The translations under genes were made by a program, and so were the position numbers. DNA of 56,353 bases from a virus: positions 1-56,353 of IMG/VR virus record IMGVR_UViG_3300046804_004565; one strand, 5' to 3'. Position 1 is the first letter of the stretch, and each line of letters begins with the position of its first letter. The notes under the pieces were generated by a model. That model made no database searches, was not told the origin of the DNA, and saw only the letters and a program-made list of their open reading frames with translations. Shown here in pieces: positions 1 to 56,353 of this stretch.

Positions 1-117
1 ATGTTTATCTCTATATAGTTTATATTTTGGCGTTGGTGGTGCCGACGATACTTTGGCTACTACTGTTGGAGCAATAGCCAAACCAAATAATGTTCCAAAA
101 AATGTTCTACGGTTCAT
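1..117 (-). CDS. Partial protein with twin-arginine-like N-terminus
   Basis: The first 39 codons of a minus-strand gene are present; the rest lies beyond the left edge. It starts at the ATG at 117, three bases after the stop of the upstream gene. The N-terminus reads MNRRTFFGTLFGLAIAPTVV and then AKVSSAPPTP. That is an RR-x-F-F motif, a short hydrophobic stretch and a Pro-rich region, so it resembles a Tat-type signal or an N-terminal membrane anchor. Short phage proteins starting this way are common and have no known function. The export reading is inference from the N-terminus alone. Confidence 0.6.
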   Translation of the reverse strand, partial: MNRRTFFGTLFGLAIAPTVVAKVSSAPPTPKYKLYRDKH

Positions 118-119
118 AA

Positions 120-839
120 TTAAAATTTCCTTTCCTTCTCCATTCTGCGGAGTGTTTGCTCGGGTGTTTCATTTGGTAGCATTTCATATGAACAGCCAAT
201 CGTTCCACCTTTCCAAGATCCAGTTCTTTCGCCCACTTCATCATCAAATCTTACATCTAATGTAGTGCTGACCTTTTTCATCCAAGGAACACATCTTACA
301 GCCCAAGTTCTACGTTCAATATGACAAGTTGCCTTGCGGTTTTGCACAGTGCCATTCTTTAGGACATATGTATAATCGTATGTCTTGGCATTTTTGCTTA
401 CCCAAGCTTCGGTTTCCTTATACCATTTATCCCAATCTCTTTTACCAGCCTCTTCTTTACATACTGTATTCATATCCCAATCAAGCAGTTCAGTACGCTT
501 CCATTTATATGTCCAAGGCATATCGATGGTCAATGATTTATTATGAAATTGAAATACGGTTGCTTCCCAGTTGTTAAGATCGGGATAAAGATAAAAACCG
601 TAATTATGTTCTTCTCTGGAACTTTGGGCTGCTTCTACTCCAAACGATGGTGTACGAATATAAAATGTTATAAAATATAAACTGATGATCAGTTTGGGCT
701 CATAACAATAATGAGGACCATTCCATCTAAACGAGATGTCTTTAGTCAATAGAGCAATTTCACCCCAAGAAAATCTATATGAACGATCTCTACCGCCGTA
801 GTTATGCTCATAACCGATTAGTTTTAAAAATTTGTTCAT
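120..839 (-). CDS. Hypothetical phage protein, 239 aa
   Basis: I do not recognise a characterised family. The ATG at 839 (MNKFLKLIGYEH) follows the stop of the upstream gene by two bases; an in-frame start further upstream would overlap that gene. The protein is rich in Trp and Tyr, with one hydrophobic stretch (about residues 50-60, LIISLYFITFYI) and a charged C-terminus with a short helix (ETPEQTLRRMEKERKF). It sits in a tight run with three other small genes that end near position 1. The hydrophobic stretch may be a membrane segment or a buried strand. Confidence 0.7.
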   Translation of the reverse strand: MNKFLKLIGYEHNYGGRDRSYRFSWGEIALLTKDISFRWNGPHYCYEPKLIISLYFITFYIRTPSFGVEAAQSSREEHNYGFYLYPDLNNWEATVFQFHNKSLTIDMPWTYKWKRTELLDWDMNTVCKEEAGKRDWDKWYKETEAWVSKNAKTYDYTYVLKNGTVQNRKATCHIERRTWAVRCVPWMKKVSTTLDVRFDDEVGERTGSWKGGTIGCSYEMLPNETPEQTLRRMEKERKF

Positions 840-841
840 AA

Positions 842-1135
842 TCAATCCAATCTGATTGTTGAGCCCTTGAACCAAATACCCTTGCTTACATTGCCGGACA
901 CTTTGGTTCCGTTTGGAGCAGTTGCTTCAAATCCAGTATTAAAATATTCCTGTGTGCCATTGAACCATCTGTAGCCAGTAATCTTGATATTTGTAAATCC
1001 ATTCGCCTGTAATACTCTGGTCGCACCTTCTGAATCAACAGCAATCACAGGAGCAAATACTGTCATACCGACACCAACAGCGAACAAAATCAATACAAAT
1101 ACTACTCCAAGTGTTTCCTTATTATTAGTTTTCAT
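842..1135 (-). CDS. Small membrane-anchored phage protein, 97 aa
   Basis: Residues 9-32 form one clear transmembrane segment or uncleaved signal anchor. A soluble domain follows with the pattern LQANGFTNIKITGYRWF, then FNTGFEATAPNGTKVSG and a C-terminal FKGSTIRLD. Many phages encode short proteins with this pattern; no function is known to me. The gene lies three bases from the upstream gene and two from the downstream one, so all are probably co-transcribed. Confidence 0.75.
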   Translation of the reverse strand: MKTNNKETLGVVFVLILFAVGVGMTVFAPVIAVDSEGATRVLQANGFTNIKITGYRWFNGTQEYFNTGFEATAPNGTKVSGNVSKGIWFKGSTIRLD

Positions 1136-1138
1136 AAC

Positions 1139-1348
1139 TTATTCATCCAACAGTTGTAACGCTTCATTGATTTGCTTACGCACTTCTTGCGCCATATCAT
1201 CTGCTGTATTGAATGTAGGACCGTGCTTGAGATGATTTCTAAGCATATAATCAATATCGTGTAAAGCAGCCCAAGCATCATTTGCGTGAATAGCACGAAG
1301 ATGCTCGCTGCGTTCTTCTGGCAGATTAAACTCTAATGTTGCTTTCAT
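1139..1348 (-). CDS. Small phage protein, 69 aa
   Basis: It begins MKATLEFNLPEERSEHLRAI, which matches a short family I recall from many phages (MKATLEFxLPEE). The sequence looks all-helical, with a mid-region WAALHDIDYMLRNHLKHG. The start overlaps the stop of the upstream gene by four bases (ATGA), pointing to coupled translation. Function unknown. Confidence 0.75.
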   Translation of the reverse strand: MKATLEFNLPEERSEHLRAIHANDAWAALHDIDYMLRNHLKHGPTFNTADDMAQEVRKQINEALQLLDE

Positions 1349-1743
1349 AGTTGTAGATTTTTAGCAGCTTGCCAAGGATAATGCCACGGCTGTTTTTCAC
1401 TGTCAATGTTTTTGATCCATTCTTTCGCAAGTTCTATATTGCTAAACTGCTTGGCACTGCCACACAATCCAAGAATCATATTTCTTGCATCTTCTTCAGT
1501 TGAACCTTCCCAACTATCGCACCCAGAGCAACTTCCATAATAATCAGTCATTATAACAACTTCTCCATTATGAAACTTATATGCAATAGCAATAGTTCCC
1601 TGCCAATCACCTTCATTCCACCATCCGATCACTTCGGCATTTTTACCAAAGATATTACGCATCACATCCTCGTGACCACCAGCATAACGAGGTTGTGACA
1701 ATACATGCGGCCAATCAATATAATCTTCAAGAATAAGAGACAT
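1345..1743 (-). CDS. Hypothetical protein with YGSCSGCDSWEG motif, 132 aa
   Basis: I start this at the ATG at 1743 (MSLILEDYIDWP), because the longer reading begins with TTG and because a TTGACA promoter box at 1773-1778 places the expected +1 exactly at 1743. The central part reads VVIMTDYYGSCSGCDSWEGS, a cysteine-containing motif seen in scattered phage proteins of unknown function. It may bind a metal or be a structural turn. The gene heads a four- to five-gene run transcribed to the left edge. Confidence 0.7.
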   Translation of the reverse strand: MSLILEDYIDWPHVLSQPRYAGGHEDVMRNIFGKNAEVIGWWNEGDWQGTIAIAYKFHNGEVVIMTDYYGSCSGCDSWEGSTEEDARNMILGLCGSAKQFSNIELAKEWIKNIDSEKQPWHYPWQAAKNLQL

Positions 1744-1749
1744 ACGAAA

Positions 1750-1778
1750 CACTGTGCCCGATTTGTATAGAATGTCAA
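1750..1778 (-). promoter_or_regulatory. Class I promoter, TTGACA box 35 nt before ATG
   Basis: The minus strand reads TTGACATTCTATACAAAT, which matches the phage class I box TTGACTTTCTATAAAA closely. The -10 region (CAGTGT after 18 nt) is weak. The distance from the first T of the box to the ATG at 1743 is 35 nt. Confidence 0.5.
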
Positions 1779-1818
1779 TAACTTTTCTCACTTTTTTCTC
1801 ACTTTTATACAACTGCTT

Positions 1819-1827
1819 TATATTTAT
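1819..1827 (+). promoter_or_regulatory. Class II box TATATTTAT
   Basis: The box lies six bases before the ATG at 1834 on the plus strand. It is identical to boxes in front of other probable late genes in the window. Confidence 0.5.
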
Positions 1828-1833
1828 TGATAT

Positions 1834-1989
1834 ATGGGAAGAAAGAAAAAATACAAAACATTAGAAGAAAAACTGGTCGCTGACCGTGAAAAGGCTATGC
1901 GTTATTACTTCAACAATCAAGAGGTTATAAAGAAAAAGAACTTGAGGAGGTATTATGAAAACAAGCGGAATATACAAGATAGTCAATAA
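1834..1989 (+). CDS. Small basic protein, 51 aa, upstream of the GIY-YIG gene
   Basis: The ATG at 1834 opens a 51-codon frame beginning MGRKKKYKTLEEKLVADREK, followed by AMRYYFNNQEVIKKKNLRRYY. It is highly basic and helical, like short N-terminal modules I associate with mobile endonuclease genes in large phages and giant viruses. It overlaps the GIY-YIG start by 35 bases. That gene's Shine-Dalgarno AGGAGG lies inside this frame, so translation may be coupled. Functional link to the endonuclease is inference. Confidence 0.6.
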   Translation: MGRKKKYKTLEEKLVADREKAMRYYFNNQEVIKKKNLRRYYENKRNIQDSQ

Positions 1990-2656
1990 GATAGACGGCA
2001 AATGCTACATTGGTAGTTCTCAAAACATATTGGGAACTACATACAAACAAGGCAGATTTTATGCCCATAAAAGAATGCTCAAGTTGCGAATACATCATTG
2101 TGTTCATTTACAAAGAGCATATGACATATACGGAATAAATAATTTTGATTTCATTATTGTCGAGGAAGCTCGTCCAGAAGATTTGGTACAGGTGGAACAA
2201 AAATATTTGGACGAAGCCAGACGAAACCCATCAATGTATTATAACTGCTCGTATGATTCAGGCAGAATTACTATGACTCCGGAAATTATTTCAAAAATAA
2301 GAGCATCAAATCAAGCGTATCAATCTAAAAAAATATGGACAGCCGAAGAGCGTGCAAAAATGTCAAGAAAAGGTAAAAACCATCCAATGTATGGAAAAAA
2401 ACACACAGATGCTAGCAAAAGAAAAAACAGTGAATCTAACAAAATTGCACAATCTGGAGAAAATAATTCCCGCTTTAACCCCACAGTTCGTTCTTTCTAT
2501 AATAGAATATCAAACGAATCGTTTGTCGGAACCAGATACGCTTTTATAAAAAAATACAACTTGTGTGGAGGAAATGTTTCTGCCCTAATAAACAACAAAG
2601 CAAAAAGTGTAAAAGGATGGATTATTCGAGGAATAAATGAAATTCAGGAATGCTGA
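1955..2656 (+). CDS. GIY-YIG endonuclease with NUMOD repeats (putative homing endonuclease)
   Basis: A 233-aa protein. The GIY-YIG nuclease domain occupies about residues 1-95, with GIY at 5-7 and YIG at 18-20. NUMOD3-like DNA-binding motifs follow near residues 135-170 (KGKNHPMYGKKH, SGENNSRFNP). The C-terminus (about 180-230, GTRYAFIKKYNLCGGNVSAL) looks like an intron-encoded-nuclease repeat. The family cuts DNA at long sites and spreads its own gene. It is on the opposite strand to nearly all neighbours and starts behind a strong AGGAGG, both typical of an inserted free-standing homing endonuclease. Family call is secure; activity is inferred. Confidence 0.92.
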   Translation: MKTSGIYKIVNKIDGKCYIGSSQNILGTTYKQGRFYAHKRMLKLRIHHCVHLQRAYDIYGINNFDFIIVEEARPEDLVQVEQKYLDEARRNPSMYYNCSYDSGRITMTPEIISKIRASNQAYQSKKIWTAEERAKMSRKGKNHPMYGKKHTDASKRKNSESNKIAQSGENNSRFNPTVRSFYNRISNESFVGTRYAFIKKYNLCGGNVSALINNKAKSVKGWIIRGINEIQEC

Positions 2657-2693
2657 TAAACAAAAATAAAACAATACAAGAAATGGATACTGA

Positions 2694-3839
2694 TTACTTC
2701 GTAGGGTCGCAATTCTCAATATCCACTCTGGCGTAATTTGGGATTTGGAGACCTGTGAGCCCGTTGTATTGAAACTTCACCTCTCGCCCAATCCACTTGT
2801 TCTTTTCCTTTAGGAATTTAGCACCTTGCTCCATCGTTCCCTTGAAAGTGGCATCAAAAATCTTGCCATTCCAGTTGAGCGTGATGATCTTACCAGTTCC
2901 AGCCCAGTTGCCTTTTCCTTCCGTAATTTCAACAATGGTAGCCTCATCATCTTCCAACGGCTTCCACTTCAAAAGATACGAACTGCGTTTGTGTTCGTAT
3001 GGCGAACTTGGCACACGCACAATGACACCTTCCTGACCATCATCGACATACTTGTTGAAAATGGCACGAACCTCATCAAGAGAATGAGCCATTTCAGTTT
3101 CAACGGCACGATAATACTTGCTATATTTCGGAAGAAGTTCATCAAGACGAGCCTTACGAACAGAATACTTGTTACAAGCATCGGTGGCGGTGCCAATGTT
3201 ATAACAATCATAAATATAGAACCTCACCATCTCTTCACTCTTCTTCAAGTCAGCATCAGTAATCTTCTTTGTCTTACGAACAATACTCATCAACTCGTTC
3301 AGTTTCTGGCGATAATCATACGAGAACAATTCGCCATCAAGAACGGCTTCTGGATAATCAGCGAAGAACTTTTCCAAGTCCTTGGCGATATGTGGAATTG
3401 AAATATACTCCTCGCCCTTTCTGGTGGTAAGACGAACACGTTCACCATCATATGTTGCTACACAACGAGCACCATTGTATTTATTCTGTACAAATACTCC
3501 CTCGTCCCAGTCAATTTTATCAAGTCGGTCCTCAAAGTTCTTCGCCAACATCGGTTCTACGAATGAAGTAGAACTGTCAATCTTGGTTACATCGGTTGTA
3601 TAACCCAGCTTGACCTTCTTGTCCCACTTGGCTTGAGCCTCGCTAACAGCCTGTTCATCGGCAGTCGTAGCATTAGCACGCCCAACATTCTTGGGTTCGC
3701 ATACAGTCCATTCACTCAAGACCTTCTTGCCATCTGTCTGACCAGACTCGACGCGGAACTTGTTGCCATCAATCTGCACGGTCCATTGCTGAACAGCACC
3801 AGTAGAAGTACGAGAGAACAATGTTGGGAGTGATTTCAT
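2694..3839 (-). CDS. ATP-dependent DNA ligase with N-terminal WGR-like domain
   Basis: A 381-aa ligase that seals nicks using ATP. Residues 1-80 form a WGR-like domain (WTVQIDGNKFRVESGQTDGK, then a conserved NVGRAN). The nucleotidyltransferase core has motif I KYNGAR with the AMP-accepting Lys120, motif III with Glu170 (LDGELFSYD), motif IV EGVIVR at 270-275 and motif V with Lys291/Lys293. The OB fold covers about 297-376. The full motif set suggests an active enzyme. It is a single-gene unit with its own class I promoter just upstream. Likely role: phage DNA replication and repair. WGR fused to a ligase core is less usual than the bare phage ligase. Confidence 0.95.
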   Translation of the reverse strand: MKSLPTLFSRTSTGAVQQWTVQIDGNKFRVESGQTDGKKVLSEWTVCEPKNVGRANATTADEQAVSEAQAKWDKKVKLGYTTDVTKIDSSTSFVEPMLAKNFEDRLDKIDWDEGVFVQNKYNGARCVATYDGERVRLTTRKGEEYISIPHIAKDLEKFFADYPEAVLDGELFSYDYRQKLNELMSIVRKTKKITDADLKKSEEMVRFYIYDCYNIGTATDACNKYSVRKARLDELLPKYSKYYRAVETEMAHSLDEVRAIFNKYVDDGQEGVIVRVPSSPYEHKRSSYLLKWKPLEDDEATIVEITEGKGNWAGTGKIITLNWNGKIFDATFKGTMEQGAKFLKEKNKWIGREVKFQYNGLTGLQIPNYARVDIENCDPTK

Positions 3840-3844
3840 ACTGT

Positions 3845-3874
3845 ATAGAGTGACAGGTTTTTATAGAAAGTCAA
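3845..3874 (-). promoter_or_regulatory. Class I promoter for the DNA ligase
   Basis: The minus strand reads TTGACTTTCTATAAAA, identical in three neighbouring promoters. The first T is 35 nt before the ligase ATG at 3839. The -10 candidate CTCTAT, after 18 nt, is weak. Expected +1 coincides with the start codon. Confidence 0.6.
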
Positions 3875-3877
3875 GAG

Positions 3878-4009
3878 TTATTTACGCTTTAATCCAATAG
3901 ATTCAAGATAACCTCCGTGTACTTCAGAATATTCGCCTTCAAGTTTCTTGTATTTCTTTCGGAGATTATAGTAACGCTTTTTCCAATTTGTTTTCTTCTT
4001 GGTTTTCAT
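3878..4009 (-). CDS. Small basic protein, 43 aa
   Basis: A 43-codon frame beginning MKTKKKTNWKKRYYNLRKKY and ending ESIGLKRK. It is strongly basic and starts one base after the stop of the upstream 99-aa gene, so both are probably read from the promoter at 4318-4347. Nucleic-acid binding is possible from charge alone. No family recognised. Confidence 0.6.
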   Translation of the reverse strand: MKTKKKTNWKKRYYNLRKKYKKLEGEYSEVHGGYLESIGLKRK

Positions 4010-4010
4010 A

Positions 4011-4310
4011 TTATACCTTCTTCTTTAGCGGTTTGCGTACCCATTCTCCACCCACCCAAACCAGCCGCTGATTGTTCTTCTTGGCTCGTTCAACATCACG
4101 CCAATCGGGTTCGGGAATAGGATACATAATGTGTTTGGCTTCTTTCATGCCCATTCCAAGCCGCTTGGCAATCTCTCTAAATCCCATCTTATGATCAAGA
4201 TGAAGATGCTCAATCATGAGCTTGAGAGCATATGCATTTGCTTCTCGTTTAGCTTCGTGTCCAGCACCCGATGCAGTGCTGTAAAGATTATATAGCGTTG
4301 CTTCGTCCAT
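4011..4310 (-). CDS. Putative helix-turn-helix protein, 99 aa
   Basis: Residues 20-62 are helical, and the stretch GFREIAKRLGMGMKEAKHIM reads like a helix-turn-helix recognition unit. The C-terminus is basic (VRKPLKKKV). A regulatory or DNA-binding role is plausible but rests only on this pattern. It has its own class I promoter whose predicted +1 lies at the ATG, and it is followed at once by the 43-aa gene. Confidence 0.65.
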   Translation of the reverse strand: MDEATLYNLYSTASGAGHEAKREANAYALKLMIEHLHLDHKMGFREIAKRLGMGMKEAKHIMYPIPEPDWRDVERAKKNNQRLVWVGGEWVRKPLKKKV

Positions 4311-4317
4311 AATGGAT

Positions 4318-4347
4318 ATACTATGACTATTTTTTATAGAAAGTCAA
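4318..4347 (-). promoter_or_regulatory. Class I promoter TTGACT-18-TAGTAT
   Basis: Box TTGACTTTCTATAAAA with a good -10 (TAGTAT) after 18 nt. Expected +1 is at or one base before the ATG at 4310. Confidence 0.65.
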
Positions 4348-4655
4348 GAACAATTTACCGCAAGCATATTCGCTCGCACAGCTTCCCACTCGGCATTCTT
4401 CTCAGCAATCAGCTTCAGAGCTTCTTCTTCACTATCAACGAATACCGTGTATTTGGCGAAAAAAGCATCGTTCACAAAATATGTGATTCCCTGCATAGTG
4501 ATATAACTATCACGATTGTTAGTGACAATTAGCGGTACAAACTCCTTATATTGACTTGCCCAACGGAAGTGGGCTTGCATAGTGCCATCGGCAGAAGGAA
4601 ACGAATAAATGTTTCCGAAACCCTCTTGGATGAAGTAACGTAGTGGATCTTTCAT
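4344..4655 (-). CDS. Hypothetical protein, 103 aa
   Basis: It begins MKDPLRYFIQEGFGNIYSFP and has alternating strands followed by a C-terminal helix (SEEEALKLIAEKNAEWEAVR). No recognised family. It is a single-gene unit behind a class I promoter, and its 3' end overlaps the -35 box of the next promoter by four bases. Confidence 0.7.
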   Translation of the reverse strand: MKDPLRYFIQEGFGNIYSFPSADGTMQAHFRWASQYKEFVPLIVTNNRDSYITMQGITYFVNDAFFAKYTVFVDSEEEALKLIAEKNAEWEAVRANMLAVNCS

Positions 4656-4666
4656 AATTTAGAAAG

Positions 4667-4696
4667 ATACTCTAACTACGTTTTATAGAAAGTCAA
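4667..4696 (-). promoter_or_regulatory. Class I promoter TTGACT-18-GAGTAT
   Basis: The box TTGACTTTCTATAAAA is identical to the two promoters to its left. It lies 41 nt before the ATG at 4655, giving a predicted leader of about five bases. Confidence 0.6.
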
Positions 4697-4705
4697 GACT
4701 TTATT

Positions 4706-5494
4706 TCAAAGATCGAAGAATTCACTTTCCTCGATTTTTAAATTACTAATCCAGATTTCTTCACCCACAACTGGATCTTTTTTTGGTTTTCTAAATGTCC
4801 ACTTTTTAACATCAACTTTAAGTTTTAGTTTATTTGCTGTATTTCGGATGGATTCGATATTTTTTGTGATGAAAAGAAATCTTGCTCCGGAGTCATTGAC
4901 ATTCTTTAAATAATCGATATTGAGTTTCAATATTTCATCGTCTTCTATTCTATAGCAAGCGTTATTATTTGTCTCCGGATACGGAGGATCGCAGAAAACA
5001 AAATCATTTTTTCCAATTAAAATTGAAAATGCGTTGTCATAGGTTATTGTATTTTTCATTCTTGGTGCATAGAATTTTATTCTATCGACGACGGTTGTTC
5101 TTGCATACCTGTCCGCGACCATCCAGCCTCCCATCCCAAAAAACCTATTTCTATTCAAATATAGAAAACGCATTCCTTTCTCATTTTTTGAGAGACTTGC
5201 GTCTGGCTTCATATATTTTTTAAAAGTGTCTTTGTCTTTTTTTGCTGGTAAATTTTTTATGATGTAATCGGAGTTATCTCGCATAACATCATATGTGGAT
5301 ATGAGATCACGATTGATATCAGCTATCTTGCAGTGCTTTTTTTCATCATCGTTCAATACTCTGAAATACGTCGCGCCTCCGCCGACAAACGGTTCAATAT
5401 AATACTCATAATCTTTTGGGATATATTTTTTTATATCTTTCCAATTCTTGTCCTTGCTTCCTGCCCACATAAAAGGTGTTTTATGTTTAATCAT
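4706..5494 (-). CDS. dam: DNA adenine methylase (Dam/D12 class)
   Basis: A 262-aa N6-adenine methyltransferase. Near the N-terminus it has WAGSK (10-14). The AdoMet-binding motif EPFVGGGATYF is at 34-44 and the catalytic DPPY at 169-172, an order typical of the D12/Dam class. It transfers a methyl group from AdoMet to adenine in a short DNA site (GATC in well-known members; the site here cannot be read from sequence). The start overlaps the stop of the upstream 162-aa gene by four bases (ATGA), so the two are coupled. Phage Dam proteins protect DNA from host restriction; here it may also protect against its own neighbour. Confidence 0.92.
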   Translation of the reverse strand: MIKHKTPFMWAGSKDKNWKDIKKYIPKDYEYYIEPFVGGGATYFRVLNDDEKKHCKIADINRDLISTYDVMRDNSDYIIKNLPAKKDKDTFKKYMKPDASLSKNEKGMRFLYLNRNRFFGMGGWMVADRYARTTVVDRIKFYAPRMKNTITYDNAFSILIGKNDFVFCDPPYPETNNNACYRIEDDEILKLNIDYLKNVNDSGARFLFITKNIESIRNTANKLKLKVDVKKWTFRKPKKDPVVGEEIWISNLKIEESEFFDL

Positions 5495-5979
5495 TTATTA
5501 TAAATATTTGATTCTTTCATCATTTTTAAAAATGATTTTCTACCTTTGTCTGCACTTTTTCCTAATTTACCTTGCTTATACAAATCCCAAACAAGAATTG
5601 ATGGGATATTGAATACATTAACAATTCCATTTCGCAAGTCAATCTGATTGATATCCGCAATCATAAAATAGTCAACTTTAGATATTTTGTGTTCGTAAAA
5701 TTTATTTTCGTCAAACCGTCTTCCATCACCGATTTGATTGCTTGGGCGGAACATTACTTTATTGGTGAGACAGCGAACTTCTGCTTTTTTATTTTCTGGA
5801 TCTATTACATCATAAGGATCTCCCTCGGAGACAGCTTTTTTATAGCCTTCCAATTTAGAAATTCTTTTTTCAATAATCATCGAAATACGACGACCATCCA
5901 TATAAACTTCTACCCATTCGTCTATGCTTAGACCCATACCTTCTGCTGCCAACGGCACATTAAATTCGATTTTAATCAT
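5491..5979 (-). CDS. Candidate restriction endonuclease partner of the methylase
   Basis: A 162-aa protein translated just before and coupled to the Dam-like methylase. The centre reads DPYDVIDPENKKAEVRC, compatible with a PD-(D/E)XK nuclease core (Asp57, Glu67 and an Arg69 where Lys is usual). The next part, KVDYFMIADIN, resembles the strand of type II enzymes that follows the active site. No family match can be confirmed by eye. It could instead be a DNA-binding accessory or an unrelated hypothetical. Gene order and overlap are the main support. Confidence 0.45.
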   Translation of the reverse strand: MIKIEFNVPLAAEGMGLSIDEWVEVYMDGRRISMIIEKRISKLEGYKKAVSEGDPYDVIDPENKKAEVRCLTNKVMFRPSNQIGDGRRFDENKFYEHKISKVDYFMIADINQIDLRNGIVNVFNIPSILVWDLYKQGKLGKSADKGRKSFLKMMKESNIYNK

Positions 5980-5991
5980 GAATATATCAAG

Positions 5992-6021
5992 TTATGATGA
6001 AATAGTTTTGATGGAAGTCAA
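5992..6021 (-). promoter_or_regulatory. Class I promoter of the methylase operon
   Basis: TTGACTTCCATCAAAA, then TCATAA after 18 nt. It lies 42 nt before the ATG at 5979 and overlaps the stop of the upstream 85-aa gene. Confidence 0.5.
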
Positions 6022-6275
6022 GACTTAATTTGCTCTTCCAGATATTCTTTAAGTTCGATCAGGTCTTTCTTTTCAAGAATAACCTCATCTCCATATGGTC
6101 TTCCAGTCTTCAAGATATGCCAGATACAACGCAGACGATATCTCCAAGAGTTTTCTACGGCATATCCACGTTGCCAGAATGAAACATACCACATTTGGTC
6201 TTCGTGATCTTTTTCAAAATGAAGTTCGTGAGTGTGACACCCACAAGTGATGTGTAGTTCGTTATCTTTTTTCAT
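6018..6275 (-). CDS. Hypothetical protein with CGCHTHEL motif, 85 aa
   Basis: The N-terminus reads LHITCGCHTHELHFE, a Cys/His cluster seen in small phage proteins, possibly metal binding. A Trp/Arg-rich middle (WRYRLRCIWHILKTG) and a C-terminal helix follow. The start overlaps the stop of the gene upstream by four bases. Function unknown. Confidence 0.7.
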   Translation of the reverse strand: MKKDNELHITCGCHTHELHFEKDHEDQMWYVSFWQRGYAVENSWRYRLRCIWHILKTGRPYGDEVILEKKDLIELKEYLEEQIKS

Positions 6276-6487
6276 AAATTTCTTTTGATAAAATCACGCG
6301 AATGACTCAACTTTCCCATAGCTTCCAATTGCTTTCCTTCGCAGAATCTGCGATGCATATATGTAAGCTCTTTAGTTGTTTTGCTTGTCAATAATGTAAT
6401 TGTAAATCCCTGTGAATTAAGATGCTCAATCATAGTGGATCGGTTTAGCGTTTTGATCTTGTCCAATTTTGGTCTGAATGATCTCAT
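6272..6487 (-). CDS. Hypothetical basic protein, 71 aa
   Basis: I start this at the ATG at 6487 (MRSFRPKLDKIKTLNRS), one base after the stop of the 54-aa membrane protein; a TTG nine bases upstream would overlap that gene. The protein is basic and probably helical. No family recognised. It is coupled to the next gene. Confidence 0.6.
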   Translation of the reverse strand: MRSFRPKLDKIKTLNRSTMIEHLNSQGFTITLLTSKTTKELTYMHRRFCEGKQLEAMGKLSHSRDFIKRNL

Positions 6488-6488
6488 A

Positions 6489-6653
6489 TTAGTCAAAAAA
6501 TCCGCCCCAAATCAATAACGCAACCAGAATCGCGTGACTGATGACGGTGACAAACACATTGTATTTGTCGGTTCTTGGCTGATCGTGCTTGGCAAGAACC
6601 ACGCCGATATCAAGCGCAAACATCAATAGAATTAATACTTGTGGAATATGCAT
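6489..6653 (-). CDS. Two-pass small membrane protein, 54 aa
   Basis: It begins MHIPQVLILLMFALDIGVVL (first membrane helix), then a polar loop KHDQPRTDKYN, a second helix VFVTVISHAILVALLIW, and ends GGFFD. Short phage proteins with the same layout (helix, KHG/DQPR loop, helix, WGGFFD end) are very common and uncharacterised. It lies between genes 17 and 6659 on the same strand in a tight run. Confidence 0.75.
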   Translation of the reverse strand: MHIPQVLILLMFALDIGVVLAKHDQPRTDKYNVFVTVISHAILVALLIWGGFFD

Positions 6654-6658
6654 ATAAA

Positions 6659-7063
6659 TTATTCAGTTTCAGTTTCCTCTTCACGAACAAAGTTCAAAAA
6701 TTGTTCATCCGAGTATTCTACTCCATTCTCATATCTGGCGGTATTATTCACAGGTCCAATCATCTGATAAAACACATCGTCTTCCTGATAATCGGCTTCA
6801 TCCTTGGGACTAATCTCATACTCGGCATTTTGGCTGTTTTCATTATTCTTTTCTGGATAATACTCTGGGGTTCTTGGGTTGGTATCAGTATAAATCTTCA
6901 ATCCAAGATTGTTTTTGTTCTGCATTATCCAATCACCAATTTCCTCGTTGGTCTTGCCATCCAGTTCAGGGAACTTGCTGGGATCAATGACCACATCTTC
7001 ATATCCAGAAATTATCGTCATTTTCTGACAATATTCAAAACGCAATAGTTTTCTTTTATTCAT
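6659..7063 (-). CDS. Acidic hypothetical protein, 134 aa
   Basis: Basic first ten residues (MNKRKLLRF), then mostly acidic sequence ending NFVREEETETE. A region around residues 65-95 is low in hydrophobic residues and probably disordered. The start overlaps the stop of the phosphoesterase by four bases (ATGA), so expression is coupled to it. No family recognised. Confidence 0.65.
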   Translation of the reverse strand: MNKRKLLRFEYCQKMTIISGYEDVVIDPSKFPELDGKTNEEIGDWIMQNKNNLGLKIYTDTNPRTPEYYPEKNNENSQNAEYEISPKDEADYQEDDVFYQMIGPVNNTARYENGVEYSDEQFLNFVREEETETE

Positions 7064-7923
7064 GTCAAATTGTTCATTTCGCTGTCAGTAACAGATATGT
7101 TACCAACATCTTTTAGATTTACATCATGCATAGTATCGTATATGGTAACTACTCCATCTTCGATTACCATATAATGATTGCTATCTGTGTCCAATGCATA
7201 GTTGACGCTTAATGAACAATCAAAATTGCGATTGCTCTTGTAATAGTCGGTAATCGGGGCTTTGTATATGCCTCCACCTTGCTGTTGTATAAGAATCTGC
7301 GGAACCTTGTGTCTTGTATGACCAACAATCTGATTTATATACTTGACGGGAGCGAATGAATCCCAATCCACCCAGTTGATACCACCGTTCTTGTGCATTC
7401 CACCTCTGTCCCATCCAGCGGCAAACAACGGAGCATCTTTTCCATCCCTTGCCAGTTTGTCATTGGCAACAACAGCGTCTTTGAGTATCTCATCAACGAC
7501 TTGTATTGAGTTTTCGCGCTGCTCCCCAACAGAAATTATTTTCCATTGGGCAGAACTCAGTCCGGCGTGAATGAACAGGAATCCAGCATCAATATGATAC
7601 CAACTAAATTGAGCTTTGTGTTCTTCTTTCAGTATTTCATTGATGAACTTGTTTTTGCTGTCTCTATAACCAGAGCAACGAAATGCTGGATTATCATTAT
7701 AGAAATACATTGTGTCGTGGTTGCCGATGAGCGGCACAATCTTCTTGTTTGGTAATACGGAGTCACGCAGCCACGCAGCAGTGTCCATTACTTCAAAATC
7801 ACTATCACCCCAAGCATCAAAGTAGTCGCCTAACAAAATGCACTTGTCGTGTGGCACCTTATCTATAATAGATTGGGCACGTAGGTGTCGGTGGTGGATA
7901 TCTGATAACACTAAAATTCGCAT
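7060..7923 (-). CDS. Calcineurin-like metallophosphoesterase
   Basis: A 287-aa enzyme with the full motif set of the family: D8-x-H10 (LSDIHH), GDYFD at 32-36, GNHD at 67-70, HAGLS, and GHTRH near residue 200. These residues hold two metal ions that activate water for phosphoester hydrolysis. The substrate could be DNA, RNA, a nucleotide or a phosphoprotein. The compact GDYFDAWGD/GNHDT/HAGLS set recalls phage serine/threonine phosphatases of the lambda type, but it is longer than those (287 versus about 220 aa). It heads a run of at least five genes. Confidence 0.9.
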   Translation of the reverse strand: MRILVLSDIHHRHLRAQSIIDKVPHDKCILLGDYFDAWGDSDFEVMDTAAWLRDSVLPNKKIVPLIGNHDTMYFYNDNPAFRCSGYRDSKNKFINEILKEEHKAQFSWYHIDAGFLFIHAGLSSAQWKIISVGEQRENSIQVVDEILKDAVVANDKLARDGKDAPLFAAGWDRGGMHKNGGINWVDWDSFAPVKYINQIVGHTRHKVPQILIQQQGGGIYKAPITDYYKSNRNFDCSLSVNYALDTDSNHYMVIEDGVVTIYDTMHDVNLKDVGNISVTDSEMNNLT

Positions 7924-7929
7924 AAAAAT

Positions 7930-7957
7930 ACTATAGGGGGTACCTAAATTTTGTCAA
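7930..7957 (-). promoter_or_regulatory. Consensus-like sigma70 promoter TTGACA-16-TATAGT
   Basis: The best -10/-35 pair in the left part of the window. The -10 is six bases from the ATG at 7923, so the expected +1 is at the ATG. The -35 lies inside the 3' end of the upstream HNH gene. Confidence 0.7.
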
Positions 7958-8318
7958 GCCGCTTTTTCTTTATATAATCACTGTTTATAAACTCTTCCGG
8001 TGTCATAGAAGATTTCTTTTGATTGCAACTATGACAACAAACCACAAAGTTAGATGAGCTGAACGCATTGCCCCCGCTTGATTTGGGAATATAATGATCT
8101 ACAGTGGCTTGCTCTCCTCTTTTGGTCGAATCGCGCTTCAGATTAGATTTTCTGCAATAGAAACAAGATAATGGCCCCTTCTTGGACTCTCTGGTCAAAA
8201 AGGCATTCTTTGACCTATTCCACCGTTTGCTTTCCATTGTGGAATAGGTTTTGTTCAGAAGCACAAGGTGTGCGTAACTCTGAATATGCACATCATCGTT
8301 ATGGATGATGTGCTTCAT
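7944..8318 (-). CDS. HNH endonuclease
   Basis: A 124-aa protein. A zinc knuckle CFYC (about 52-55) precedes the ββα-metal core VDHYIPKSSGG, with catalytic-type His, and a later CCHSCNQKKS holding the second Cys pair. This is the layout of small phage HNH nucleases, which cut DNA as free-standing mobile elements or in packaging. It lies in a run of minus-strand genes, and no packaging gene is adjacent, so a mobile or accessory role is more likely. Confidence 0.88.
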   Translation of the reverse strand: MKHIIHNDDVHIQSYAHLVLLNKTYSTMESKRWNRSKNAFLTRESKKGPLSCFYCRKSNLKRDSTKRGEQATVDHYIPKSSGGNAFSSSNFVVCCHSCNQKKSSMTPEEFINSDYIKKKRLDKI

Positions 8319-8321
8319 ACA

Positions 8322-8633
8322 TTACTCTTCGTCTTCACCCGTGTCTTTTGAGTCGCAAAGCAACTGCTTTCTTTTTGGTGGCGACTTTACATCACCATTG
8401 GCAACTGCTGCGGAAGGCTTTCCCGTAGTTTCCCAGTTGATCTGGATGCTGTTCATATGCTTTTCCGGCATATACACCATACGGACACCATTATGGGCAA
8501 GGATGTCAACCACATCGCGCAGTTTCATATCCCGCAGTTTTTTTAGATTGCCTCCACCCGCTTGGGCACAGGCATTTTCCAGCATAAGATAAAAATCTTC
8601 GCGGCACAACTGTTGTTTGATATTGTCGTTCAT
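8322..8633 (-). CDS. Hypothetical protein, 103 aa
   Basis: The helical N-terminal half (REDFYLMLENACAQAGGGNL, then KKLRDMKLRDVVDILAHNGV) is followed by a charged, probably disordered tail ending SKDTGEDEE. The start context AATTTATGAAC is common in this genome. No recognised family. Confidence 0.65.
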   Translation of the reverse strand: MNDNIKQQLCREDFYLMLENACAQAGGGNLKKLRDMKLRDVVDILAHNGVRMVYMPEKHMNSIQINWETTGKPSAAVANGDVKSPPKRKQLLCDSKDTGEDEE

Positions 8634-8642
8634 AAATTTATA

Positions 8643-9371
8643 TTAGGTCCAAAAAAAGTTTCTGTTGTTTACAATCCAAGTCAACCATTTTGTGTCGTTG
8701 TCTTCGATTTCCTTTTCAATACGATTCACTTCCTTGTATTTTTCTTCGTATGCAAGATCCTGCATTTCATCTGAAGGATATGCGCCTTCCATCTGCTTTT
8801 CGAGCGAAGGACGAATGTTTTTGATATAATCGTAGCATTCTTTCAGTTCCTTGGAGAATTTAGCGTGAATTTCACTCGACGCCTCGTAATCAGTATGATC
8901 AAAGCACTTTTCCTGTTCAACAAAATGTATCACCATCTTGAAGTTGATGTGAGGAATAAGCCATACCTTGTCCGACCAAGTGTTTGGTATTCCATCCATA
9001 AGCCATTTCTGCTTGGGAAAGATTTTGCAGGTAAAGTATTCGTAAAAGAAATAACTGACTCTGCGATATGTAAATCTGGCAAGAATGTGGTTTCTGATGA
9101 AGTATTGGATAGGATACTTTTTCTTGAAATACTCATCAATATTTTTCTGGTCTCTCATAGACAAAGAAAACAATGGCGTATTATACCAGAAATAACAGGC
9201 GTGTCGCTGTTTATATGATAACTTCAGATGCTCTTCCAATGTGGAAGCGGCGCTGTGCATATACAGCACATCCGTTGCCTTTTCCCACAAATCAACTATT
9301 CTGTCCTTAACTGTAGGTTTGTATTCTCCTTTTGGGAGAATTATTGCATGTGTTCGTTGTTCAAAGTTCAT
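8643..9371 (-). CDS. Hypothetical protein, 242 aa
   Basis: Rich in Phe, Tyr and Trp, with a basic middle (about residues 75-130) and a long acidic C-terminal helix (about 160-225, EEKYKEVNRIEKEIEDND) likely to form a coiled coil. It overlaps the end of the RNase Z-like gene by 11 bases and is therefore probably co-translated. No recognised family or motif. Confidence 0.65.
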   Translation of the reverse strand: MNFEQRTHAIILPKGEYKPTVKDRIVDLWEKATDVLYMHSAASTLEEHLKLSYKQRHACYFWYNTPLFSLSMRDQKNIDEYFKKKYPIQYFIRNHILARFTYRRVSYFFYEYFTCKIFPKQKWLMDGIPNTWSDKVWLIPHINFKMVIHFVEQEKCFDHTDYEASSEIHAKFSKELKECYDYIKNIRPSLEKQMEGAYPSDEMQDLAYEEKYKEVNRIEKEIEDNDTKWLTWIVNNRNFFWT

Positions 9372-10209
9372 TTACTCTATAAGGGTTGACGAAATTCATA
9401 TTGCTGCGCCTGTTATCTTGTATGGTGTTGTTATAATTATAACGCCCAGATAGGTGAGCAGCATATATATTTTTTGCACGAATACCTTGGCAGAAATCAT
9501 ATGCCTCGTCAAGTGTAAAATGGGTAGGATCGTCTCTGTCTTCCAAATTGAGGAAAGTGCAATCCATTATAATATCCTTTACGTCATATAATTGGTCGTA
9601 GTCCGGAATCTGATATGCATCAAGACAATATGCGAATAGATTGGCACGATATGTCTCATTAAAGTCGGAATTCTTCATTCCCTTACGAATAAAAGATGGA
9701 ATGTCCAATCCTTGATACTCTTTCTTCAATCTTGTGCGATTTTCGTAAATGACATAACCAAGTGTGCTCTTGTTCTTCTGATGGCTCATATCAAAAGCAC
9801 GCACAAATTGCTTGTTGCCAAGATCAACTTCAAAGCCAGCTGAAATAGGAACAAAATCGAGCTTGTAACGCAACCAGTTGCCATTACGCTTCTTGATAAA
9901 GTCAATAAGATCACCCATCAAGTAGTTATCACTTGGAAAATAGACTGTAAGAGGCTTATTAGCATCCATTGTGTCCTTGTTGCGGCTCATGCCTCTTCCA
10001 GCATTACGAGCGCCAATGATGGCAGGAAGACCAAAGACATGATCTCCGTGGTCGTGACCAATGAAAATATGCTCTATACCAGCAAGATAGTTGCCAATGC
10101 TTGTAGCAGCACCTTCACCCGCATCAAATAATATATTACGGGTTTTGTCGTGGCACCAGTTGCTGTAAAGTGCCTTGCTGAAAATAGAAATGTTGAGACC
10201 GTTATTCAC
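9361..10209 (-). CDS. RNase Z-like metallo-beta-lactamase-fold nuclease
   Basis: A 282-aa protein with the metal motif HDHGDH at 52-57 (preceded by EHIFIG and followed by GLP), a combination typical of tRNase Z rather than of general lactamase-fold proteins. Further family signs are STLGYVIYENRTR (about 145), DCTFL (about 230) and AAHLSGRY (about 258), in the right order. RNase Z trims the 3' end of tRNA-like precursors. The window also carries a tmRNA lacking an encoded CCA, which such an enzyme could mature. The start is GTG at 10209, exactly where the class I promoter predicts +1. The metal ligands look intact. Length is close to bacterial RNase Z. Confidence 0.82.
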   Translation of the reverse strand: MNNGLNISIFSKALYSNWCHDKTRNILFDAGEGAATSIGNYLAGIEHIFIGHDHGDHVFGLPAIIGARNAGRGMSRNKDTMDANKPLTVYFPSDNYLMGDLIDFIKKRNGNWLRYKLDFVPISAGFEVDLGNKQFVRAFDMSHQKNKSTLGYVIYENRTRLKKEYQGLDIPSFIRKGMKNSDFNETYRANLFAYCLDAYQIPDYDQLYDVKDIIMDCTFLNLEDRDDPTHFTLDEAYDFCQGIRAKNIYAAHLSGRYNYNNTIQDNRRSNMNFVNPYRVNEL

Positions 10210-10213
10210 AGCC

Positions 10214-10244
10214 TATACATTATTCAGTTTTTATATAATGTCAA
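10214..10244 (-). promoter_or_regulatory. Class I promoter for the RNase Z-like gene
   Basis: TTGACATTATATAAAA followed by TGTATA after 19 nt (or ATGTAT after 18). The first T is 35 nt before the GTG start, leaving no room for a leader or ribosome site. Confidence 0.6.
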
Positions 10245-10247
10245 GCG

Positions 10248-11129
10248 TCAATTAATGGTCAGGATTACATCATCCAATCCAACCAGCAGTGCATTCATAT
10301 TATCCACCTGCGCCACTCTGAATCTCATTGTTTGACCGAGACAGTCTTGAAGGTAACTTGTGATGTCGAATGTCAATTTTTGATAATCGGAGAAAAGTGG
10401 GTCACTTTCTTGCGATGTATAAAAATTCACCAAAATACCATCAAGACTCGTAAGACTCAATGGATCCGCAACGGTATTCATTATGTCTATTGATGCAAAT
10501 TGATTTGGCGGTGGTCCGCCAAGTCCAACAAAATCCATATTTGATCCAACCGCCCAAAAATCTGCGGTATTGTATACAGCATAGTAGAATGAGATGCTTG
10601 CGTTGTTCACAACGTGTGGAACAAAGAAGTCCTGATACAATACACTGGTGGTTGGACCACCTTGGTTTGTGAGAACCGCGTGATCTCCGGACGGAGGAGT
10701 AAATGCGCCTTCGTATGGATAATTTATAGAACCGCTGTATGTGTATACCTCGCCGCCACTTCCAGTTTCATACAATACAGTCCATCCATTCAATCCATCT
10801 TCGAAGCTTGGATTGATGAGCAATGATTGAACCGCAACTGGCTGGGCCAATAATGATCTATTTGAAACAAACGACCATCCTGTTTTTCCAGTGCCGCTTG
10901 TTTTGATCCAAGTTTCATTCTCTTGTTCAAATCCGATGATGTCTTCTGTCAATGAATTATACCATATTTCATTCTGGTATTTCAAGGCAAAGCGACGTTT
11001 GGTGATATCCAATATTGATACTTTTTCTCCCACCTTCAGTATGAATGTTTCTCCGCTACGAGAAAACATCGCTCCAACAGGAGCAGCCACCACATTTTCC
11101 GGACTTGATTCTTTGAGTATGTTAAACAT
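10248..11129 (-). CDS. Adhesin-family protein 1: shared N-module plus a jelly-roll-like domain
   Basis: Residues 1-95 carry the N-terminal module shared by six proteins in this operon: SSPENVVAAPVGAMFSRSGE..., then a positively charged ITKRRFALKY and a C-terminal ETWIKTSGTGKTGWSFVS. This resembles the SPEG...VKESGTGxTGW motif of tail fibres, with an insert of about 45 residues. Residues 105-293 (NPSFEDGLNGWTVLYETGSG) look like a carbohydrate-binding galactose-binding-type domain, which often starts NPSFE..L.GW. It is probably an exposed virion protein that binds cell-surface or environmental glycans. It is the last gene of the late operon. Confidence 0.75.
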   Translation of the reverse strand: MFNILKESSPENVVAAPVGAMFSRSGETFILKVGEKVSILDITKRRFALKYQNEIWYNSLTEDIIGFEQENETWIKTSGTGKTGWSFVSNRSLLAQPVAVQSLLINPSFEDGLNGWTVLYETGSGGEVYTYSGSINYPYEGAFTPPSGDHAVLTNQGGPTTSVLYQDFFVPHVVNNASISFYYAVYNTADFWAVGSNMDFVGLGGPPPNQFASIDIMNTVADPLSLTSLDGILVNFYTSQESDPLFSDYQKLTFDITSYLQDCLGQTMRFRVAQVDNMNALLVGLDDVILTIN

Positions 11130-11141
11130 GGATAAATTGGT

Positions 11142-11537
11142 TTATATCAACTTGTAGGTGATTTTTCCAGTTCCTTGATCAAGTGTTAGACCTGTTATTT
11201 TCGCCAAGTCGCTGTATTTTTCGCAATCCCAAGCGGTATCGCGTATATCACGAAGTTTTGCTCCGTTCTTTCCAGCGTCAAGTGTTTCATCCTTAAGATC
11301 AGCATTCTTTGGCAAATCTTCATCCTTGATTGGATTGATCACGAATGACACATTGTCTTTGGCGGTTATGACCCATCCATCAGACAGATTGAGGTCTTTG
11401 TATCTGTCGGTGTCTCTCAGATTTGCTATTGCCACTTCGAATCTTTTGCAAATCGCATCTCTTACGTTTTTTGGAATTTTGTTGTCCATATTAAATGGAG
11501 CCTTGTTCCAGTTGATTATTTGTGCGTCTATTTTCAT
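11142..11537 (-). CDS. Hypothetical protein in the adhesin operon, 131 aa
   Basis: It begins MKIDAQIINWNKAPFNMDNK and lacks the N-terminal module of its neighbours. Mixed alpha/beta content; no motif recognised. Position between the RCC1 protein and the last adhesin suggests a virion or assembly role, which is inference from context only. Start context is AAATTTATGAAA. Confidence 0.6.
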   Translation of the reverse strand: MKIDAQIINWNKAPFNMDNKIPKNVRDAICKRFEVAIANLRDTDRYKDLNLSDGWVITAKDNVSFVINPIKDEDLPKNADLKDETLDAGKNGAKLRDIRDTAWDCEKYSDLAKITGLTLDQGTGKITYKLI

Positions 11538-11569
11538 AAATTTATATCAATTGATTGTTGTGGAATATT

Positions 11570-14500
11570 TTATTCTATTGTTAGGTTGTATGGCGGATTG
11601 ACATAATTGTTCCATCCATCTGCGAAGATGGCATATTTCCCATCTCCATATACCATTGTGTTCCAGTAACTGTTTGTTCCTGTGCTGCCAAGTGTCCAGT
11701 TGATTCCATCGGTTGATGTTGCAATGTCCATTTGGTTATCTGAACCGTCTGCGAATACAATGAATTTTGTACCATCAAATATTACTCCTCGTGGATCAAA
11801 GTACGATGATGTGGAAATATAGTTATAATCCCAATCTATTCCATTTGCGCTTGTGATTACTGTTTGTTGGTCTCCTGTGGCAACAAATATTCCATTACCA
11901 TATGCTATTCCAGCATTCCAGTCATCTGGCATATACGAAGAGGACCAGTTGGTTCCATCCGCAGAATACACTCCTTTTGGAGCCGTTGAAACAAGTCCAA
12001 GATTACCAGTATCACCGTATCCAACCACCCATAGTGTATTGTCTGTTTTTACAATCATTGATGCACGAGAAGCCATGTGCGCTTGTTTTGCGTCGGTTAT
12101 GTTGGATACCGTCGGCGTGTTGTGATTTGTGTCATCTCCCGTTCCAAGTCTTCCGTTTTCGTTATACCCTATGCCATATGCTGTACCATCTTCTTTTACA
12201 TATACAACACTGCTATTGTTTGCAGATACGCTTACAACTTCAGTATCAATCAATGTTGGGGTATTTCTGGCTGTGGTATCTCCTTGACCAAGCTGTCCGT
12301 GGCCATTGTATCCCATACCATACAAGTTTCCGTTGTTCTTGACATAAAATGCCGTGTTTCCACCAGCGGCACATAATCTCACACTTGTGTCAACGGATAT
12401 AGGAGTATTGCTGTCGTTGTTTGTTCCGTCGCCAAGTTGACCCCAATTATTTTGTCCAATTGTATACAGAGTTCCGTCGGATTTGATATACATGCTGTAT
12501 TCTTCACCAACTGCTGCTGATACAACATTTGTGTCCACTTGCACCGATTGAGTCACATAACTGTCTGATGTAATCCCAAGTTGACCGGATCCGTTGTATC
12601 CCATACCCCACAATGTATTGTCATTCTTGATATACAATGTGTTTTGACCATATTCATTTCCAAATGATTGAGAAACATTGGTGTCTATCTGTATAGGAGA
12701 AAATGCGCTGTTGAATGTACCGTTTCCAAGTTGACCAAACCCGTTGTATCCCATTCCCCAAAGCGTGCCATCATTTTTCACGAATGTGGTGTGATCATAA
12801 CCAGCCGCGACGGTTTTCACATTGGTGGTTATAGGAAGGAATTTGGAGTAATGTCCAAAGTCCCCGTATCCTCCGAATCCAAGCTGGCCGTAGTCGTTTA
12901 ATCCGCATCCATACAATGTTCCACTCTTCAGTGCCAATGAATGATCTCGGCCAGCGGCAAAAGCATCAACCGTCTGATTATTGAATGATTGACTGTATGA
13001 ATACCACTCGTAATTGATATCGTAATCTCCCCACCATGTTCCAGCGACATATTTACCATCGCCATAGGCCAAGCAGCGGATGTAGTTGTTTGCTGGAGTG
13101 CTTTGTTCTGTCCAAGTATCTCCATCCGGAGATGTCACGATTCTTCTGTCTCCAGCAGCGACAAATTGTCCGCCGCCATATACAACGGCATTCAGTTCAT
13201 GCCATTCTGTATTTATCAACGAGCCAGATGTCCATGTTATACCATCCGTCGATGTGAATGTTTCTGGTCTTCCATCGTTCCATCCATCTGATACTCCGGA
13301 TACAGCAACATATTTTCCTGCTCCATAAGCGACACCGGATATACCTCCCTCGACGTTATCAATAGAACCTGTGTTCCAGATCTTTGCATCCGTTGAGTAT
13401 CTTATCTGTGTATTTCCTTCTCCTCCACCAACGATGAATTTTCCACCGCCATACACGCTTCCTCTCCAACGATGTTCATCAAACTGATTGTCGTAATAAT
13501 TGAACTTCGTCACGCCATCGGCTGTCCATCCAGTCAAAGGATTGGTGGAGAACATTCCGAATGGATATACTGGGCCTCCCATTTGAAAAAACCAGTTGTA
13601 GCCCATTCCATACAGCAGCTTGTTGGTTTTAACATACAATGAATGCTCGTTACCAGCAACTACCGATGAAACATCCGTGGCTATTTGCGTTGCAGGATAT
13701 ATATCGTACCAAGGATATACACCAAGTTCACCATCGCCGTTATATCCCATACCCCAAAGCGTGTTGTCATTCTTGATATACAATGTGTGAGAATCGCCAC
13801 CTGTGATATATCTGACATTTGTGTCAACTTGCATTGGTGTATGAATGTGTTCTTCGACATCCGGATTTATTCCGATCTGCCCGTCCCAATTTCCTCCCAT
13901 CATCCATAGGGTGTCATCATTCTTAATGTATCCACTGTGATATCCTCCCGCACCAACGGCTTTTACTCCCGTATCGATTTGGAATGGTTCATCCCAATTG
14001 TAAAATGGACTTATTTCACTTCCAAGTTGATTATCCCAGTTTTCTCCGATACCAAACAATACATCACTATTATTGATATACAGCAGATGATATCCGCCAC
14101 CAGCAATCGCCTTGACACTTCCGGTAATTTGCATGAACACGTTTGTGCTAATGTTGAATGCGTCACCGGTTGCCCACACTGTTCCATCAGCCATTAACAA
14201 TGCTGTGTAATATTCACCAACAGCAATATCTGTTATTGCACCAGAACCTGTGATATCTCCATCCAAAACATTCTGGGTCCAATCATTATAACTGTCGTTG
14301 GTGCCATTTCCAAATTGGCCATCGTAGCCATATCCTGCAAACCATAGCGTACCATCGTTTTTGAGCGCAGATGCAAACCATCCTTCACAACTTGCTCTGA
14401 CAGTTTTGACATCCGTTAGTACGAGACTGGCGGTGTTTCTGTAATCTGTTGTTCCATTGCCTAATTCGCCATCGCTATTATATCCAGAAGCCCACAAATC

Positions 14501-14887
14501 TCCATTTGTCTTTAGGAAATAACTCTGATAATATCCTGCACCGACTGCGATAATATCTCCCATTATAGGATTGGTCTCATTCACTATGCTTACAAACGAA
14601 TTTGCAGACGAGGCATATCTCCAACCAATGTCATTATTTCCATTTCCGGTCTTGACCCAAGTTTCGTTTGGTTTGGAGAATGATATATCACTTTCTTTCA
14701 AAGTAGGAAATCCGGCATCACTATAATGCGCTTGAACCAGCGACTTCTTCGAAATACTCAGTTCGCGCACACGACCATTATGAGAAACGTAGAATTTTTC
14801 TCCGTGTCTGATGAATCTTGCGCCTTTTGGGGCTTTCACGATGCCTTCTGGACTTGATCTGTCAAATTGTGCTGGTATATTGCTCAT
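11570..14887 (-). CDS. Adhesin-family protein 2: giant RCC1/BNR beta-propeller protein
   Basis: An 1105-aa protein starting at the ATG at 14887 (MSNIPAQFDRSSPEG). Residues 1-95 are the shared N-module. I then count seven RCC1-like repeats (for example LWGMGYNGDGELG, each ending HSLYVK or similar), a block of BNR/Asp-box-like units (YGGGKFIVGG...STDAKIW), seven more RCC1-like repeats, and a second BNR-like block to the C-terminus. RCC1 folds are seven-bladed propellers, so 7 + 7 suggests two complete propellers. Propellers of this kind bind protein or glycan ligands. Probably a long tail fibre or receptor-binding arm. Repeat counts are by eye. Confidence 0.85.
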   Translation of the reverse strand: MSNIPAQFDRSSPEGIVKAPKGARFIRHGEKFYVSHNGRVRELSISKKSLVQAHYSDAGFPTLKESDISFSKPNETWVKTGNGNNDIGWRYASSANSFVSIVNETNPIMGDIIAVGAGYYQSYFLKTNGDLWASGYNSDGELGNGTTDYRNTASLVLTDVKTVRASCEGWFASALKNDGTLWFAGYGYDGQFGNGTNDSYNDWTQNVLDGDITGSGAITDIAVGEYYTALLMADGTVWATGDAFNISTNVFMQITGSVKAIAGGGYHLLYINNSDVLFGIGENWDNQLGSEISPFYNWDEPFQIDTGVKAVGAGGYHSGYIKNDDTLWMMGGNWDGQIGINPDVEEHIHTPMQVDTNVRYITGGDSHTLYIKNDNTLWGMGYNGDGELGVYPWYDIYPATQIATDVSSVVAGNEHSLYVKTNKLLYGMGYNWFFQMGGPVYPFGMFSTNPLTGWTADGVTKFNYYDNQFDEHRWRGSVYGGGKFIVGGGEGNTQIRYSTDAKIWNTGSIDNVEGGISGVAYGAGKYVAVSGVSDGWNDGRPETFTSTDGITWTSGSLINTEWHELNAVVYGGGQFVAAGDRRIVTSPDGDTWTEQSTPANNYIRCLAYGDGKYVAGTWWGDYDINYEWYSYSQSFNNQTVDAFAAGRDHSLALKSGTLYGCGLNDYGQLGFGGYGDFGHYSKFLPITTNVKTVAAGYDHTTFVKNDGTLWGMGYNGFGQLGNGTFNSAFSPIQIDTNVSQSFGNEYGQNTLYIKNDNTLWGMGYNGSGQLGITSDSYVTQSVQVDTNVVSAAVGEEYSMYIKSDGTLYTIGQNNWGQLGDGTNNDSNTPISVDTSVRLCAAGGNTAFYVKNNGNLYGMGYNGHGQLGQGDTTARNTPTLIDTEVVSVSANNSSVVYVKEDGTAYGIGYNENGRLGTGDDTNHNTPTVSNITDAKQAHMASRASMIVKTDNTLWVVGYGDTGNLGLVSTAPKGVYSADGTNWSSSYMPDDWNAGIAYGNGIFVATGDQQTVITSANGIDWDYNYISTSSYFDPRGVIFDGTKFIVFADGSDNQMDIATSTDGINWTLGSTGTNSYWNTMVYGDGKYAIFADGWNNYVNPPYNLTIE

Positions 14888-14908
14888 AGGTTGTATAATG
14901 ATTATATT

Positions 14909-14917
14909 ATAAATATA
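14909..14917 (-). promoter_or_regulatory. Class II box TATATTTAT before the RCC1 gene
   Basis: On the coding strand the sequence is GGTTATATTTATAATATAA, 21 nt before the ATG at 14887. It could drive the RCC1 protein and the two genes beyond it. Confidence 0.5.
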
Positions 14918-14933
14918 ACCTATTAGATTAAAA

Positions 14934-16259
14934 TTATGGGTTCTTTCCAACTTGCCAGTATGTTTTTCCGTTAAAACTTATAGTTGCTTGGGAACCATAT
15001 GCCATACTATTTGCTGTTATATATGACCTTGATCCAGTAGCGGCATTCACAGTTCCTCCAGTATATGCGGATATTTTCAACAAGTTTGCTACTCTGTCTA
15101 TTCTGCACGCAAAGCCGGGCGATCCTTCTTCCGCACCGGCGAAGAATAGTCCAACCAGCTTCCAAATTCCTCCTATTTTGGCATATACTCCAGATCCAGA
15201 GTCTCCACCCAACCCAACTACGGTTCCATCACTTTCTATTGCCAAACAATCTGAAAATAAAACGGCATCATTTCCCGCATCAGTATATCCAGAAACATAA
15301 AGCGAAGTTGATGTATTCGTTATTTGGACGACGCAACTACTGTATGTATCCGGACCTATTGGTCCAGTAGTTCTTCCGGACTTGAATACTTCTGTGCTTG
15401 TGGTTATGGCGTCTATTTCAGCCGTGCTTGCAAATGGTGGCGGCGTTCCTCCAAACGTTGCTCCAATAACATCCCAACTTCCGCTATCTACGATGGCATT
15501 ACTGAGATTAACAATACCACAATCCACATAGTTTGATCCGGTGGATCTTAGTGGATATGCTCTTTTTGTTATTCCTATCAGATCGGTACTTTTATTTACT
15601 ACTCCGCTATCCCACGAACTTTGCTGATACATGTTTATATTGTTGTAAGCGGCGTAGGTAGCTGGAAAGTTGTAATCATCCGAAAAAAACTTGGATGTGG
15701 ATGGATTTGATCCACCAGGCGTAGCGCAAACGTGATTGTTTGTTAGTGCAACGAGTTTATTGTCGGTAGAATCCAATACCATAACTCCAAGAGTTCCTGC
15801 ATTTACATATCCAGTCGGAGGAGTTGCTGCCATAGATACTCCACCTCTTAATGGACGAGTGGTGGCACGATTCACGCTAACTGGCGCAGTCACATTGGGT
15901 GGAACAGAATCATCTCCCACAGGATTACACACGGACAAAGACAGCGGTCCACCGTTTGCAGCATTGTTTTCTCCCAACTTTCTCATCGTGGCTGATGTGT
16001 ATATTTTGGTTGGAACAACATAAACATCCGTGCTGTATTCAACGCCGTCAACATTTATCTTGGATGGTATTCTTTTTTCCTGCGGTATTTGATTCAAAGG
16101 AAGTTTTTTCTCGACTCCAAATCTGATGCACTTTTCTTCTGTATACTTTCCTTTGGAGTGCTTGCATCCATATGCAACCTGAACGGTGCCATATGCATTG
16201 TCAAGATGAAGATCTTCCACAACCTGTTTTAGTTTTTCCAGATTATTATTGTTATTCAT
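14934..16259 (-). CDS. Chymotrypsin-fold serine protease
   Basis: A 441-aa protein with a likely catalytic triad: His176 (ALTNNHVC), Asp246 (NYVDCGIVNL) and Ser354 (LGGDSGSGVYA). The N-terminal 90 residues (YGCKHSKGKYTEEKCIRFGV) match a region seen ahead of the protease domain in bacterial trypsin-like proteins. The C-terminus is Gly/Thr-rich and ends FNGKTYWQVGKNP. It starts inside the preceding 121-aa adhesin gene (8-base overlap), so it is made with the adhesins. It could cleave fibre precursors, the host surface or other virion proteins. No signal peptide is evident. Active-site residues look intact. Confidence 0.85.
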   Translation of the reverse strand: MNNNNNLEKLKQVVEDLHLDNAYGTVQVAYGCKHSKGKYTEEKCIRFGVEKKLPLNQIPQEKRIPSKINVDGVEYSTDVYVVPTKIYTSATMRKLGENNAANGGPLSLSVCNPVGDDSVPPNVTAPVSVNRATTRPLRGGVSMAATPPTGYVNAGTLGVMVLDSTDNKLVALTNNHVCATPGGSNPSTSKFFSDDYNFPATYAAYNNINMYQQSSWDSGVVNKSTDLIGITKRAYPLRSTGSNYVDCGIVNLSNAIVDSGSWDVIGATFGGTPPPFASTAEIDAITTSTEVFKSGRTTGPIGPDTYSSCVVQITNTSTSLYVSGYTDAGNDAVLFSDCLAIESDGTVVGLGGDSGSGVYAKIGGIWKLVGLFFAGAEEGSPGFACRIDRVANLLKISAYTGGTVNAATGSRSYITANSMAYGSQATISFNGKTYWQVGKNP

Positions 16260-16617
16260 AAGTGACGTATATTATTCCGCTTCCTATTCCTGTGGTTATT
16301 GGTGGAGGGTTTGATATCACAGGAGATTTTGTTCCCATATATTTCCATCCTGTCTTGTTGCTCTTGGATTTGGTTTTGACCCAGAGTTCTTGAGGCTTGG
16401 AGAAGAAAATGTCATACGAGTTGATCAAAGAAGAATATGCTATTCTTTTGAATTTTGCATCATTTGCCACAAACAATCTTTTTTGGATGTTCAGCGAGTT
16501 TATTCCTTTTGAGTTTATCAGGAAAAACGAATCGCCTCTTCTGAAAAAAGAATCGCCGGGATTTGCCGAAACAATGTTTTCCGGTGAAGAATATTCAAGT
16601 GTGAGTCTTATTCTCAT
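16252..16617 (-). CDS. Adhesin-family protein 3: stand-alone N-module
   Basis: Almost the whole 121-aa protein is the shared module: SSPENIVSANPGDSFFRRGD, then INSLNIQKRLFVA, then SKPQELWVKTKSKSNKTGWK. A Pro-rich tail and the end GSGIIYVTYE follow. It has no receptor-binding domain, so it may cap a site, act as a spacer, or be the remains of a longer adhesin whose C-terminus has been lost to the protease gene that starts inside it. Confidence 0.75.
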   Translation of the reverse strand: MRIRLTLEYSSPENIVSANPGDSFFRRGDSFFLINSKGINSLNIQKRLFVANDAKFKRIAYSSLINSYDIFFSKPQELWVKTKSKSNKTGWKYMGTKSPVISNPPPITTGIGSGIIYVTYE

Positions 16618-16653
16618 AGTTAATAAATTCTGCTGTTCATGTTTATATATTTC

Positions 16654-19602
16654 TTAAATAGATGAAACTCCGTATCTAGATGATAAATAATTGTGTATTG
16701 CGGCTCTTGGTCCACTGTATGTTACAATGCTGTTCAACGAAGATGTATGACCTGTTAGATTACCCCTTGTAACAATTACTTCTGGAACAGTGCCTGTCCA
16801 TCCTCTGTAATTTATCTTATTTGCTGCAAACTTGAAGTTTCCAGATCCGCTGTTTACATACGAGCCTGTATGATTGAAGTATACATAATAAGATCCTGTC
16901 GTGGATGTGACTTCCCAAACATATGCTCCATTTGTATTCGGTTCCGTATATGAGTTGTCTATTCTTGTCGTTCTGAAGCATCCCATATAAGATGTGCCTC
17001 CCAATCCCCACCAAGAGTCGGATGCTGCGCTTTCACCGTCATACAATGTATAAGCATCTTGATTCGAGCTTGCTTCACCAAGTATGAACAGTGATGCACC
17101 GTTTTTCATGTTTTGTGTATATGTCAAATCGACCGTTCCAAGATTTGCGCTGGCAAATGCAAGTGTCGGCTTGTAATTTATAGAAGCAGATCCAGCGGAA
17201 ACAAATGTCGGCATGCTTGCATAAGAAGTTTGTGTATAATTGATATTGTTTCTAATATTATACCAAGTTGATACTTTATTACTTCCGCTGACTTTATATC
17301 CGCCCATAGCAGATACCCACAATACCGTATCATCAAACCATCCATTTGCCTTGGATGAAGATATCGCAGTAAACAACGAAGCAGAGTCTTGTATTACGCC
17401 GCCGTCGGCAGTGACTCTTGTAATATATTTGTCATATACTTGTTGTGCAGTAAATGTTGTTGGGTCGTATTTGGATTGCAGATAGTTATACACCTTTTCT
17501 CTGGTTCCAGTTGGATTGACTGGCGTATAACTTGCAAGAGAACTTGTAACTTGACCGCCAATATTTTTTCCGAATGCAAGGATTTCAGCGATACCTCCCT
17601 TGATAGATCTATCATTTCTGCCAGAATTATCGGAAATAATGTGATACGACCCAGAGTTATATGCATATGCTCCTTCCGTATATACTCTCTCTTTATTGAT
17701 ATTGACAATATATCCTGTAGAGTCGGCTGTTAGATCCCATATATTTGTACCAATGTTTGGAGTATACGCCGTGGTTCCAGCTATTCTAACCGATCTGAAT
17801 GCACCCATAAAAAGGCTAGATCCGTTCAAATACCACCATTGATCCGTGTCTGTTCGGGTTGCATATAGAGAATATAGATTGTCAGGATATGTTTGTTCAG
17901 CAACTATAAACATCGTAGATCCACTAAAGAATGTGTTTGCAATATTTCCAAGTATCAGTGCACTTCCAGTATCTCCACCGGCACCATCGAATATCATCAT
18001 TCTGTTACCATACAGACCATCGGATCCAGTGGTAGAAAGTCTAGGACATTGTGTAGATCCAAGAGATTGAGTGGCGTCTTGATTTCCAATGATATTGTAC
18101 CATTTTACAACATAACTTCCAGACAACTTGTATCCGCCAGCTCCAGAGAACCAAAGAGAGGCGGAAGTATACCACCCATTGGATTTTGCAGTGCTAATCA
18201 TTTCGATGATTGCATTTTGATCGGCAACGGTTCCCCCATCAGCCGTTACTCTGGCAAAATATGTATTAGCTTCCAAATTTGGATCTATAGGAGATATAGT
18301 TGGAGTTACAGTTATTGTTGGGGTTACTGATATTGTTGGTGTGTTGGTGGATGTTACTGTTGGGGTCGGTGTACTGGTGGATGTTACTGTCTGTGTCGGC
18401 GTAATGGTCGCAGTTGGGGTAAGAGTTGGAGTAGGAGTTAGACCAGGTGCCACCAAATCATATTTTTCTGACCATATAAGATATCCAAGACCATCAAGTG
18501 CTCGGACAAGTATACTCTGAATTCCAAATTGTCCCGTGTATGGATTTCTGACAAATCCAAGAGATCCTGTTACAACTGTTGCAACTGGCCCTCCCGATGT
18601 AAGAGATATTTGTTGACCGCTCGTGAAATATGGTTCTCCAAGAAAATCAATTGCAAAATATGGATTGTCGTCTGTGCTTCCTCCCGGCGTATCATATCTT
18701 CTGACCGTTGTAGCCATTTCGATATCCCACTTGTTTGTGGAATAATTTGGAGTAAATGTCGCATAACCGTTATAGTCATATTTGTAAATTGTATAACCAG
18801 TTCTGGCTGCGACGTAGTTCCAGTTAAGAGTGAATGGAACCATCTGTGTTGCTGTTGGAGTGACCGTGATAGTCGGCGTAATTGTAGGTGTCACACTTAT
18901 GGTTGGTGTGATTGTTTGAGTAGGCGTATTTGTCGGTGTATATGATACCGTGGAAGTTGGTGTAGAAGTTGGAGTTGCGGTCGGAGTCTCACTTGGTATT
19001 GGCGTCTCAGTTGGTGTTGGAGTTTCCGTCGGAGTAGGTGTTTCAGTCGGCGTTGGAGTCTCGGTTGGTGTTGGAGTTTCCGTCGGAGTAGGTGTTTCTG
19101 TCGGGGTAGGTGTCGGTGTAGGAGAAGATCCGGCGGTCGGAGTTACCGATGCAGTTGGAGTTATTGTCGGCGTATTTGTCGGTGTAGGTGTAAGCGTGGA
19201 AGTGAGCGTCACCGTCGGTGTTGGCGTCGCCGTGCTGGATAAGGTAATACTTGGAGTTAAAGTTGGAGTTGGGGTCGGTGTTTCTGGGATCGATAATGCT
19301 CCTGGAGATTTTACTCCCATAAACTTCCAATTTTCTTTTCCATCTTCTCCAATTGCCCACAGTTCTCTTGGTTTGGAAAATCTTATTTCATACGAATCCA
19401 ATGGTAAAGCAAACACATAATCTTTGTATTTTGGGTCATTGAAAATGAAAAGCTTTTTTGGTATTTCCAGTTTCTTAATACCATTTTGATTGATCAAATA
19501 GAATCTATCATCTTCTCTATAGAACAAATCACCAACCTTTGCAGAAACAATTCCTTCCGGGTTGGAATCTTGAAGAGTTAAAATTATGCGAAGTGTTGGC
19601 AT
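16654..19602 (-). CDS. Adhesin-family protein 4: N-module, Pro/Thr linkers and twin C-terminal domains
   Basis: A 982-aa protein. Residues 1-105 are the shared module. A long Pro/Thr/Glu linker follows (about 110-260, repeats of TPTPTE), then a folded domain of about 130 residues starting [21 protein letters not shown] second Pro/Thr linker comes next, then two homologous domains of about 230 residues each, both beginning with [16 protein letters not shown] followed by LWxSxxGGYKxSGS and ending with YLxSKYD/YLSSRYG. The twins look like LamG/concanavalin-type glycan-binding domains. The linkers would be extended and flexible. Probably a tail fibre or head adhesin. Confidence 0.8.
18290..18440. 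repeat. Second Pro/Thr-coding low-complexity tract
   Basis: Irregular repeats of GTTGGGGT/GGTGTAACTG type encode the second linker of the 982-aa protein ([19 protein letters not shown] and similar). It is less regular than the tract at 18984-19110. Confidence 0.65.
18984..19110. repeat. 18-bp tandem repeat encoding TPTPTE
   Basis: Seven or so imperfect copies of an 18-bp unit (GTTTCCGTCGGAGTAGGT on the plus strand) encode the TPTPTE linker. A higher-order copy of 54 bp is visible: a stretch starting TTGGTGTTGGAGTTTCCG near 19011 recurs near 19065. Such repeats can gain or lose copies by slippage. Confidence 0.8.
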
Positions 19603-19627
19603 TTTATTAATTAAGTATATGTCATGA

Positions 19628-20416
19628 TCAAACGCACGATATTGCCAATGTCCAAGATGTCCCGACGCCGCCTTCGCAATTTGGTATCACTCGAACCCTA
19701 AGTGTTGTTGTTCCAGATGGAATGGTGACAGTAGGAGTATATGTGTTTGAAATGCATCCAGAATCCGCAATCGATACTCCGTTTGCATATAAGATCAGTC
19801 TATCTTTTTGCATGTATGCATTGAATGAAACATTTATGCTTCCTCCACCGACAAAATCACTCGTCACATCGTATGTTACATCATATCCCTCGTCCCCTCC
19901 GGAAGAATTAAGATTTAGAGAACAAAATCCGCCAGGAAAAGGAGTTCCAGATGGAGTCACCGTTGGAGTTGGAGTTGGTGGAGGTAAACTGGTGGTTGGT
20001 GTCGGAGTTACTGTCGGCGTCGGGGTTAGTGTTATGGTAGGACTTGGTGTTGGAGTTGGTGAGGCGGGTATTTCCACGGCAAATGGATTGCATACACATT
20101 GAAATCTCCAACCGGTGTTGTCCCCAGAATCAGTTTCTTTTCCCCATACTTCTCTTGGTCGCAAAAACTTTACCTCATATGATTCCGGTACAGAAGAAAA
20201 TGTATGAAACTTTCGGTCGGAATTAGGGTATTTGAATTCGGAGGCAGATCCTATAAAACGTCTCTTTGGTATATACAGTTCTTTCGCCAATACTCCATCG
20301 TCGTTAACAAGATAAAATCGTTCGCCTTCTCTATAGAACAGTTGTCCAATTTTGGCGGACACTATTCCTTCCGGATTTGATTCTTTAAGATTTAAAAGTA
20401 TGTAATTTTGTTTCAT
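19628..20416 (-). CDS. Adhesin-family protein 5: N-module, short Pro/Thr linker, beta domain
   Basis: A 262-aa protein. Residues 1-115 carry the shared module ([40 protein letters not shown]). A linker of about 45 residues is built from TPTPT repeats. The last 95 residues ([34 protein letters not shown]) read as a small beta-sandwich with several Cys. The module is closest to that of protein 4 (both NPEGIVSAK). It lies 11 bases from the next adhesin. Confidence 0.75.
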
Positions 20417-20427
20417 CTGCTGTTATG

Positions 20428-20856
20428 TTAAAACACCGATGCGGCGGTTCCTCCATCAAGAATCACATCACCGTATACTGGTCCAGCTCCTGATGCGTTT
20501 CCTCCATCCACATAATAAATATTGGCGGTAGGAGTTGCTGTAGTCAGGTTTATCGACTTGGAAGAAACAAACTTCCATCCTTTGGCGTTGAATCCAGAAC
20601 CTGTTTTTATCCAAAGTTCGTGGGCTTTTTCAAATACTATATATTTGTTGGTTATTGACGGATACCAAAGCTCGTTATAGTATTTTGTGGCGAAGCTTCT
20701 TTTTCTTACGTCTATTCTCTGATACTGGTTGTTCTTTATCAGATAAAAAAGATCGTTTCCTGACCTGTAAAAGTATGTGCCTGGAAAAGCGCGGATGATT
20801 TTTTCCGGATTGGCGTTTTCCAATTCAACCTGGCGTGTCTTTGGCAGAAATCTCAT
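20428..20856 (-). CDS. Adhesin-family protein 6: N-module with short tail
   Basis: A 142-aa protein that is mainly the shared module (NANPEKIIRAFPGTYFYRSG; IDVRKRSFATKYYNELWYPS; HELWIKTGSGFNAKGWKF). The C-terminal 35 residues are Gly/Ala-rich and end DGGTAASVF, similar to the trimmed ends of phage short-fibre proteins. It is the first gene of the operon and has a class II box seven bases before the ATG. Confidence 0.75.
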   Translation of the reverse strand: MRFLPKTRQVELENANPEKIIRAFPGTYFYRSGNDLFYLIKNNQYQRIDVRKRSFATKYYNELWYPSITNKYIVFEKAHELWIKTGSGFNAKGWKFVSSKSINLTTATPTANIYYVDGGNASGAGPVYGDVILDGGTAASVF

Positions 20857-20863
20857 ATATATA

Positions 20864-20872
20864 ATAAATATA
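20864..20872 (-). promoter_or_regulatory. Class II box TATATTTAT for the adhesin operon
   Basis: On the coding strand the box reads GTTATATTTATTATATATATG, with seven bases between the box and the ATG at 20856. Confidence 0.6.
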
Positions 20873-20902
20873 ACGAGATCCCAACTTCAACTTATTATAT
20901 TA

Positions 20903-21211
20903 TCAAGATGTTGGCGGAGTTGACAAGTTCTCTATTTCTTTGACCACTTCCATCAACACCTTCTTGCGGCTGTTGATGACAGTATCATACTTCTTCATCT
21001 TTTTGAGTTTGACGCCCAGTATCTTGTCAAATCTGTCTTTTTGCTTCTTGTAAGCCTGATATATCTTGTCTTTCTCGGCATTATAATCAGCCAATTCCTG
21101 TTCTACTTTCTTCTTCCACTCGTTGAGGAGATATACTTTTTGATCCGGCGTTATTTCACCATTAGGATCTATCTTCATCTGATTGTCTGTCGTAACAGTT
21201 TCGTCGCTCAT
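20903..21211 (-). CDS. Coiled-coil protein, 102 aa
   Basis: Residues 25-95 are strongly helical and charged (KKKVEQELADYNAEKDKIYQ; KKYDTVINSRKKVLMEVVKE), consistent with a coiled coil or long hairpin. The first 20 residues are acidic and polar. The start overlaps the upstream HNH-like gene by four bases. Possibly an assembly chaperone or structural spacer; nothing specific is shown. Confidence 0.65.
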   Translation of the reverse strand: MSDETVTTDNQMKIDPNGEITPDQKVYLLNEWKKKVEQELADYNAEKDKIYQAYKKQKDRFDKILGVKLKKMKKYDTVINSRKKVLMEVVKEIENLSTPPTS

Positions 21212-21762
21212 ACATCACCTTGTTTTTCTTCCTGCACTTCTATCTGAATATCCTCCGGAGCTTCAGTTTCGGCTATTTTGAATGTTTTGCGGCAACCGAA
21301 TGGATTATTAACGTGCAGGAAATAGCAGTTATAGCACAGAAATTCAAGATTCTCACCTTTCTTGTTCTTGGCGTTGCCGTCGATATAGTTCAATAATACC
21401 GGAACAACATTGTCAGATATTCTGCGTTCGCTGAATCCGCATTTGTTGCACTTTTCTTCCATTCTTTTGGAACGGATAAGACGGGTCTTGAGACGATTGG
21501 TGCTATAGTTTGGAAATTTGCCTTCTAAAATCTTGTTCAGTGGATACTTTCCGCTGTCTTCGTTCTTGATCGCCTTGCTGATTCCTTTTCCAGCCATATT
21601 TGCCACTCTGCCATACAGCCCATACATCTTGGCATATTTGCGATATGTCATAAAGCTCACACCCAGCTTGCGCGAGCACTCTGCTTCTGTTTTGCTTATG
21701 CTCTGGGCGGCGAGGATTTCGCTCTCCAATAGCATTCTTGTTGGTCTTCCTTTGAGTAGCAT
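21208..21762 (-). CDS. HTH plus degenerate HNH-like zinc protein
   Basis: A 184-aa protein. Residues 22-52 (SKTEAECSRKLGVSFMTYRK) look like a helix-turn-helix. Residues 100-155 align by eye with the phage HNH core: CNKCG, then NYIDGNAKNKKGENLEFLCYNCY. The usual catalytic DHIDGN has become NYIDGN and the final CxxCH has become CYNCY, so both His positions are lost. The zinc frame appears kept. It is probably a DNA-binding protein derived from a nuclease, perhaps with a regulatory or packaging role. The start context GGTTATTTATG includes a Shine-Dalgarno-like AAAGG. Confidence 0.7.
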   Translation of the reverse strand: MLLKGRPTRMLLESEILAAQSISKTEAECSRKLGVSFMTYRKYAKMYGLYGRVANMAGKGISKAIKNEDSGKYPLNKILEGKFPNYSTNRLKTRLIRSKRMEEKCNKCGFSERRISDNVVPVLLNYIDGNAKNKKGENLEFLCYNCYFLHVNNPFGCRKTFKIAETEAPEDIQIEVQEEKQGDV

Positions 21763-21774
21763 AAATAACCTTTC

Positions 21775-22029
21775 TTATTTTTCAGATGATACAATGGTGC
21801 TGTATGTGTTTGATACGATGACAAAATCTCCAAGTTCTTTTCTGTCTATCAGAAAAGATTCATCTCTTGTCCATATGAAAATATAATCATCCTGTTCGTG
21901 ATATGAACAGGACTTGAAAGTCTTGGCACCAACTCCCTTGATGCTTACATAAAGCGTCTCGTGATAATCTTCCTCGGTCAAGTGTTGACCCCAATCCTTC
22001 TGAAGTTGTATCGCCTGTTTGCTTGTCAT
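21775..22029 (-). CDS. Hypothetical protein, 84 aa
   Basis: I start at the ATG at 22029 (MTSKQAIQLQKDWGQHLTEE), four bases after the stop of the upstream gene; a start at 22053 would overlap that gene. Short mixed alpha/beta protein with FKSCSYHEQDDYIFIWTRDE. No family recognised. Confidence 0.6.
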   Translation of the reverse strand: MTSKQAIQLQKDWGQHLTEEDYHETLYVSIKGVGAKTFKSCSYHEQDDYIFIWTRDESFLIDRKELGDFVIVSNTYSTIVSSEK

Positions 22030-22033
22030 ATGA

Positions 22034-22381
22034 TCACTCCGATATTCCTGCATCGTCCTTCGCCAAGTCTTGACCAGATTCTTTCAGGAAACTCTTTCTC
22101 AGATCTTCCGCCAAAGAATATTGGGCCGCGTTGTTCAATGCTACATATGCATTCACCAGCTTTTCCTTGCGTGAATTTTTTGTCTTTTTCACGATGAGAA
22201 GAGCACCGATGTTGAAGGTCGTTGGCTTCTTGAGTTCCTGTTCTATCGCACGGGCACAAGCTTCAAACAGTTGCGAATTTTCGGTGTCAAAAATTTCCGA
22301 ATCTATGGATACCGGCTGCACCCAATCCGGACCTTCCACATAATAAGTGACTGTTTTAGTCTGCGATTTCATTTTGCTCAT
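22034..22381 (-). CDS. Hypothetical protein, 115 aa
   Basis: It begins MSKMKSQTKTVTYYVEGPDW. The centre reads LFEACARAIEQELKKPTTFN and GALLIVKKTKNSRKEKLVNA, an alpha/beta layout common among small T4-like phage proteins. A class II box lies two bases before this ATG, so the second Met (third codon on) is an alternative start. Function unknown. Confidence 0.65.
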   Translation of the reverse strand: MSKMKSQTKTVTYYVEGPDWVQPVSIDSEIFDTENSQLFEACARAIEQELKKPTTFNIGALLIVKKTKNSRKEKLVNAYVALNNAAQYSLAEDLRKSFLKESGQDLAKDDAGISE

Positions 22382-22383
22382 AT

Positions 22384-22392
22384 ATAAATATT
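22384..22392 (-). promoter_or_regulatory. Class II box variant AATATTTAT
   Basis: It lies two bases before the ATG at 22381 and overlaps the 3' end of the helicase gene. One base differs from the common TATATTTAT. Confidence 0.4.
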
Positions 22393-24034
22393 AATTAAAT
22401 TCAGTTCCTATTGATACATCTCCATCATTTATGGTGTCGAGGGCTTGTAATTTTAATTTTACCTTCTCACACACCTCTTCTTCAACCGTGTTAGCCACGA
22501 AAACTATCTTTTGCAGGGATTTTGTTTTGCCACCATCTCTCCAAACTCTGCCCAGCGCCTGTCTTAGATCTACGGCAGATGGTGTGGGTGATATAAGTGC
22601 GATTCTTGGATAGTTTCCATTCAGATCGTGCAAACTAAGTCCGGCTCCTCCCGCCTTCACGTTCACTATAATAACTCTTTTTTTATCGGCTTGAAAGGCG
22701 GCAATATTGTCGTCGCGTTCACTTCCTTTGTTTTCGCCCCATACAACACAGTTTGTATCCAACCGCTTGCTTAATGCTCGCACGGATTCGCTGAAATTTA
22801 CGAATATGACCACGCTCATACCAGCTTCTATGGAATCTTCCGCCATTTCAACAAACAACGGTATTTTTATAAGTTCAGCTTGTTGTCTGGCTCGTAGCAT
22901 AATGGTCATTGCATTCAACTTATATTCTTTAGTATTTTTACAAACCGCCCTAAGATACGCCAACTCCTTGTCCATCTCTTCGTAGATATGCTTGAGTTCT
23001 TTCTCGGATTGTTCATCGATGTTATATGCCTCGGCAATAACTTCGCTGTCCGGAAATCCTTTGATATCCTCACGGCGTATTCTCACACCTCGTTCGAGAA
23101 AAAGGTCAGCGTGAAGTTTTCTTAATACATCCTTGCTACCATCAAACTCCCAACCAAATCTTCCTTTATCGCAACCGTGCTCTCGCAAAAATGTAGTCCA
23201 CTTACCATTCTTGTATACTCCTGTGATAAGACCAACTGTCTTTAGTTCGATTGGATTGATAGCATTGGTCGCGGAGCAGCATAGTATCTTATATCCCTGT
23301 TTGTGCGCGGCTATGGCGATTTCAGAGTTGATGGTACCGTGACCTTTGAGACGATGACTTTCGTCAAATATGATCAATGTGTTCTTATGGAGATTCCATT
23401 GAAAGAATTGGCGGTTGCTGGTGCGGCTAATTGGTTTCCATACACCAATCTCTTTATACTTCCCCGTCTTCACGGACTCGTAGTTCAATACGAATTCGGG
23501 CTTCATCCCAAAGTGATTAATTATGACTTTGTTCCAAGAGTATATGACTGCCTTGGGACATACCACGGCAATCTTCATACCAAGCTCTCTTGCTACAGCC
23601 ACGGCGGCATATGTCTTGCCAGCACCGGTATCACTGCCATCAAGCGCCGCTTTATGTTGCAGAATAGCTGCGCACAGCTTTGATACAACAGGAACCTGAA
23701 ACTCTCTTAGTCCGGTTATGTTTTTTACTTCGTAACTCTTCAGAGAACTTGTTGTAGGCACATCAATTTTCTTGGTGGCATTGTCTTTACCGAAGTCTTC
23801 TCTGAAGTCGGCTTTGTATGTCTGCCATTCATACAACGCCCATTGATTTAATTTATTCTTGCCTATGCTATATCCCTGCGCCTTGAGATTGATCTTGCTG
23901 TTATTCCAGAATACAAAAAATCCTTCAAGATAATCTTGAGGTATAACCCACCAGCGCATCCACTTAGGACCATATTTGGTGTTTACCTTGGCTGGCTCGG
24001 ACCAGTTTATGAATAACTTTTTATCAGTTCCCAT
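22391..24034 (-). CDS. SF2 helicase (SNF2/UvsW-like)
   Basis: A 547-aa protein starting at the ATG at 24034 (MGTDKKLFINWSEP); a TTG 36 bases upstream is less likely. Motif I SDTGAGKT is at 134-141, motif II DESH at 224-227, motif III SAT at 254-256, motif V VKAGGAGLSLHD and motif VI QALGRVWRDGG near the C-terminus. The arrangement fits SF2 translocases such as SNF2-like helicases and phage UvsW, which remodel branched DNA using ATP. The N-terminal 100 residues are extra and Trp-rich (KWMRWWVIP). It overlaps the upstream gene by 11 bases. Exact class uncertain, helicase call firm. Confidence 0.9.
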   Translation of the reverse strand: MGTDKKLFINWSEPAKVNTKYGPKWMRWWVIPQDYLEGFFVFWNNSKINLKAQGYSIGKNKLNQWALYEWQTYKADFREDFGKDNATKKIDVPTTSSLKSYEVKNITGLREFQVPVVSKLCAAILQHKAALDGSDTGAGKTYAAVAVARELGMKIAVVCPKAVIYSWNKVIINHFGMKPEFVLNYESVKTGKYKEIGVWKPISRTSNRQFFQWNLHKNTLIIFDESHRLKGHGTINSEIAIAAHKQGYKILCCSATNAINPIELKTVGLITGVYKNGKWTTFLREHGCDKGRFGWEFDGSKDVLRKLHADLFLERGVRIRREDIKGFPDSEVIAEAYNIDEQSEKELKHIYEEMDKELAYLRAVCKNTKEYKLNAMTIMLRARQQAELIKIPLFVEMAEDSIEAGMSVVIFVNFSESVRALSKRLDTNCVVWGENKGSERDDNIAAFQADKKRVIIVNVKAGGAGLSLHDLNGNYPRIALISPTPSAVDLRQALGRVWRDGGKTKSLQKIVFVANTVEEEVCEKVKLKLQALDTINDGDVSIGTEFN

Positions 24035-24341
24035 GAACGTCTTTTGTTCGCTTGAATCTGTCAGCTTCAAAGATGTTGCATTTTACGGGAGTAGAGTCGT
24101 TGCGTATGACGCCGATATTGAAATACTGTTCCATTTGATCATAAAAGGCTCTGCCAGTCGGTTCGTCGGCGCTATGACCAATACTTTCGGCATTGTTCAT
24201 ATATTGAGCGCGGGTCTGCTTCAGATGACGTTGGCACATTCCTTCCAAGTGCTTGATGACACCGCCAATGGTTTCAAACAGAATTACTGGATTTTTTCCG
24301 TTCTGTTTCACGGTGCTGTCCACGATATAATATTTTGGCAT
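24024..24341 (-). CDS. Hypothetical protein, 105 aa
   Basis: It begins MPKYYIVDSTVKQNGKNPVI. An alpha/beta N-terminus is followed by a helical middle (IKHLEGMCQRHLKQTRAQYM) and a basic tail. The start follows AAAAGGTTATATG, a Shine-Dalgarno-like site. The last 11 bases overlap the helicase start. No family recognised. Confidence 0.65.
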   Translation of the reverse strand: MPKYYIVDSTVKQNGKNPVILFETIGGVIKHLEGMCQRHLKQTRAQYMNNAESIGHSADEPTGRAFYDQMEQYFNIGVIRNDSTPVKCNIFEADRFKRTKDVHGN

Positions 24342-24359
24342 ATAACCTTTTATTTTTTA

Positions 24360-24515
24360 TCAACCCAGTCGCAGGTCGCCAGTGATTTTCACCAGATGGT
24401 TGACATCATTCTTGAGCCAGATGTCGCCGTTGCCATCAACGGTGATAAGATCTAAATCTACTGCTTGCTGAACTGTGATTGGATTTCCTTGATAGTATAT
24501 TTGTCCTGTGTACAT
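24360..24515 (-). CDS. Small hypothetical protein, 51 aa
   Basis: A 51-codon frame starting MYTGQIYYQGNPITVQQAVD and ending LVKITGDLRLG. It resembles short beta-rich phage proteins. It fills an otherwise empty gap, ends 18 bases before the next gene and has a class II box 20 bases before the ATG, so I take it as real. Confidence 0.6.
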   Translation of the reverse strand: MYTGQIYYQGNPITVQQAVDLDLITVDGNGDIWLKNDVNHLVKITGDLRLG

Positions 24516-24535
24516 AGTTTGAATGGGTTGTATAT

Positions 24536-24544
24536 ATAAATATA
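24536..24544 (-). promoter_or_regulatory. Class II box TATATTTAT (minus)
   Basis: Twenty bases before the ATG at 24515. Together with the plus-strand box at 24588-24596 it forms a divergent late-promoter pair. Confidence 0.5.
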
Positions 24545-24587
24545 AGATTGTCTACTATTATGCTTGTGCATATTGCAATTGTCAATA

Positions 24588-24596
24588 TATATTTAT
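24588..24596 (+). promoter_or_regulatory. Class II box TATATTTAT (plus)
   Basis: Seven bases before the ATG at 24604 of the acetyltransferase gene. Confidence 0.55.
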
Positions 24597-24603
24597 ACAC
24601 AAG

Positions 24604-24999
24604 ATGAAGCTAAAGAAACTATTAGAACAGCAAGGTGTGGATATAGAAAACAAGGTAGCGACGTTTGAGCGCACACTACAATCATTATACCCAGAGATAG
24701 ACGAAGTGGGAATATACTATGATAGAAACAACGGCAGCTTGTTTCTTAGCGACTTTTATATCAAACCAGAACATAGAGGCAAAGGAGTTGGCACAAAAGT
24801 AATGAATAGCATTGTTCAGTTCGCCAACAATGTTAAGCTCCCAATTGTTCTCATACCAGAACCCGAAGATGATGATATGTCAACATCAGATCTGATAAAC
24901 TTTTATAAGAAGTTCGGATTTGTAGTAAACAAAGGCAAGAAGAAGGATTATACTTTCAGCGACCCATTTGCGTTGACGATGTATCGTCTGCCGTCATAA
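24604..24999 (+). CDS. GNAT-family N-acetyltransferase
   Basis: A 131-aa protein on the plus strand. The acetyl-CoA motif is FYIKPEHRGKGVGTKVM (Q/RxxGxG/A type), and the C-terminal NFYKKFGFVVNKGK is typical of GNAT folds. It transfers an acetyl group from acetyl-CoA to an amine; the substrate, small molecule or protein, cannot be told. I start at the ATG at 24604 because a class II box lies seven bases upstream and longer readings run through the promoter. Its 3' end overlaps that of the converging lipoprotein gene by six bases. Confidence 0.85.
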   Translation: MKLKKLLEQQGVDIENKVATFERTLQSLYPEIDEVGIYYDRNNGSLFLSDFYIKPEHRGKGVGTKVMNSIVQFANNVKLPIVLIPEPEDDDMSTSDLINFYKKFGFVVNKGKKKDYTFSDPFALTMYRLPS

Positions 25000-26058
25000 A
25001 CGGCCATAGTCCTTAAGTTTCGACTTTATATAGTCTTCGACCTTGTTGTCTGCTTGTGATAACTTGTCACCGACATATTTGCTGTTCCATTGAGACAAGC
25101 TTCCTTTGATGATAGTCTTTACTTCATCGGGTATGCTTGGATTTTCCTTGATATCCTGAATATGATTGATGAGATTTTCATTTGTTGTGTCGGCAACGTG
25201 ATGTTTGTATAAGAATATTATTGTCACTATCACACATATAACAAGTGCAGCGGCAAGTATCATCCAACCTTGTATATGTGGTATGGCGACGGCTGCGCCT
25301 CCGAATGTCGCCGCCGCGATGGCAAGAGATGATTTGCCAACAGGAGAATATATTGTTCCCAAGACACATAGTGCCGCCATTATTCCACAGCCAATCATGA
25401 GCTTGGTCTGCATTCTTTCGACGGCAGCAGCATTGTCCAACTTCTCTTGGAGTGCGGCTTGTATCTTGGCGTTTGCTTCTTTGAGTTTATCATTCAGTGA
25501 TTTGGCATCAGTTATATATTTCTGCTCTGTCTTCAGCCATTCATCCTTTGCCGCCTGAACTTCTTTCTTTGCTATATTGGCTTGATCAACCAATCTGGCA
25601 TTATCTGCCACAACCTGGTTGTGCTTCTTTATCAAATCCTCCAAGCTTGTTTTCTTTTCGTCCAATTCGTCCTTCAGCCTTTGATTTTCTGCCTTGATTG
25701 CTTCATATGTCGGACTTTTTCCTATCGCAGCCTGCGCTTCAACTACTCTGTTGTTGATTATGAGATCCAATCTGCTTGGGGTCGTATAAAACTTAAACGC
25801 TTCATTGGCACCATATAGCTTGTTGGCACCTTCCTGTAGCTGGTTGTCCTGTGCTTGGATTGTCTTTTCAAGCTTTACTTGGACATCGCTTATTTTGGAC
25901 GCCACATCGGCATCGTGTTTCTTTTTCAGATCGTCTATCTGTCTTTCAACGTCCGATTTTCTGCTATATTCCTTATATAGAATACTCTCCAGAAGATGAC
26001 ACCCCGTCAGACTTAGTGCCAGTATCATTAGGAGCAATTGAAAAACCATTTTTTTCAT
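24994..26058 (-). CDS. Lipoprotein with long coiled coil and C-terminal membrane helices (spanin-like)
   Basis: A 354-aa protein. The N-terminus MKKMVFQLLLMILALSLTGC is a lipoprotein signal with the lipobox LTGC (Cys20). Residues 30-215 are charged and helical, consistent with a long coiled coil. Membrane helices lie at about 219-237, 243-261 and 264-285, and a charged tail follows. An outer-membrane lipid anchor, a periplasmic rod and inner-membrane segments recall unimolecular spanins, which fuse the two membranes at lysis, though known ones are shorter and have one membrane helix. Function is inference. Its first 86 bases lie inside the upstream gene in another frame. Confidence 0.75.
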   Translation of the reverse strand: MKKMVFQLLLMILALSLTGCHLLESILYKEYSRKSDVERQIDDLKKKHDADVASKISDVQVKLEKTIQAQDNQLQEGANKLYGANEAFKFYTTPSRLDLIINNRVVEAQAAIGKSPTYEAIKAENQRLKDELDEKKTSLEDLIKKHNQVVADNARLVDQANIAKKEVQAAKDEWLKTEQKYITDAKSLNDKLKEANAKIQAALQEKLDNAAAVERMQTKLMIGCGIMAALCVLGTIYSPVGKSSLAIAAATFGGAAVAIPHIQGWMILAAALVICVIVTIIFLYKHHVADTTNENLINHIQDIKENPSIPDEVKTIIKGSLSQWNSKYVGDKLSQADNKVEDYIKSKLKDYGRL

Positions 26059-26230
26059 AAAATTTCATCGTCTCCTGTATCACCTCGTTGAAATGATTTT
26101 TGCATATTCCGTGGCTTGTTCTATAGCCATCATCCTTGAACTGTTTTGTGATGATTTTGTCCGAATCGCACCAAGCGCATAGTTCAACGAATTTTGTAAC
26201 CTTGTTTTCATTTAGTATGGGGTCGTACAT
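25973..26230 (-). CDS. Small Cys/His protein, 85 aa
   Basis: The core reads LCAWCDSDKIITKQF, then SHGICKNHF: a CxxC plus CxxxH set likely to bind zinc. This pattern is frequent in small phage and bacterial proteins of unknown function. The C-terminal 29 residues (FYEKNGFSIAPNDTGTKSDG) overlap the signal sequence of the lipoprotein gene in another frame. Confidence 0.65.
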   Translation of the reverse strand: MYDPILNENKVTKFVELCAWCDSDKIITKQFKDDGYRTSHGICKNHFNEVIQETMKFYEKNGFSIAPNDTGTKSDGVSSSGEYSI

Positions 26231-26238
26231 TTGGTAAT

Positions 26239-26598
26239 CTATTCCTGATACACGAGATCTCCTTGGAATTTTATACCCAAAACCTTTTCTACCAATCTGA
26301 GTGCGGCGTTTTGATTTCCCGAATTGACCAGTTCATCAAACTGCTTCTTTTGTTCATCGGTGGCAACACTAAAGAACTTGAATACTTCCATTACACCGGC
26401 ATTATTTGCAAACACAGCCTCTTTCATCGGAGGAGTTTCTTTGACATTCTTTTTGTCGGTATCAAACGCCTTTATTGTCCACCGACCAGCCATATCACTT
26501 GTTATGCCAGCGCGAGGTTCCTTGATCTCGGAACCTCCTTCGCTGATTGTCTCTTGTATCAGAGAACAATAGTGATTGACTGGGTCGTGTTTTACCAT
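26239..26598 (-). CDS. Hypothetical protein, 119 aa
   Basis: It begins MVKHDPVNHYCSLIQETISE. The central beta-rich part (RWTIKAFDTDKKNV) is followed by a helical C-terminus (LVNSGNQNAALRLVEKVLGI). It overlaps the upstream gene by seven bases. No recognised family. Confidence 0.65.
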   Translation of the reverse strand: MVKHDPVNHYCSLIQETISEGGSEIKEPRAGITSDMAGRWTIKAFDTDKKNVKETPPMKEAVFANNAGVMEVFKFFSVATDEQKKQFDELVNSGNQNAALRLVEKVLGIKFQGDLVYQE

Positions 26599-27419
26599 TT
26601 TTCTTCTAATCCCGCTTGAATTTGACTTGCGAAGTGATTGAGTGGATCTGCTGGAGTTGTGAACAATGGTGTCTTGCCGTAAGATACGGTGTTCTTGTCA
26701 TTGATCACTTTTGTTTCTGGCGCAGTAAGGTTTGTGGATGCCAATGCTGGCTGTGCTCCACTTCCTACTCCGGAACTCTTGAGAGGCTTTTGAGCAGGAA
26801 CTTCTGGTTCAACTGGAGCGGTCAGCGTTACAACGGCAACTTGTGGAGCTTCCATATCGCCGCACTCTTCGAGACCAGCAGCCTTTAGCTTGGTATAATA
26901 TTTTGGATCTTCTTTGAGATGGTCCATAGCAATCTTGGTTGCCAAAGCATCATCCTTTGTATGCTCGTGTTCAATCTTTTTTCCCATTTCCAATTCTTTT
27001 GGGTCAATGTTTTCCATAATATCTCCTTGTTTGTCTGATTTAAAATACATATCCAAATCGCTATAATACTTTGGATTGGTTTGTAGATTTTTGATTACGA
27101 TTGGGCGAGCAACATCCTTGCTTGGATATTCCATATGCTTCATTTCCCAACGCAGTCCTGCCATAATTTCATCTGGACTGAATCTATCATCTTTAAGATC
27201 GTCTTTGGTGATGGTATCATACAATGAACTACCAATCACAGTATTGCCTTGCATATATGTGTATCGGCGGCTTGCTGGATAATCATCCAATCGACGCGAT
27301 GTCTGGTTGCTTGAAAACGTTCCTGCCCAATTGGTTGGAGCTACTGCTCCACCTGCCATTGCTCCGCCACCATATCCAGCAGATTGCCCAACAAAATATT
27401 CTGCGATTGATTTAGCCAT
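26592..27419 (-). CDS. Hypothetical protein with two NPxYY helical repeats, 275 aa
   Basis: Two related segments are visible: LRWEMKHMEYPSKDVARPIV followed by NLQTNPKYYSDL (about 88-125), and ELEMGKKIEHEHTKDDALAT followed by HLKEDPKYYTKLKAAG (about 140-180). The second resembles a short domain of unknown function (DUF5661-like) found in phage and bacterial proteins. The N-terminus is Gly/Ala-rich and the C-terminal 90 residues are Pro/Ala-rich, probably flexible. Possibly a virion or scaffold-associated protein. Confidence 0.65.
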   Translation of the reverse strand: MAKSIAEYFVGQSAGYGGGAMAGGAVAPTNWAGTFSSNQTSRRLDDYPASRRYTYMQGNTVIGSSLYDTITKDDLKDDRFSPDEIMAGLRWEMKHMEYPSKDVARPIVIKNLQTNPKYYSDLDMYFKSDKQGDIMENIDPKELEMGKKIEHEHTKDDALATKIAMDHLKEDPKYYTKLKAAGLEECGDMEAPQVAVVTLTAPVEPEVPAQKPLKSSGVGSGAQPALASTNLTAPETKVINDKNTVSYGKTPLFTTPADPLNHFASQIQAGLEEKW

Positions 27420-27705
27420 TGATTAGTCCTCTTTTTAAAACTGGTTCATTGCGTATTCCCATTTTTCCCTTAAGCATATTAAGTGCTGCCTTTGGGTTCA
27501 TTCTACCAAAGTTGACGCCGAGAATACCATGCTCATTACAAAACTTCTGTAGTTCTTTGACATCATCTTCGTTGTAATCAGATATGGCTGACTCTTCTGA
27601 TCTTTTCTTGAGTAGATTATTGATGTCACTCAATGACACTTCATCTTTGCCCTTGCCATTTGGGCGAAGCATAGAAAGGTTCATCGTATTCCATTGTTCG
27701 TTCAT
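27412..27705 (-). CDS. Hypothetical protein, 97 aa
   Basis: It begins MNEQWNTMNLSMLRPNGKGK and contains DVKELQKFCNEHGILGVNFG followed by RMNPKAALNMLKGKMG. I recall this FCxxHGIxGxxxGRMxPxxALxML pattern from many phage genomes; function unknown. It has a class II box 14 bases upstream and overlaps the next gene by eight bases. Confidence 0.75.
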   Translation of the reverse strand: MNEQWNTMNLSMLRPNGKGKDEVSLSDINNLLKKRSEESAISDYNEDDVKELQKFCNEHGILGVNFGRMNPKAALNMLKGKMGIRNEPVLKRGLING

Positions 27706-27719
27706 ATATATGGTCTTAT

Positions 27720-27728
27720 ATAAATATA
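27720..27728 (-). promoter_or_regulatory. Class II box TATATTTAT
   Basis: Coding strand CTTATATTTATATAAG, 14 nt before the ATG at 27705; probably drives the run 27705 down to 24994. Confidence 0.55.
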
Positions 27729-27757
27729 AGCCAGAGCATCTATTCTACCTTTTTATA

Positions 27758-27850
27758 TCAAAAGATGCAGCCAAGAACTGCAAGCGCCACAAGTATTACC
27801 ACTATAACTGCTAAAACCGTTTTAATACCGTTTAGCAGTTTTTTAATCAT
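27758..27850 (-). CDS. 30-aa membrane peptide
   Basis: The frame starts MIKKLLNGIKTVLAVIVVIL and ends VALAVLGCIF: one membrane helix with a Cys near the end. The ATG overlaps the stop of the upstream protease-like gene (TGATG), which favours coupled translation. A perfect 10-bp inverted repeat (27807-27841) lies inside the frame. It may be a small toxin, a holin-like peptide or a chance frame. Confidence 0.5.
   Translation of the reverse strand: MIKKLLNGIKTVLAVIVVILVALAVLGCIF
27807..27841. repeat. Inverted repeat AACTGCTAAA...TTTAGCAGTT
   Basis: A 10-bp perfect stem with a 15-base loop, followed on the plus strand by a T-run. It could act as a terminator for plus-strand transcripts, or as a structure within the 30-aa gene message. 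Confidence 0.55.
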
Positions 27851-28278
27851 CATGAACCATATGATCCCAAACCCAACTTCTTCTTCTCTTCTGGCGTGAG
27901 TATATTCTTTACAAAGTGCTTGGTTATTCTACCACTCATTACATTAGCTTCGTCTTCTATCTCACCGCCAATTTCAGGAATATTATCAGTTATTCTCTTT
28001 TCATAATCCTGCTTCATATGTGTTAGTTCGTGAGCAATAGTTCTGCAATAGTCAATCATATGTCTACCGCCAGCAATACTGCTGATTGTTTTGGTGGATG
28101 GCATATATGCTCCGGTAGTAATAGGTTCGTTTGGATTTGCTCCAAGTAATCTGATGGTAATAGGTTTATCACCCAACCCAAGCTGTTCAACGGCATACTT
28201 TACATATTTGGCAATAAGAACCTGAGTATCTTTATCAATACTTGGGCATCCTTTGACTATTACCAGTTTGGCATTCAT
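27850..28278 (-). CDS. HExxH zinc metallopeptidase-like protein
   Basis: A 142-aa protein. The zinc motif TIAHELTHMKQ lies near residues 82-92, and GEIEDEANVMSGRI about 20 residues later could supply the third ligand (Glu). The fold is that of small metallopeptidases of the SprT/IrrE sort. Possible roles are processing of a phage or host protein or cell-wall work; no substrate is indicated. It has a class II box five bases before the ATG, so it is likely late. Confidence 0.75.
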   Translation of the reverse strand: MNAKLVIVKGCPSIDKDTQVLIAKYVKYAVEQLGLGDKPITIRLLGANPNEPITTGAYMPSTKTISSIAGGRHMIDYCRTIAHELTHMKQDYEKRITDNIPEIGGEIEDEANVMSGRITKHFVKNILTPEEKKKLGLGSYGS

Positions 28279-28283
28279 ATAGG

Positions 28284-28292
28284 ATAAATATA
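28284..28292 (-). promoter_or_regulatory. Class II box TATATTTAT
   Basis: Coding strand GTATATATTTATCCTATATG; five bases from the box to the ATG at 28278. It is divergent from the promoter at 28309-28336. Confidence 0.6.
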
Positions 28293-28308
28293 TACCACTT
28301 TATATAAA

Positions 28309-28336
28309 TTGACAGTTTTTTGGGTGTGCTTAGAAT
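28309..28336 (+). promoter_or_regulatory. Sigma70-like promoter TTGACA-16-TAGAAT
   Basis: The plus-strand -35 TTGACA at 28309-28314 and -10 TAGAAT at 28331-28336 are spaced by 16. Expected +1 near 28343, seven bases before the chosen ATG at 28350. Confidence 0.6.
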
Positions 28337-28349
28337 GTATCACCTAATT

Positions 28350-29414
28350 ATGAAGCAATATTATTCCTATCAGCAAATATTCCTGAAGCCAAGATATTCC
28401 GAATATCATTCGCGCTCAGAAGTAGATACATCGGTCGTGCTTGGACAAAACGTGTTCAAGCTGCCAGTTATGCCAGCCAATATGGCTTGCACTATTGATG
28501 TCAAACTGGCGAAATGGTTGAGCGAAAATGAATATTTTTATGTCATGCATCGCTTCAACAAGAACCACGAGGACGCGCCGAACACAGACAATAAAAACTT
28601 CATCGAACTTGCAAACAAGGAAAATTGGAAGAACATCAGCATCAGCCTTGGTGTGAAGGATGAAGACAAGGAACTGATTGAATACTGCATCAAGAACGAA
28701 CTGGTGATCGATTATATCACAATCGACATCGCCCACGCCCACAGCATTCGTATGAAGGAAATGCTTGCATATCTGAACAGAATGTATCGCAGTGATATGT
28801 GCCAGCTTCCTCGACCATTCATCATCGCAGGAAATGTGGCTTCACCAGGTGCGGTGGTTGATCTTGAAAATTGGGGCGCGGATGCTTCCAAGGTTGGTAT
28901 TGCCCAAGGCGATGCTTGCACCACATATGGTCAGACCGGATTTGGTGCTCCTATGTTCACTTGCATTCAGGAATGCGCACAAGTTGCAAAGAAGCCAATC
29001 ATCGCTGATGGCGGCATTCGTGTGAACGGTGACTTTTCCAAAGCGCTCGTTGCTGGTGGCACAATGGTTATGGCGGGTAGCGTATTTGCGTCTTGCATTG
29101 ACTCACCCGCCGAAACTGTTCAGAAGATCACAAAGATGAATGAACTACGAGAAGCTATGAAAATTGGCGCACAAGGTGTTTTGGAAAAAAGTCTGGACGA
29201 GATGCTCGCCAAGAAAACATACAAGGTTTATTATGGCTCCGCTTCCGCCAAGAACAAGGGAGCAAATGTTCACGTTGAAGGTCGCATCGTTGAACTTGAA
29301 TGCAACAAGATGACTTACGAGCAAAAGTATCAGGAAATCAAAGAGAGCATCCAGAGCAGCATATCATATGCCGGTGGAGATCTGTCATTGGTCGAATATG
29401 GAGTAAGAAGCTAA
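28350..29414 (+). CDS. GMP reductase / IMP dehydrogenase family protein
   Basis: A 354-aa TIM-barrel enzyme. The start SYQQIFLKPRYSEYHSRSEV is the usual family beginning. The catalytic loop is VGIAQGDACTTYGQTGFG with Cys190, and DGGIR (220-224) and MAGSVFASC are the phosphate-binding parts. No CBS domains are present, and the length (354) is nearer to GMP reductase (about 345) than to IMP dehydrogenase (about 490). GMP reductase converts GMP to IMP with NADPH. I start at 28350 because the earlier ATG lies inside the -10 box. It is one of the few plus-strand genes. Cys loop differs from the usual GPGSxCTT, so specificity is open. Confidence 0.85.
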   Translation: MKQYYSYQQIFLKPRYSEYHSRSEVDTSVVLGQNVFKLPVMPANMACTIDVKLAKWLSENEYFYVMHRFNKNHEDAPNTDNKNFIELANKENWKNISISLGVKDEDKELIEYCIKNELVIDYITIDIAHAHSIRMKEMLAYLNRMYRSDMCQLPRPFIIAGNVASPGAVVDLENWGADASKVGIAQGDACTTYGQTGFGAPMFTCIQECAQVAKKPIIADGGIRVNGDFSKALVAGGTMVMAGSVFASCIDSPAETVQKITKMNELREAMKIGAQGVLEKSLDEMLAKKTYKVYYGSASAKNKGANVHVEGRIVELECNKMTYEQKYQEIKESIQSSISYAGGDLSLVEYGVRS

Positions 29415-29590
29415 CTCATCAGCTGACGAAGAAACTGCAAGTGGTGCTGACCCTCATAACGGGATAGGTAATAACAAAAAGTTACCACCGTGTGAGGGTC
29501 TTCTTTTTGCAGCTTTTCGCGAAGCTCCTGATACTGCTCATCTCTGAACATATCAAGATATTCCACACACTTGTCGTCAAGGTTTTGCAT
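29411..29590 (-). CDS. Hypothetical protein, 59 aa
   Basis: It begins MQNLDDKCVEYLDMFRDEQY and ends HHLQFLRQLMS; helical and acidic at first, with several aromatic residues. The stop overlaps the stop of the converging GMP reductase gene by four bases. The frame spans the hairpin at 29449-29500. No family recognised. Confidence 0.6.
   Translation of the reverse strand: MQNLDDKCVEYLDMFRDEQYQELREKLQKEDPHTVVTFCYYLSRYEGQHHLQFLRQLMS
29449..29500 (+). terminator. Long hairpin, possible terminator for the GMP reductase gene
   Basis: GACCCTCA pairs with TGAGGGTC, with inner CGG/CCG and GGTAA/TTACC stems. The plus strand continues TTCTTTTT, so it can terminate plus-strand transcripts, but it also lies inside the 59-aa minus-strand frame. 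Confidence 0.55.
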
Positions 29591-29596
29591 AAACCG

Positions 29597-29628
29597 AAAA
29601 GACGAGGAATCTTATTCCTCGTCTTTTT
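29597..29628. terminator. Bidirectional Rho-independent terminator
   Basis: GACGAGGAAT and ATTCCTCGTC (29601-29610 and 29614-29623) form a 10-bp stem with a three-base loop, flanked by AAAA and TTTTT. It lies at the 3' end of the 51-aa gene. Confidence 0.8.
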
Positions 29629-29767
29629 CTTTGGTTTTGTCTTTTCCTTTGACGCTTTTCTTCTTCTTAGGACGGAACTTCTCGAATTTTCTCGTTTCGA
29701 TCTCGTCTAATTCTTCGATGTCTATACTTATATAGTCTTCTTTGTATCTGTCATTATTTTTGCTCAT
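29612..29767 (-). CDS. Small charged protein, 51 aa
   Basis: It begins MSKNNDRYKEDYISIDIEEL; an acidic first half and a very basic second half (FRPKKKKSVKGKDKTKEKDE). Probably disordered, possibly nucleic-acid binding. The stop lies in the terminator loop. A class II variant box (AATATTTAT) is 26 bases upstream. Confidence 0.6.
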   Translation of the reverse strand: MSKNNDRYKEDYISIDIEELDEIETRKFEKFRPKKKKSVKGKDKTKEKDEE

Positions 29768-29793
29768 ATTAGTGTGCAATAAACTTTCAAAGA

Positions 29794-29802
29794 ATAAATA
29801 TT
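29794..29802 (-). promoter_or_regulatory. Class II box variant AATATTTAT
   Basis: Coding strand GTAATATTTATTC, 26 nt before the ATG at 29767. Confidence 0.4.
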
Positions 29803-29820
29803 ACATAAAAAAGTAAAACA

Positions 29821-30504
29821 TTAGGCTTTGGATAGTATTACCTTTGATGAAGGATGCACTGTGCCGGATTGATCGACGACACAAAGTCCCTTCATATTGC
29901 CTTCAACATACTCGTATATCTCTCCGTGAAATTGACCGATATGGGTTTCAACATATTGGGATTTTACCAGCGGACTGACTTCGTTCTCTTTGTAGAATCT
30001 TTCTATAGTCGTTGTTTTTTTCAAAGTAAAACCAACAGCAGCAGAAACTGGTTTTTCAAAAGCTTTTGCTTTGTCTGTGCTTCCGAATCCTCCAGTTCCT
30101 CGTTCTGTATTGCCCAGAGATTCTTGGTTATTGGATTGTTCCTCGAATGACACTTCATTGTAGAATTCAAATATGATTTGCGCGATACGATCACCGACCA
30201 GAACGTTGAAATCTTCGTTTCCAAGATTGATAAGAATGACGCCAATGTCTCCGCGATAATCCTCATCAATGACACCGGCAAGCACATCTATGCCCTTCTT
30301 GAACGCCAACCCGCTGCGAGGAGCGATTCTTCCATACATTCCTTCGGGAATAGCCATAGACAATCCGGTCTTGAAAAGTTTTCTTTCACCGGGTTTCAAA
30401 ATATAAAATTCTGTAGAGTATAAATCATACCCGGCTGCTTTCATACTTCCGCGTGTAGGAACAATTGCGCTATTGATATTCTTTGTTATTGATACTTTTT
30501 TCAT
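29821..30504 (-). CDS. dut: dUTPase with long C-terminal extension
   Basis: A 227-aa protein. All five trimeric-dUTPase motifs are present: AGYDLYS (24-30), APRSGLA (61-67), GVIDEDYRG (77-85), GDRIAQI (104-110) and RGTGGFGST (135-143). It hydrolyses dUTP to dUMP, keeping uracil out of DNA and feeding dTMP synthesis. The usual protein ends soon after motif 5; here about 84 more residues follow (AVGFTLKKTTTIERFYKENE..., ending SSKVILSKA), a separate small domain. It lies just below the sulfotransferase gene. Confidence 0.93.
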   Translation of the reverse strand: MKKVSITKNINSAIVPTRGSMKAAGYDLYSTEFYILKPGERKLFKTGLSMAIPEGMYGRIAPRSGLAFKKGIDVLAGVIDEDYRGDIGVILINLGNEDFNVLVGDRIAQIIFEFYNEVSFEEQSNNQESLGNTERGTGGFGSTDKAKAFEKPVSAAVGFTLKKTTTIERFYKENEVSPLVKSQYVETHIGQFHGEIYEYVEGNMKGLCVVDQSGTVHPSSKVILSKA

Positions 30505-30513
30505 AAAATGATA

Positions 30514-31125
30514 TTATGGTGTATAACCAAACCGGTCAAACACATACTTCTCAGTGTTGTATATTATTTTCTTTGATTTGTCTGAAATTTGTCTGTTGTA
30601 TTCTTGTCTATTTTTTCCCTTAAATAGATTTGGTTCTCTGTGTATATTTTTCACATAAAACCAATAGTTCAAAGGATCTACTTCTTCTCCCGCGTTTTTT
30701 AACGCTTTTTCCAAATCTACAAACAAATTCTCAACTTTTCCTATAAAGTGCATCTTGATATCGGTAGGATATGCAGGATCTTCTCCGATGTATCTTGCCA
30801 AATAATTGGAATAGTGTCCCATCCAGAATGGGCCATACTCTTGTATCCAAGTATCAAAATCGGGACACTCTTTTTCTTTGGCACTGAATCTGTCTCGTTT
30901 GCTCCAATACCAAAAAGACGGCCACCAGGTATATGGGTGACGCACAAAGCAGAAGTTGTATGTATTTTTGCTTTCAGTCATCTGATGCAAAAACATATGT
31001 CCATTCTGGGGATATCGGTATCTTTTACTGACAAGATCAAACTGATACAAAAATGCTTGGATTTGAGATCCTCCACATTTTGGGATATGAATAAAACTAG
31101 ATTTTCTAAGAAGTAAATTGCTCAT
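30514..31125 (-). CDS. Sulfotransferase-like protein A
   Basis: A 203-aa protein. The N-terminal FIHIPKCGGSQIQAFLY matches the 5'-phosphosulfate loop of PAPS-dependent sulfotransferases, and CFVRHPYTWWPSFWYW the 3'-phosphate motif (FxRxPxxR/W). It probably transfers sulfate from PAPS to a carbohydrate hydroxyl. It is homologous throughout to the protein at 32242-32874 (MSNL.L.KS.FIHIPKC, ...FGPFWMGHY..., IGKVENL). It lies at the end of the glycan island. Donor and acceptor are inferred. Confidence 0.82.
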   Translation of the reverse strand: MSNLLLRKSSFIHIPKCGGSQIQAFLYQFDLVSKRYRYPQNGHMFLHQMTESKNTYNFCFVRHPYTWWPSFWYWSKRDRFSAKEKECPDFDTWIQEYGPFWMGHYSNYLARYIGEDPAYPTDIKMHFIGKVENLFVDLEKALKNAGEEVDPLNYWFYVKNIHREPNLFKGKNRQEYNRQISDKSKKIIYNTEKYVFDRFGYTP

Positions 31126-31126
31126 A

Positions 31127-31435
31127 TTAATGAATGCTTACCACTACATCGGTGTGCGTCAAACCATAATCTCCCTTCCAGCCCTGTTCATTTTTTCCAA
31201 ATACGATATGTTCTTCTCCCTCTAACGCATTGTATATGACCATTTCTGGAAATGAAGAGTCGATCTCTTTCTTGTATTGAAAATGCGAGCGAATTTGGTC
31301 TGATTGCAAAAATTGATCAAATATATTTGTTATTTGATCCAATGGGGTGCTGCGAACAATCACAACTCCTCTTCCACTTCCACCAAGTTGTCTGACGTGG
31401 GTGATTATAAATATAAAAAGATTTTGGTAATTCAC
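31127..31435 (-). CDS. Hypothetical protein between radical SAM and sulfotransferase genes
   Basis: The 102-codon frame starts with GTG overlapping the radical SAM stop by four bases. An internal GTG at 31363, after the strong site AGAGGAG, is an alternative that would give 78 aa (beginning IVRSTPLDQITNIFDQF). The region between also contains TATATTTAT, which is either coding (FIFI) or a class II box for the downstream sulfotransferase gene. The C-terminus is NEQGWKGDYGLTHTDVVVSI. No family recognised. Confidence 0.5.
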   Translation of the reverse strand: MNYQNLFIFIITHVRQLGGSGRGVVIVRSTPLDQITNIFDQFLQSDQIRSHFQYKKEIDSSFPEMVIYNALEGEEHIVFGKNEQGWKGDYGLTHTDVVVSIH

Positions 31436-32235
31436 GTTGTTTTTACTTTCTGATTACTTTTATGTTTTTCCATTGATTCGGAATCATTTACGTAGAAAGT
31501 CAAACTATTTCTGTATTTTTGGAACAATTCTTCCATTGAAGCATCAAATTCGGAGTTAGTCAATAATAAAGATTTCATTTTTTCATGGTCTTTTATTACT
31601 TTCGATTTTTCGACATAAAACATTTGTCTGAATTCAATTGTGCTTATTTGGTTGTCGATTGCGTATTTACACAAATCATCCAATTTTTTTATATTTCTTG
31701 TATTGACTGTAGTTATGAATTCCACTCTGGCTTCTGGCCAGTCTCTTTTTAAGTTTTTTATGTTTGTCAATATTTTGTTCAAGTCCGATCCCCCTCTTAT
31801 TTCTTTGTGAATTTCGGGATCTACGGTATCTATCGATACAGTTATTTTATTAATTCCAGCGTTTCTTAGGTCATCCAAGTTATGTATGTGAAGTAAAGTC
31901 CCATTTGTCTGTAATCTGAATGATTGTATCGGCTTTGCCTTAGAATTAGAAACCATTAGTGCAAACTTTGTCATTCGTTTGTCCATAGTGGGTTCCATCG
32001 CACACCCAAGTTGAAAATCATTGACAGAATTCACTTGAGTTTCTATAAATCTTAAAAAATCTTCCTCGCTAACCAACTTGTTATCTCTGTGATTGTGACA
32101 ATAGACACAATGCAAATTACAACTCAGGTTGCTGTCAAACAATATGGTATTGAAATCGTGTGGGGATGGAAATTTTATATCATTTATATTTTTGTGGGAT
32201 ATTCTGTAAAAATGTGGCTCTAAATCTGCTCTCAT
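31432..32235 (-). CDS. Radical SAM protein
   Basis: A 267-aa enzyme with the cluster motif CNLHCVYC (Cys39, Cys43, Cys46), then GCAMEPTM in place of the usual GGEP, and a TIM-barrel-like core (RLQTNGTLLH; ITVSIDTVDPEIHKEIRGGS). It uses SAM and a [4Fe-4S] cluster to start radical chemistry. The C-terminus lacks the extra cysteines of SPASM domains, so an auxiliary cluster is unlikely. The location between two sulfotransferase-like genes suggests glycan or peptide modification; substrate unknown. Confidence 0.88.
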   Translation of the reverse strand: MRADLEPHFYRISHKNINDIKFPSPHDFNTILFDSNLSCNLHCVYCHNHRDNKLVSEEDFLRFIETQVNSVNDFQLGCAMEPTMDKRMTKFALMVSNSKAKPIQSFRLQTNGTLLHIHNLDDLRNAGINKITVSIDTVDPEIHKEIRGGSDLNKILTNIKNLKRDWPEARVEFITTVNTRNIKKLDDLCKYAIDNQISTIEFRQMFYVEKSKVIKDHEKMKSLLLTNSEFDASMEELFQKYRNSLTFYVNDSESMEKHKSNQKVKTT

Positions 32236-32241
32236 TTTAAA

Positions 32242-32874
32242 TTATTGGTTATAATTAAACCTCTCAAATACGTATCTTTCGGTTTTATATATTATTTCCT
32301 TCGATTGATCCGATATTCCTTTGTCGTATGTTTGTTCATTTCTCCATTTTATCATGTTTGGATCATTGGGTGCATTTTTTACTACTTCGTCAAAATATTC
32401 TTCGGAAAAATACTTTTCTCCTATGTTAACTTCTCCAGCCTGCAATAGCGCCGTCTTTACATCCGGAACAAGATTCTCGACTTTTCCTACAAAATCTATC
32501 TTTTTCTTTACAAGATATGTGGGGTCGTCTCCCGTATATCGTTTTACCAGTCGTGTATAATGTCCCATCCAAAAAGGTCCAAAATCTTTAACCCACACAT
32601 CAAAATTTTCACATTCTCTTTCTTGTAAAGAAAACCTGTCTTTTTTGCACCAAGTATAAAACGAAGGCCACCAGGTGTATGGATGTCTCACGAACGTAAA
32701 GTTATAATATTTGTTATAATCTGGCATTTGATGTAAAAACAAATGGCCATCGTGGGGGTGGTCATACCGCTTTTTTACATTCATAGCTATCTTGTATATC
32801 AACGATTGTACATATGTACCAGCGCATTTTGGAATGTGTATGAAGTTCGACTTTTCCAGTTGTAAGTTGCTCAT
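32242..32874 (-). CDS. Sulfotransferase-like protein B
   Basis: A 210-aa paralogue of the protein at 30514-31125. It has FIHIPKCAGTYVQSLIY (5'-phosphosulfate loop) and FTFVRHPYTWWPSFYTW (3'-phosphate motif). The shared order of motifs and the similar C-terminal YKTERYVFERFNYNQ point to a duplication, later divided by the radical SAM and small genes. It is translated from an ATGA overlap with the next glycosyltransferase gene. Confidence 0.82.
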   Translation of the reverse strand: MSNLQLEKSNFIHIPKCAGTYVQSLIYKIAMNVKKRYDHPHDGHLFLHQMPDYNKYYNFTFVRHPYTWWPSFYTWCKKDRFSLQERECENFDVWVKDFGPFWMGHYTRLVKRYTGDDPTYLVKKKIDFVGKVENLVPDVKTALLQAGEVNIGEKYFSEEYFDEVVKNAPNDPNMIKWRNEQTYDKGISDQSKEIIYKTERYVFERFNYNQ

Positions 32875-34055
32875 AGTTTTATCAAAATTGGAGTCAATTC
32901 AATCAGCTTTCCAAAAGTTTTCAATCTAAAAATACCAAGCATCATTTCGGAGTCCGGTTCATATCCGTCGTATATTATATTTCCCAGATTCTGGATGATA
33001 CCCATATTCTCCATAGGATTATTGGCTACAAAGTCCTTTTGAGAGAAATACAATAGCATATTGTTTTTATTTTGTTCGATATATCCGTGGTTGAATATTC
33101 TTGTGCGTAGGTCCGTGCTTGTATTTGGCTGTTCTTTGGCTATATATCTTTCAGCCAATACCCAGTTATCGATATAAACGTGAGTAGCGAACGGTTCTAC
33201 GTGATATAGGAAGTTTTCATCTATAACATCAGTCATCACAAATCCTATGTTGAGCTTCTTTGGCATAATAGGATGCTGATACTGGTCGTTTTGTATCCAG
33301 CTTTGCCATTTTCTCATATAATATCTTGCGGATCTGTTTCGCATAGCGTGGAACTTTGGATCTTGTGTCTGATTTTCCACGCCATCTTGAAACTGCCCAC
33401 CTCTGCAAGTAAAATGATATACAAGCGCATCCCAAGATTGCATCATTTCACACCCATTTAGAATCATACGCTGGAAAATATCAGAGTCTTCATAGTATGA
33501 ATGCAGAACCTCGTCGTGCATTCCGATATCTGTCAGATTATTTTTGTATGTCATCCACGGAGCGAATATGCCTCTGGATGTAATGTCCTTGTTATCGACG
33601 ATATACTTGGCTACATAACTATCAAACTCAGCTTTCTTGAAGTCTTCTGGATACATCCCAAAGTTTTCCACAATCTTTTCCTTTCCAGCAGGATGCAGAG
33701 GGGGCTCTATTCTTGTTGCAGATACAACGGTGTTTGGTTTGAGATATTTGACAAGATTAACATCGAACCCTTTACCCATATACATATCCGCGTGGAATAC
33801 ACAGATCACGTCGCCTGTAGATTGCTCTATGCAACGGTTATATCCATACGCAATGCCCTTGTATTCAGATGAATCGTTCTTGGTATACTTAACTTCGGGG
33901 GCATTTGCTTTTAGCCATTCTTCTGTGCCATCATTATCGGCGTCGATATACACAACTATCTCGTATGGAAGCTGCGAGTTTTCCTTGATGGATGTTATGG
34001 AACCCTTCAAATAGCGAAGGTTGTTTTTTGTTGGGAGGCAGTATGAAATTTTCAT
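32871..34055 (-). CDS. GT2-like glycosyltransferase, 394 aa
   Basis: The N-terminus MKISYCLPTKNNLRYLKGSI is the standard GT-A opening, followed by VYIDADNDGTEEWL (nucleotide-binding Asp pair) and CVFHADMYMGKGFD (metal-binding HAD). The C-terminal 170 residues (KLNIGFVMTDVIDENFLYHV) form an extra domain. It transfers a sugar from a nucleotide sugar to an unknown acceptor. It starts four bases inside the 60-aa gene stop. Confidence 0.82.
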   Translation of the reverse strand: MKISYCLPTKNNLRYLKGSITSIKENSQLPYEIVVYIDADNDGTEEWLKANAPEVKYTKNDSSEYKGIAYGYNRCIEQSTGDVICVFHADMYMGKGFDVNLVKYLKPNTVVSATRIEPPLHPAGKEKIVENFGMYPEDFKKAEFDSYVAKYIVDNKDITSRGIFAPWMTYKNNLTDIGMHDEVLHSYYEDSDIFQRMILNGCEMMQSWDALVYHFTCRGGQFQDGVENQTQDPKFHAMRNRSARYYMRKWQSWIQNDQYQHPIMPKKLNIGFVMTDVIDENFLYHVEPFATHVYIDNWVLAERYIAKEQPNTSTDLRTRIFNHGYIEQNKNNMLLYFSQKDFVANNPMENMGIIQNLGNIIYDGYEPDSEMMLGIFRLKTFGKLIELTPILIKL

Positions 34056-34234
34056 AGTTTTGAGTGTTCTATTCCGACGATTTCTACCATTTGCTTTTCT
34101 TTTTCCGTCATATTATTATAAAGTTCGTACATTTCTTCTTTGATTTCATTCAGTTTAGCCCTCGGAGAATCATTGTCAATGCAACGTTGTATCTTATAAT
34201 ACAACTCTATATATTTTCTAGCAGCCTCGGTCAT
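34052..34234 (-). CDS. Small helical protein, 60 aa
   Basis: Start at the ATG at 34234 (MTEAARKYIELYYKIQRCID); a longer reading would run deep into the upstream glycosyltransferase gene. Helical, with EEMYELYNNMTEKEKQMVEI; similar short helical proteins occur in many phages. It overlaps the glycosyltransferases at both ends. Confidence 0.6.
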   Translation of the reverse strand: MTEAARKYIELYYKIQRCIDNDSPRAKLNEIKEEMYELYNNMTEKEKQMVEIVGIEHSKL

Positions 34235-35099
34235 ATAGTTCGGGATTGTTGTTATAACGTTGTCGCATTTGCTCCGTGAGTTTGACGAAGCCATATTCGT
34301 CATATGATGGTGCTTCTCCCCACAGTTCAAGCCAAGTTCTAAAGTTCTTTTGCTCGCTGATTTTTTGTCTGTCGGACGTTCCTGTCAGTTTGTCGTGCTG
34401 TCCGAGAAAATGACTACTACGTGCTCCAAAATGCCATACCATTGCTCTCGGAGTAACCACAAATTCGTATCCTTTTATCTGCATCATCACGCTCTGCATA
34501 TGATCTTCAAACGAACTTGGTGCAAACCTTGCGTCGTTGTTGATGAAATACTTGGTGCGCATCATATACGACACGCCTTCTACTTTTCTAAAGTTTGGAT
34601 GTTCATTCTTAACAAACCGGTCTGCCCAACTTAGGAATCCTTGACCATCAAAATCGTGATGATATACACCAAACCCACCATCAACCGGAGCAAATACCGT
34701 TCCCACTCTGTCTTGATTGTTGAAGATATTTGGTTCGCATCTCCAAGCACAAGCTACAATAGGTTTTTCAGTATTTGATACAATATCAAGCAAAGGCTTG
34801 TCATAGTGACGGCTGATATACATGTCACTATGCACGAGATTAAAATATTCTGTTTTGACTCTTTTGATTGCTTCATTGACGCCTCCTCCTATGCCTTTTG
34901 GCACAATATTCTCTTCGTAAATACAATGTATATCGGATTGTGAGAGAAGCCAATCACGAGTCTCTGTATCATTCTCTGTATAAACAATGATGGGCTGGTT
35001 CTTGTAATATGCGTTCTCACGAATGGACTCGACAACCAGCTTCAAGTATGGAAGCGATTTATAACTGTTGATTATCCAAGTGTAGATAGGTTCTCTCAT
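34218..35099 (-). CDS. GT2-like glycosyltransferase, 293 aa
   Basis: GT-A opening IYTWIINSYKSLPYLKLVVE, then IVYTENDTETRDWL and VHSDMYISRHYD (metal site). The C-terminal half contains DDARF-type NNDARFAPSSFEDHMQSVMM, where FEDH resembles the catalytic ED(x)H of GT2 enzymes. Starts behind a clear AGGAGG. Donor and acceptor unknown. Confidence 0.8.
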   Translation of the reverse strand: MREPIYTWIINSYKSLPYLKLVVESIRENAYYKNQPIIVYTENDTETRDWLLSQSDIHCIYEENIVPKGIGGGVNEAIKRVKTEYFNLVHSDMYISRHYDKPLLDIVSNTEKPIVACAWRCEPNIFNNQDRVGTVFAPVDGGFGVYHHDFDGQGFLSWADRFVKNEHPNFRKVEGVSYMMRTKYFINNDARFAPSSFEDHMQSVMMQIKGYEFVVTPRAMVWHFGARSSHFLGQHDKLTGTSDRQKISEQKNFRTWLELWGEAPSYDEYGFVKLTEQMRQRYNNNPELYDRGC

Positions 35100-35121
35100 G
35101 ACTTCCTCCTATTGTAATTAG

Positions 35122-35433
35122 TCAAATCAAGAAATCAAGTTGAGCCTGTGTGTATCTTTTAATGACATTATCAAAGAATAGTTGAGCACTATATTCAACA
35201 TCACCTTCAAATTTCATTGGACCATCTTTCCAAGACAATGTACCAATAGGCTTACCATCTTTATGAAATTGTACAGTATATGCCGGTGGAACATACAAAC
35301 TGCTATTTACCAAAAAACTACTTGTATTTGTCGTATACGCATTATAAGAAAATTTGTAATTTGTATCTAAATTGGATGTAAGCGAATCTGGCTTCATAAA
35401 ATCAAATTCTAATTGTGTTTCAGTTGTATTCAT
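35122..35433 (-). CDS. Hypothetical phage protein, 103 aa
   Basis: The C-terminal half YTVQFHKDGKPIGTLSWKDG followed by PMKFEGDVEYSAQLFF is a pattern I know from many phage proteins (GKxVGxLxWxDGxxKFEGDxxxSA) of unknown function. The N-terminal 45 residues are Ser/Thr/Asn-rich. It sits between two glycosyltransferase genes and overlaps one by 14 bases; probably not part of the glycan pathway. Confidence 0.7.
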   Translation of the reverse strand: MNTTETQLEFDFMKPDSLTSNLDTNYKFSYNAYTTNTSSFLVNSSLYVPPAYTVQFHKDGKPIGTLSWKDGPMKFEGDVEYSAQLFFDNVIKRYTQAQLDFLI

Positions 35434-36196
35434 ATTTTTCCGCTTCCGCTCTCAGGTTGATATAGTCATTATACAATCCGGACTTTATAAAGAACTTCTG
35501 CATTCCTGCTTCAGCAAGTCGGCAGTATGTGGGAATGTCAATGCCAGCCACGCCTCGCTTAACCGTAAGAGAGTTGTGATGCAAAATACAAGCTCTATCA
35601 ACAACGCCGATCTTATAGCCAAGTTTCTTAGCAGTCAAAGCAAATAGCCAGTCTGGTCCCCAACCATACATAAGATCGGTGTCTATGTTTCCTACTGCTT
35701 CAATCAGTCTGCGAGAAATAAGAGGACATTGGAAATCTGAATATACCACCTGTCGTATTTCCTTGGAGCATCTACTATGCATTCCTTTCCAATGACACTG
35801 CTGGTTTGGTTCTATGTTATAGAACGATGGGGCAACGATGTCGTATTTGATTTCTTGGCTACCCCACGTACCAGCAAACACTTCTTCAAACATTTCTTCA
35901 CGCAACGTGCGTATGAACTCGTATGGATGAATAGTAAGGTCATTACTAAGGAACATCATAGAGTCATACTCGGCGTTTTCTTTTACATACTCCATCGACG
36001 CATTCAAACCTCCACCGAAATACACATTGGTTTCCAGTTGGAATGATGTATATTTGCTTCTTCCTTCGGGCTTGGATGCGTTGTCGATGACAAACAGGTC
36101 ATAGTCCTGCCTCTCATATGGCTTAAGAGACTCATACAGCATATCTGTATAGTCTGGCAGATTATGATTTAGAATGAATGCGGCTGTTTTACCCAT
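35420..36196 (-). CDS. GT2-like glycosyltransferase, 258 aa
   Basis: GT-A signs: AAFILNHNLPDYTDMLYESL, DLFVIDNASK, NVYFGGGLNASMEYV, and FLSNDLTIHP where the metal-binding DxD would be. WGPDWLFALTAKKLG fits the catalytic region (usually D/E-D). Length is that of a single catalytic domain. Donor and acceptor unknown. Confidence 0.8.
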   Translation of the reverse strand: MGKTAAFILNHNLPDYTDMLYESLKPYERQDYDLFVIDNASKPEGRSKYTSFQLETNVYFGGGLNASMEYVKENAEYDSMMFLSNDLTIHPYEFIRTLREEMFEEVFAGTWGSQEIKYDIVAPSFYNIEPNQQCHWKGMHSRCSKEIRQVVYSDFQCPLISRRLIEAVGNIDTDLMYGWGPDWLFALTAKKLGYKIGVVDRACILHHNSLTVKRGVAGIDIPTYCRLAEAGMQKFFIKSGLYNDYINLRAEAEKYEYN

Positions 36197-36197
36197 A

Positions 36198-36611
36198 TTA
36201 TGATCCGTTGAATACTTTCATCTTGATGCTTCTACCAGTCATTTCTGCCGGTTGAATGAAAAACTTCTTTTCTGGCTGCGTGATCTCGAAGAACTGCTCC
36301 AGTTCTTCCTCGTTGTCCGCAAACATCATAAAATCTTCTTCTGTTCCAACTTCCCTGCACTTGAACAGATTATATTGCGTGGTAACAACAGTGGTATATC
36401 CTTCGTGGTGCTTGAATACTTCGGATATGAAATAAAACTCCAATACAATAATAGCAAATGTATTTACGGTATGTGTGATATTATCAAACAACTGGTTATT
36501 CATCACCAGCCCCTTTAGGTTTGCTATCGCCGCCATCATAGGAAATAAGTTCAGTATGGCGAGACCAAACACCAGATAATAATACAAGCTTTTCTTTGGA
36601 CCAGTTGTCAT
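36198..36611 (-). CDS. Two-pass membrane protein, 137 aa
   Basis: Two membrane helices are visible (LYYYLVFGLAILNLFPMMAA; TVNTFAIIVLEFYFISEVF), followed by a cytoplasmic acidic domain (TEEDFMMFADNEEELEQFFE). A class I promoter (TTGACA-16-TACTAT) lies in front, breaking the glycan operon here. No family recognised. Confidence 0.65.
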   Translation of the reverse strand: MTTGPKKSLYYYLVFGLAILNLFPMMAAIANLKGLVMNNQLFDNITHTVNTFAIIVLEFYFISEVFKHHEGYTTVVTTQYNLFKCREVGTEEDFMMFADNEEELEQFFEITQPEKKFFIQPAEMTGRSIKMKVFNGS

Positions 36612-36624
36612 AATAATCTATGCA

Positions 36625-36652
36625 ATAGTAGCATATATAACAGAGTTGTCAA
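36625..36652 (-). promoter_or_regulatory. Class I promoter TTGACA-16-TACTAT
   Basis: The -35 box touches the stop of the upstream glycosyltransferase gene. First T to ATG at 36611: 41 nt. Confidence 0.55.
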
Positions 36653-37528
36653 TCAGCAAGATTTTATTATATCAACAATCTGTTTGGCTCGGGTTTCTGC
36701 TCTATGATGTTCTTGCACCTTTTTATATATGTTTTCCGCCAAAGCGTTTCTTATATAATCGTTGTTCAGCAGATATTCTATCTTTTCCGCCGCCTCTTTG
36801 GGATTGGAATAATACATTATGTCTCTGCCGTCTATGAATAGGTCATATATGCCGGTAGATGTAGATATACGGTTTGTTACAACGGCGAGCTTACATCCAC
36901 CCGCTTCGAATATACGGCGTGTTATTTCATCGTTATTGGCATATTGATACGCGACCGTGCCGCTGTTATAAAAATCATTGTTCTCCTGCGGCGGTATTCT
37001 TTTATTGATGAACTTATCTCCCAATGCACTTTGAACATATTCAACACCAGGTCTTTTACCACAAGTTGTGATGCAGACATTGCTGCGTCGTATATTCTCA
37101 TTATAATAAAATAAGAATTCATCTCCCCAATGATTCAGCCAATGAACGTTATATCCCATCTCTTTGTATTTCTTCTGACATCTCAGGTCTGGAGTAAATG
37201 CAGCGTTGACATATTTGATTCGTTCCATCGCCTGACCAAATGTCTGCGGCTCGTCTCCAAGTTCAAGTATAACTTTAGCGTGGCTTATTTCTCTCAATCT
37301 TTTGATTTGTGCATCAAGTGATGGCGAAGTCCAAGGCCAAGAAACAAAAACCGCCTCATATTCATTTGCCTTGACAAAGAAATGCTCCAAGTTGCAGTTT
37401 CCTGCATCAAAGTAATATGCATACACATAATGACCGAGCCTTTTGAACGCATAACTCAGTCCAAGCGGACAACTCCAAAATGTTTCTGGTTTACTGGCAT
37501 TGTCGTGCCATAGCATTGCAATCTTCAT
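36653..37528 (-). CDS. GT-B-like glycosyltransferase, 291 aa
   Basis: The N-terminus MKIAMLWHDNASKPETFWSC and a Rossmann-like C-terminal half with TRRIFEAGGCKLAVVTNRIS, then LFIDGRDIMYYSNPKEAAEK match the CgeB/DUF3880-type GT-B fold, where the F/YE(A)xxxG region binds the nucleotide sugar. It overlaps the epimerase stop by four bases. Donor unknown. Confidence 0.75.
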   Translation of the reverse strand: MKIAMLWHDNASKPETFWSCPLGLSYAFKRLGHYVYAYYFDAGNCNLEHFFVKANEYEAVFVSWPWTSPSLDAQIKRLREISHAKVILELGDEPQTFGQAMERIKYVNAAFTPDLRCQKKYKEMGYNVHWLNHWGDEFLFYYNENIRRSNVCITTCGKRPGVEYVQSALGDKFINKRIPPQENNDFYNSGTVAYQYANNDEITRRIFEAGGCKLAVVTNRISTSTGIYDLFIDGRDIMYYSNPKEAAEKIEYLLNNDYIRNALAENIYKKVQEHHRAETRAKQIVDIIKSC

Positions 37529-38346
37529 AGTTTTTCCAGTATTTTATCCACCGCCTGATATGTGGTATATTTCTGCTTGAATCCGAGATAACGCAACTTC
37601 TCGCAGTCCATAAAGAAGTTTGGCGACTGGACTATTTGATGGAACTCAGGAGCGTCAACGTATGTTATCAAACTGGTCGAGTTTGTCTTTTTGACCACAT
37701 AATCCACAATATCGTTGATGCGGGTGCTTTCTTCGCCTCCGACATTGTATATTTCGTTCAACTTTCCCTTTGTCGTAATCAGATTGATGGCATCCGACAC
37801 ATCCTCCACGTGAAGAAAGTTGCGATAGTTATCGCCGTAATACAAGTTTATCGGTTCGTTCTTGGATATGTTGTTGATAAGATATTCAAGGGCATTCTTT
37901 TTCTTTCCTGCACCAACATCACCGCCGATTACATTGCACAACCTGATTATCCTATAGTTTTTCTTGTATGTTTTGCAATAAGACTCTACCAATGCCTCCG
38001 CCGCTCGCTTTGTGATGGAATAAAAACCTTTTGGATCACAATAATCATTCTCGTTGGCGGGATTATATTTGCCATATTTTCCACCATACACAAACCAAGA
38101 ACTCACAAAGTTGAACGTGCCCTTTACATTCGGCAATACATCCATCAACTTTTTCAGGTTGGTATCTATATCTTTGTGCAGATTATCGTGAACGTGATAG
38201 TTGTGAGTTGTGCTGATAAGATACAGCACATCTCCCATACCATCAACGCTATTGGCTTCTCTGGGAGCAATAACGCAATCAGGATATATTCTGGCAAAGT
38301 TGCTGCCAACAAAGCCAGTTCCACCAAATATGGTTAGTTTTGCCAT
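37525..38346 (-). CDS. NAD-dependent sugar-nucleotide epimerase/reductase
   Basis: A 273-aa extended SDR. The cofactor loop is GGTGFVGS (8-15); the catalytic Tyr109 and Lys113 lie in GFYSITKRA; SSWFVYGG holds the Ser/Thr position. These enzymes epimerise, dehydrate or reduce nucleotide sugars. It starts 13 bases inside the stop of the E1-like dehydrase gene, so it may act on its product, for example the final 4-keto reduction in 3,6-dideoxyhexose synthesis. That order is inference. Confidence 0.85.
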   Translation of the reverse strand: MAKLTIFGGTGFVGSNFARIYPDCVIAPREANSVDGMGDVLYLISTTHNYHVHDNLHKDIDTNLKKLMDVLPNVKGTFNFVSSWFVYGGKYGKYNPANENDYCDPKGFYSITKRAAEALVESYCKTYKKNYRIIRLCNVIGGDVGAGKKKNALEYLINNISKNEPINLYYGDNYRNFLHVEDVSDAINLITTKGKLNEIYNVGGEESTRINDIVDYVVKKTNSTSLITYVDAPEFHQIVQSPNFFMDCEKLRYLGFKQKYTTYQAVDKILEKL

Positions 38347-39644
38347 GTTGATAATACTTCTTCGATATGATTCAGATTATCTTGTGATATGGTAGGCGCG
38401 CACCCAACAAAGAATACCAGATCAAGAACCTTGTTGGACTCTGGATACTTCTTGTAGTCGTCGAGGTGTTTGTATCCTTTGTGGACCAACAAGTTTCCAG
38501 CAAAGTAGTTTCTGGTTTGCACACCGTTCTTTTCGAGGAAAGATACAAGCTTTTCCTTCTGCTGCTTGCTTTCGCATATAATAGGCACGCCGAATGGAAC
38601 CCAATCCGTTTCAATAAAGGTATTTGGAAAAGCCAGCCCATTTACATACTTTTTCAAAGATGTTTGGATGGCATCCTTGTTTGATTGGCGGGTCTTGCAG
38701 ATATATTCAAGCTTCTTCAACTGTTCCATACCAATCGCCGCTTGTAAATCAAGTGGCTTTAGATTCCAGCCGATGCGATTGAATACATACTTGTGGTCGA
38801 TGATCAGTTCAGGAAACTCTGGTAGCCAGTTGGAGAATCTGCGGTTGCAGGAACCGTTGCACAATAGATTGGCAACACCAACGCAATAACAATCTCTGCC
38901 CCACGTTCCAAAGCTTCTGGCAATATCAACGATCTCTTGAACGTCGGAGGATACCATACCACCTTCCAGCGTTGTAATCTCGTGAGCAGGATAGAAAGAG
39001 CAGCTTGATGCAATAGCATACTCGTTAAGATACTTACCTCTCCATTTTGATCCAAGAGAGTCGCAGTTATCCAAGATCAGTTTCAGGTCGTGTTTCTTTG
39101 TGAGAGCAAGCATCTCGTCCATATCAGGAGGATTGCCCAGCACTGGACTGAGAAATACCGCTTTGGTTCTTTCATTGATCTTTTCTTCGATCTTCACAAG
39201 ATCAAAGTTCAACGTTGACCATTCGATGTCGATGAATACCGGCGTTAAGTTATTGTGAACAATAGCCGAAACCGTTGTCGGAAACCCGACAGCCGACACA
39301 ATGATTTCATCTCCGTCTTTCCATCCGAAATATTCTTTGCACGCAGCAATCAACAGCAAATTGGCGCTTGATCCGCTATTACAGAAGAAAGAGAACTTGT
39401 TGTTGATATGCTTGCCAAACTCGCGCTCGAATCGTGCACAAGTTTCTCCCGAAGAAGACCATTTGCCAAAAAGAAATGTTTCTATCGCCGCCACAAGCTC
39501 ACTCTTGTCAAAGTAAGCGCCGGAATAGTATATCTTCTTCTTGTCTTTCGCCACAAGATTGTGGGCAAACTTGGGGATAAATCCGTATTTCTCGGACATA
39601 TTATCCACGAACTTTGAAATATCTTCGCGTTGGTTGTTATCCAT
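38334..39644 (-). CDS. rfbH: E1/RfbH-type PMP- and [2Fe-2S]-dependent sugar 3-dehydrase
   Basis: A 436-aa member of the DegT/DnrJ/EryC1 fold. The residue that is the PLP-binding Lys in aminotransferases is His221 here (SFYPAHEITTLEGG), the mark of PMP-dependent CDP-4-keto-6-deoxyglucose 3-dehydrase (E1/RfbH). Cysteines 194, 252, 254 and 262 reproduce the C-x57-C-x1-C-x7-C spacing of the E1 [2Fe-2S] cluster. E1 removes the C3 hydroxyl on the way to abequose, paratose, tyvelose or ascarylose. A partner reductase (E3) is not seen in the window and may be supplied by the host. The neighbouring epimerase and many glycosyltransferases fit this role. Confidence 0.88.
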   Translation of the reverse strand: MDNNQREDISKFVDNMSEKYGFIPKFAHNLVAKDKKKIYYSGAYFDKSELVAAIETFLFGKWSSSGETCARFEREFGKHINNKFSFFCNSGSSANLLLIAACKEYFGWKDGDEIIVSAVGFPTTVSAIVHNNLTPVFIDIEWSTLNFDLVKIEEKINERTKAVFLSPVLGNPPDMDEMLALTKKHDLKLILDNCDSLGSKWRGKYLNEYAIASSCSFYPAHEITTLEGGMVSSDVQEIVDIARSFGTWGRDCYCVGVANLLCNGSCNRRFSNWLPEFPELIIDHKYVFNRIGWNLKPLDLQAAIGMEQLKKLEYICKTRQSNKDAIQTSLKKYVNGLAFPNTFIETDWVPFGVPIICESKQQKEKLVSFLEKNGVQTRNYFAGNLLVHKGYKHLDDYKKYPESNKVLDLVFFVGCAPTISQDNLNHIEEVLSTWQN

Positions 39645-39645
39645 A

Positions 39646-40374
39646 TTAGTTGAAATTGCAGGTTTTGTTGAAAAGTTCTTCCCAGTTTATCACAGGGCTC
39701 ATATATTTTGGCTCGCAATGTGTAGAATAACCGGGTAATGGGTTGATGAGGCTACGCCCTTCACTTGTAAGACGAGCAAACTTATCAAAGTCTCTCGTAA
39801 GACCACCAACAACATCGCAGTATTGCACGTGAATGTTGTAATCACGCTTGAATGTCTTGCCGAGGCACGCATATGTGTTGGTCGTGTTTGGAATGGTTTT
39901 CCAATGAACACTTGGCGTGACTCCGACCTTGGACAATAGCTCCTCATACATTGGGTAGAAATATTTATCGTTATGATCGTATAGCGTTATATAGTCTACG
40001 TCAATAAATTTAAATCCCTCTTTTAAGATTTTTGGCCAATTGTGATTATGAAGATAATCATCCTCTACAAAATATATTATGTCATCGTCGGCAAAATCCG
40101 ATTCTTTTGCGACATTCAATAGATTAAGAAAACTCTTGGCATCGTTTCCTCCCTTACGTTCAAACAGCTTGAACTTGCCGTTGTATTTTGGATTTTCAAG
40201 GAAATGACCACTTCCATTCACCTCGCCGTCAAAGCTGATGTTAAGCTCACAATCCTCGTCCATCGTGTTCAGAAAGCTGTTAAAGCATCCTTCGCGGGTA
40301 AAGAAAGATGGTCTTGCCTTGTTGGCAGAATTGCTTGAAAACTTGCAGTGTCTGGCAAATATCTTGATTTTCAT
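39646..40374 (-). CDS. GT-A-like glycosyltransferase, 242 aa
   Basis: It begins MKIKIFARHCKFSSNSANKA. The metal-binding motif reads YFVEDDYLHNHNWP and a later NTTNTYACLGKTFKRDYN resembles the acceptor-binding loop of related phage glycosyltransferases. Length fits a single GT-A domain. It starts one base after the upstream gene's ATGA overlap region. Confidence 0.7.
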   Translation of the reverse strand: MKIKIFARHCKFSSNSANKARPSFFTREGCFNSFLNTMDEDCELNISFDGEVNGSGHFLENPKYNGKFKLFERKGGNDAKSFLNLLNVAKESDFADDDIIYFVEDDYLHNHNWPKILKEGFKFIDVDYITLYDHNDKYFYPMYEELLSKVGVTPSVHWKTIPNTTNTYACLGKTFKRDYNIHVQYCDVVGGLTRDFDKFARLTSEGRSLINPLPGYSTHCEPKYMSPVINWEELFNKTCNFN

Positions 40375-41132
40375 TCTATATTAATGTTCAGATATGGTTC
40401 AACGGTATTGTATTCGAACCCGAATATCTTGTCTTTTCCTGTGAATGGTCCCGCAAACTCTTCGTTTACGGCAGAAACCCAATCTCTGTCCTTGTTATGG
40501 CTCCAGCAGCTTACCTTCTTGATCATAGCTTCTTTGGATCTTACCCAAGAATAGTGGTGTATGAAAGGCTTGCCGTTGTGCGTAACATTTCTCGCTCTCT
40601 GATTGTATGGCACATAATCAAACACACCAGAACGCTCGTTTTCGTGGAATATGAACTGATCTTGTGTGTATATTCCATTTTCCACCAACGCGATTGAATC
40701 TTGCCAATCCTTGCACTGATACTTGAAATCTCTGAAGTAAAAATAGTTTGCCAGTTTATAGCTTGTCAGCAGTTTGCCTTGTTGCTCTGCCCACCAAGCA
40801 CTGAACTCTTCTGGCACGATTATTTCGTCCGTGTCAAGAAACATAAAATAATCCGTACCTTCTGGGGCAAGCATTATCCCTATTTTTCTTGATGCATTGC
40901 AATGCCATCTGGAACTTGATCCTTTGTAATAATCAAACTGCACAAATTCTGCTTTTGGATTTTCATTAGCGGAGCGCAGCAATAGCGCCTGATCCTGCTC
41001 TGTTCCATCGTGAAAATGGGTACAGAATGGAACAATCACCTTGTGCGACACTTTCAAAGCTGCGTCAACGCAAGGCTTCAAAAACATATAATCGTTGGTG
41101 CAATAATTGATGATTGTGGTAATTTTTTTCAT
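40371..41132 (-). CDS. GT2/GT92-like glycosyltransferase, 253 aa
   Basis: Start at the ATG at 41132 (MKKITTIINYCTNDYMFLKP), four bases overlapping the preceding gene. The motif FMFLDTDEIIVPEEF is the DxD of GT-A enzymes of the GT2/GT92 type. A His-rich C-terminal part (NGKPFIHHYSWVRSKEAMIK) is typical of these. Donor unknown. Confidence 0.8.
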   Translation of the reverse strand: MKKITTIINYCTNDYMFLKPCVDAALKVSHKVIVPFCTHFHDGTEQDQALLLRSANENPKAEFVQFDYYKGSSSRWHCNASRKIGIMLAPEGTDYFMFLDTDEIIVPEEFSAWWAEQQGKLLTSYKLANYFYFRDFKYQCKDWQDSIALVENGIYTQDQFIFHENERSGVFDYVPYNQRARNVTHNGKPFIHHYSWVRSKEAMIKKVSCWSHNKDRDWVSAVNEEFAGPFTGKDKIFGFEYNTVEPYLNINIE

Positions 41133-42073
41133 TTGATGAATACTTCCTCGAATTGTTTCATTACATTTTGTGGAGAAAATCTGACAGAATATCTGTCCCA
41201 ATCGACGTTGTTGATGTAATTCTTGTCTATCTGTAGAAGGTATGCTAGGACATCATCCCCGTTTTTATACAACAAGGCACGATCACCCAGCATATCAATG
41301 TGCGCACGCATATACCATCCATACGGAGCATCATATGTAAATATGGGTTTATTGCGAGAAGAAAATTCTCCAACTGCCAATCCGAATGTTTCTCCATCCG
41401 ATCTACCGTGGAGCATAGCGTCCGAAGTATTAATGAACTTTGTCTTGTAAAGATTGCTGTGATTGAACGGGAGAAATTTGGTACGCGGATGATCCGTGAA
41501 TTTTTCCGTGTTCAAAAATATTGCCCACAGGTCGTTTCTTCTGTTCAAAGCTTCGACCAATGCGTGTTGAACAAATGGAATATCAAACTGCTTGTAGCCT
41601 CCAAGTCTACCGATCACAAATGCATCGGATGGAATATCCAGTTCATTTCGCAAATTATCGTTCGTATTTGGTAAATTTATGATATGAGGAACCCATTTGG
41701 TATGACCGAATCTTTTGGCCAGCCATTCACTAACTCCAGCATACACATTTCCGTGCGGCTCTGTCATGCTGAATATGCAGTGAATTGCGGTCCTACAGTT
41801 TGTTGGAGTTACTCCTTCATTTCTTCCTCCAGCTTTGGCAAAATAGAACACATCTATCTTTTCTTTGTCGATGATGCTCTGTATTTCAGACTCGTTTTCA
41901 TACAATATTGTTTTGAATTCCGAATATCTTTCTGGCGGACACGTGGATTTCAATCTGGAACTCATTACTATTGGTTCTGCGCCAAAAATATCTCTTATAC
42001 CGGCGGAGTAATCGTATGTGACCGTGCCGCACCCTCTGTGGTCAAGCTGTTCAACGTGGACTGCTATTTTCAT
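41129..42073 (-). CDS. GT4-like glycosyltransferase, 314 aa
   Basis: Start at the ATG at 42073 (MKIAVHVEQLDHRGCGTVTY). The C-terminal half has RSDGETFGLAVGEFSSRNKP, matching the E-x7-E motif of GT4 GT-B enzymes. It is translated from an ATGA overlap with the SDR gene and reads into the next gene by the same route. Confidence 0.82.
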   Translation of the reverse strand: MKIAVHVEQLDHRGCGTVTYDYSAGIRDIFGAEPIVMSSRLKSTCPPERYSEFKTILYENESEIQSIIDKEKIDVFYFAKAGGRNEGVTPTNCRTAIHCIFSMTEPHGNVYAGVSEWLAKRFGHTKWVPHIINLPNTNDNLRNELDIPSDAFVIGRLGGYKQFDIPFVQHALVEALNRRNDLWAIFLNTEKFTDHPRTKFLPFNHSNLYKTKFINTSDAMLHGRSDGETFGLAVGEFSSRNKPIFTYDAPYGWYMRAHIDMLGDRALLYKNGDDVLAYLLQIDKNYINNVDWDRYSVRFSPQNVMKQFEEVFIK

Positions 42074-42807
42074 GGCACCATTCTCCGCAAAGTATATATT
42101 TCCGGTGATAAATTCTTGAAATTTTTCCAATCATCCCATTTGGCGCTTATGAACTTTCCAGATATGCCGTCGCTTTCGCTGGAAACCAACCATTCAATCA
42201 AAGACAGTGCTGGTTCCGGATCATCACCACCCATACTCTGTTGAACCGCTTTCTTGTATTCTTGCTCTCCAATAACTTCTGGACCGGCGCTGATTGGTCC
42301 ATTTATGATATTTGTCTTGATTGCACCTGGTGCAACTGCGTTTATATCGATGTTGGCTTCTTCCAATGATATCGTTTCCACCAATCTAACAACCGCAGTC
42401 TTTGCAACCGCATATGCTGAAAAATATGCTCGGCCATTTCCGGCACCTCCTCCAGCTAAACAAACTATCTTTGGTCTTATGGCTCTGTCCATCAATGGCA
42501 TAAATGCGCGTATGACATTATATGTTCCATCGAGGTTGATTCTGATAGTTTCAGACCATTTGTCAGCGTTTGTCTTTGATACCTTTCCAAGTTCTCCCTG
42601 CGTTCCAGCACAAGTAATAATTGCATCAAAATGTATGTCGCAATCAAGAAAATATCTTGCCCATTCCTCCACCTCTTCATAATTTGATACATCACATTTG
42701 AACTGAGAAGATCTAGAAAGTCCATATATGGTGTGGCCCTTCACCGAAAGACGATCCGATACCATTTGTCCTATTCCAGAAGTATTACCTGTTAGCAATA
42801 TGTTCAT
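42070..42807 (-). CDS. Short-chain dehydrogenase/reductase
   Basis: A 245-aa classical SDR: cofactor loop TGNTSGIG (6-13), CAG at 66-68 and YAVAK (Tyr132, Lys136). The catalytic Ser usually found about 12 residues before the Tyr is not obvious (LAGGGAGNG). NAD(P)-dependent oxidation or reduction of a sugar or other alcohol is likely. It overlaps the upstream dehydrogenase-like gene by 23 bases. Confidence 0.85.
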   Translation of the reverse strand: MNILLTGNTSGIGQMVSDRLSVKGHTIYGLSRSSQFKCDVSNYEEVEEWARYFLDCDIHFDAIITCAGTQGELGKVSKTNADKWSETIRINLDGTYNVIRAFMPLMDRAIRPKIVCLAGGGAGNGRAYFSAYAVAKTAVVRLVETISLEEANIDINAVAPGAIKTNIINGPISAGPEVIGEQEYKKAVQQSMGGDDPEPALSLIEWLVSSESDGISGKFISAKWDDWKNFKNLSPEIYTLRRMVP

Positions 42808-43528
42808 CGTTTGACTTTTTTATTGATGGAATAAGTTTTATACCTATGTTCATTTGATTGCTGATATCAATCAGCGTATGAATTTCACGCCCAAGAGTAT
42901 CGTTGGTATATGGTCCGCCTGGTTTCAGATAAGACAATTGACCAATTCGTTTATCAGATTGCAACCCTTCGGATACTGCCTTTGAATCTGCTCCAACCAC
43001 TTTGCAAACTGCGTCAATTTCATTGATAAACGCAATAGAACAAGCCAGAAATGAATTAAGCGCGTGCTTGACCATCTCAGCGGATTCCAGATTCATCCAT
43101 AGCTTGTTTGCTTTGATGGGTCTGAACAACTCATCTATCTTTTCATAATATTTGGCATCGCCGCCTATTACAATTCTCTCAGGATTCATAAAGTCATTTA
43201 TTCCCTTGCCTCTTCTCAGATTTTCTGGAGAACACATAATGACCAAATTTGGCCAAAGAGATTGCAATTTCGCGCACGTTCCTACAGGAACTTGGGTAGA
43301 AATTAAAACAATCGTATTATCTTTTGCATAACACAGCACTTTTTCCAATCGTTCAAATATCACACTTGAGTCCGGCTTGCCGTCGCTATAAACGGGAGTA
43401 TCATAACACACCCATATGATTTCGCTCTCATTTACTCTTGTATCTTCCACATTTACTTTGTGGAATTGTTCCATACAAGCGGCGGTGATATATGCCAAAT
43501 GTCCGTGTCCTATCACAGATATATTCAT
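42785..43528 (-). CDS. Truncated UDP-glucose/GDP-mannose dehydrogenase homologue
   Basis: A 247-aa protein with family marks: MNISVIGHGHLAY (cofactor loop), STQVPVGT, PENLRRGKGINDFMNPERIV, and NSFLACSIAFINEIDAVCKV...GADSKAV. The family is normally near 400 aa; the C-terminal domain is missing. The catalytic Cys of the usual GxGGSCxPKD is absent (here PGGPYTNDTLGRE), so the two-step oxidation to a uronate is unlikely. It may reduce or oxidise a different substrate, or be regulatory. Confidence 0.8.
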   Translation of the reverse strand: MNISVIGHGHLAYITAACMEQFHKVNVEDTRVNESEIIWVCYDTPVYSDGKPDSSVIFERLEKVLCYAKDNTIVLISTQVPVGTCAKLQSLWPNLVIMCSPENLRRGKGINDFMNPERIVIGGDAKYYEKIDELFRPIKANKLWMNLESAEMVKHALNSFLACSIAFINEIDAVCKVVGADSKAVSEGLQSDKRIGQLSYLKPGGPYTNDTLGREIHTLIDISNQMNIGIKLIPSIKKSNDEHIANR

Positions 43529-43531
43529 AAT

Positions 43532-44215
43532 TTATCCCTGTCCCATATTTGCTTCTCTTGACCAGTTTTGATTATAAAACTTGTTCTGAGAAACCTGTCT
43601 TTGGATTGTTTTATCGTGGATGATTGCCCATTCAACTTCTTTTGGAAGAGTTGCCACCGTCACCGCACCCACAATTGTCTCGTGCAATGGCTTTTGCCAT
43701 TGAATTTTAAGACTGTTCTTGTATATGCGAGACTGATAATCGCCGTGATTCCAGTTTACTATTGGCAAGTCACCGAAATGTTCACGTATAGTTCCCAGAT
43801 GCCATCCCCACATAGCGGCATCTTGTGGGGTGGCTCCTCTTACGATGTTGACTCTGGGAACTCTATATAACTCCACCGTCTGGTTTGATCTGAGCAACTC
43901 TTGCATATTTTGCAACAGTTCAGAAGACAAGTATTCATCCGCATCCAATTGCACGATATAGTCACCAACGCAGCGTTTGCTGCCATAGTTCTTGTGCTCG
44001 GCAAAATTCTTGTTCAATGCGTGTTGAACCACGGTAAATCCATAGCTCCTCGCATTGGCAAGTATTTTCTTTGTCTCCTCGTTGTCCGAGAAGTCATCAA
44101 GGATGACAACTTCATCATTCGGAGAATGTGATTCAATATGATCCTTGAGCTTGGAGATCAGAACTCCAAGCTCATCGGTCTCGTTATGGCAGGTTACAAG
44201 ATAACTGATTTTCAC
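43532..44215 (-). CDS. GT2 glycosyltransferase, 227 aa
   Basis: GT-A opening MKISYLVTCHNETDELGVLI, then VVILDDFSDNEETK and VQLDADEYLSSELL (DxDE). WQKPLHETIVG resembles the LHE of WaaE/KdtX-type GT2 enzymes. It starts with an overlap (ATGA) to the preceding GT4 gene. Confidence 0.85.
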   Translation of the reverse strand: MKISYLVTCHNETDELGVLISKLKDHIESHSPNDEVVILDDFSDNEETKKILANARSYGFTVVQHALNKNFAEHKNYGSKRCVGDYIVQLDADEYLSSELLQNMQELLRSNQTVELYRVPRVNIVRGATPQDAAMWGWHLGTIREHFGDLPIVNWNHGDYQSRIYKNSLKIQWQKPLHETIVGAVTVATLPKEVEWAIIHDKTIQRQVSQNKFYNQNWSREANMGQG

Positions 44216-45510
44216 GAGGAAACTGGTTCAATTTTCTTGAATTTTGGTAATGTGATGGCGACCTTCTTTTCAAACACAGGTAGATGCTTGTCGAGAACTT
44301 CGACCAACTTCTTGGCGGCTTCGTCCAGATTGAACTTCTGCGAATTTTGTGTGCGCAGCTTCTCGGCGTTGGGAACATAGTTGATATAGTTGTTATACAT
44401 ATCTTCCAGCTTCTGAGCAGCGATGCTGTAATTGGCATTGAACCACTGGCCTTCCTTCACCAACCAATCGTTGCAAGCGCTCGGAGGTATATTCACCAAT
44501 GTGCCTGGCAGAAGATTTGATATGTCTTCTGGCAAGAAATCAACGTGACCACTCCATCCTGTTGTAAGCAGAGGCTTGCCGCTCAGAGTTGATTCCAATA
44601 ATGGACGACCAAATCCCTCACCGTGTGTCAAGCTGACATTAACTTTCACCTTTGGATGATTATACAGACGATTCAGTTCTTCCGGAGTCAATTCTCCGTG
44701 GATAACATATACGTTTGGAAGATTGCCGGATATATTGACTCGAATGTCGTGAATCTTTTTCAATATTTCGGCTTTGTCGATTTTTGAGAAGGTGGCGCCG
44801 CTGGTCTTTAAGATCAATGCTGGCGGGTTCTTCTTGTTTTTGAATACTTCACTGAATATCTTCACAAGCATTCCTACATCCTTGCGATCTGCACCCAGTT
44901 CTCCTTGAATCCAGTGACCAACAAACAGATAGCAGAAGTTTTCCGGAATAGCTTCCAATGCCCTGTCAATTTCCGGAGAAGGTTCGGAAGTTTTCCTGTA
45001 TACCGATGTGTCAATTCCCTCGAATATCACTTCAATAGGTTTGTTGACTTGTATCTTTTCAACTGCACCGGTCTTTTCGTCCTTGCGATCATATGCCACC
45101 TTTGCCAATACATCTCTGGAGAAGACGGAGGGAACAATCGTGAGATTCATTCTATTGACACCTTCTACCCATTCTGGCTTTGGAACGGTGCTTTCAATAC
45201 CGGCTGTCACGCCAATATTGAATTTTCCACGGGGCTGGAACTCATTTGGAATGGATACCTGAATAAATAGTTCAGGTTGTGCCGTAAGGTTTGCTGTAAG
45301 AATTCTGCTCTTGATTTCCTTGACCATAGGACGACTTTCGTCATCAAGCATTGTGTTAGGACAAACGCCCCAACGCATAGGAACAATCTTAACGTCAAAC
45401 TTGTCCCACTTGATGATATCTGCCGCGATTGCAAAGCAATGGTCTCCATATCCGCTGCGAGAAGCAATCGGACCTTGGATTACACATACTGGTTTGATTT
45501 CGTTGCTCAT
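44212..45510 (-). CDS. GT4 glycosyltransferase, 432 aa
   Basis: GT-B enzyme. The N-terminal acceptor part begins VCVIQGPIASRSGYGDHCFA; the donor-binding half has LTHGEGFGRPLLESTLSGKP with the E-x7-E motif and a long KLVNVS-like region before it. The Shine-Dalgarno-like AAAGG lies before the ATG. Length is normal for GT4. Confidence 0.87.
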   Translation of the reverse strand: MSNEIKPVCVIQGPIASRSGYGDHCFAIAADIIKWDKFDVKIVPMRWGVCPNTMLDDESRPMVKEIKSRILTANLTAQPELFIQVSIPNEFQPRGKFNIGVTAGIESTVPKPEWVEGVNRMNLTIVPSVFSRDVLAKVAYDRKDEKTGAVEKIQVNKPIEVIFEGIDTSVYRKTSEPSPEIDRALEAIPENFCYLFVGHWIQGELGADRKDVGMLVKIFSEVFKNKKNPPALILKTSGATFSKIDKAEILKKIHDIRVNISGNLPNVYVIHGELTPEELNRLYNHPKVKVNVSLTHGEGFGRPLLESTLSGKPLLTTGWSGHVDFLPEDISNLLPGTLVNIPPSACNDWLVKEGQWFNANYSIAAQKLEDMYNNYINYVPNAEKLRTQNSQKFNLDEAAKKLVEVLDKHLPVFEKKVAITLPKFKKIEPVSS

Positions 45511-45530
45511 TTATATAACCTTTGTTTTTA

Positions 45531-45881
45531 TTATGGGTTTGTGCCAGCAGTGTTTTGATCATCCTGCTCCGCGAACACGGCGAAGATTTGACTGGTGACA
45601 TCACCGATCTCGTCCTTGTATTCCTGACCCTTGGCTTTCTTTTCCTTGGCGATTTCTATGCGCTTCTCTGTGGCTTCATATACTCTGCCCTTGGCAGCAT
45701 CATCGCTGATCGCCTTTTGCTTTTGTTTTTCGTATGTGGCTTCGATTTCGTTCTTGAGTTCCTTGTCCTCGTCGGAATAACTCTTCATCTCTGCCTTCTT
45801 GTCCTTTTCAAGCTCGAATAATCTCTTGGTGAGATCATAGATTTTGTCTTTTGCCTCGTCGGTTGATAATTTTTTAGCCAT
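45531..45881 (-). CDS. Coiled-coil protein, 116 aa
   Basis: Residues 5-100 are charged and helical (KDKIYDLTKRLFELEKDKKA; ELKNEIEATYEKQKQKAISD). It lies between two GT4 genes, five bases after the upstream one. No family recognised; may not be part of the glycan pathway. Confidence 0.6.
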   Translation of the reverse strand: MAKKLSTDEAKDKIYDLTKRLFELEKDKKAEMKSYSDEDKELKNEIEATYEKQKQKAISDDAAKGRVYEATEKRIEIAKEKKAKGQEYKDEIGDVTSQIFAVFAEQDDQNTAGTNP

Positions 45882-45886
45882 AAGTT

Positions 45887-47365
45887 TTATTGATTGAATT
45901 TTGTTAGCACCGCTTCCTTGTCGATTTTTGGCATCGGGAACCCAACTGAATTCGTGAACATAGTATGCCCAACGTATTCATCGTGGCGATGGATATTGAA
46001 ACGCTCTCTGCCTTTCCAATTTGACATCATACCATCCAAACCATCAGCCATCTTTTCGCACATACTCTCGGCGCTCAGTTCTCCTGCGCCAAGCATCCAC
46101 TCTCTTCCCAGCAAGCCATACTCTTCACGCTTTTCCTTGCCGATGAGATACCAATACATGAATGCTTCGGCACAGTCTTCCCAGCGAGCATAATCCGCGA
46201 GGATGTATGGAGTAGGAATGCTGCCTTGCATCATGCGTGCGCCTGGAAATATTGGTGTAACCCACTTTCCGTGCTTCTTGTATCTACCATCCGCATTTGT
46301 TCCCCAACTGTTGTCAAATTCGTATTTGTTTCCATTGTCGTCGGTGAATCCACATTGATCCTGCAATCCACCTGTAACGGTAACCACAATTGGTGTTCCT
46401 GCCATAACGCTCTCGGCGGTTCCAAGACCAAATCCTTCGTTGTCGGAAAGATTTACTGTGATGTCAGCGATGTTATATAGCTGATTCATCTTGTCCGGCA
46501 ATACTTTGTCGGTGCTGAATACAACGTCATAGTTTGGACAATATGCCTGTTTGCAGGCTGGTAGATCCGTGCCGTTCTCGTCCACAGGATTTGTGTGCAA
46601 GAAGAACACGCACTTTTCAGCTTCTTCTTTTGGAAGATTGTCGCAGAATGCTCTGTATGCCAGCAGGATGGTGCTGGTTTGCTTGCGGCGAATGTTGCGA
46701 TTGTTATAAAAAATAACAAACTTATAATCCTTCTTGAAGTATTGCTTGCGAATAAGTGCAAGTTCACTCTTTTCCGGATCTGTTGTGAGAGGACGGAAAG
46801 TCTTGCCATTGATTCCGTGAGGAACATATGTGACTGTGGTTGGCTTGTTCAATGCATTACCGAGTACGCTTTCAACAATGTTCTTGGTCTGCTTGCTGAT
46901 GCAGCCAATCCAATCGCAGCTTTCATAAAATGCACGATTGTACATTGGGTAAGGAAGATCGTCCCAGATACTATAAAAACCGATAGGTAGCTTCTGGCGA
47001 AGCTCTCGCTCGATTTGGTAGAGCCAGCCCCAGAAACGTGGATCAGTAAAATGGAGCAGCGCATCAGGCTTCTCCATCTTGATAACTTCGTTCAGGATAT
47101 TGGCATCGCCATAACCATCCACCGGATAAAGGCGAACATATGAATCCGTTAGACCAGTAGCCTGATTGGTGGCTTGATCAAGATTCATAATCTTGCCCTT
47201 TTCGGGATGGGTGACGCTACCAGCGATCTGAACCCAGTTGTATTTGCCAGCCAGACCCATCACAAACTCTCTTGCCATCGTGGCAATACCAGAATGCATT
47301 CTTAGGTCGTCGCACAGCAGGATAATCTTCTTTCTGTCCTTTTGAGGAATATAACCAGTTGCCAT
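45887..47365 (-). CDS. GT4 glycosyltransferase, 492 aa
   Basis: GT-B enzyme with the acceptor half KKIILLCDDLRMHSGIATMA, a central FYNNRNIRRKQ (phosphate binding) and the donor motif SDNEGFGLGTAESVMAGTPI (E-x7-E). The insertion around residues 345-375 (ADGRYKKHGKWVTPIFPGAR) is unusual. It is the first gene of the glycan island, ending its upstream limit at 47365. Confidence 0.87.
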   Translation of the reverse strand: MATGYIPQKDRKKIILLCDDLRMHSGIATMAREFVMGLAGKYNWVQIAGSVTHPEKGKIMNLDQATNQATGLTDSYVRLYPVDGYGDANILNEVIKMEKPDALLHFTDPRFWGWLYQIERELRQKLPIGFYSIWDDLPYPMYNRAFYESCDWIGCISKQTKNIVESVLGNALNKPTTVTYVPHGINGKTFRPLTTDPEKSELALIRKQYFKKDYKFVIFYNNRNIRRKQTSTILLAYRAFCDNLPKEEAEKCVFFLHTNPVDENGTDLPACKQAYCPNYDVVFSTDKVLPDKMNQLYNIADITVNLSDNEGFGLGTAESVMAGTPIVVTVTGGLQDQCGFTDDNGNKYEFDNSWGTNADGRYKKHGKWVTPIFPGARMMQGSIPTPYILADYARWEDCAEAFMYWYLIGKEKREEYGLLGREWMLGAGELSAESMCEKMADGLDGMMSNWKGRERFNIHRHDEYVGHTMFTNSVGFPMPKIDKEAVLTKFNQ

Positions 47366-47410
47366 ATATAACCGTTGTATTATGATTTAAATTTGATTTC
47401 TGTCAATGTT

Positions 47411-47620
47411 TTAAAATGCAGAACCGCTGATTTGTAGGTCCGTTGTTCCATCAATCTTTGCTTTGAAGTCTGGGTCGTTGGTATACAGATATACACAGCG
47501 ATTGACCAGCTTCTGCAAAGTCATTCCGCTCGACAGTCCAGCTTCCTTAAACGACGTATACTTGTCTTTGAAGAGGTGAACTGATGTGAATGATGTTTCG
47601 TGACTTGTTTTTAGTTTCAT
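47411..47620 (-). CDS. Putative ribbon-helix-helix-like protein, 69 aa
   Basis: It begins MKLKTSHETSFTSVHLFKDK and contains GLSSGMTLQKLVNRCVYLYT, the strand-helix-helix layout of Arc/MetJ-type regulators or of small phage proteins. Its place before the glycan island would suit a regulator; this is inference. Confidence 0.55.
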   Translation of the reverse strand: MKLKTSHETSFTSVHLFKDKYTSFKEAGLSSGMTLQKLVNRCVYLYTNDPDFKAKIDGTTDLQISGSAF

Positions 47621-47705
47621 ATATATGTGATATAGTTGTTTTCTCTATATACATATATATGACTTTCACTTTTAGCATATATATAAACTATCCAGAGTTT
47701 ATATA

Positions 47706-48710
47706 TTACCCTTCTTTGCCATCACAGTAAAGTTTGCCTTCTGGGCTTTTAAGCGTCTTAAACACGCAATACTTGCAGTTTTTACGAGCTTTGCCAGGAT
47801 TCTTAAGGAACACCGCATCCTTATTATATTCTCCATTAGCATCAAAGCCATTATTTATAAAATCCAAGAAAGCGGTTTCTACTTCACGCATACTTGTCTT
47901 GCCATCTGGTGGAGAAATGCGTTGAATACGTTGCTGTGGGAACTCTACATCTTCTAATAGCTTACGCTTGACAACAAAGAACTCGACTTCGATGTCAGAC
48001 ATAGGAATCTTGAATGTCTGGTGATAGAATCGCTTGTAGAGCAATAGCTGATCGATCTTGGTTCTGTCGGCTTTCTGATACTTGTTCCATCCACGAGTGC
48101 TGGTCTTGAAGTCAAGAATAAGAATCTTTCCCGTAGCCTTCTCTTTCAACACGATATCCAAGAATCCTTTATATAATATATTGCCATTCCGCATAGGAAT
48201 TTCCAGCGGAAGCTCTATACCAACAACTTCATACTTCTTGCTTGGGAAATGTTTGCTGCGCTGCGCATATGACAATACGTGATCAAGGATAATCTTACCA
48301 TCATTTTCAAACTCGGCTATGGTGGCAGAAGTAGTCAAGCCAAGCGCATCAAGCTCATCTTCATTAAGTTTAGATTGCTCTTCATCCGCAATCTTAAGCT
48401 CTTTCAACCCTTCTTCAAACGACTTCTTGAAGATGGAAAAAGTGTCGATACCATCGGCTTCAGTCGCTCCTTGGGTATAAAGAACTCGGAGATACTCCTG
48501 CAATGCTTCGTGTATGCCTGTTCCGAATACTGTGTGTATGCTGGCTTCGTATGGCGCAAGCTTGTCTATGTATGACAACTTCCATTGCATAGGACACTTC
48601 AACCACATAGCATATTGGCTAAAGCTCACGGTTTTGGCTTTCTTAGCCTGTTCTGTTGGAGTAACTTGCGGTTCCTGCTCTGGTTCTGCGTAAAAATCGT
48701 TAATAGACAT
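47706..48710 (-). CDS. Cas4/AddB-like PD-(D/E)XK nuclease
   Basis: A 334-aa nuclease. Active-site residues: His67 in FGTGIHE, Asp185 in YKGFLDIVL, and Asp200-Phe-Lys202 in LILDFKTS. One N-terminal Cys (Cys39 in WLKCPMQW) and three near the C-terminus (CKYC...YC) match the [4Fe-4S] layout of Cas4 and AddB. Such nucleases process DNA ends in recombination. It has its own class I promoter. In phages this type is often linked to recombination or DNA end processing. Confidence 0.85.
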   Translation of the reverse strand: MSINDFYAEPEQEPQVTPTEQAKKAKTVSFSQYAMWLKCPMQWKLSYIDKLAPYEASIHTVFGTGIHEALQEYLRVLYTQGATEADGIDTFSIFKKSFEEGLKELKIADEEQSKLNEDELDALGLTTSATIAEFENDGKIILDHVLSYAQRSKHFPSKKYEVVGIELPLEIPMRNGNILYKGFLDIVLKEKATGKILILDFKTSTRGWNKYQKADRTKIDQLLLYKRFYHQTFKIPMSDIEVEFFVVKRKLLEDVEFPQQRIQRISPPDGKTSMREVETAFLDFINNGFDANGEYNKDAVFLKNPGKARKNCKYCVFKTLKSPEGKLYCDGKEG

Positions 48711-48718
48711 AATGGAAG

Positions 48719-48746
48719 TATATAGTAAAAGGTTTTATGATGTCAA
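48719..48746 (-). promoter_or_regulatory. Class I promoter TTGACA-16-TATATA
   Basis: The first T is 36 nt before the ATG at 48710; predicted leader of zero to two bases. Confidence 0.6.
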
Positions 48747-48758
48747 TCATCAAATGGT

Positions 48759-48767
48759 TATATTTAT
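48759..48767 (+). promoter_or_regulatory. Class II box TATATTTAT
   Basis: Plus-strand GGTTATATTTATTTAG, eight bases before the ATG at 48776. It diverges from the class I promoter at 48719-48746. Confidence 0.55.
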
Positions 48768-48775
48768 TTAGATAA

Positions 48776-49228
48776 ATGCCTATGGAAAATAAAGCTTATA
48801 CCCACATATTGCAGAAAAAAGGAATTCTAAAAACATTTCAGGTTGCAAAAGTTGTGAAAAGAAAAGACATAGACGAGTTGAAAGAGTTGGTGAAAAAAGT
48901 CGCGTCGGATGAAGAAGAGTATCATCAATTGTTGAAGGAAGAAATGGCGAAGATTTCGAATATGCACGATGTCAACAATCCAATACCGGGAATCATATAT
49001 GGTGACGATAGTATATCATCAAAAAGAAATATGATTTTCACGATATCTCAGAAAATCGCGGACAATCTGAAAAAGCAAAAATTCACCAAACAGGAACTTG
49101 CTCTGCTGATTTCCTCAGTCATATCAAAGTTGGACCTTGATCAGGAAGATTTCCAGAAATTGAACGAGGAGCTTGGCGAGGAGCTTGGAGAAGACGAAGA
49201 CGATGAAGAAGATGAAAGTGAATTTTAA
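48776..49228 (+). CDS. Acidic hypothetical protein, 150 aa
   Basis: It begins MPMENKAYTHILQKKGILKT; helical throughout with a basic first third, and a very acidic tail (EELGEDEDDEEDESEF). Similar helical acidic small proteins occur as phage scaffold or prohead components, but nothing confirms this. Its stop overlaps the stop of the converging dNMP kinase gene by four bases. Confidence 0.6.
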   Translation: MPMENKAYTHILQKKGILKTFQVAKVVKRKDIDELKELVKKVASDEEEYHQLLKEEMAKISNMHDVNNPIPGIIYGDDSISSKRNMIFTISQKIADNLKKQKFTKQELALLISSVISKLDLDQEDFQKLNEELGEELGEDEDDEEDESEF

Positions 49229-49872
49229 ATCACTTTGCACTTTTCGATAAAGTCGTCAACATACTCGTTTAGCACCGGATCAAAGATGATCTTGGACATA
49301 TCCGGTTCATCAACGTGAGGCCACTCCACAATGTGATGCGCCGCACCCTTGATCTTCGGATCATACTGGCGTTCAAATTCATTTGCCGGTTGAACAAACT
49401 CCTTATAGTTGACGGTTCCAGAAATGTCTCCATGTTGCTGATGTTGGCGTGTCCATACATATTTGCTGATATGACAGAGTTTGCCGCCCCACTCATCCTT
49501 CAACCACTGTAGTTCGTCAACTGGATACTGATCATATCGCACATCTGTGACGATATAGTAATCATAATTGCTGTTTACAATTTCTTGGCTGGCAAGATTG
49601 GTCCAGTATCTTCCATTAGTGCGTTTACGCTGCGCATCTCCATACCAAACAAGAAGAGGACGAATCAACGTCTTTTCTTCGGTTACTGGAGTAAACGCGG
49701 ATATTCCCAAGTAGGTTTTAAGAAACTCATCGCAATGCTGCTTAAGCGGACCAGCGAAGGAAACTTTCTTCACAGTCTTACCCGCCTGTTGAAGTTTCAT
49801 TTCCAATATGGATGCGAAAGTGTCTTTACCGGAGCGTGCAACTCCTCCCAATCCTATAACCTTTTTATTCAT
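49225..49872 (-). CDS. Deoxynucleoside monophosphate kinase (T4 gp1-like)
   Basis: A 215-aa P-loop protein: Walker A GGVARSGKDT (9-18), and YGDAQRKRTNGRYWTNLASQ and VTDVRYDQYPVDELQWLKDE, which match the T4 gp1-like dNMP kinases. It phosphorylates dNMPs (in T4 dGMP, dTMP and hydroxymethyl-dCMP) to diphosphates. With dUTPase, GMP reductase and methylase it forms the window's nucleotide set. Length is slightly under the T4 enzyme (241). Confidence 0.82.
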   Translation of the reverse strand: MNKKVIGLGGVARSGKDTFASILEMKLQQAGKTVKKVSFAGPLKQHCDEFLKTYLGISAFTPVTEEKTLIRPLLVWYGDAQRKRTNGRYWTNLASQEIVNSNYDYYIVTDVRYDQYPVDELQWLKDEWGGKLCHISKYVWTRQHQQHGDISGTVNYKEFVQPANEFERQYDPKIKGAAHHIVEWPHVDEPDMSKIIFDPVLNEYVDDFIEKCKVI

Positions 49873-49876
49873 AAAT

Positions 49877-50323
49877 TTAACACCAAGTGCGATGCTTTTC
49901 GGCTATCCACTCATCTCCGTCGTATTCCATAATTTGCCACTTTATATTAGATGGAATCTTGACAATCTTAAGGTCAGCAAAATTACCATTGGCTTCTTCA
50001 CCAAGCTCTTCAATGACTTCAATCAAGTCCGGATCAGTTCTGTCTTCTGGACGTTGCGCAAGATTATGTTTTCCGTAATCAAAATTATCCATATCAAGTG
50101 TACTTGACGCTATCCAAAATAGTCCAGTTGGATATCCATCTACTTTCTTGTATGTTATCTTTTCGTTTACACATGCTGACTCAAAGAAATAGCACTTCTT
50201 ACCTTTCTTCTCAGCGAGTTTCTCAATCGCCTTTGGAGAAAGACCAAATCCGCCGTAATCAGCATTAATGGCGACCTTGATATACTTACTTTTTGCCTTT
50301 TGACTTTTTCTTTTTGCTTTCAT
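49877..50323 (-). CDS. Conserved phage hypothetical, 148 aa
   Basis: Start at the ATG at 50323 (MKAKRKSQKAKSKYIKVAIN). The core VAINADYGGFGLSPKAIEKL and the end DLIEVIEELGEEANGNFADL with EYDGDEWIAEKHRTW are shared by a family spread across T4-like and other large phages; function unknown. It overlaps the upstream gene by 38 bases. Confidence 0.75.
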   Translation of the reverse strand: MKAKRKSQKAKSKYIKVAINADYGGFGLSPKAIEKLAEKKGKKCYFFESACVNEKITYKKVDGYPTGLFWIASSTLDMDNFDYGKHNLAQRPEDRTDPDLIEVIEELGEEANGNFADLKIVKIPSNIKWQIMEYDGDEWIAEKHRTWC

Positions 50324-50618
50324 TATGAACAGATAGTACCACACTCATATATGAAGAGGAAGGAAATTTTTCCCCAAAGTTGAACTTTTTTCCATTGACA
50401 AAGAATGGTTTTAGCACTCTATCACCGTTTATGAAACTACGCTCAGTCTCAATATATCCTTGCGCCTCAAGTTTATCCCGAAGTTCAGTGAACTTGGGAT
50501 GGTCGATGTGGCCAATGGAAGTGCCTTCTATTCTTTCTCCATCCAAAGAATATAAGACAACGAGTTTTTCTTCCTTCACACTGGTTATATACTTGTTGGC
50601 TATTCTGAACTTTTTCAT
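50286..50618 (-). CDS. Hypothetical protein, 110 aa
   Basis: It begins MKKFRIANKYITSVKEEKLV and ends with a lysine-rich tail (SKKKKSKGKK). Beta-rich, with HPKFTELRDKLEAQGYIETE. No recognised family. It overlaps both neighbours. Confidence 0.65.
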   Translation of the reverse strand: MKKFRIANKYITSVKEEKLVVLYSLDGERIEGTSIGHIDHPKFTELRDKLEAQGYIETERSFINGDRVLKPFFVNGKKFNFGEKFPSSSYMSVVLSVHNESKKKKSKGKK

Positions 50619-51082
50619 ACTTCAGTAAGTTCCTTGATTTGCTTCTCGTTATATCCGTATTTTGATATGATGTTTTGGATATCATCCTTTGTCAACAACG
50701 AAATATATTCAAGCACATTTCGTTCGCTGTCTTGGAAATGGGCGGACAAAAGCGACAACAGTGCGGGATTATATTTCTCGCTCTTGCTCTTGATATATGG
50801 GTAGAACGCTCGCTTCTTGGGCACGAATGCAATCAGCACCTTGTAGAAGTCCTTGGGAGACAACACACTGCTATATTTTTGAACTTGATTCACACCGTCA
50901 ATGAGTTCTGGTTGCATACTCAGAAATCTGCATACCATAAAGCTCGACCAACTCTTTTTATCAGCCTCGGAAAGCTTGTCAAAATAGTCAGGGTCTTGCT
51001 TTTCACGGATGTGATTGATGTGATCAAACAACCCCCTTGGTTTTGGGGCTGAGTCGGTTGCTGTTGACTTTTTTCTTGGCAT
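50615..51082 (-). CDS. Candidate clamp-loader small subunit (T4 gp62-like)
   Basis: Start at the ATG at 51082 (MPRKKSTATDSAPKPRGLFD). The helical region LFDHINHIREKQDPDYFDKL and WSSFMVCRFLSMQPELIDGV resembles the T4 gp62 region with F-MVNRxLSxxP, and the VPKKRAFYPYIK patch matches its RPKKRF part. gp62 forms the clamp loader with gp44 and loads the sliding clamp. Similarity is by eye and the family is divergent; gp44/gp45 are not in the window. Confidence 0.55.
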   Translation of the reverse strand: MPRKKSTATDSAPKPRGLFDHINHIREKQDPDYFDKLSEADKKSWSSFMVCRFLSMQPELIDGVNQVQKYSSVLSPKDFYKVLIAFVPKKRAFYPYIKSKSEKYNPALLSLLSAHFQDSERNVLEYISLLTKDDIQNIISKYGYNEKQIKELTEV

Positions 51083-51089
51083 TTTAGGA

Positions 51090-51287
51090 TTAAACCCATA
51101 CACGTTTATCGTATTGCACGAACGTAGTCAATCCAAATCCGTTCTTGGCATTTGACCAAGCACCGGATTCATTCTTTGACGACGCTATCTTCGTGAATGG
51201 CAAAGCGTTAGCTGATGGCTTGGCCAAGTAAAACTTGGAACCAAGGGCCAACTTGCCAAATTCAATTTGTTTTGTTGTTTCGTTCAT
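51090..51287 (-). CDS. Hypothetical protein, 65 aa
   Basis: It begins MNETTKQIEFGKLALGSKFY and ends FGLTTFVQYDKRVWV. The pattern FGxLxxGxxFxxxxxxxFTKIxS is common in small phage proteins of unknown function. It overlaps the next gene upstream by 26 bases. Confidence 0.65.
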   Translation of the reverse strand: MNETTKQIEFGKLALGSKFYLAKPSANALPFTKIASSKNESGAWSNAKNGFGLTTFVQYDKRVWV

Positions 51288-51609
51288 ATTTCTTTTCCTC
51301 TGCGGTTTTCGATTCCAATGTCTTTTCCATATTCAATACCAGTCTTCTGATGTCATTCTCGATTTTATGGAATCGCGACTGATACTCAGTCTCTTTCTTG
51401 TCCAGCTTGTCCGTTTTTACGGATTGTCTTTTTAAGTTATCAAATACAACTCTGAGTGTGTCTGTGATGGCATTTCCTGCCTCCGAAAGCTTTTTGTTAT
51501 GTTCGGATGACTTCTCGCCCAACATCTTTCCAAGTTTACGCAACTTGATTATCAAATATACATCAAGCCCGATCAACAAAGAAAGTATAATATAGACTAT
51601 TGTTTCCAT
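51262..51609 (-). CDS. Membrane-anchored coiled-coil protein, 115 aa
   Basis: An N-terminal membrane helix (IVYIILSLLIGLDVYLII) is followed by charged helices (residues 30-110, KKLSEAGNAITDTLRVVFDN...). The layout could be an inner-membrane rod, as in i-spanins, but this is only topology. A Rho-independent terminator lies just upstream of its ATG. Confidence 0.6.
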   Translation of the reverse strand: METIVYIILSLLIGLDVYLIIKLRKLGKMLGEKSSEHNKKLSEAGNAITDTLRVVFDNLKRQSVKTDKLDKKETEYQSRFHKIENDIRRLVLNMEKTLESKTAEEKKYERNNKTN

Positions 51610-51640
51610 AAAAAAGTGCCAAGATTATATGTCTTGGCAC
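51610..51640 (-). terminator. Rho-independent terminator of the HNH gene
   Basis: GTGCCAAGA/TCTTGGCAC (9 bp, seven-base loop), followed on the minus strand by TTTTTT. Confidence 0.8.
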
Positions 51641-51648
51641 AGTTGTTG

Positions 51649-52308
51649 TCAAGACGCGAGCATTCCTCTCACTTCGGTCACATTATCCAAGAAGTGAATC
51701 CAGCTTGGATGATGTGCGATTTGAATTGTGGAACTGACCGGTATCGGAGGCGGGGCTTTTGGCTTACGAATAAGTTTAAGACCTGCCTGATCTGGCGTCT
51801 TGTCTGCTTTTTTGCTATTGATATCTTTGTGGCACCACACCATATTTTCAAAGGTGTTTCTACCACCCTTGGTGCGCGGAATAACGTGGTCTATATTACC
51901 TTCCTTCCAGCTTAGTGCCTTACCTGTATACTGGCATATACCACCGTCGCGTTTGCGGATGCTTTCCTTGGTAGGACGAGGTGTGATAAGAGGCATCTTG
52001 CTGTAATTTGGCTGGATTATGACACGTGGCGCACGAATTGTCATATTCGATGTGCGGATAGCAAGGTCATAATCCCTGATAGGCAACTTCTTCCAAGTAT
52101 CCCAATCAACAGGCTGAACATACTCGGGATTATCCCAATCCACATTACCATTTTCATCAACCGCAAAATTCATATCTATGGCAAGAGCGGCTGGATTATT
52201 TCCATCCGATCCACCAAGCATAGCAATCAGCGCTTCCTTAACTGTCTTTGTGTTAAGAGCTTGCCATAAGCCGTTTAGGCATAAAACTGGTTGATTGACT
52301 ACATTCAT
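51649..52308 (-). CDS. HNH endonuclease, 219 aa
   Basis: The C-terminal half has the HNH core IDHVIPRTKGGRNTFENMVW followed by CHKDINSKKADKTP, with an N-terminal CQYTG knuckle near residue 131. The N-terminal 100 residues (ALNTKTVKEALIAMLGGSDG) match the region seen in large-phage HNH proteins. Own promoter and terminator suggest a free unit. Free-standing HNH endonucleases in phages are often homing enzymes. Confidence 0.87.
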   Translation of the reverse strand: MNVVNQPVLCLNGLWQALNTKTVKEALIAMLGGSDGNNPAALAIDMNFAVDENGNVDWDNPEYVQPVDWDTWKKLPIRDYDLAIRTSNMTIRAPRVIIQPNYSKMPLITPRPTKESIRKRDGGICQYTGKALSWKEGNIDHVIPRTKGGRNTFENMVWCHKDINSKKADKTPDQAGLKLIRKPKAPPPIPVSSTIQIAHHPSWIHFLDNVTEVRGMLAS

Positions 52309-52328
52309 AATATATCCTTTACAGATAT

Positions 52329-52358
52329 AACTATGCTCTACTTTCTATAATAAGTCAA
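52329..52358 (-). promoter_or_regulatory. Class I promoter for the HNH gene
   Basis: TTGACTTATTATAGAAAG, -10 ATAGTT after 18 nt. The ATG at 52308 is 50 nt from the box and has a Shine-Dalgarno-like AAAGGATATATT, unlike the leaderless pattern elsewhere. Confidence 0.55.
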
Positions 52359-52361
52359 GGC

Positions 52362-52565
52362 TTATTTTGATACAGGAATAACTTTATCTATTCTGAAGTA
52401 TGGATCAAAGTCCACTTCCATATCGTCGTCGAACAAAATGATGGTTCTATTGGCCTTGTGCAATACGTGTGTCACTTTCAGTTTCTTTTTGGTCGAGGAT
52501 ATAACGATATCCCCAACTTCAAGTCGCTTTGCAATTTTATCAATGTATACTGTTTTTGTTTTCAT
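52362..52565 (-). CDS. Hypothetical protein, 67 aa
   Basis: It begins MKTKTVYIDKIAKRLEVGDI; beta-rich, with VISSTKKKLKVTHVLHKANR and FDDDMEVDFDPYFRIDKV. The sequence recalls short SH3-like barrels, a weak reading. A class II variant box lies five bases before the ATG. Confidence 0.6.
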   Translation of the reverse strand: MKTKTVYIDKIAKRLEVGDIVISSTKKKLKVTHVLHKANRTIILFDDDMEVDFDPYFRIDKVIPVSK

Positions 52566-52570
52566 CTTAA

Positions 52571-52579
52571 ATAAATATC
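52571..52579 (-). promoter_or_regulatory. Class II box variant GATATTTAT
   Basis: Coding strand TTGATATTTATTTAAG, five bases before the ATG at 52565. Confidence 0.4.
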
Positions 52580-52769
52580 AATATTTTGTGGCAAGGTGCC
52601 AATAACCGCAATAGGTGCATTTGTAAGGTGTTCTATCCGAACGATATTCCATACGTATTCTTTTTGCATCACGAAGAGCATCACTGCGAGACACATAGTT
52701 TGTTTTAGTCTCACAGGATGCTTTGTGATGATTATTTGAGGACTTGGTATAAGATTTTCGTATAGTCAT
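52578..52769 (-). CDS. Small zinc-finger-like protein, 63 aa
   Basis: A basic helical N-terminus is followed by PYKCTYCGYWHLATKY, a CxxC...H pattern found in many small phage and bacterial proteins. It probably binds zinc and nucleic acid. The start overlaps the RNA ligase stop by 38 bases. Confidence 0.65.
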   Translation of the reverse strand: MTIRKSYTKSSNNHHKASCETKTNYVSRSDALRDAKRIRMEYRSDRTPYKCTYCGYWHLATKY

Positions 52770-53844
52770 CTTTTCCTACGGGCTTGCCGTCAAGTATTTT
52801 GAATATTATGGCTGCTCTGCCTGTGCTTCCATATGCTTGCAGAATTTCCGCAGCGGCATTTTTACGAGGCATTTTTACACGAGCAGATGCGAACTCAAAT
52901 AATGCACCCATTATCTTATGCACTTCTTTCATAGCATCACAGATACGCGAGGCATGTCCAGTTGCCATTGTAGCAATCTCAAAGTCAAACTTTTCAGTAA
53001 GATACTCAAAGAATTCTGGATAGCCTGTTGGCTCATGTGATAATGTATGACGAGGCAGAAACCAATCAATGTAAACATCAATGATTTTGTCTATGCTTGA
53101 TACTTCCGACTTAAGCCTATGAAGCATGAGATAATGTGCAGACTTTATCTTTAGAATATATTGCTCATTGTTGTAATATAAGCAGATACCTTCCTTATCG
53201 CGCATATCTGCCACAGCCTTCTTCATATCTTCTATGCTGTCATATGAATATGTCTGTGGACGACGAAGTTCCATATTTTCCGCCAAAATGTTCAATGAAA
53301 CCTGCGATACGAGGTCATAATTATCGTGGTATATCACACCAATTAGAGCCATATCCGGTTCATTGCCGTAATCAAGCACGATGCGATTGGTGGGAGTCAT
53401 CCATTCAAAGATGTATGACTCCGAGTTCTGCACAGAGTCCAAGAAAGCCTTGAACTTCGGATACTTGTTAAGTAAAAAGTCAACTTCATTTCCGTTTGGT
53501 TGTGTGCGCACATCAACTGTTCCGCGAGTACGTACAACGAGATGTCCCTTATACTTTGAGAATATAAGTGTAGAACCATCAAGCTTTTCCATCAACTTAG
53601 AATTTTTCAAAGAAGCTGGGGTGGGAAACAAGTCCGGCTTCTCATCAAGGTTAAAAAACTTCTTGAATGATAATGATACAGGATTGCCTTCCGCATCCCA
53701 TAAAGAAGAACGAAATATAAGATTGTCCTTGTTCCACGCAGTCCCAAACGGCACAGGCTGAACAAGAAAACAATCGTATTCACCAACCTTGTGCTGGTGA
53801 ACCATAAAATTGGTTCGATCTATGGACTGGATGTCTATTTTCAC
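52732..53844 (-). CDS. RNA ligase (Rnl1-like)
   Basis: A 370-aa ATP-dependent RNA ligase. The upstream RNA-ligase signature FRSSLWD...KKFFNLDE lies at about 44-67; motif I is KLDGS with the adenylated Lys87; motif III-like FEWMTPTNRIVLDYG; motif IV EGICLYY and motif V ILKIKSAHYLML follow. Phage RNA ligases repair tRNA cut by host defence nucleases. The start is GTG at 53844, where the promoter predicts +1. The C-terminal domain (240-370) is the size expected for Rnl1. Confidence 0.88.
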   Translation of the reverse strand: MKIDIQSIDRTNFMVHQHKVGEYDCFLVQPVPFGTAWNKDNLIFRSSLWDAEGNPVSLSFKKFFNLDEKPDLFPTPASLKNSKLMEKLDGSTLIFSKYKGHLVVRTRGTVDVRTQPNGNEVDFLLNKYPKFKAFLDSVQNSESYIFEWMTPTNRIVLDYGNEPDMALIGVIYHDNYDLVSQVSLNILAENMELRRPQTYSYDSIEDMKKAVADMRDKEGICLYYNNEQYILKIKSAHYLMLHRLKSEVSSIDKIIDVYIDWFLPRHTLSHEPTGYPEFFEYLTEKFDFEIATMATGHASRICDAMKEVHKIMGALFEFASARVKMPRKNAAAEILQAYGSTGRAAIIFKILDGKPVGKDDYTKILYQVLK

Positions 53845-53850
53845 AATGCC

Positions 53851-53878
53851 ATAATATAATAAGATGGCATATTGTCAA
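53851..53878 (-). promoter_or_regulatory. Class I promoter TTGACA-16-TATTAT
   Basis: A near-consensus sigma70 site. Six bases separate the -10 from the GTG at 53844. Confidence 0.7.
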
Positions 53879-53882
53879 TAAA

Positions 53883-53909
53883 AATCCCACGGCTTTTGAC
53901 CGTGGGATT
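53883..53909 (-). terminator. Rho-independent terminator
   Basis: AATCCCACGG/CCGTGGGATT, 10-bp stem with a seven-base loop, followed on the minus strand by TTTTT. Ends the 69-aa gene at 53933. Confidence 0.82.
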
Positions 53910-53932
53910 GAGTTTTGTCAAGTATTTATTGC

Positions 53933-54142
53933 TTATTCAGCAATAGCGGAGCGCAGAGCGGCAACCTGACGACCATCAAGACGGATCTTGGTAAACTTAC
54001 CAGTCTCCGGATTGTTAGCAGAGAGAGTGAGATAAGTAGAAACACTCTTCTTGTTAGCCTTGGAGAAGTACAGAGCAAAACCATCGTTGATGACGGTTGT
54101 AGCTGTCTTCGCGCCGTTATGTGTATTTGTAACCTTTTTCAT
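53933..54142 (-). CDS. Hypothetical protein in its own late unit, 69 aa
   Basis: It begins MKKVTNTHNGAKTATTVIND and contains LTLSANNPETGKFTKIRLDG; beta-rich, with a C-terminal helix (RQVAALRSAIAE). It has its own class II box, a 44-nt leader and its own terminator, so it is an isolated expression unit, in the manner of a moron. No family recognised. Confidence 0.65.
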   Translation of the reverse strand: MKKVTNTHNGAKTATTVINDGFALYFSKANKKSVSTYLTLSANNPETGKFTKIRLDGRQVAALRSAIAE

Positions 54143-54186
54143 ATGTTTATGTTGTTTTGTTTTTTATTATTCTTATGTTGAATAAG

Positions 54187-54195
54187 ATAAATACA
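54187..54195 (-). promoter_or_regulatory. Class II box variant TGTATTTAT
   Basis: Coding strand CTTGTATTTATCTTA, 44 nt before the ATG at 54142. Confidence 0.4.
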
Positions 54196-54205
54196 AGTAT
54201 GCAGA

Positions 54206-55156
54206 TTATCCCACGATTGTCAATACCTTTTCGCGAGAAATCTTGTTAATTGCGATTTCTTTTAGTTTGAATTCGAAGTCAAGATGTAGCGGATCTTTGT
54301 GGTTCGCATAAATAGCAGGAAGCATCGTGGGAAAATCGGCGTGAGCACGCGGATTCTTGCCAGCCAGAGACTCGCTGAAATGGAACAACGGAACAACATC
54401 TTTCGGCCAAGTATTGAGGGCAAGATGGAATGCGTGTGAATCGGATTCCCCGCCACTATTACAGAGATGGTGAAGATTGTCAAAAGTAATGGGAATACCG
54501 GCACGCCTATAAACATGATTGTACAAGTTCACTACTGTCCAACTTCTCGGCTTGTCCTCGTTTTCAAGCACAAGACGGCTGCGAACAGACTCACTCATCA
54601 GTTGATATGATTCCAAGAATCTAATAGCGGCTTCGTCAAAGTTGCCATCATTCCAACAGTTCATATGGATGTTGATTGGTGCCTCATATGAACGAGGAAG
54701 ATCAAGCATATCCATGATCATAGCGTGTTGTTCCAAGTCTCTGATGGAATTCTTGCGAGTATTTGGATTGGGACTGGCGGGAACAACAAACTGGTCTGGA
54801 TGCATACTGCATCTGATACCATATGCTTTTATAGTGGCCGATGCGTCGTAAAACTCTGCAATAATCTCATCTGCATTATAGAAATCATTCACACCGAACT
54901 TGAGATCGGGATGTGTCATCAATGGGAACACATTGCTGCCAATACGATAGTTCCAGCCTTCCTTTCCACATTCTTTAAGAATAGCGTGGATAGTTCTGAT
55001 ATTGTTCAGCGAACGGTCAGCAAGAACCTTCATCGCCTCCTTCTTACCCAATTTCTTGTATTGGGCATATGTCATTACATTGAACTTGATCTTCTGCTCC
55101 TGCAATCCTGTATGGATGCAGCACAAAGATGGAGTAATATTAGATGGTAAAATCAT
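54206..55156 (-). CDS. uvsE: UV-damage endonuclease (UvdE/UvsE family)
   Basis: A 316-aa enzyme. I start at the ATG at 55156 (MILPSNITPSLCCIHTGL) because an earlier ATG sits inside the -10 box. Family marks: RIGSNVFPLMTHP, CSMHPDQFVVPASPNPNT, INIHMNCWNDG and RLVLENEDKPRSWT, then DNLHH. The fold is a TIM barrel with metal ligands that nicks DNA 5' to UV photoproducts and abasic sites. A phage carrying this repairs its own DNA before or after infection, which suits a sunlit habitat, though that is inference. Confidence 0.92.
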   Translation of the reverse strand: MILPSNITPSLCCIHTGLQEQKIKFNVMTYAQYKKLGKKEAMKVLADRSLNNIRTIHAILKECGKEGWNYRIGSNVFPLMTHPDLKFGVNDFYNADEIIAEFYDASATIKAYGIRCSMHPDQFVVPASPNPNTRKNSIRDLEQHAMIMDMLDLPRSYEAPINIHMNCWNDGNFDEAAIRFLESYQLMSESVRSRLVLENEDKPRSWTVVNLYNHVYRRAGIPITFDNLHHLCNSGGESDSHAFHLALNTWPKDVVPLFHFSESLAGKNPRAHADFPTMLPAIYANHKDPLHLDFEFKLKEIAINKISREKVLTIVG

Positions 55157-55163
55157 AAAATAC

Positions 55164-55191
55164 ATTATGCACTATTTTGATAGTTTGTCAA
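55164..55191 (-). promoter_or_regulatory. Class I promoter TTGACA-16-CATAAT
   Basis: The minus strand reads TTGACAAACTATCAAAA. The first T is 35 nt before the ATG at 55156; predicted +1 at or one base before it. Confidence 0.7.
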
Positions 55192-55200
55192 ATGGGCAAT

Positions 55201-55233
55201 AAAAAAGGACACCATTTACGGTGTCCTTTTTTT
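55201..55233. terminator. Rho-independent terminator after the outer-membrane protein gene
   Basis: GGACACC/GGTGTCC with a six-base loop, flanked by AAAAAA and TTTTTTT; works on either strand. It lies 19 bases after the stop of the minus-strand gene. Confidence 0.85.
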
Positions 55234-55251
55234 AGTAGAACTGATTGTTTA

Positions 55252-55995
55252 TCAGAACTTTACGCTCAAACCACCGGAGACACCGTTGATGGTGTTACCA
55301 GCAGTGAATAGACTGTCACGGCGTTGGTAAACATCGGCGGAAACTGTGGCTCCCTTGATGTATGTAGCAACTCCGAGACCAGCAATGACGTACTGCTTGC
55401 TGTCTTTGAACGCGGCGATTGTGGCTGCGGTAGGATCATTGAATCCATATCCAAGAGCAGGAACGAGCTTCAGGCTATTGAAACCAAATGGCAATCTGAC
55501 ATTGGCTTGTAGATTGTTGGTGTGGTTCTTTAGATCGGCACGAGCCAATACATCCCAAGTGAACTTGGTGTTCTTTACACCACCGCTCAACTTAGCAAAT
55601 GGTTCTACGCTGCTGGCGTATCCATTGCTTTGGGCTGTCTTTGAAAATGTGTGGTATGTACCACCAAAAGTCAAATCAGCAAGGGGGGACGTGAACTTGT
55701 ATCCAATGTTTGTATCAATGCGCTTGAACAAGCCAGCGGCAGCAGTACTTGATACCGTGGTCTTTCCTACGGTAGTTACTGTCGTCTTGTCTTGCAAGGT
55801 ATTGAACGTTGTTACGCCAAGGACGAAGCCAGAAGCTTCCAATTCGGCACCAGCGATGAGAACGTTCTCAAAAACCAATGTACCCTTGTCGATATAGTTG
55901 GTTAGATACTTCGCATCAGCCGTAACGCCAACAGCGGCGTTTAGTGTAACAGCGGCAAACAATGCCGTAATTAGTGCTAGTAGTTTCTTTGTCAT
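55252..55995 (-). CDS. Outer-membrane beta-barrel protein (putative porin-like moron)
   Basis: A 247-aa protein. Residues 1-21 are a Sec signal peptide (MTKKLLALITALFAAVTLNA, then A). The mature part alternates polar and hydrophobic residues as in beta-barrels (for example RIDTNIGYKFTSPLADLTFG; VRLPFGFNSLKLVPALGYGF) and ends in Phe (SGGLSVKF), the signal read by the BAM machinery. It should insert in the host outer membrane. Own strong promoter and terminator mark it as an independent unit, like the phage-borne porins that change host surface receptors. It lacks any virion signature. Confidence 0.75.
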   Translation of the reverse strand: MTKKLLALITALFAAVTLNAAVGVTADAKYLTNYIDKGTLVFENVLIAGAELEASGFVLGVTTFNTLQDKTTVTTVGKTTVSSTAAAGLFKRIDTNIGYKFTSPLADLTFGGTYHTFSKTAQSNGYASSVEPFAKLSGGVKNTKFTWDVLARADLKNHTNNLQANVRLPFGFNSLKLVPALGYGFNDPTAATIAAFKDSKQYVIAGLGVATYIKGATVSADVYQRRDSLFTAGNTINGVSGGLSVKF

Positions 55996-56048
55996 ATATA
56001 TTTTATTTAGTTTATTGTTATATACTTCACTTTCGTAAAGTATAGATA

Positions 56049-56076
56049 ACTATACGCTTGCGGCTCGTTTCGTCAA
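56049..56076 (-). promoter_or_regulatory. Sigma70-like promoter TTGACG-16-TATAGT
   Basis: Near-consensus pair 54-81 nt before the ATG at 55995, with a predicted leader of about 47 nt. Confidence 0.72.
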
Positions 56077-56164
56077 GAAAATTTTTGAACGTATATATTA
56101 CAAAAATGATAAATTTTATATCAGAAATAGTTTCTTGTCGGAATACTCTTGGCGTTACTCAATT

Positions 56165-56197
56165 GCAACCAACGTGAAGGTGGTATTCCCCTGCAAT
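56165..56197 (-). other. Hairpin just after the tmRNA 3' end
   Basis: On the minus strand ATTGCA pairs with TGCAAT, with a weak inner ACCA/TGGT pair. There is no T-run; it may mark processing of the tmRNA precursor. Confidence 0.4.
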
Positions 56198-56198
56198 C

Positions 56199-56353
56199 TG
56201 TAGCCGGGGAGAGTCGAACTCCCGTGCTATATAATATACATACAAACATATACAAGCTTATCTCTTATAATCCGACAATGTTTGGTAGAGCACCACATTG
56301 AAGTTGAGAGTTCTGTATTGACTCGCTGTTATTACCGACTCTCTGCCTTATAA
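56199..56353 (-). ncRNA. ssrA: tmRNA 3' part, truncated by the window edge
   Basis: On the minus strand the 3' end reads CACGGGAGTTCGACTCTCCC followed by CGGCTACA: a T-arm (GGGAG TTCGACT CTCCC), seven acceptor bases and discriminator A. The upstream ATAAGCTTGTATATG matches the conserved tmRNA helix-2 region (TAAGCATGTA in many bacteria). Two further hairpin or pseudoknot stems are visible upstream (CAATGT/ACATTG, GAGAGT/ACTCTC). A tRNA is ruled out because no matching 5' acceptor lies within 75 nt. CCA is not encoded, so 3' processing by RNase Z is expected. The 5' half and tag frame are beyond the edge. Confidence 0.82.

Follow-up and report, generated by a model that had tools for sequence, protein, structure and literature searches.

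A fixed glycosyltransferase anchor and a changeable sugar-gene payload in a large T4-like phage

Sugar-gene clusters of T4-like phages and the present locus

Large clusters of LPS genes have been described in the T4-like cyanophages P-SSM2, S-SSM7 and S-SM2 (PMC3037559, PMC2984593), and possible service as stuffer DNA has been discussed for them. The moraphages, a recent jumbo lineage of large aquatic T4-related phages, have four core glycosyltransferase (GT) orthogroups, and excerpts of the report on them describe no sugar island like the one studied here (PMC12619734). Mycobacteriophage GTs have been shown experimentally to glycosylate capsid and tail tube (Freeman 2023, cited in PMC12619734); that system uses far fewer genes than the present one.

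The window, that is the whole stretch of 56,353 nucleotides analysed here (IMG/VR record IMGVR_UViG_3300046804_004565), comes from a metagenome and belongs to a large T4-like (jumbo) phage that devotes about sixteen thousand bases to making and attaching unusual sugars. A 297-kb IMG/VR phage record bearing a T4-type capsid gene is collinear with the window across both borders of this island, so the island is genuinely of phage origin, as first annotated, and host DNA joined by an assembly error is ruled out. When GenBank phages were searched for DNA nearly identical to the window, there was no match. As in P-SSM2, S-SSM7 and S-SM2, we find a large surface-glycan block in a T4-like genome exceeding 200 kb; however, the cyanophage clusters lie near hli03/phoH and tRNAs, whereas the constant part of this locus, which we call the anchor, adjoins a PD-(D/E)XK nuclease and the clamp loader. 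Among the Synechococcus phages compared, relatives of the anchor GTs were weak or absent, and some had DegT relatives.

Ten GT-type proteins are encoded in region 30514-47365, six of them scoring above the Pfam cut-off (32871, 34218 and 43532 as GT2, 36653 as Glyco_trans_1_2, 44212 and 45887 as GT4-like) while the other four were recognized from a motif, a weak match or the fold predicted for them; most of the ten do not match non-glycosyltransferase families. They are accompanied by two sulfotransferases, a radical SAM protein, a 3-dehydrase, a short epimerase/reductase, an SDR and a UDP-glucose-dehydrogenase-like (UGD-like) protein (Table 1). The inventory of the first-pass annotation thus stands in gene content, coordinates and GT types (GT2, GT4 and GT-B), although the function implied for the UGD-like protein is probably wrong (see below). 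Its view that the set goes far beyond what is usual in phages has to be tempered by the large clusters of P-SSM2 and S-SSM7 and by the four core GT orthogroups of the moraphages. Gene order is kept across close lineages and purifying selection was detected on all 17 island genes tested; given this collinearity and selection, the gene set is not a chance assemblage.

Table 1. Genes of the island and its constant left neighbour (window coordinates)
Feature	Coordinates	Strand	Evidence
PD-(D/E)XK nuclease; constant left neighbour, itself no sugar gene	47706..48710	-	Pfam PDDEXK_1
Anchor GT4 no. 1 (GT-B)	45887..47365	-	Glycos_transf_1
Small gene between the two GT4s, no assigned role	45531..45881	-	no Pfam match
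Anchor GT4 no. 2 (GT-B)	44212..45510	-	Glyco_trans_1_2; phrog_2170
Anchor GT2 (GT-A)	43532..44215	-	Glycos_transf_2 2.7e-18
Short UGD-like protein, module with SDR	42785..43528	-	UDPG_MGDP_dh
SDR, partner of UGD-like protein	42070..42807	-	adh_short
GT-B, GT4-type EX7E motif	41129..42073	-	motif
GT-A-fold glycosyltransferase, moderate support	40371..41132	-	predicted fold
GT-A-fold glycosyltransferase, no assigned family	39646..40374	-	predicted fold
RfbH/E1-type NDP-4-keto-6-deoxyhexose 3-dehydrase (DegT/RfbH)	38334..39644	-	catalytic His + four Fe-S Cys
Short epimerase/reductase, probable partner of 3-dehydrase	37525..38346	-	Epimerase match
GT-B glycosyltransferase	36653..37528	-	Glyco_trans_1_2 7.6e-22
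Small probable membrane protein, kept in framework	36198..36611	-	hydropathy; conserved order
Probable GT-A glycosyltransferase, DUF707-like	35420..36196	-	DUF707 just below cut-off
GT2	34218..35099	-	Glycos_transf_2
GT2	32871..34055	-	Glycos_transf_2 9.6e-15
Sulfotransferase, variable payload	32242..32874	-	Sulfotransfer_2; phrog_3347
Radical SAM protein	31432..32235	-	Radical_SAM 7.6e-21; CxxxCxxC
Small conserved gene, no assigned role	31127..31435	-	conserved order in relatives
Sulfotransferase, paralogue of 32242	30514..31125	-	Sulfotransfer_2

A constant anchor beside replication genes

Sugar clusters as such are already known from large T4-like phages; what is new here is the combination of a fixed anchor with a changeable payload, a layout of which we found no description in the literature. 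At least 583 viral relatives of the second anchor GT4 (44212) were detected in IMG/VR, and in the best 80 of these, for which gene order was examined, the succession PD-(D/E)XK nuclease, GT4, GT4, GT2 is near-constant, with the nuclease preceding the first GT4 in 71 of them and the GT2 directly downstream of the GT4s in 59. Partial relatives of the small gene between the GT4s (45531) occur in all close lineages. Replication genes lie upstream of the anchor in the relatives and sugar enzymes, the payload, downstream. Distances between the anchor GT4s follow those of the nuclease and clamp loader (r 0.87-0.93), the clamp loader being the more diverged, and the two GT4s are inherited with the replication genes. 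Across many genomes the anchor GTs show the same degree of conservation as replication genes, so their glycan ought to be important to the phage.

Behind this constant anchor the sugar-making and sugar-attaching genes vary between relatives, and the combination of three constant GTs with swapped genes behind them suggests a variable sugar coat. Relatives of the first anchor GT4 (45887) are present in Immutovirus (Flavobacterium phage immuto; 46%), Microcystis phage Mel-JY01 and RM378. Immutovirus and Mel-JY01 share with our phage the order PD-(D/E)XK, GT4, GT4, GT2 and then sugar genes, but their payload differs in having aminotransferases, an acetyltransferase and methyltransferases; this locus has been annotated gene by gene in them, and we found no account that treats it as a single locus. 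The GT2 32871 has a 38% relative in Immutovirus, located at the distal end of its island, and Mel-JY01 holds a 42% relative of 39646. Within the payload, one relative's protein matches both sulfotransferases (67% and 55%). The radical SAM gene 31432 is probably a recent insertion, as it is found in the window only, being absent from close relatives, and has a low GC (0.326).

Payload enzymes and the sugars they may make

Profile searches of PDB with 39646, 40371, 41129 and 35420 gave nothing useful (dynein matches of 40371 look like chance), and predicted folds were more informative. The model of 39646 is a GT-A fold (pLDDT 86) with SpsA, GnT-I and the fucosyltransferase WrtF as Foldseek matches, while that of 40371 is a weaker GT-A fold (pLDDT 71), and a relative of this protein weakly matches GT2/GT92. 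The protein 41129 has no direct Pfam match; its EX7E motif is preserved in relatives, and a divergent paralogue in one of them (L002) weakly matches Glycos_transf_1. The start sites of 41129 and 40371 were corrected to internal ATGs, as in relatives. The DUF707-like protein 35420 retains 72-90% identity in close relatives.

In 38334 the aminotransferase lysine (present in 3bb8) is replaced by the catalytic histidine, PAHEIT aligning with PAHHIT of 3bcx. Cysteines align at all four positions that bind the [2Fe-2S] cluster in E1 enzymes, with the last spacing longer by 4 residues. RfbH is by far the best family, but the score of 349 bits falls below the NCBIfam equivalog cut-off of 423, and thus this protein, judged by its sequence, is a divergent RfbH relative rather than a filed member. 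The short epimerase/reductase adjoins the 3-dehydrase in more distant relatives too. In the 297-kb relative, whose record is possibly incomplete, cytidylyltransferase and NAD_binding_1 are absent and no 4,6-dehydratase scores above cut-off; the partners for a complete CDP-3,6-dideoxyhexose pathway (cytidylyltransferase, 4,6-dehydratase and E3-type reductase) were accordingly not found. Given this incomplete nucleotide-sugar pathway, the identity of the sugar is a guess.

The UGD-like protein 42785 was first annotated as a UDP-sugar dehydrogenase homologue, and the homology is upheld. However, the catalytic cysteine of GGSCFPKD is replaced in all phage copies (GGPYTNDTLGRE), and the protein, of 247 aa, stops after the central domain and is missing the C-terminal nucleotide-binding domain; these residues and domains make canonical uronic-acid synthesis improbable. 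A Cys-less UGD-like gene followed by an SDR with an IYTLRR-type C-terminus is also seen in Verrucomicrobia and Lawsonia, and a UGD-like gene followed by an SDR in Rhizobium; the bacterial counterpart of SDR 42070 shows 33% identity and has the C-terminal motif in common. Bacterial clusters with the phage-type module encode a transaldolase, a SIS isomerase, a GHMP-type kinase, a HAD phosphatase and a nucleotidyltransferase, none of which was found among the island genes. The pair thus matches a module of two genes from octose-type clusters of bacteria, and 42785, which also lacks the cysteine and the domain, probably makes no uronic acid. In the lincosamide octose pathway (LmbR/N/P/K/O/M/L/Z) the dehydrogenase LmbL acts on GDP-octose (PMC4351081, PMC12945683), a likeness seen at the level of the described pathway; unlike that pathway, the phage has only the shortened UGD-like/SDR pair, with no octose-building genes in the window. 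This suggests that phages and bacteria have in common a nucleotide-sugar step that is as yet uncharacterised.

Acceptor of the glycan

In the explanation that we consider best, with a probability of about one half, the island encodes an assembly line for glycans in the cytosol, and the acceptor is encoded by the phage and is most likely part of the virion. On this acceptor, for which capsid and tail proteins are the likeliest candidates, the anchor enzymes would build a constant core glycan. The payload would divert host nucleotide sugars, with NDP-4-keto-6-deoxyhexose being taken towards a 3,6-dideoxyhexose by the RfbH-like enzyme and its reductase and the Cys-less pair possibly yielding a higher-carbon sugar, and would add, extend and sulfate variable outer residues, giving each phage a private sugar pattern. 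A phage-made acceptor is favoured because the same layout occurs in phages of Flavobacterium and Microcystis, whose surfaces should differ. Nearly all island proteins are soluble by hydropathy. In a bolder version, which we regard as speculative and rather unlikely in its entirety, this is a 'serotype locus' of a widespread T4-like lineage, in which the three replication-adjacent GTs prime a virion glycan and a payload that recombines in the manner of a bacterial O-antigen locus decorates it with sugars of 3,6-dideoxy, sulfated and higher-carbon type, the last resembling octoses or heptoses. The Cys-less pair would form a ketone at C6 of such a higher-carbon NDP-sugar by oxidation and then reduce or epimerise it. 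We know of no report of such C6 oxidation/reduction from a virus.

The main rival, somewhat less probable yet a serious contender, is remodelling of the host surface: changes made to O-antigen, capsule or exopolysaccharide during infection would keep out other phages, prevent progeny from adhering to debris or discourage grazers. This was proposed for P-SSM2 (PMC2984593), bacterial surface-glycan loci encode the same kinds of enzyme, and varied hosts would suit the variation of the payload; the constancy of the anchor GTs across phages of unrelated hosts argues against it. Neither a flippase, an O-antigen ligase or polymerase nor a PF02397 transferase was found in the 297-kb relative, so that a lipid-linked Wzx/Wzy pathway was rejected there, though host components could serve. 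Of the targets initially listed (virion, DNA or host surface), the virion is favoured over the host surface by inference only. On the other side, lipid-linked sugars of the host might be substrates even for soluble enzymes, the variable payload equally suits host-surface exclusion, and the framework gene 36198 looks membrane-bound. The question is directly testable in cultured members, namely Immutovirus on Flavobacterium LMO8 and Mel-JY01 on Microcystis.

That the GTs place sugars on modified DNA bases, blocking restriction, appears improbable. Viral GTs hypermodifying DNA have been reported (Pyle 2024, cited in PMC12619734), and the island adjoins replication genes, with a dNMP-kinase-like gene nearby. 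In contrast to DNA-glycosylating T-even-type systems, however, the 297-kb relative has no thymidylate-synthase/hydroxymethylase (PF00303) source of a hydroxymethylated base, nor relatives of the Immutovirus DpdA/Que enzymes, and a base needs fewer than ten GTs and sulfotransferases. Least credible of all is stuffer DNA, that is functionless captured host genes filling the head, a possibility raised for the cyanophage LPS clusters (PMC3037559): the selection and preserved gene order noted above speak against it, as does a conserved anchor in which the GT4 has diverged less than the clamp loader.

Gene content and origin of the island

In the linear IMG/VR virus record of 56,353 bases, the stretch from 30514 to 47365 is a run of minus-strand genes, many of which share a few bases with the next, in line with the first-pass annotation. 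Profile searches placed six glycosyltransferases and two sulfotransferases above the Pfam cut-offs, along with a radical SAM protein, an epimerase, a DegT protein, an SDR and a UDP-glucose-dehydrogenase-like (UGD-like) protein, so that every accessory enzyme named in that annotation has its match. Its count of ten glycosyltransferases is reached with four further probable members, designated here by gene start: 39646, with a predicted GT-A fold (pLDDT 86) matching SpsA, N-acetylglucosaminyltransferase I and fucosyltransferase WrtF; 40371, with a weaker GT-A match; 41129, whose relatives keep the GT4 signature EX7E; and 35420, narrowly below the DUF707 cut-off.

G015, a 297-kb IMG/VR relative, is collinear with the window over both island borders and encodes a T4-type gp23 major capsid protein, for which the nearest GenBank capsids are those of Microcystis phage Mel-JY01 (59%), an uncultured phage (58%) and Flavobacterium phage immuto (58%). 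Given this, and the clamp loader A, DNA ligase, RNA ligase, dUTPase and RCC1-repeat tail-like proteins encoded by the window itself, a T4-like jumbo phage is the most likely source of the window, which would be a fragment of its genome. Large sugar clusters are already known in T4-like phages, such as P-SSM2 (24 LPS genes) and S-SSM7 (PMC3037559, PMC2984593), and four core glycosyltransferase orthogroups are described for moraphages (PMC12619734). Relatives, and Mel-JY01 with GuaB, have GMP reductase/IMP dehydrogenase-like genes close to the island.

A constant anchor and an exchanged payload

A scan recovered at least 583 relatives of the GT4 protein 44212. Among the best 80, which are top-scoring contigs rather than a random sample, a first GT4 lies immediately upstream in 75, a PD-(D/E)XK nuclease precedes that gene in 71, and a GT2 follows immediately downstream in 59 (63 contigs have room for it); the 3-dehydrase was detected in 19 only. 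The two GT4s act like core genes: their pairwise distances track the nuclease distances and, in the case of 44212, also the clamp loader distances (r 0.87-0.93), and both are less diverged than either. The GT2 tracks less tightly (r 0.79 with 44212). Pfam matches among 54 proteins encoded downstream of this trio in seven divergent contigs were mainly to epimerases, 4,6-dehydratases, DegT aminotransferases, GT2/10/11/25, UDP-galactopyranose mutase, acetyltransferases and methyltransferases; upstream proteins of the same contigs matched DNA polymerase B, clamp loader, GroEL and dUTPase. This layout is present in cultured Immutovirus and Mel-JY01, and we found no description in the open-access literature of a conserved anchor with swapped payload adjoining the clamp loader.

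Most of the island recurs in the same order in eight distinct related lineages, namely the contigs carrying the closest 3-dehydrase, with framework genes mostly 60-90% identical. The two sulfotransferases, the radical SAM gene and the UGD-like/SDR pair vary; the radical SAM gene is confined to the window (GC 33%, against 39-46% in most framework genes), and variable genes of relatives encode FkbM methyltransferases, a GT11 protein and a HAD/nucleotidyltransferase fusion. Island genes, the odd UGD-like gene included, are under purifying selection, with synonymous sites almost saturated and 0.07-0.28 nonsynonymous differences per site.

Additional features of the window, related contigs and bacterial clusters
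Sequence	Positions	Strand	Feature
Window	11570-20856		several tail-like proteins sharing an N-terminal stretch (about 80-100 residues), all matching one single place in G015; RCC1 repeats in one, remainder without Pfam domain
Window	28320-29414	+	dehydrogenase (phrog_9582), conserved in G015
Window	54206-55165		UvdE-type UV endonuclease (Pfam 4.4e-41), conserved in G015
Window	55252-55995		signal-peptide-bearing secreted protein, probably of outer-membrane type, unusual in phage; G015 counterpart 55% identical
L011	13090-14442		P-loop ATPase-like gene inserted mid-island (450-877 aa in some relatives)
L022	13090-14442		same
L014	13365-15998		same
L014	954-3481		first anchor GT4 split by an inserted zinc-ribbon, endonuclease-like ORF
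Mel-JY01 (PP395634)	83441-84932		first anchor GT4 split, annotated as two ORFs
L138, Lawsonia plasmid 3			bacterial UGD-like cluster
L139, Rhizobium jaguaris pRCCGE525c			bacterial UGD-like cluster
L123, Verrucomicrobia MAG contig			bacterial UGD-like cluster

Predicted sugar chemistry

The DegT protein, the 3-dehydrase of the comparisons above, likely catalyzes 3-deoxygenation of an NDP-4-keto-6-deoxyhexose, as its sequence aligns with Yersinia E1 (3bcx) at all four iron-sulfur cysteines and at the active-site His, a position where the listed 3bb8 chain has Lys; it scores under the strict RfbH cut-off. Cytidylyltransferase and E3-type reductase are absent from G015, which also has no 4,6-dehydratase at the family cut-off, and these steps must then come from the host.

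All phage copies of the UGD-like protein examined have lost the catalytic Cys and C-terminal domain. In UGDH the Cys is needed for the second, aldehyde-to-acid oxidation and would not be required to oxidize a secondary C6 alcohol on a longer sugar; the phage protein may perform a 6-keto step on such a sugar. Bacterial relatives in Lawsonia, Rhizobium jaguaris and a Verrucomicrobia MAG likewise have Thr where Cys is expected; the gene after each codes for an SDR of the phage kind, with transaldolase, SIS isomerase, GHMP-type kinase, HAD phosphatase and nucleotidyltransferase neighbours; the three bacterial clusters also share a Gfo/Idh gene. This set of functions is similar to the roles listed for the lincomycin octose pathway, in which LmbL takes part in GDP-octose conversion (PMC4351081, PMC12945683), and has the look of an octose-type nucleotide-sugar pathway in bacteria other than antibiotic producers. 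No description of the Cys-less UGD-like/SDR module in phages was found in the open-access literature.

Probable target of the glycan

Virion, DNA and host surface had all been offered as targets. We rank a virion protein first, at a probability of about 0.5. The anchor is constant between Flavobacterium and Microcystis phages, which favors an acceptor brought by the phage, and for mycobacteriophages glycosylated virions have been documented (Freeman 2023, as cited in PMC12619734). Remodeling of the host surface comes second as less likely: G015 yielded no flippase, polymerase/ligase or PF02397 transferase, and nearly all island proteins are predicted to be soluble. Modification of DNA comes third as quite improbable, with neither a hydroxymethylase nor DpdA/Que relatives found in G015. 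As to the virion, the tail-like proteins at 11570-20856 could possibly constitute an adaptor with exchangeable tips, and serve as glycan acceptors.
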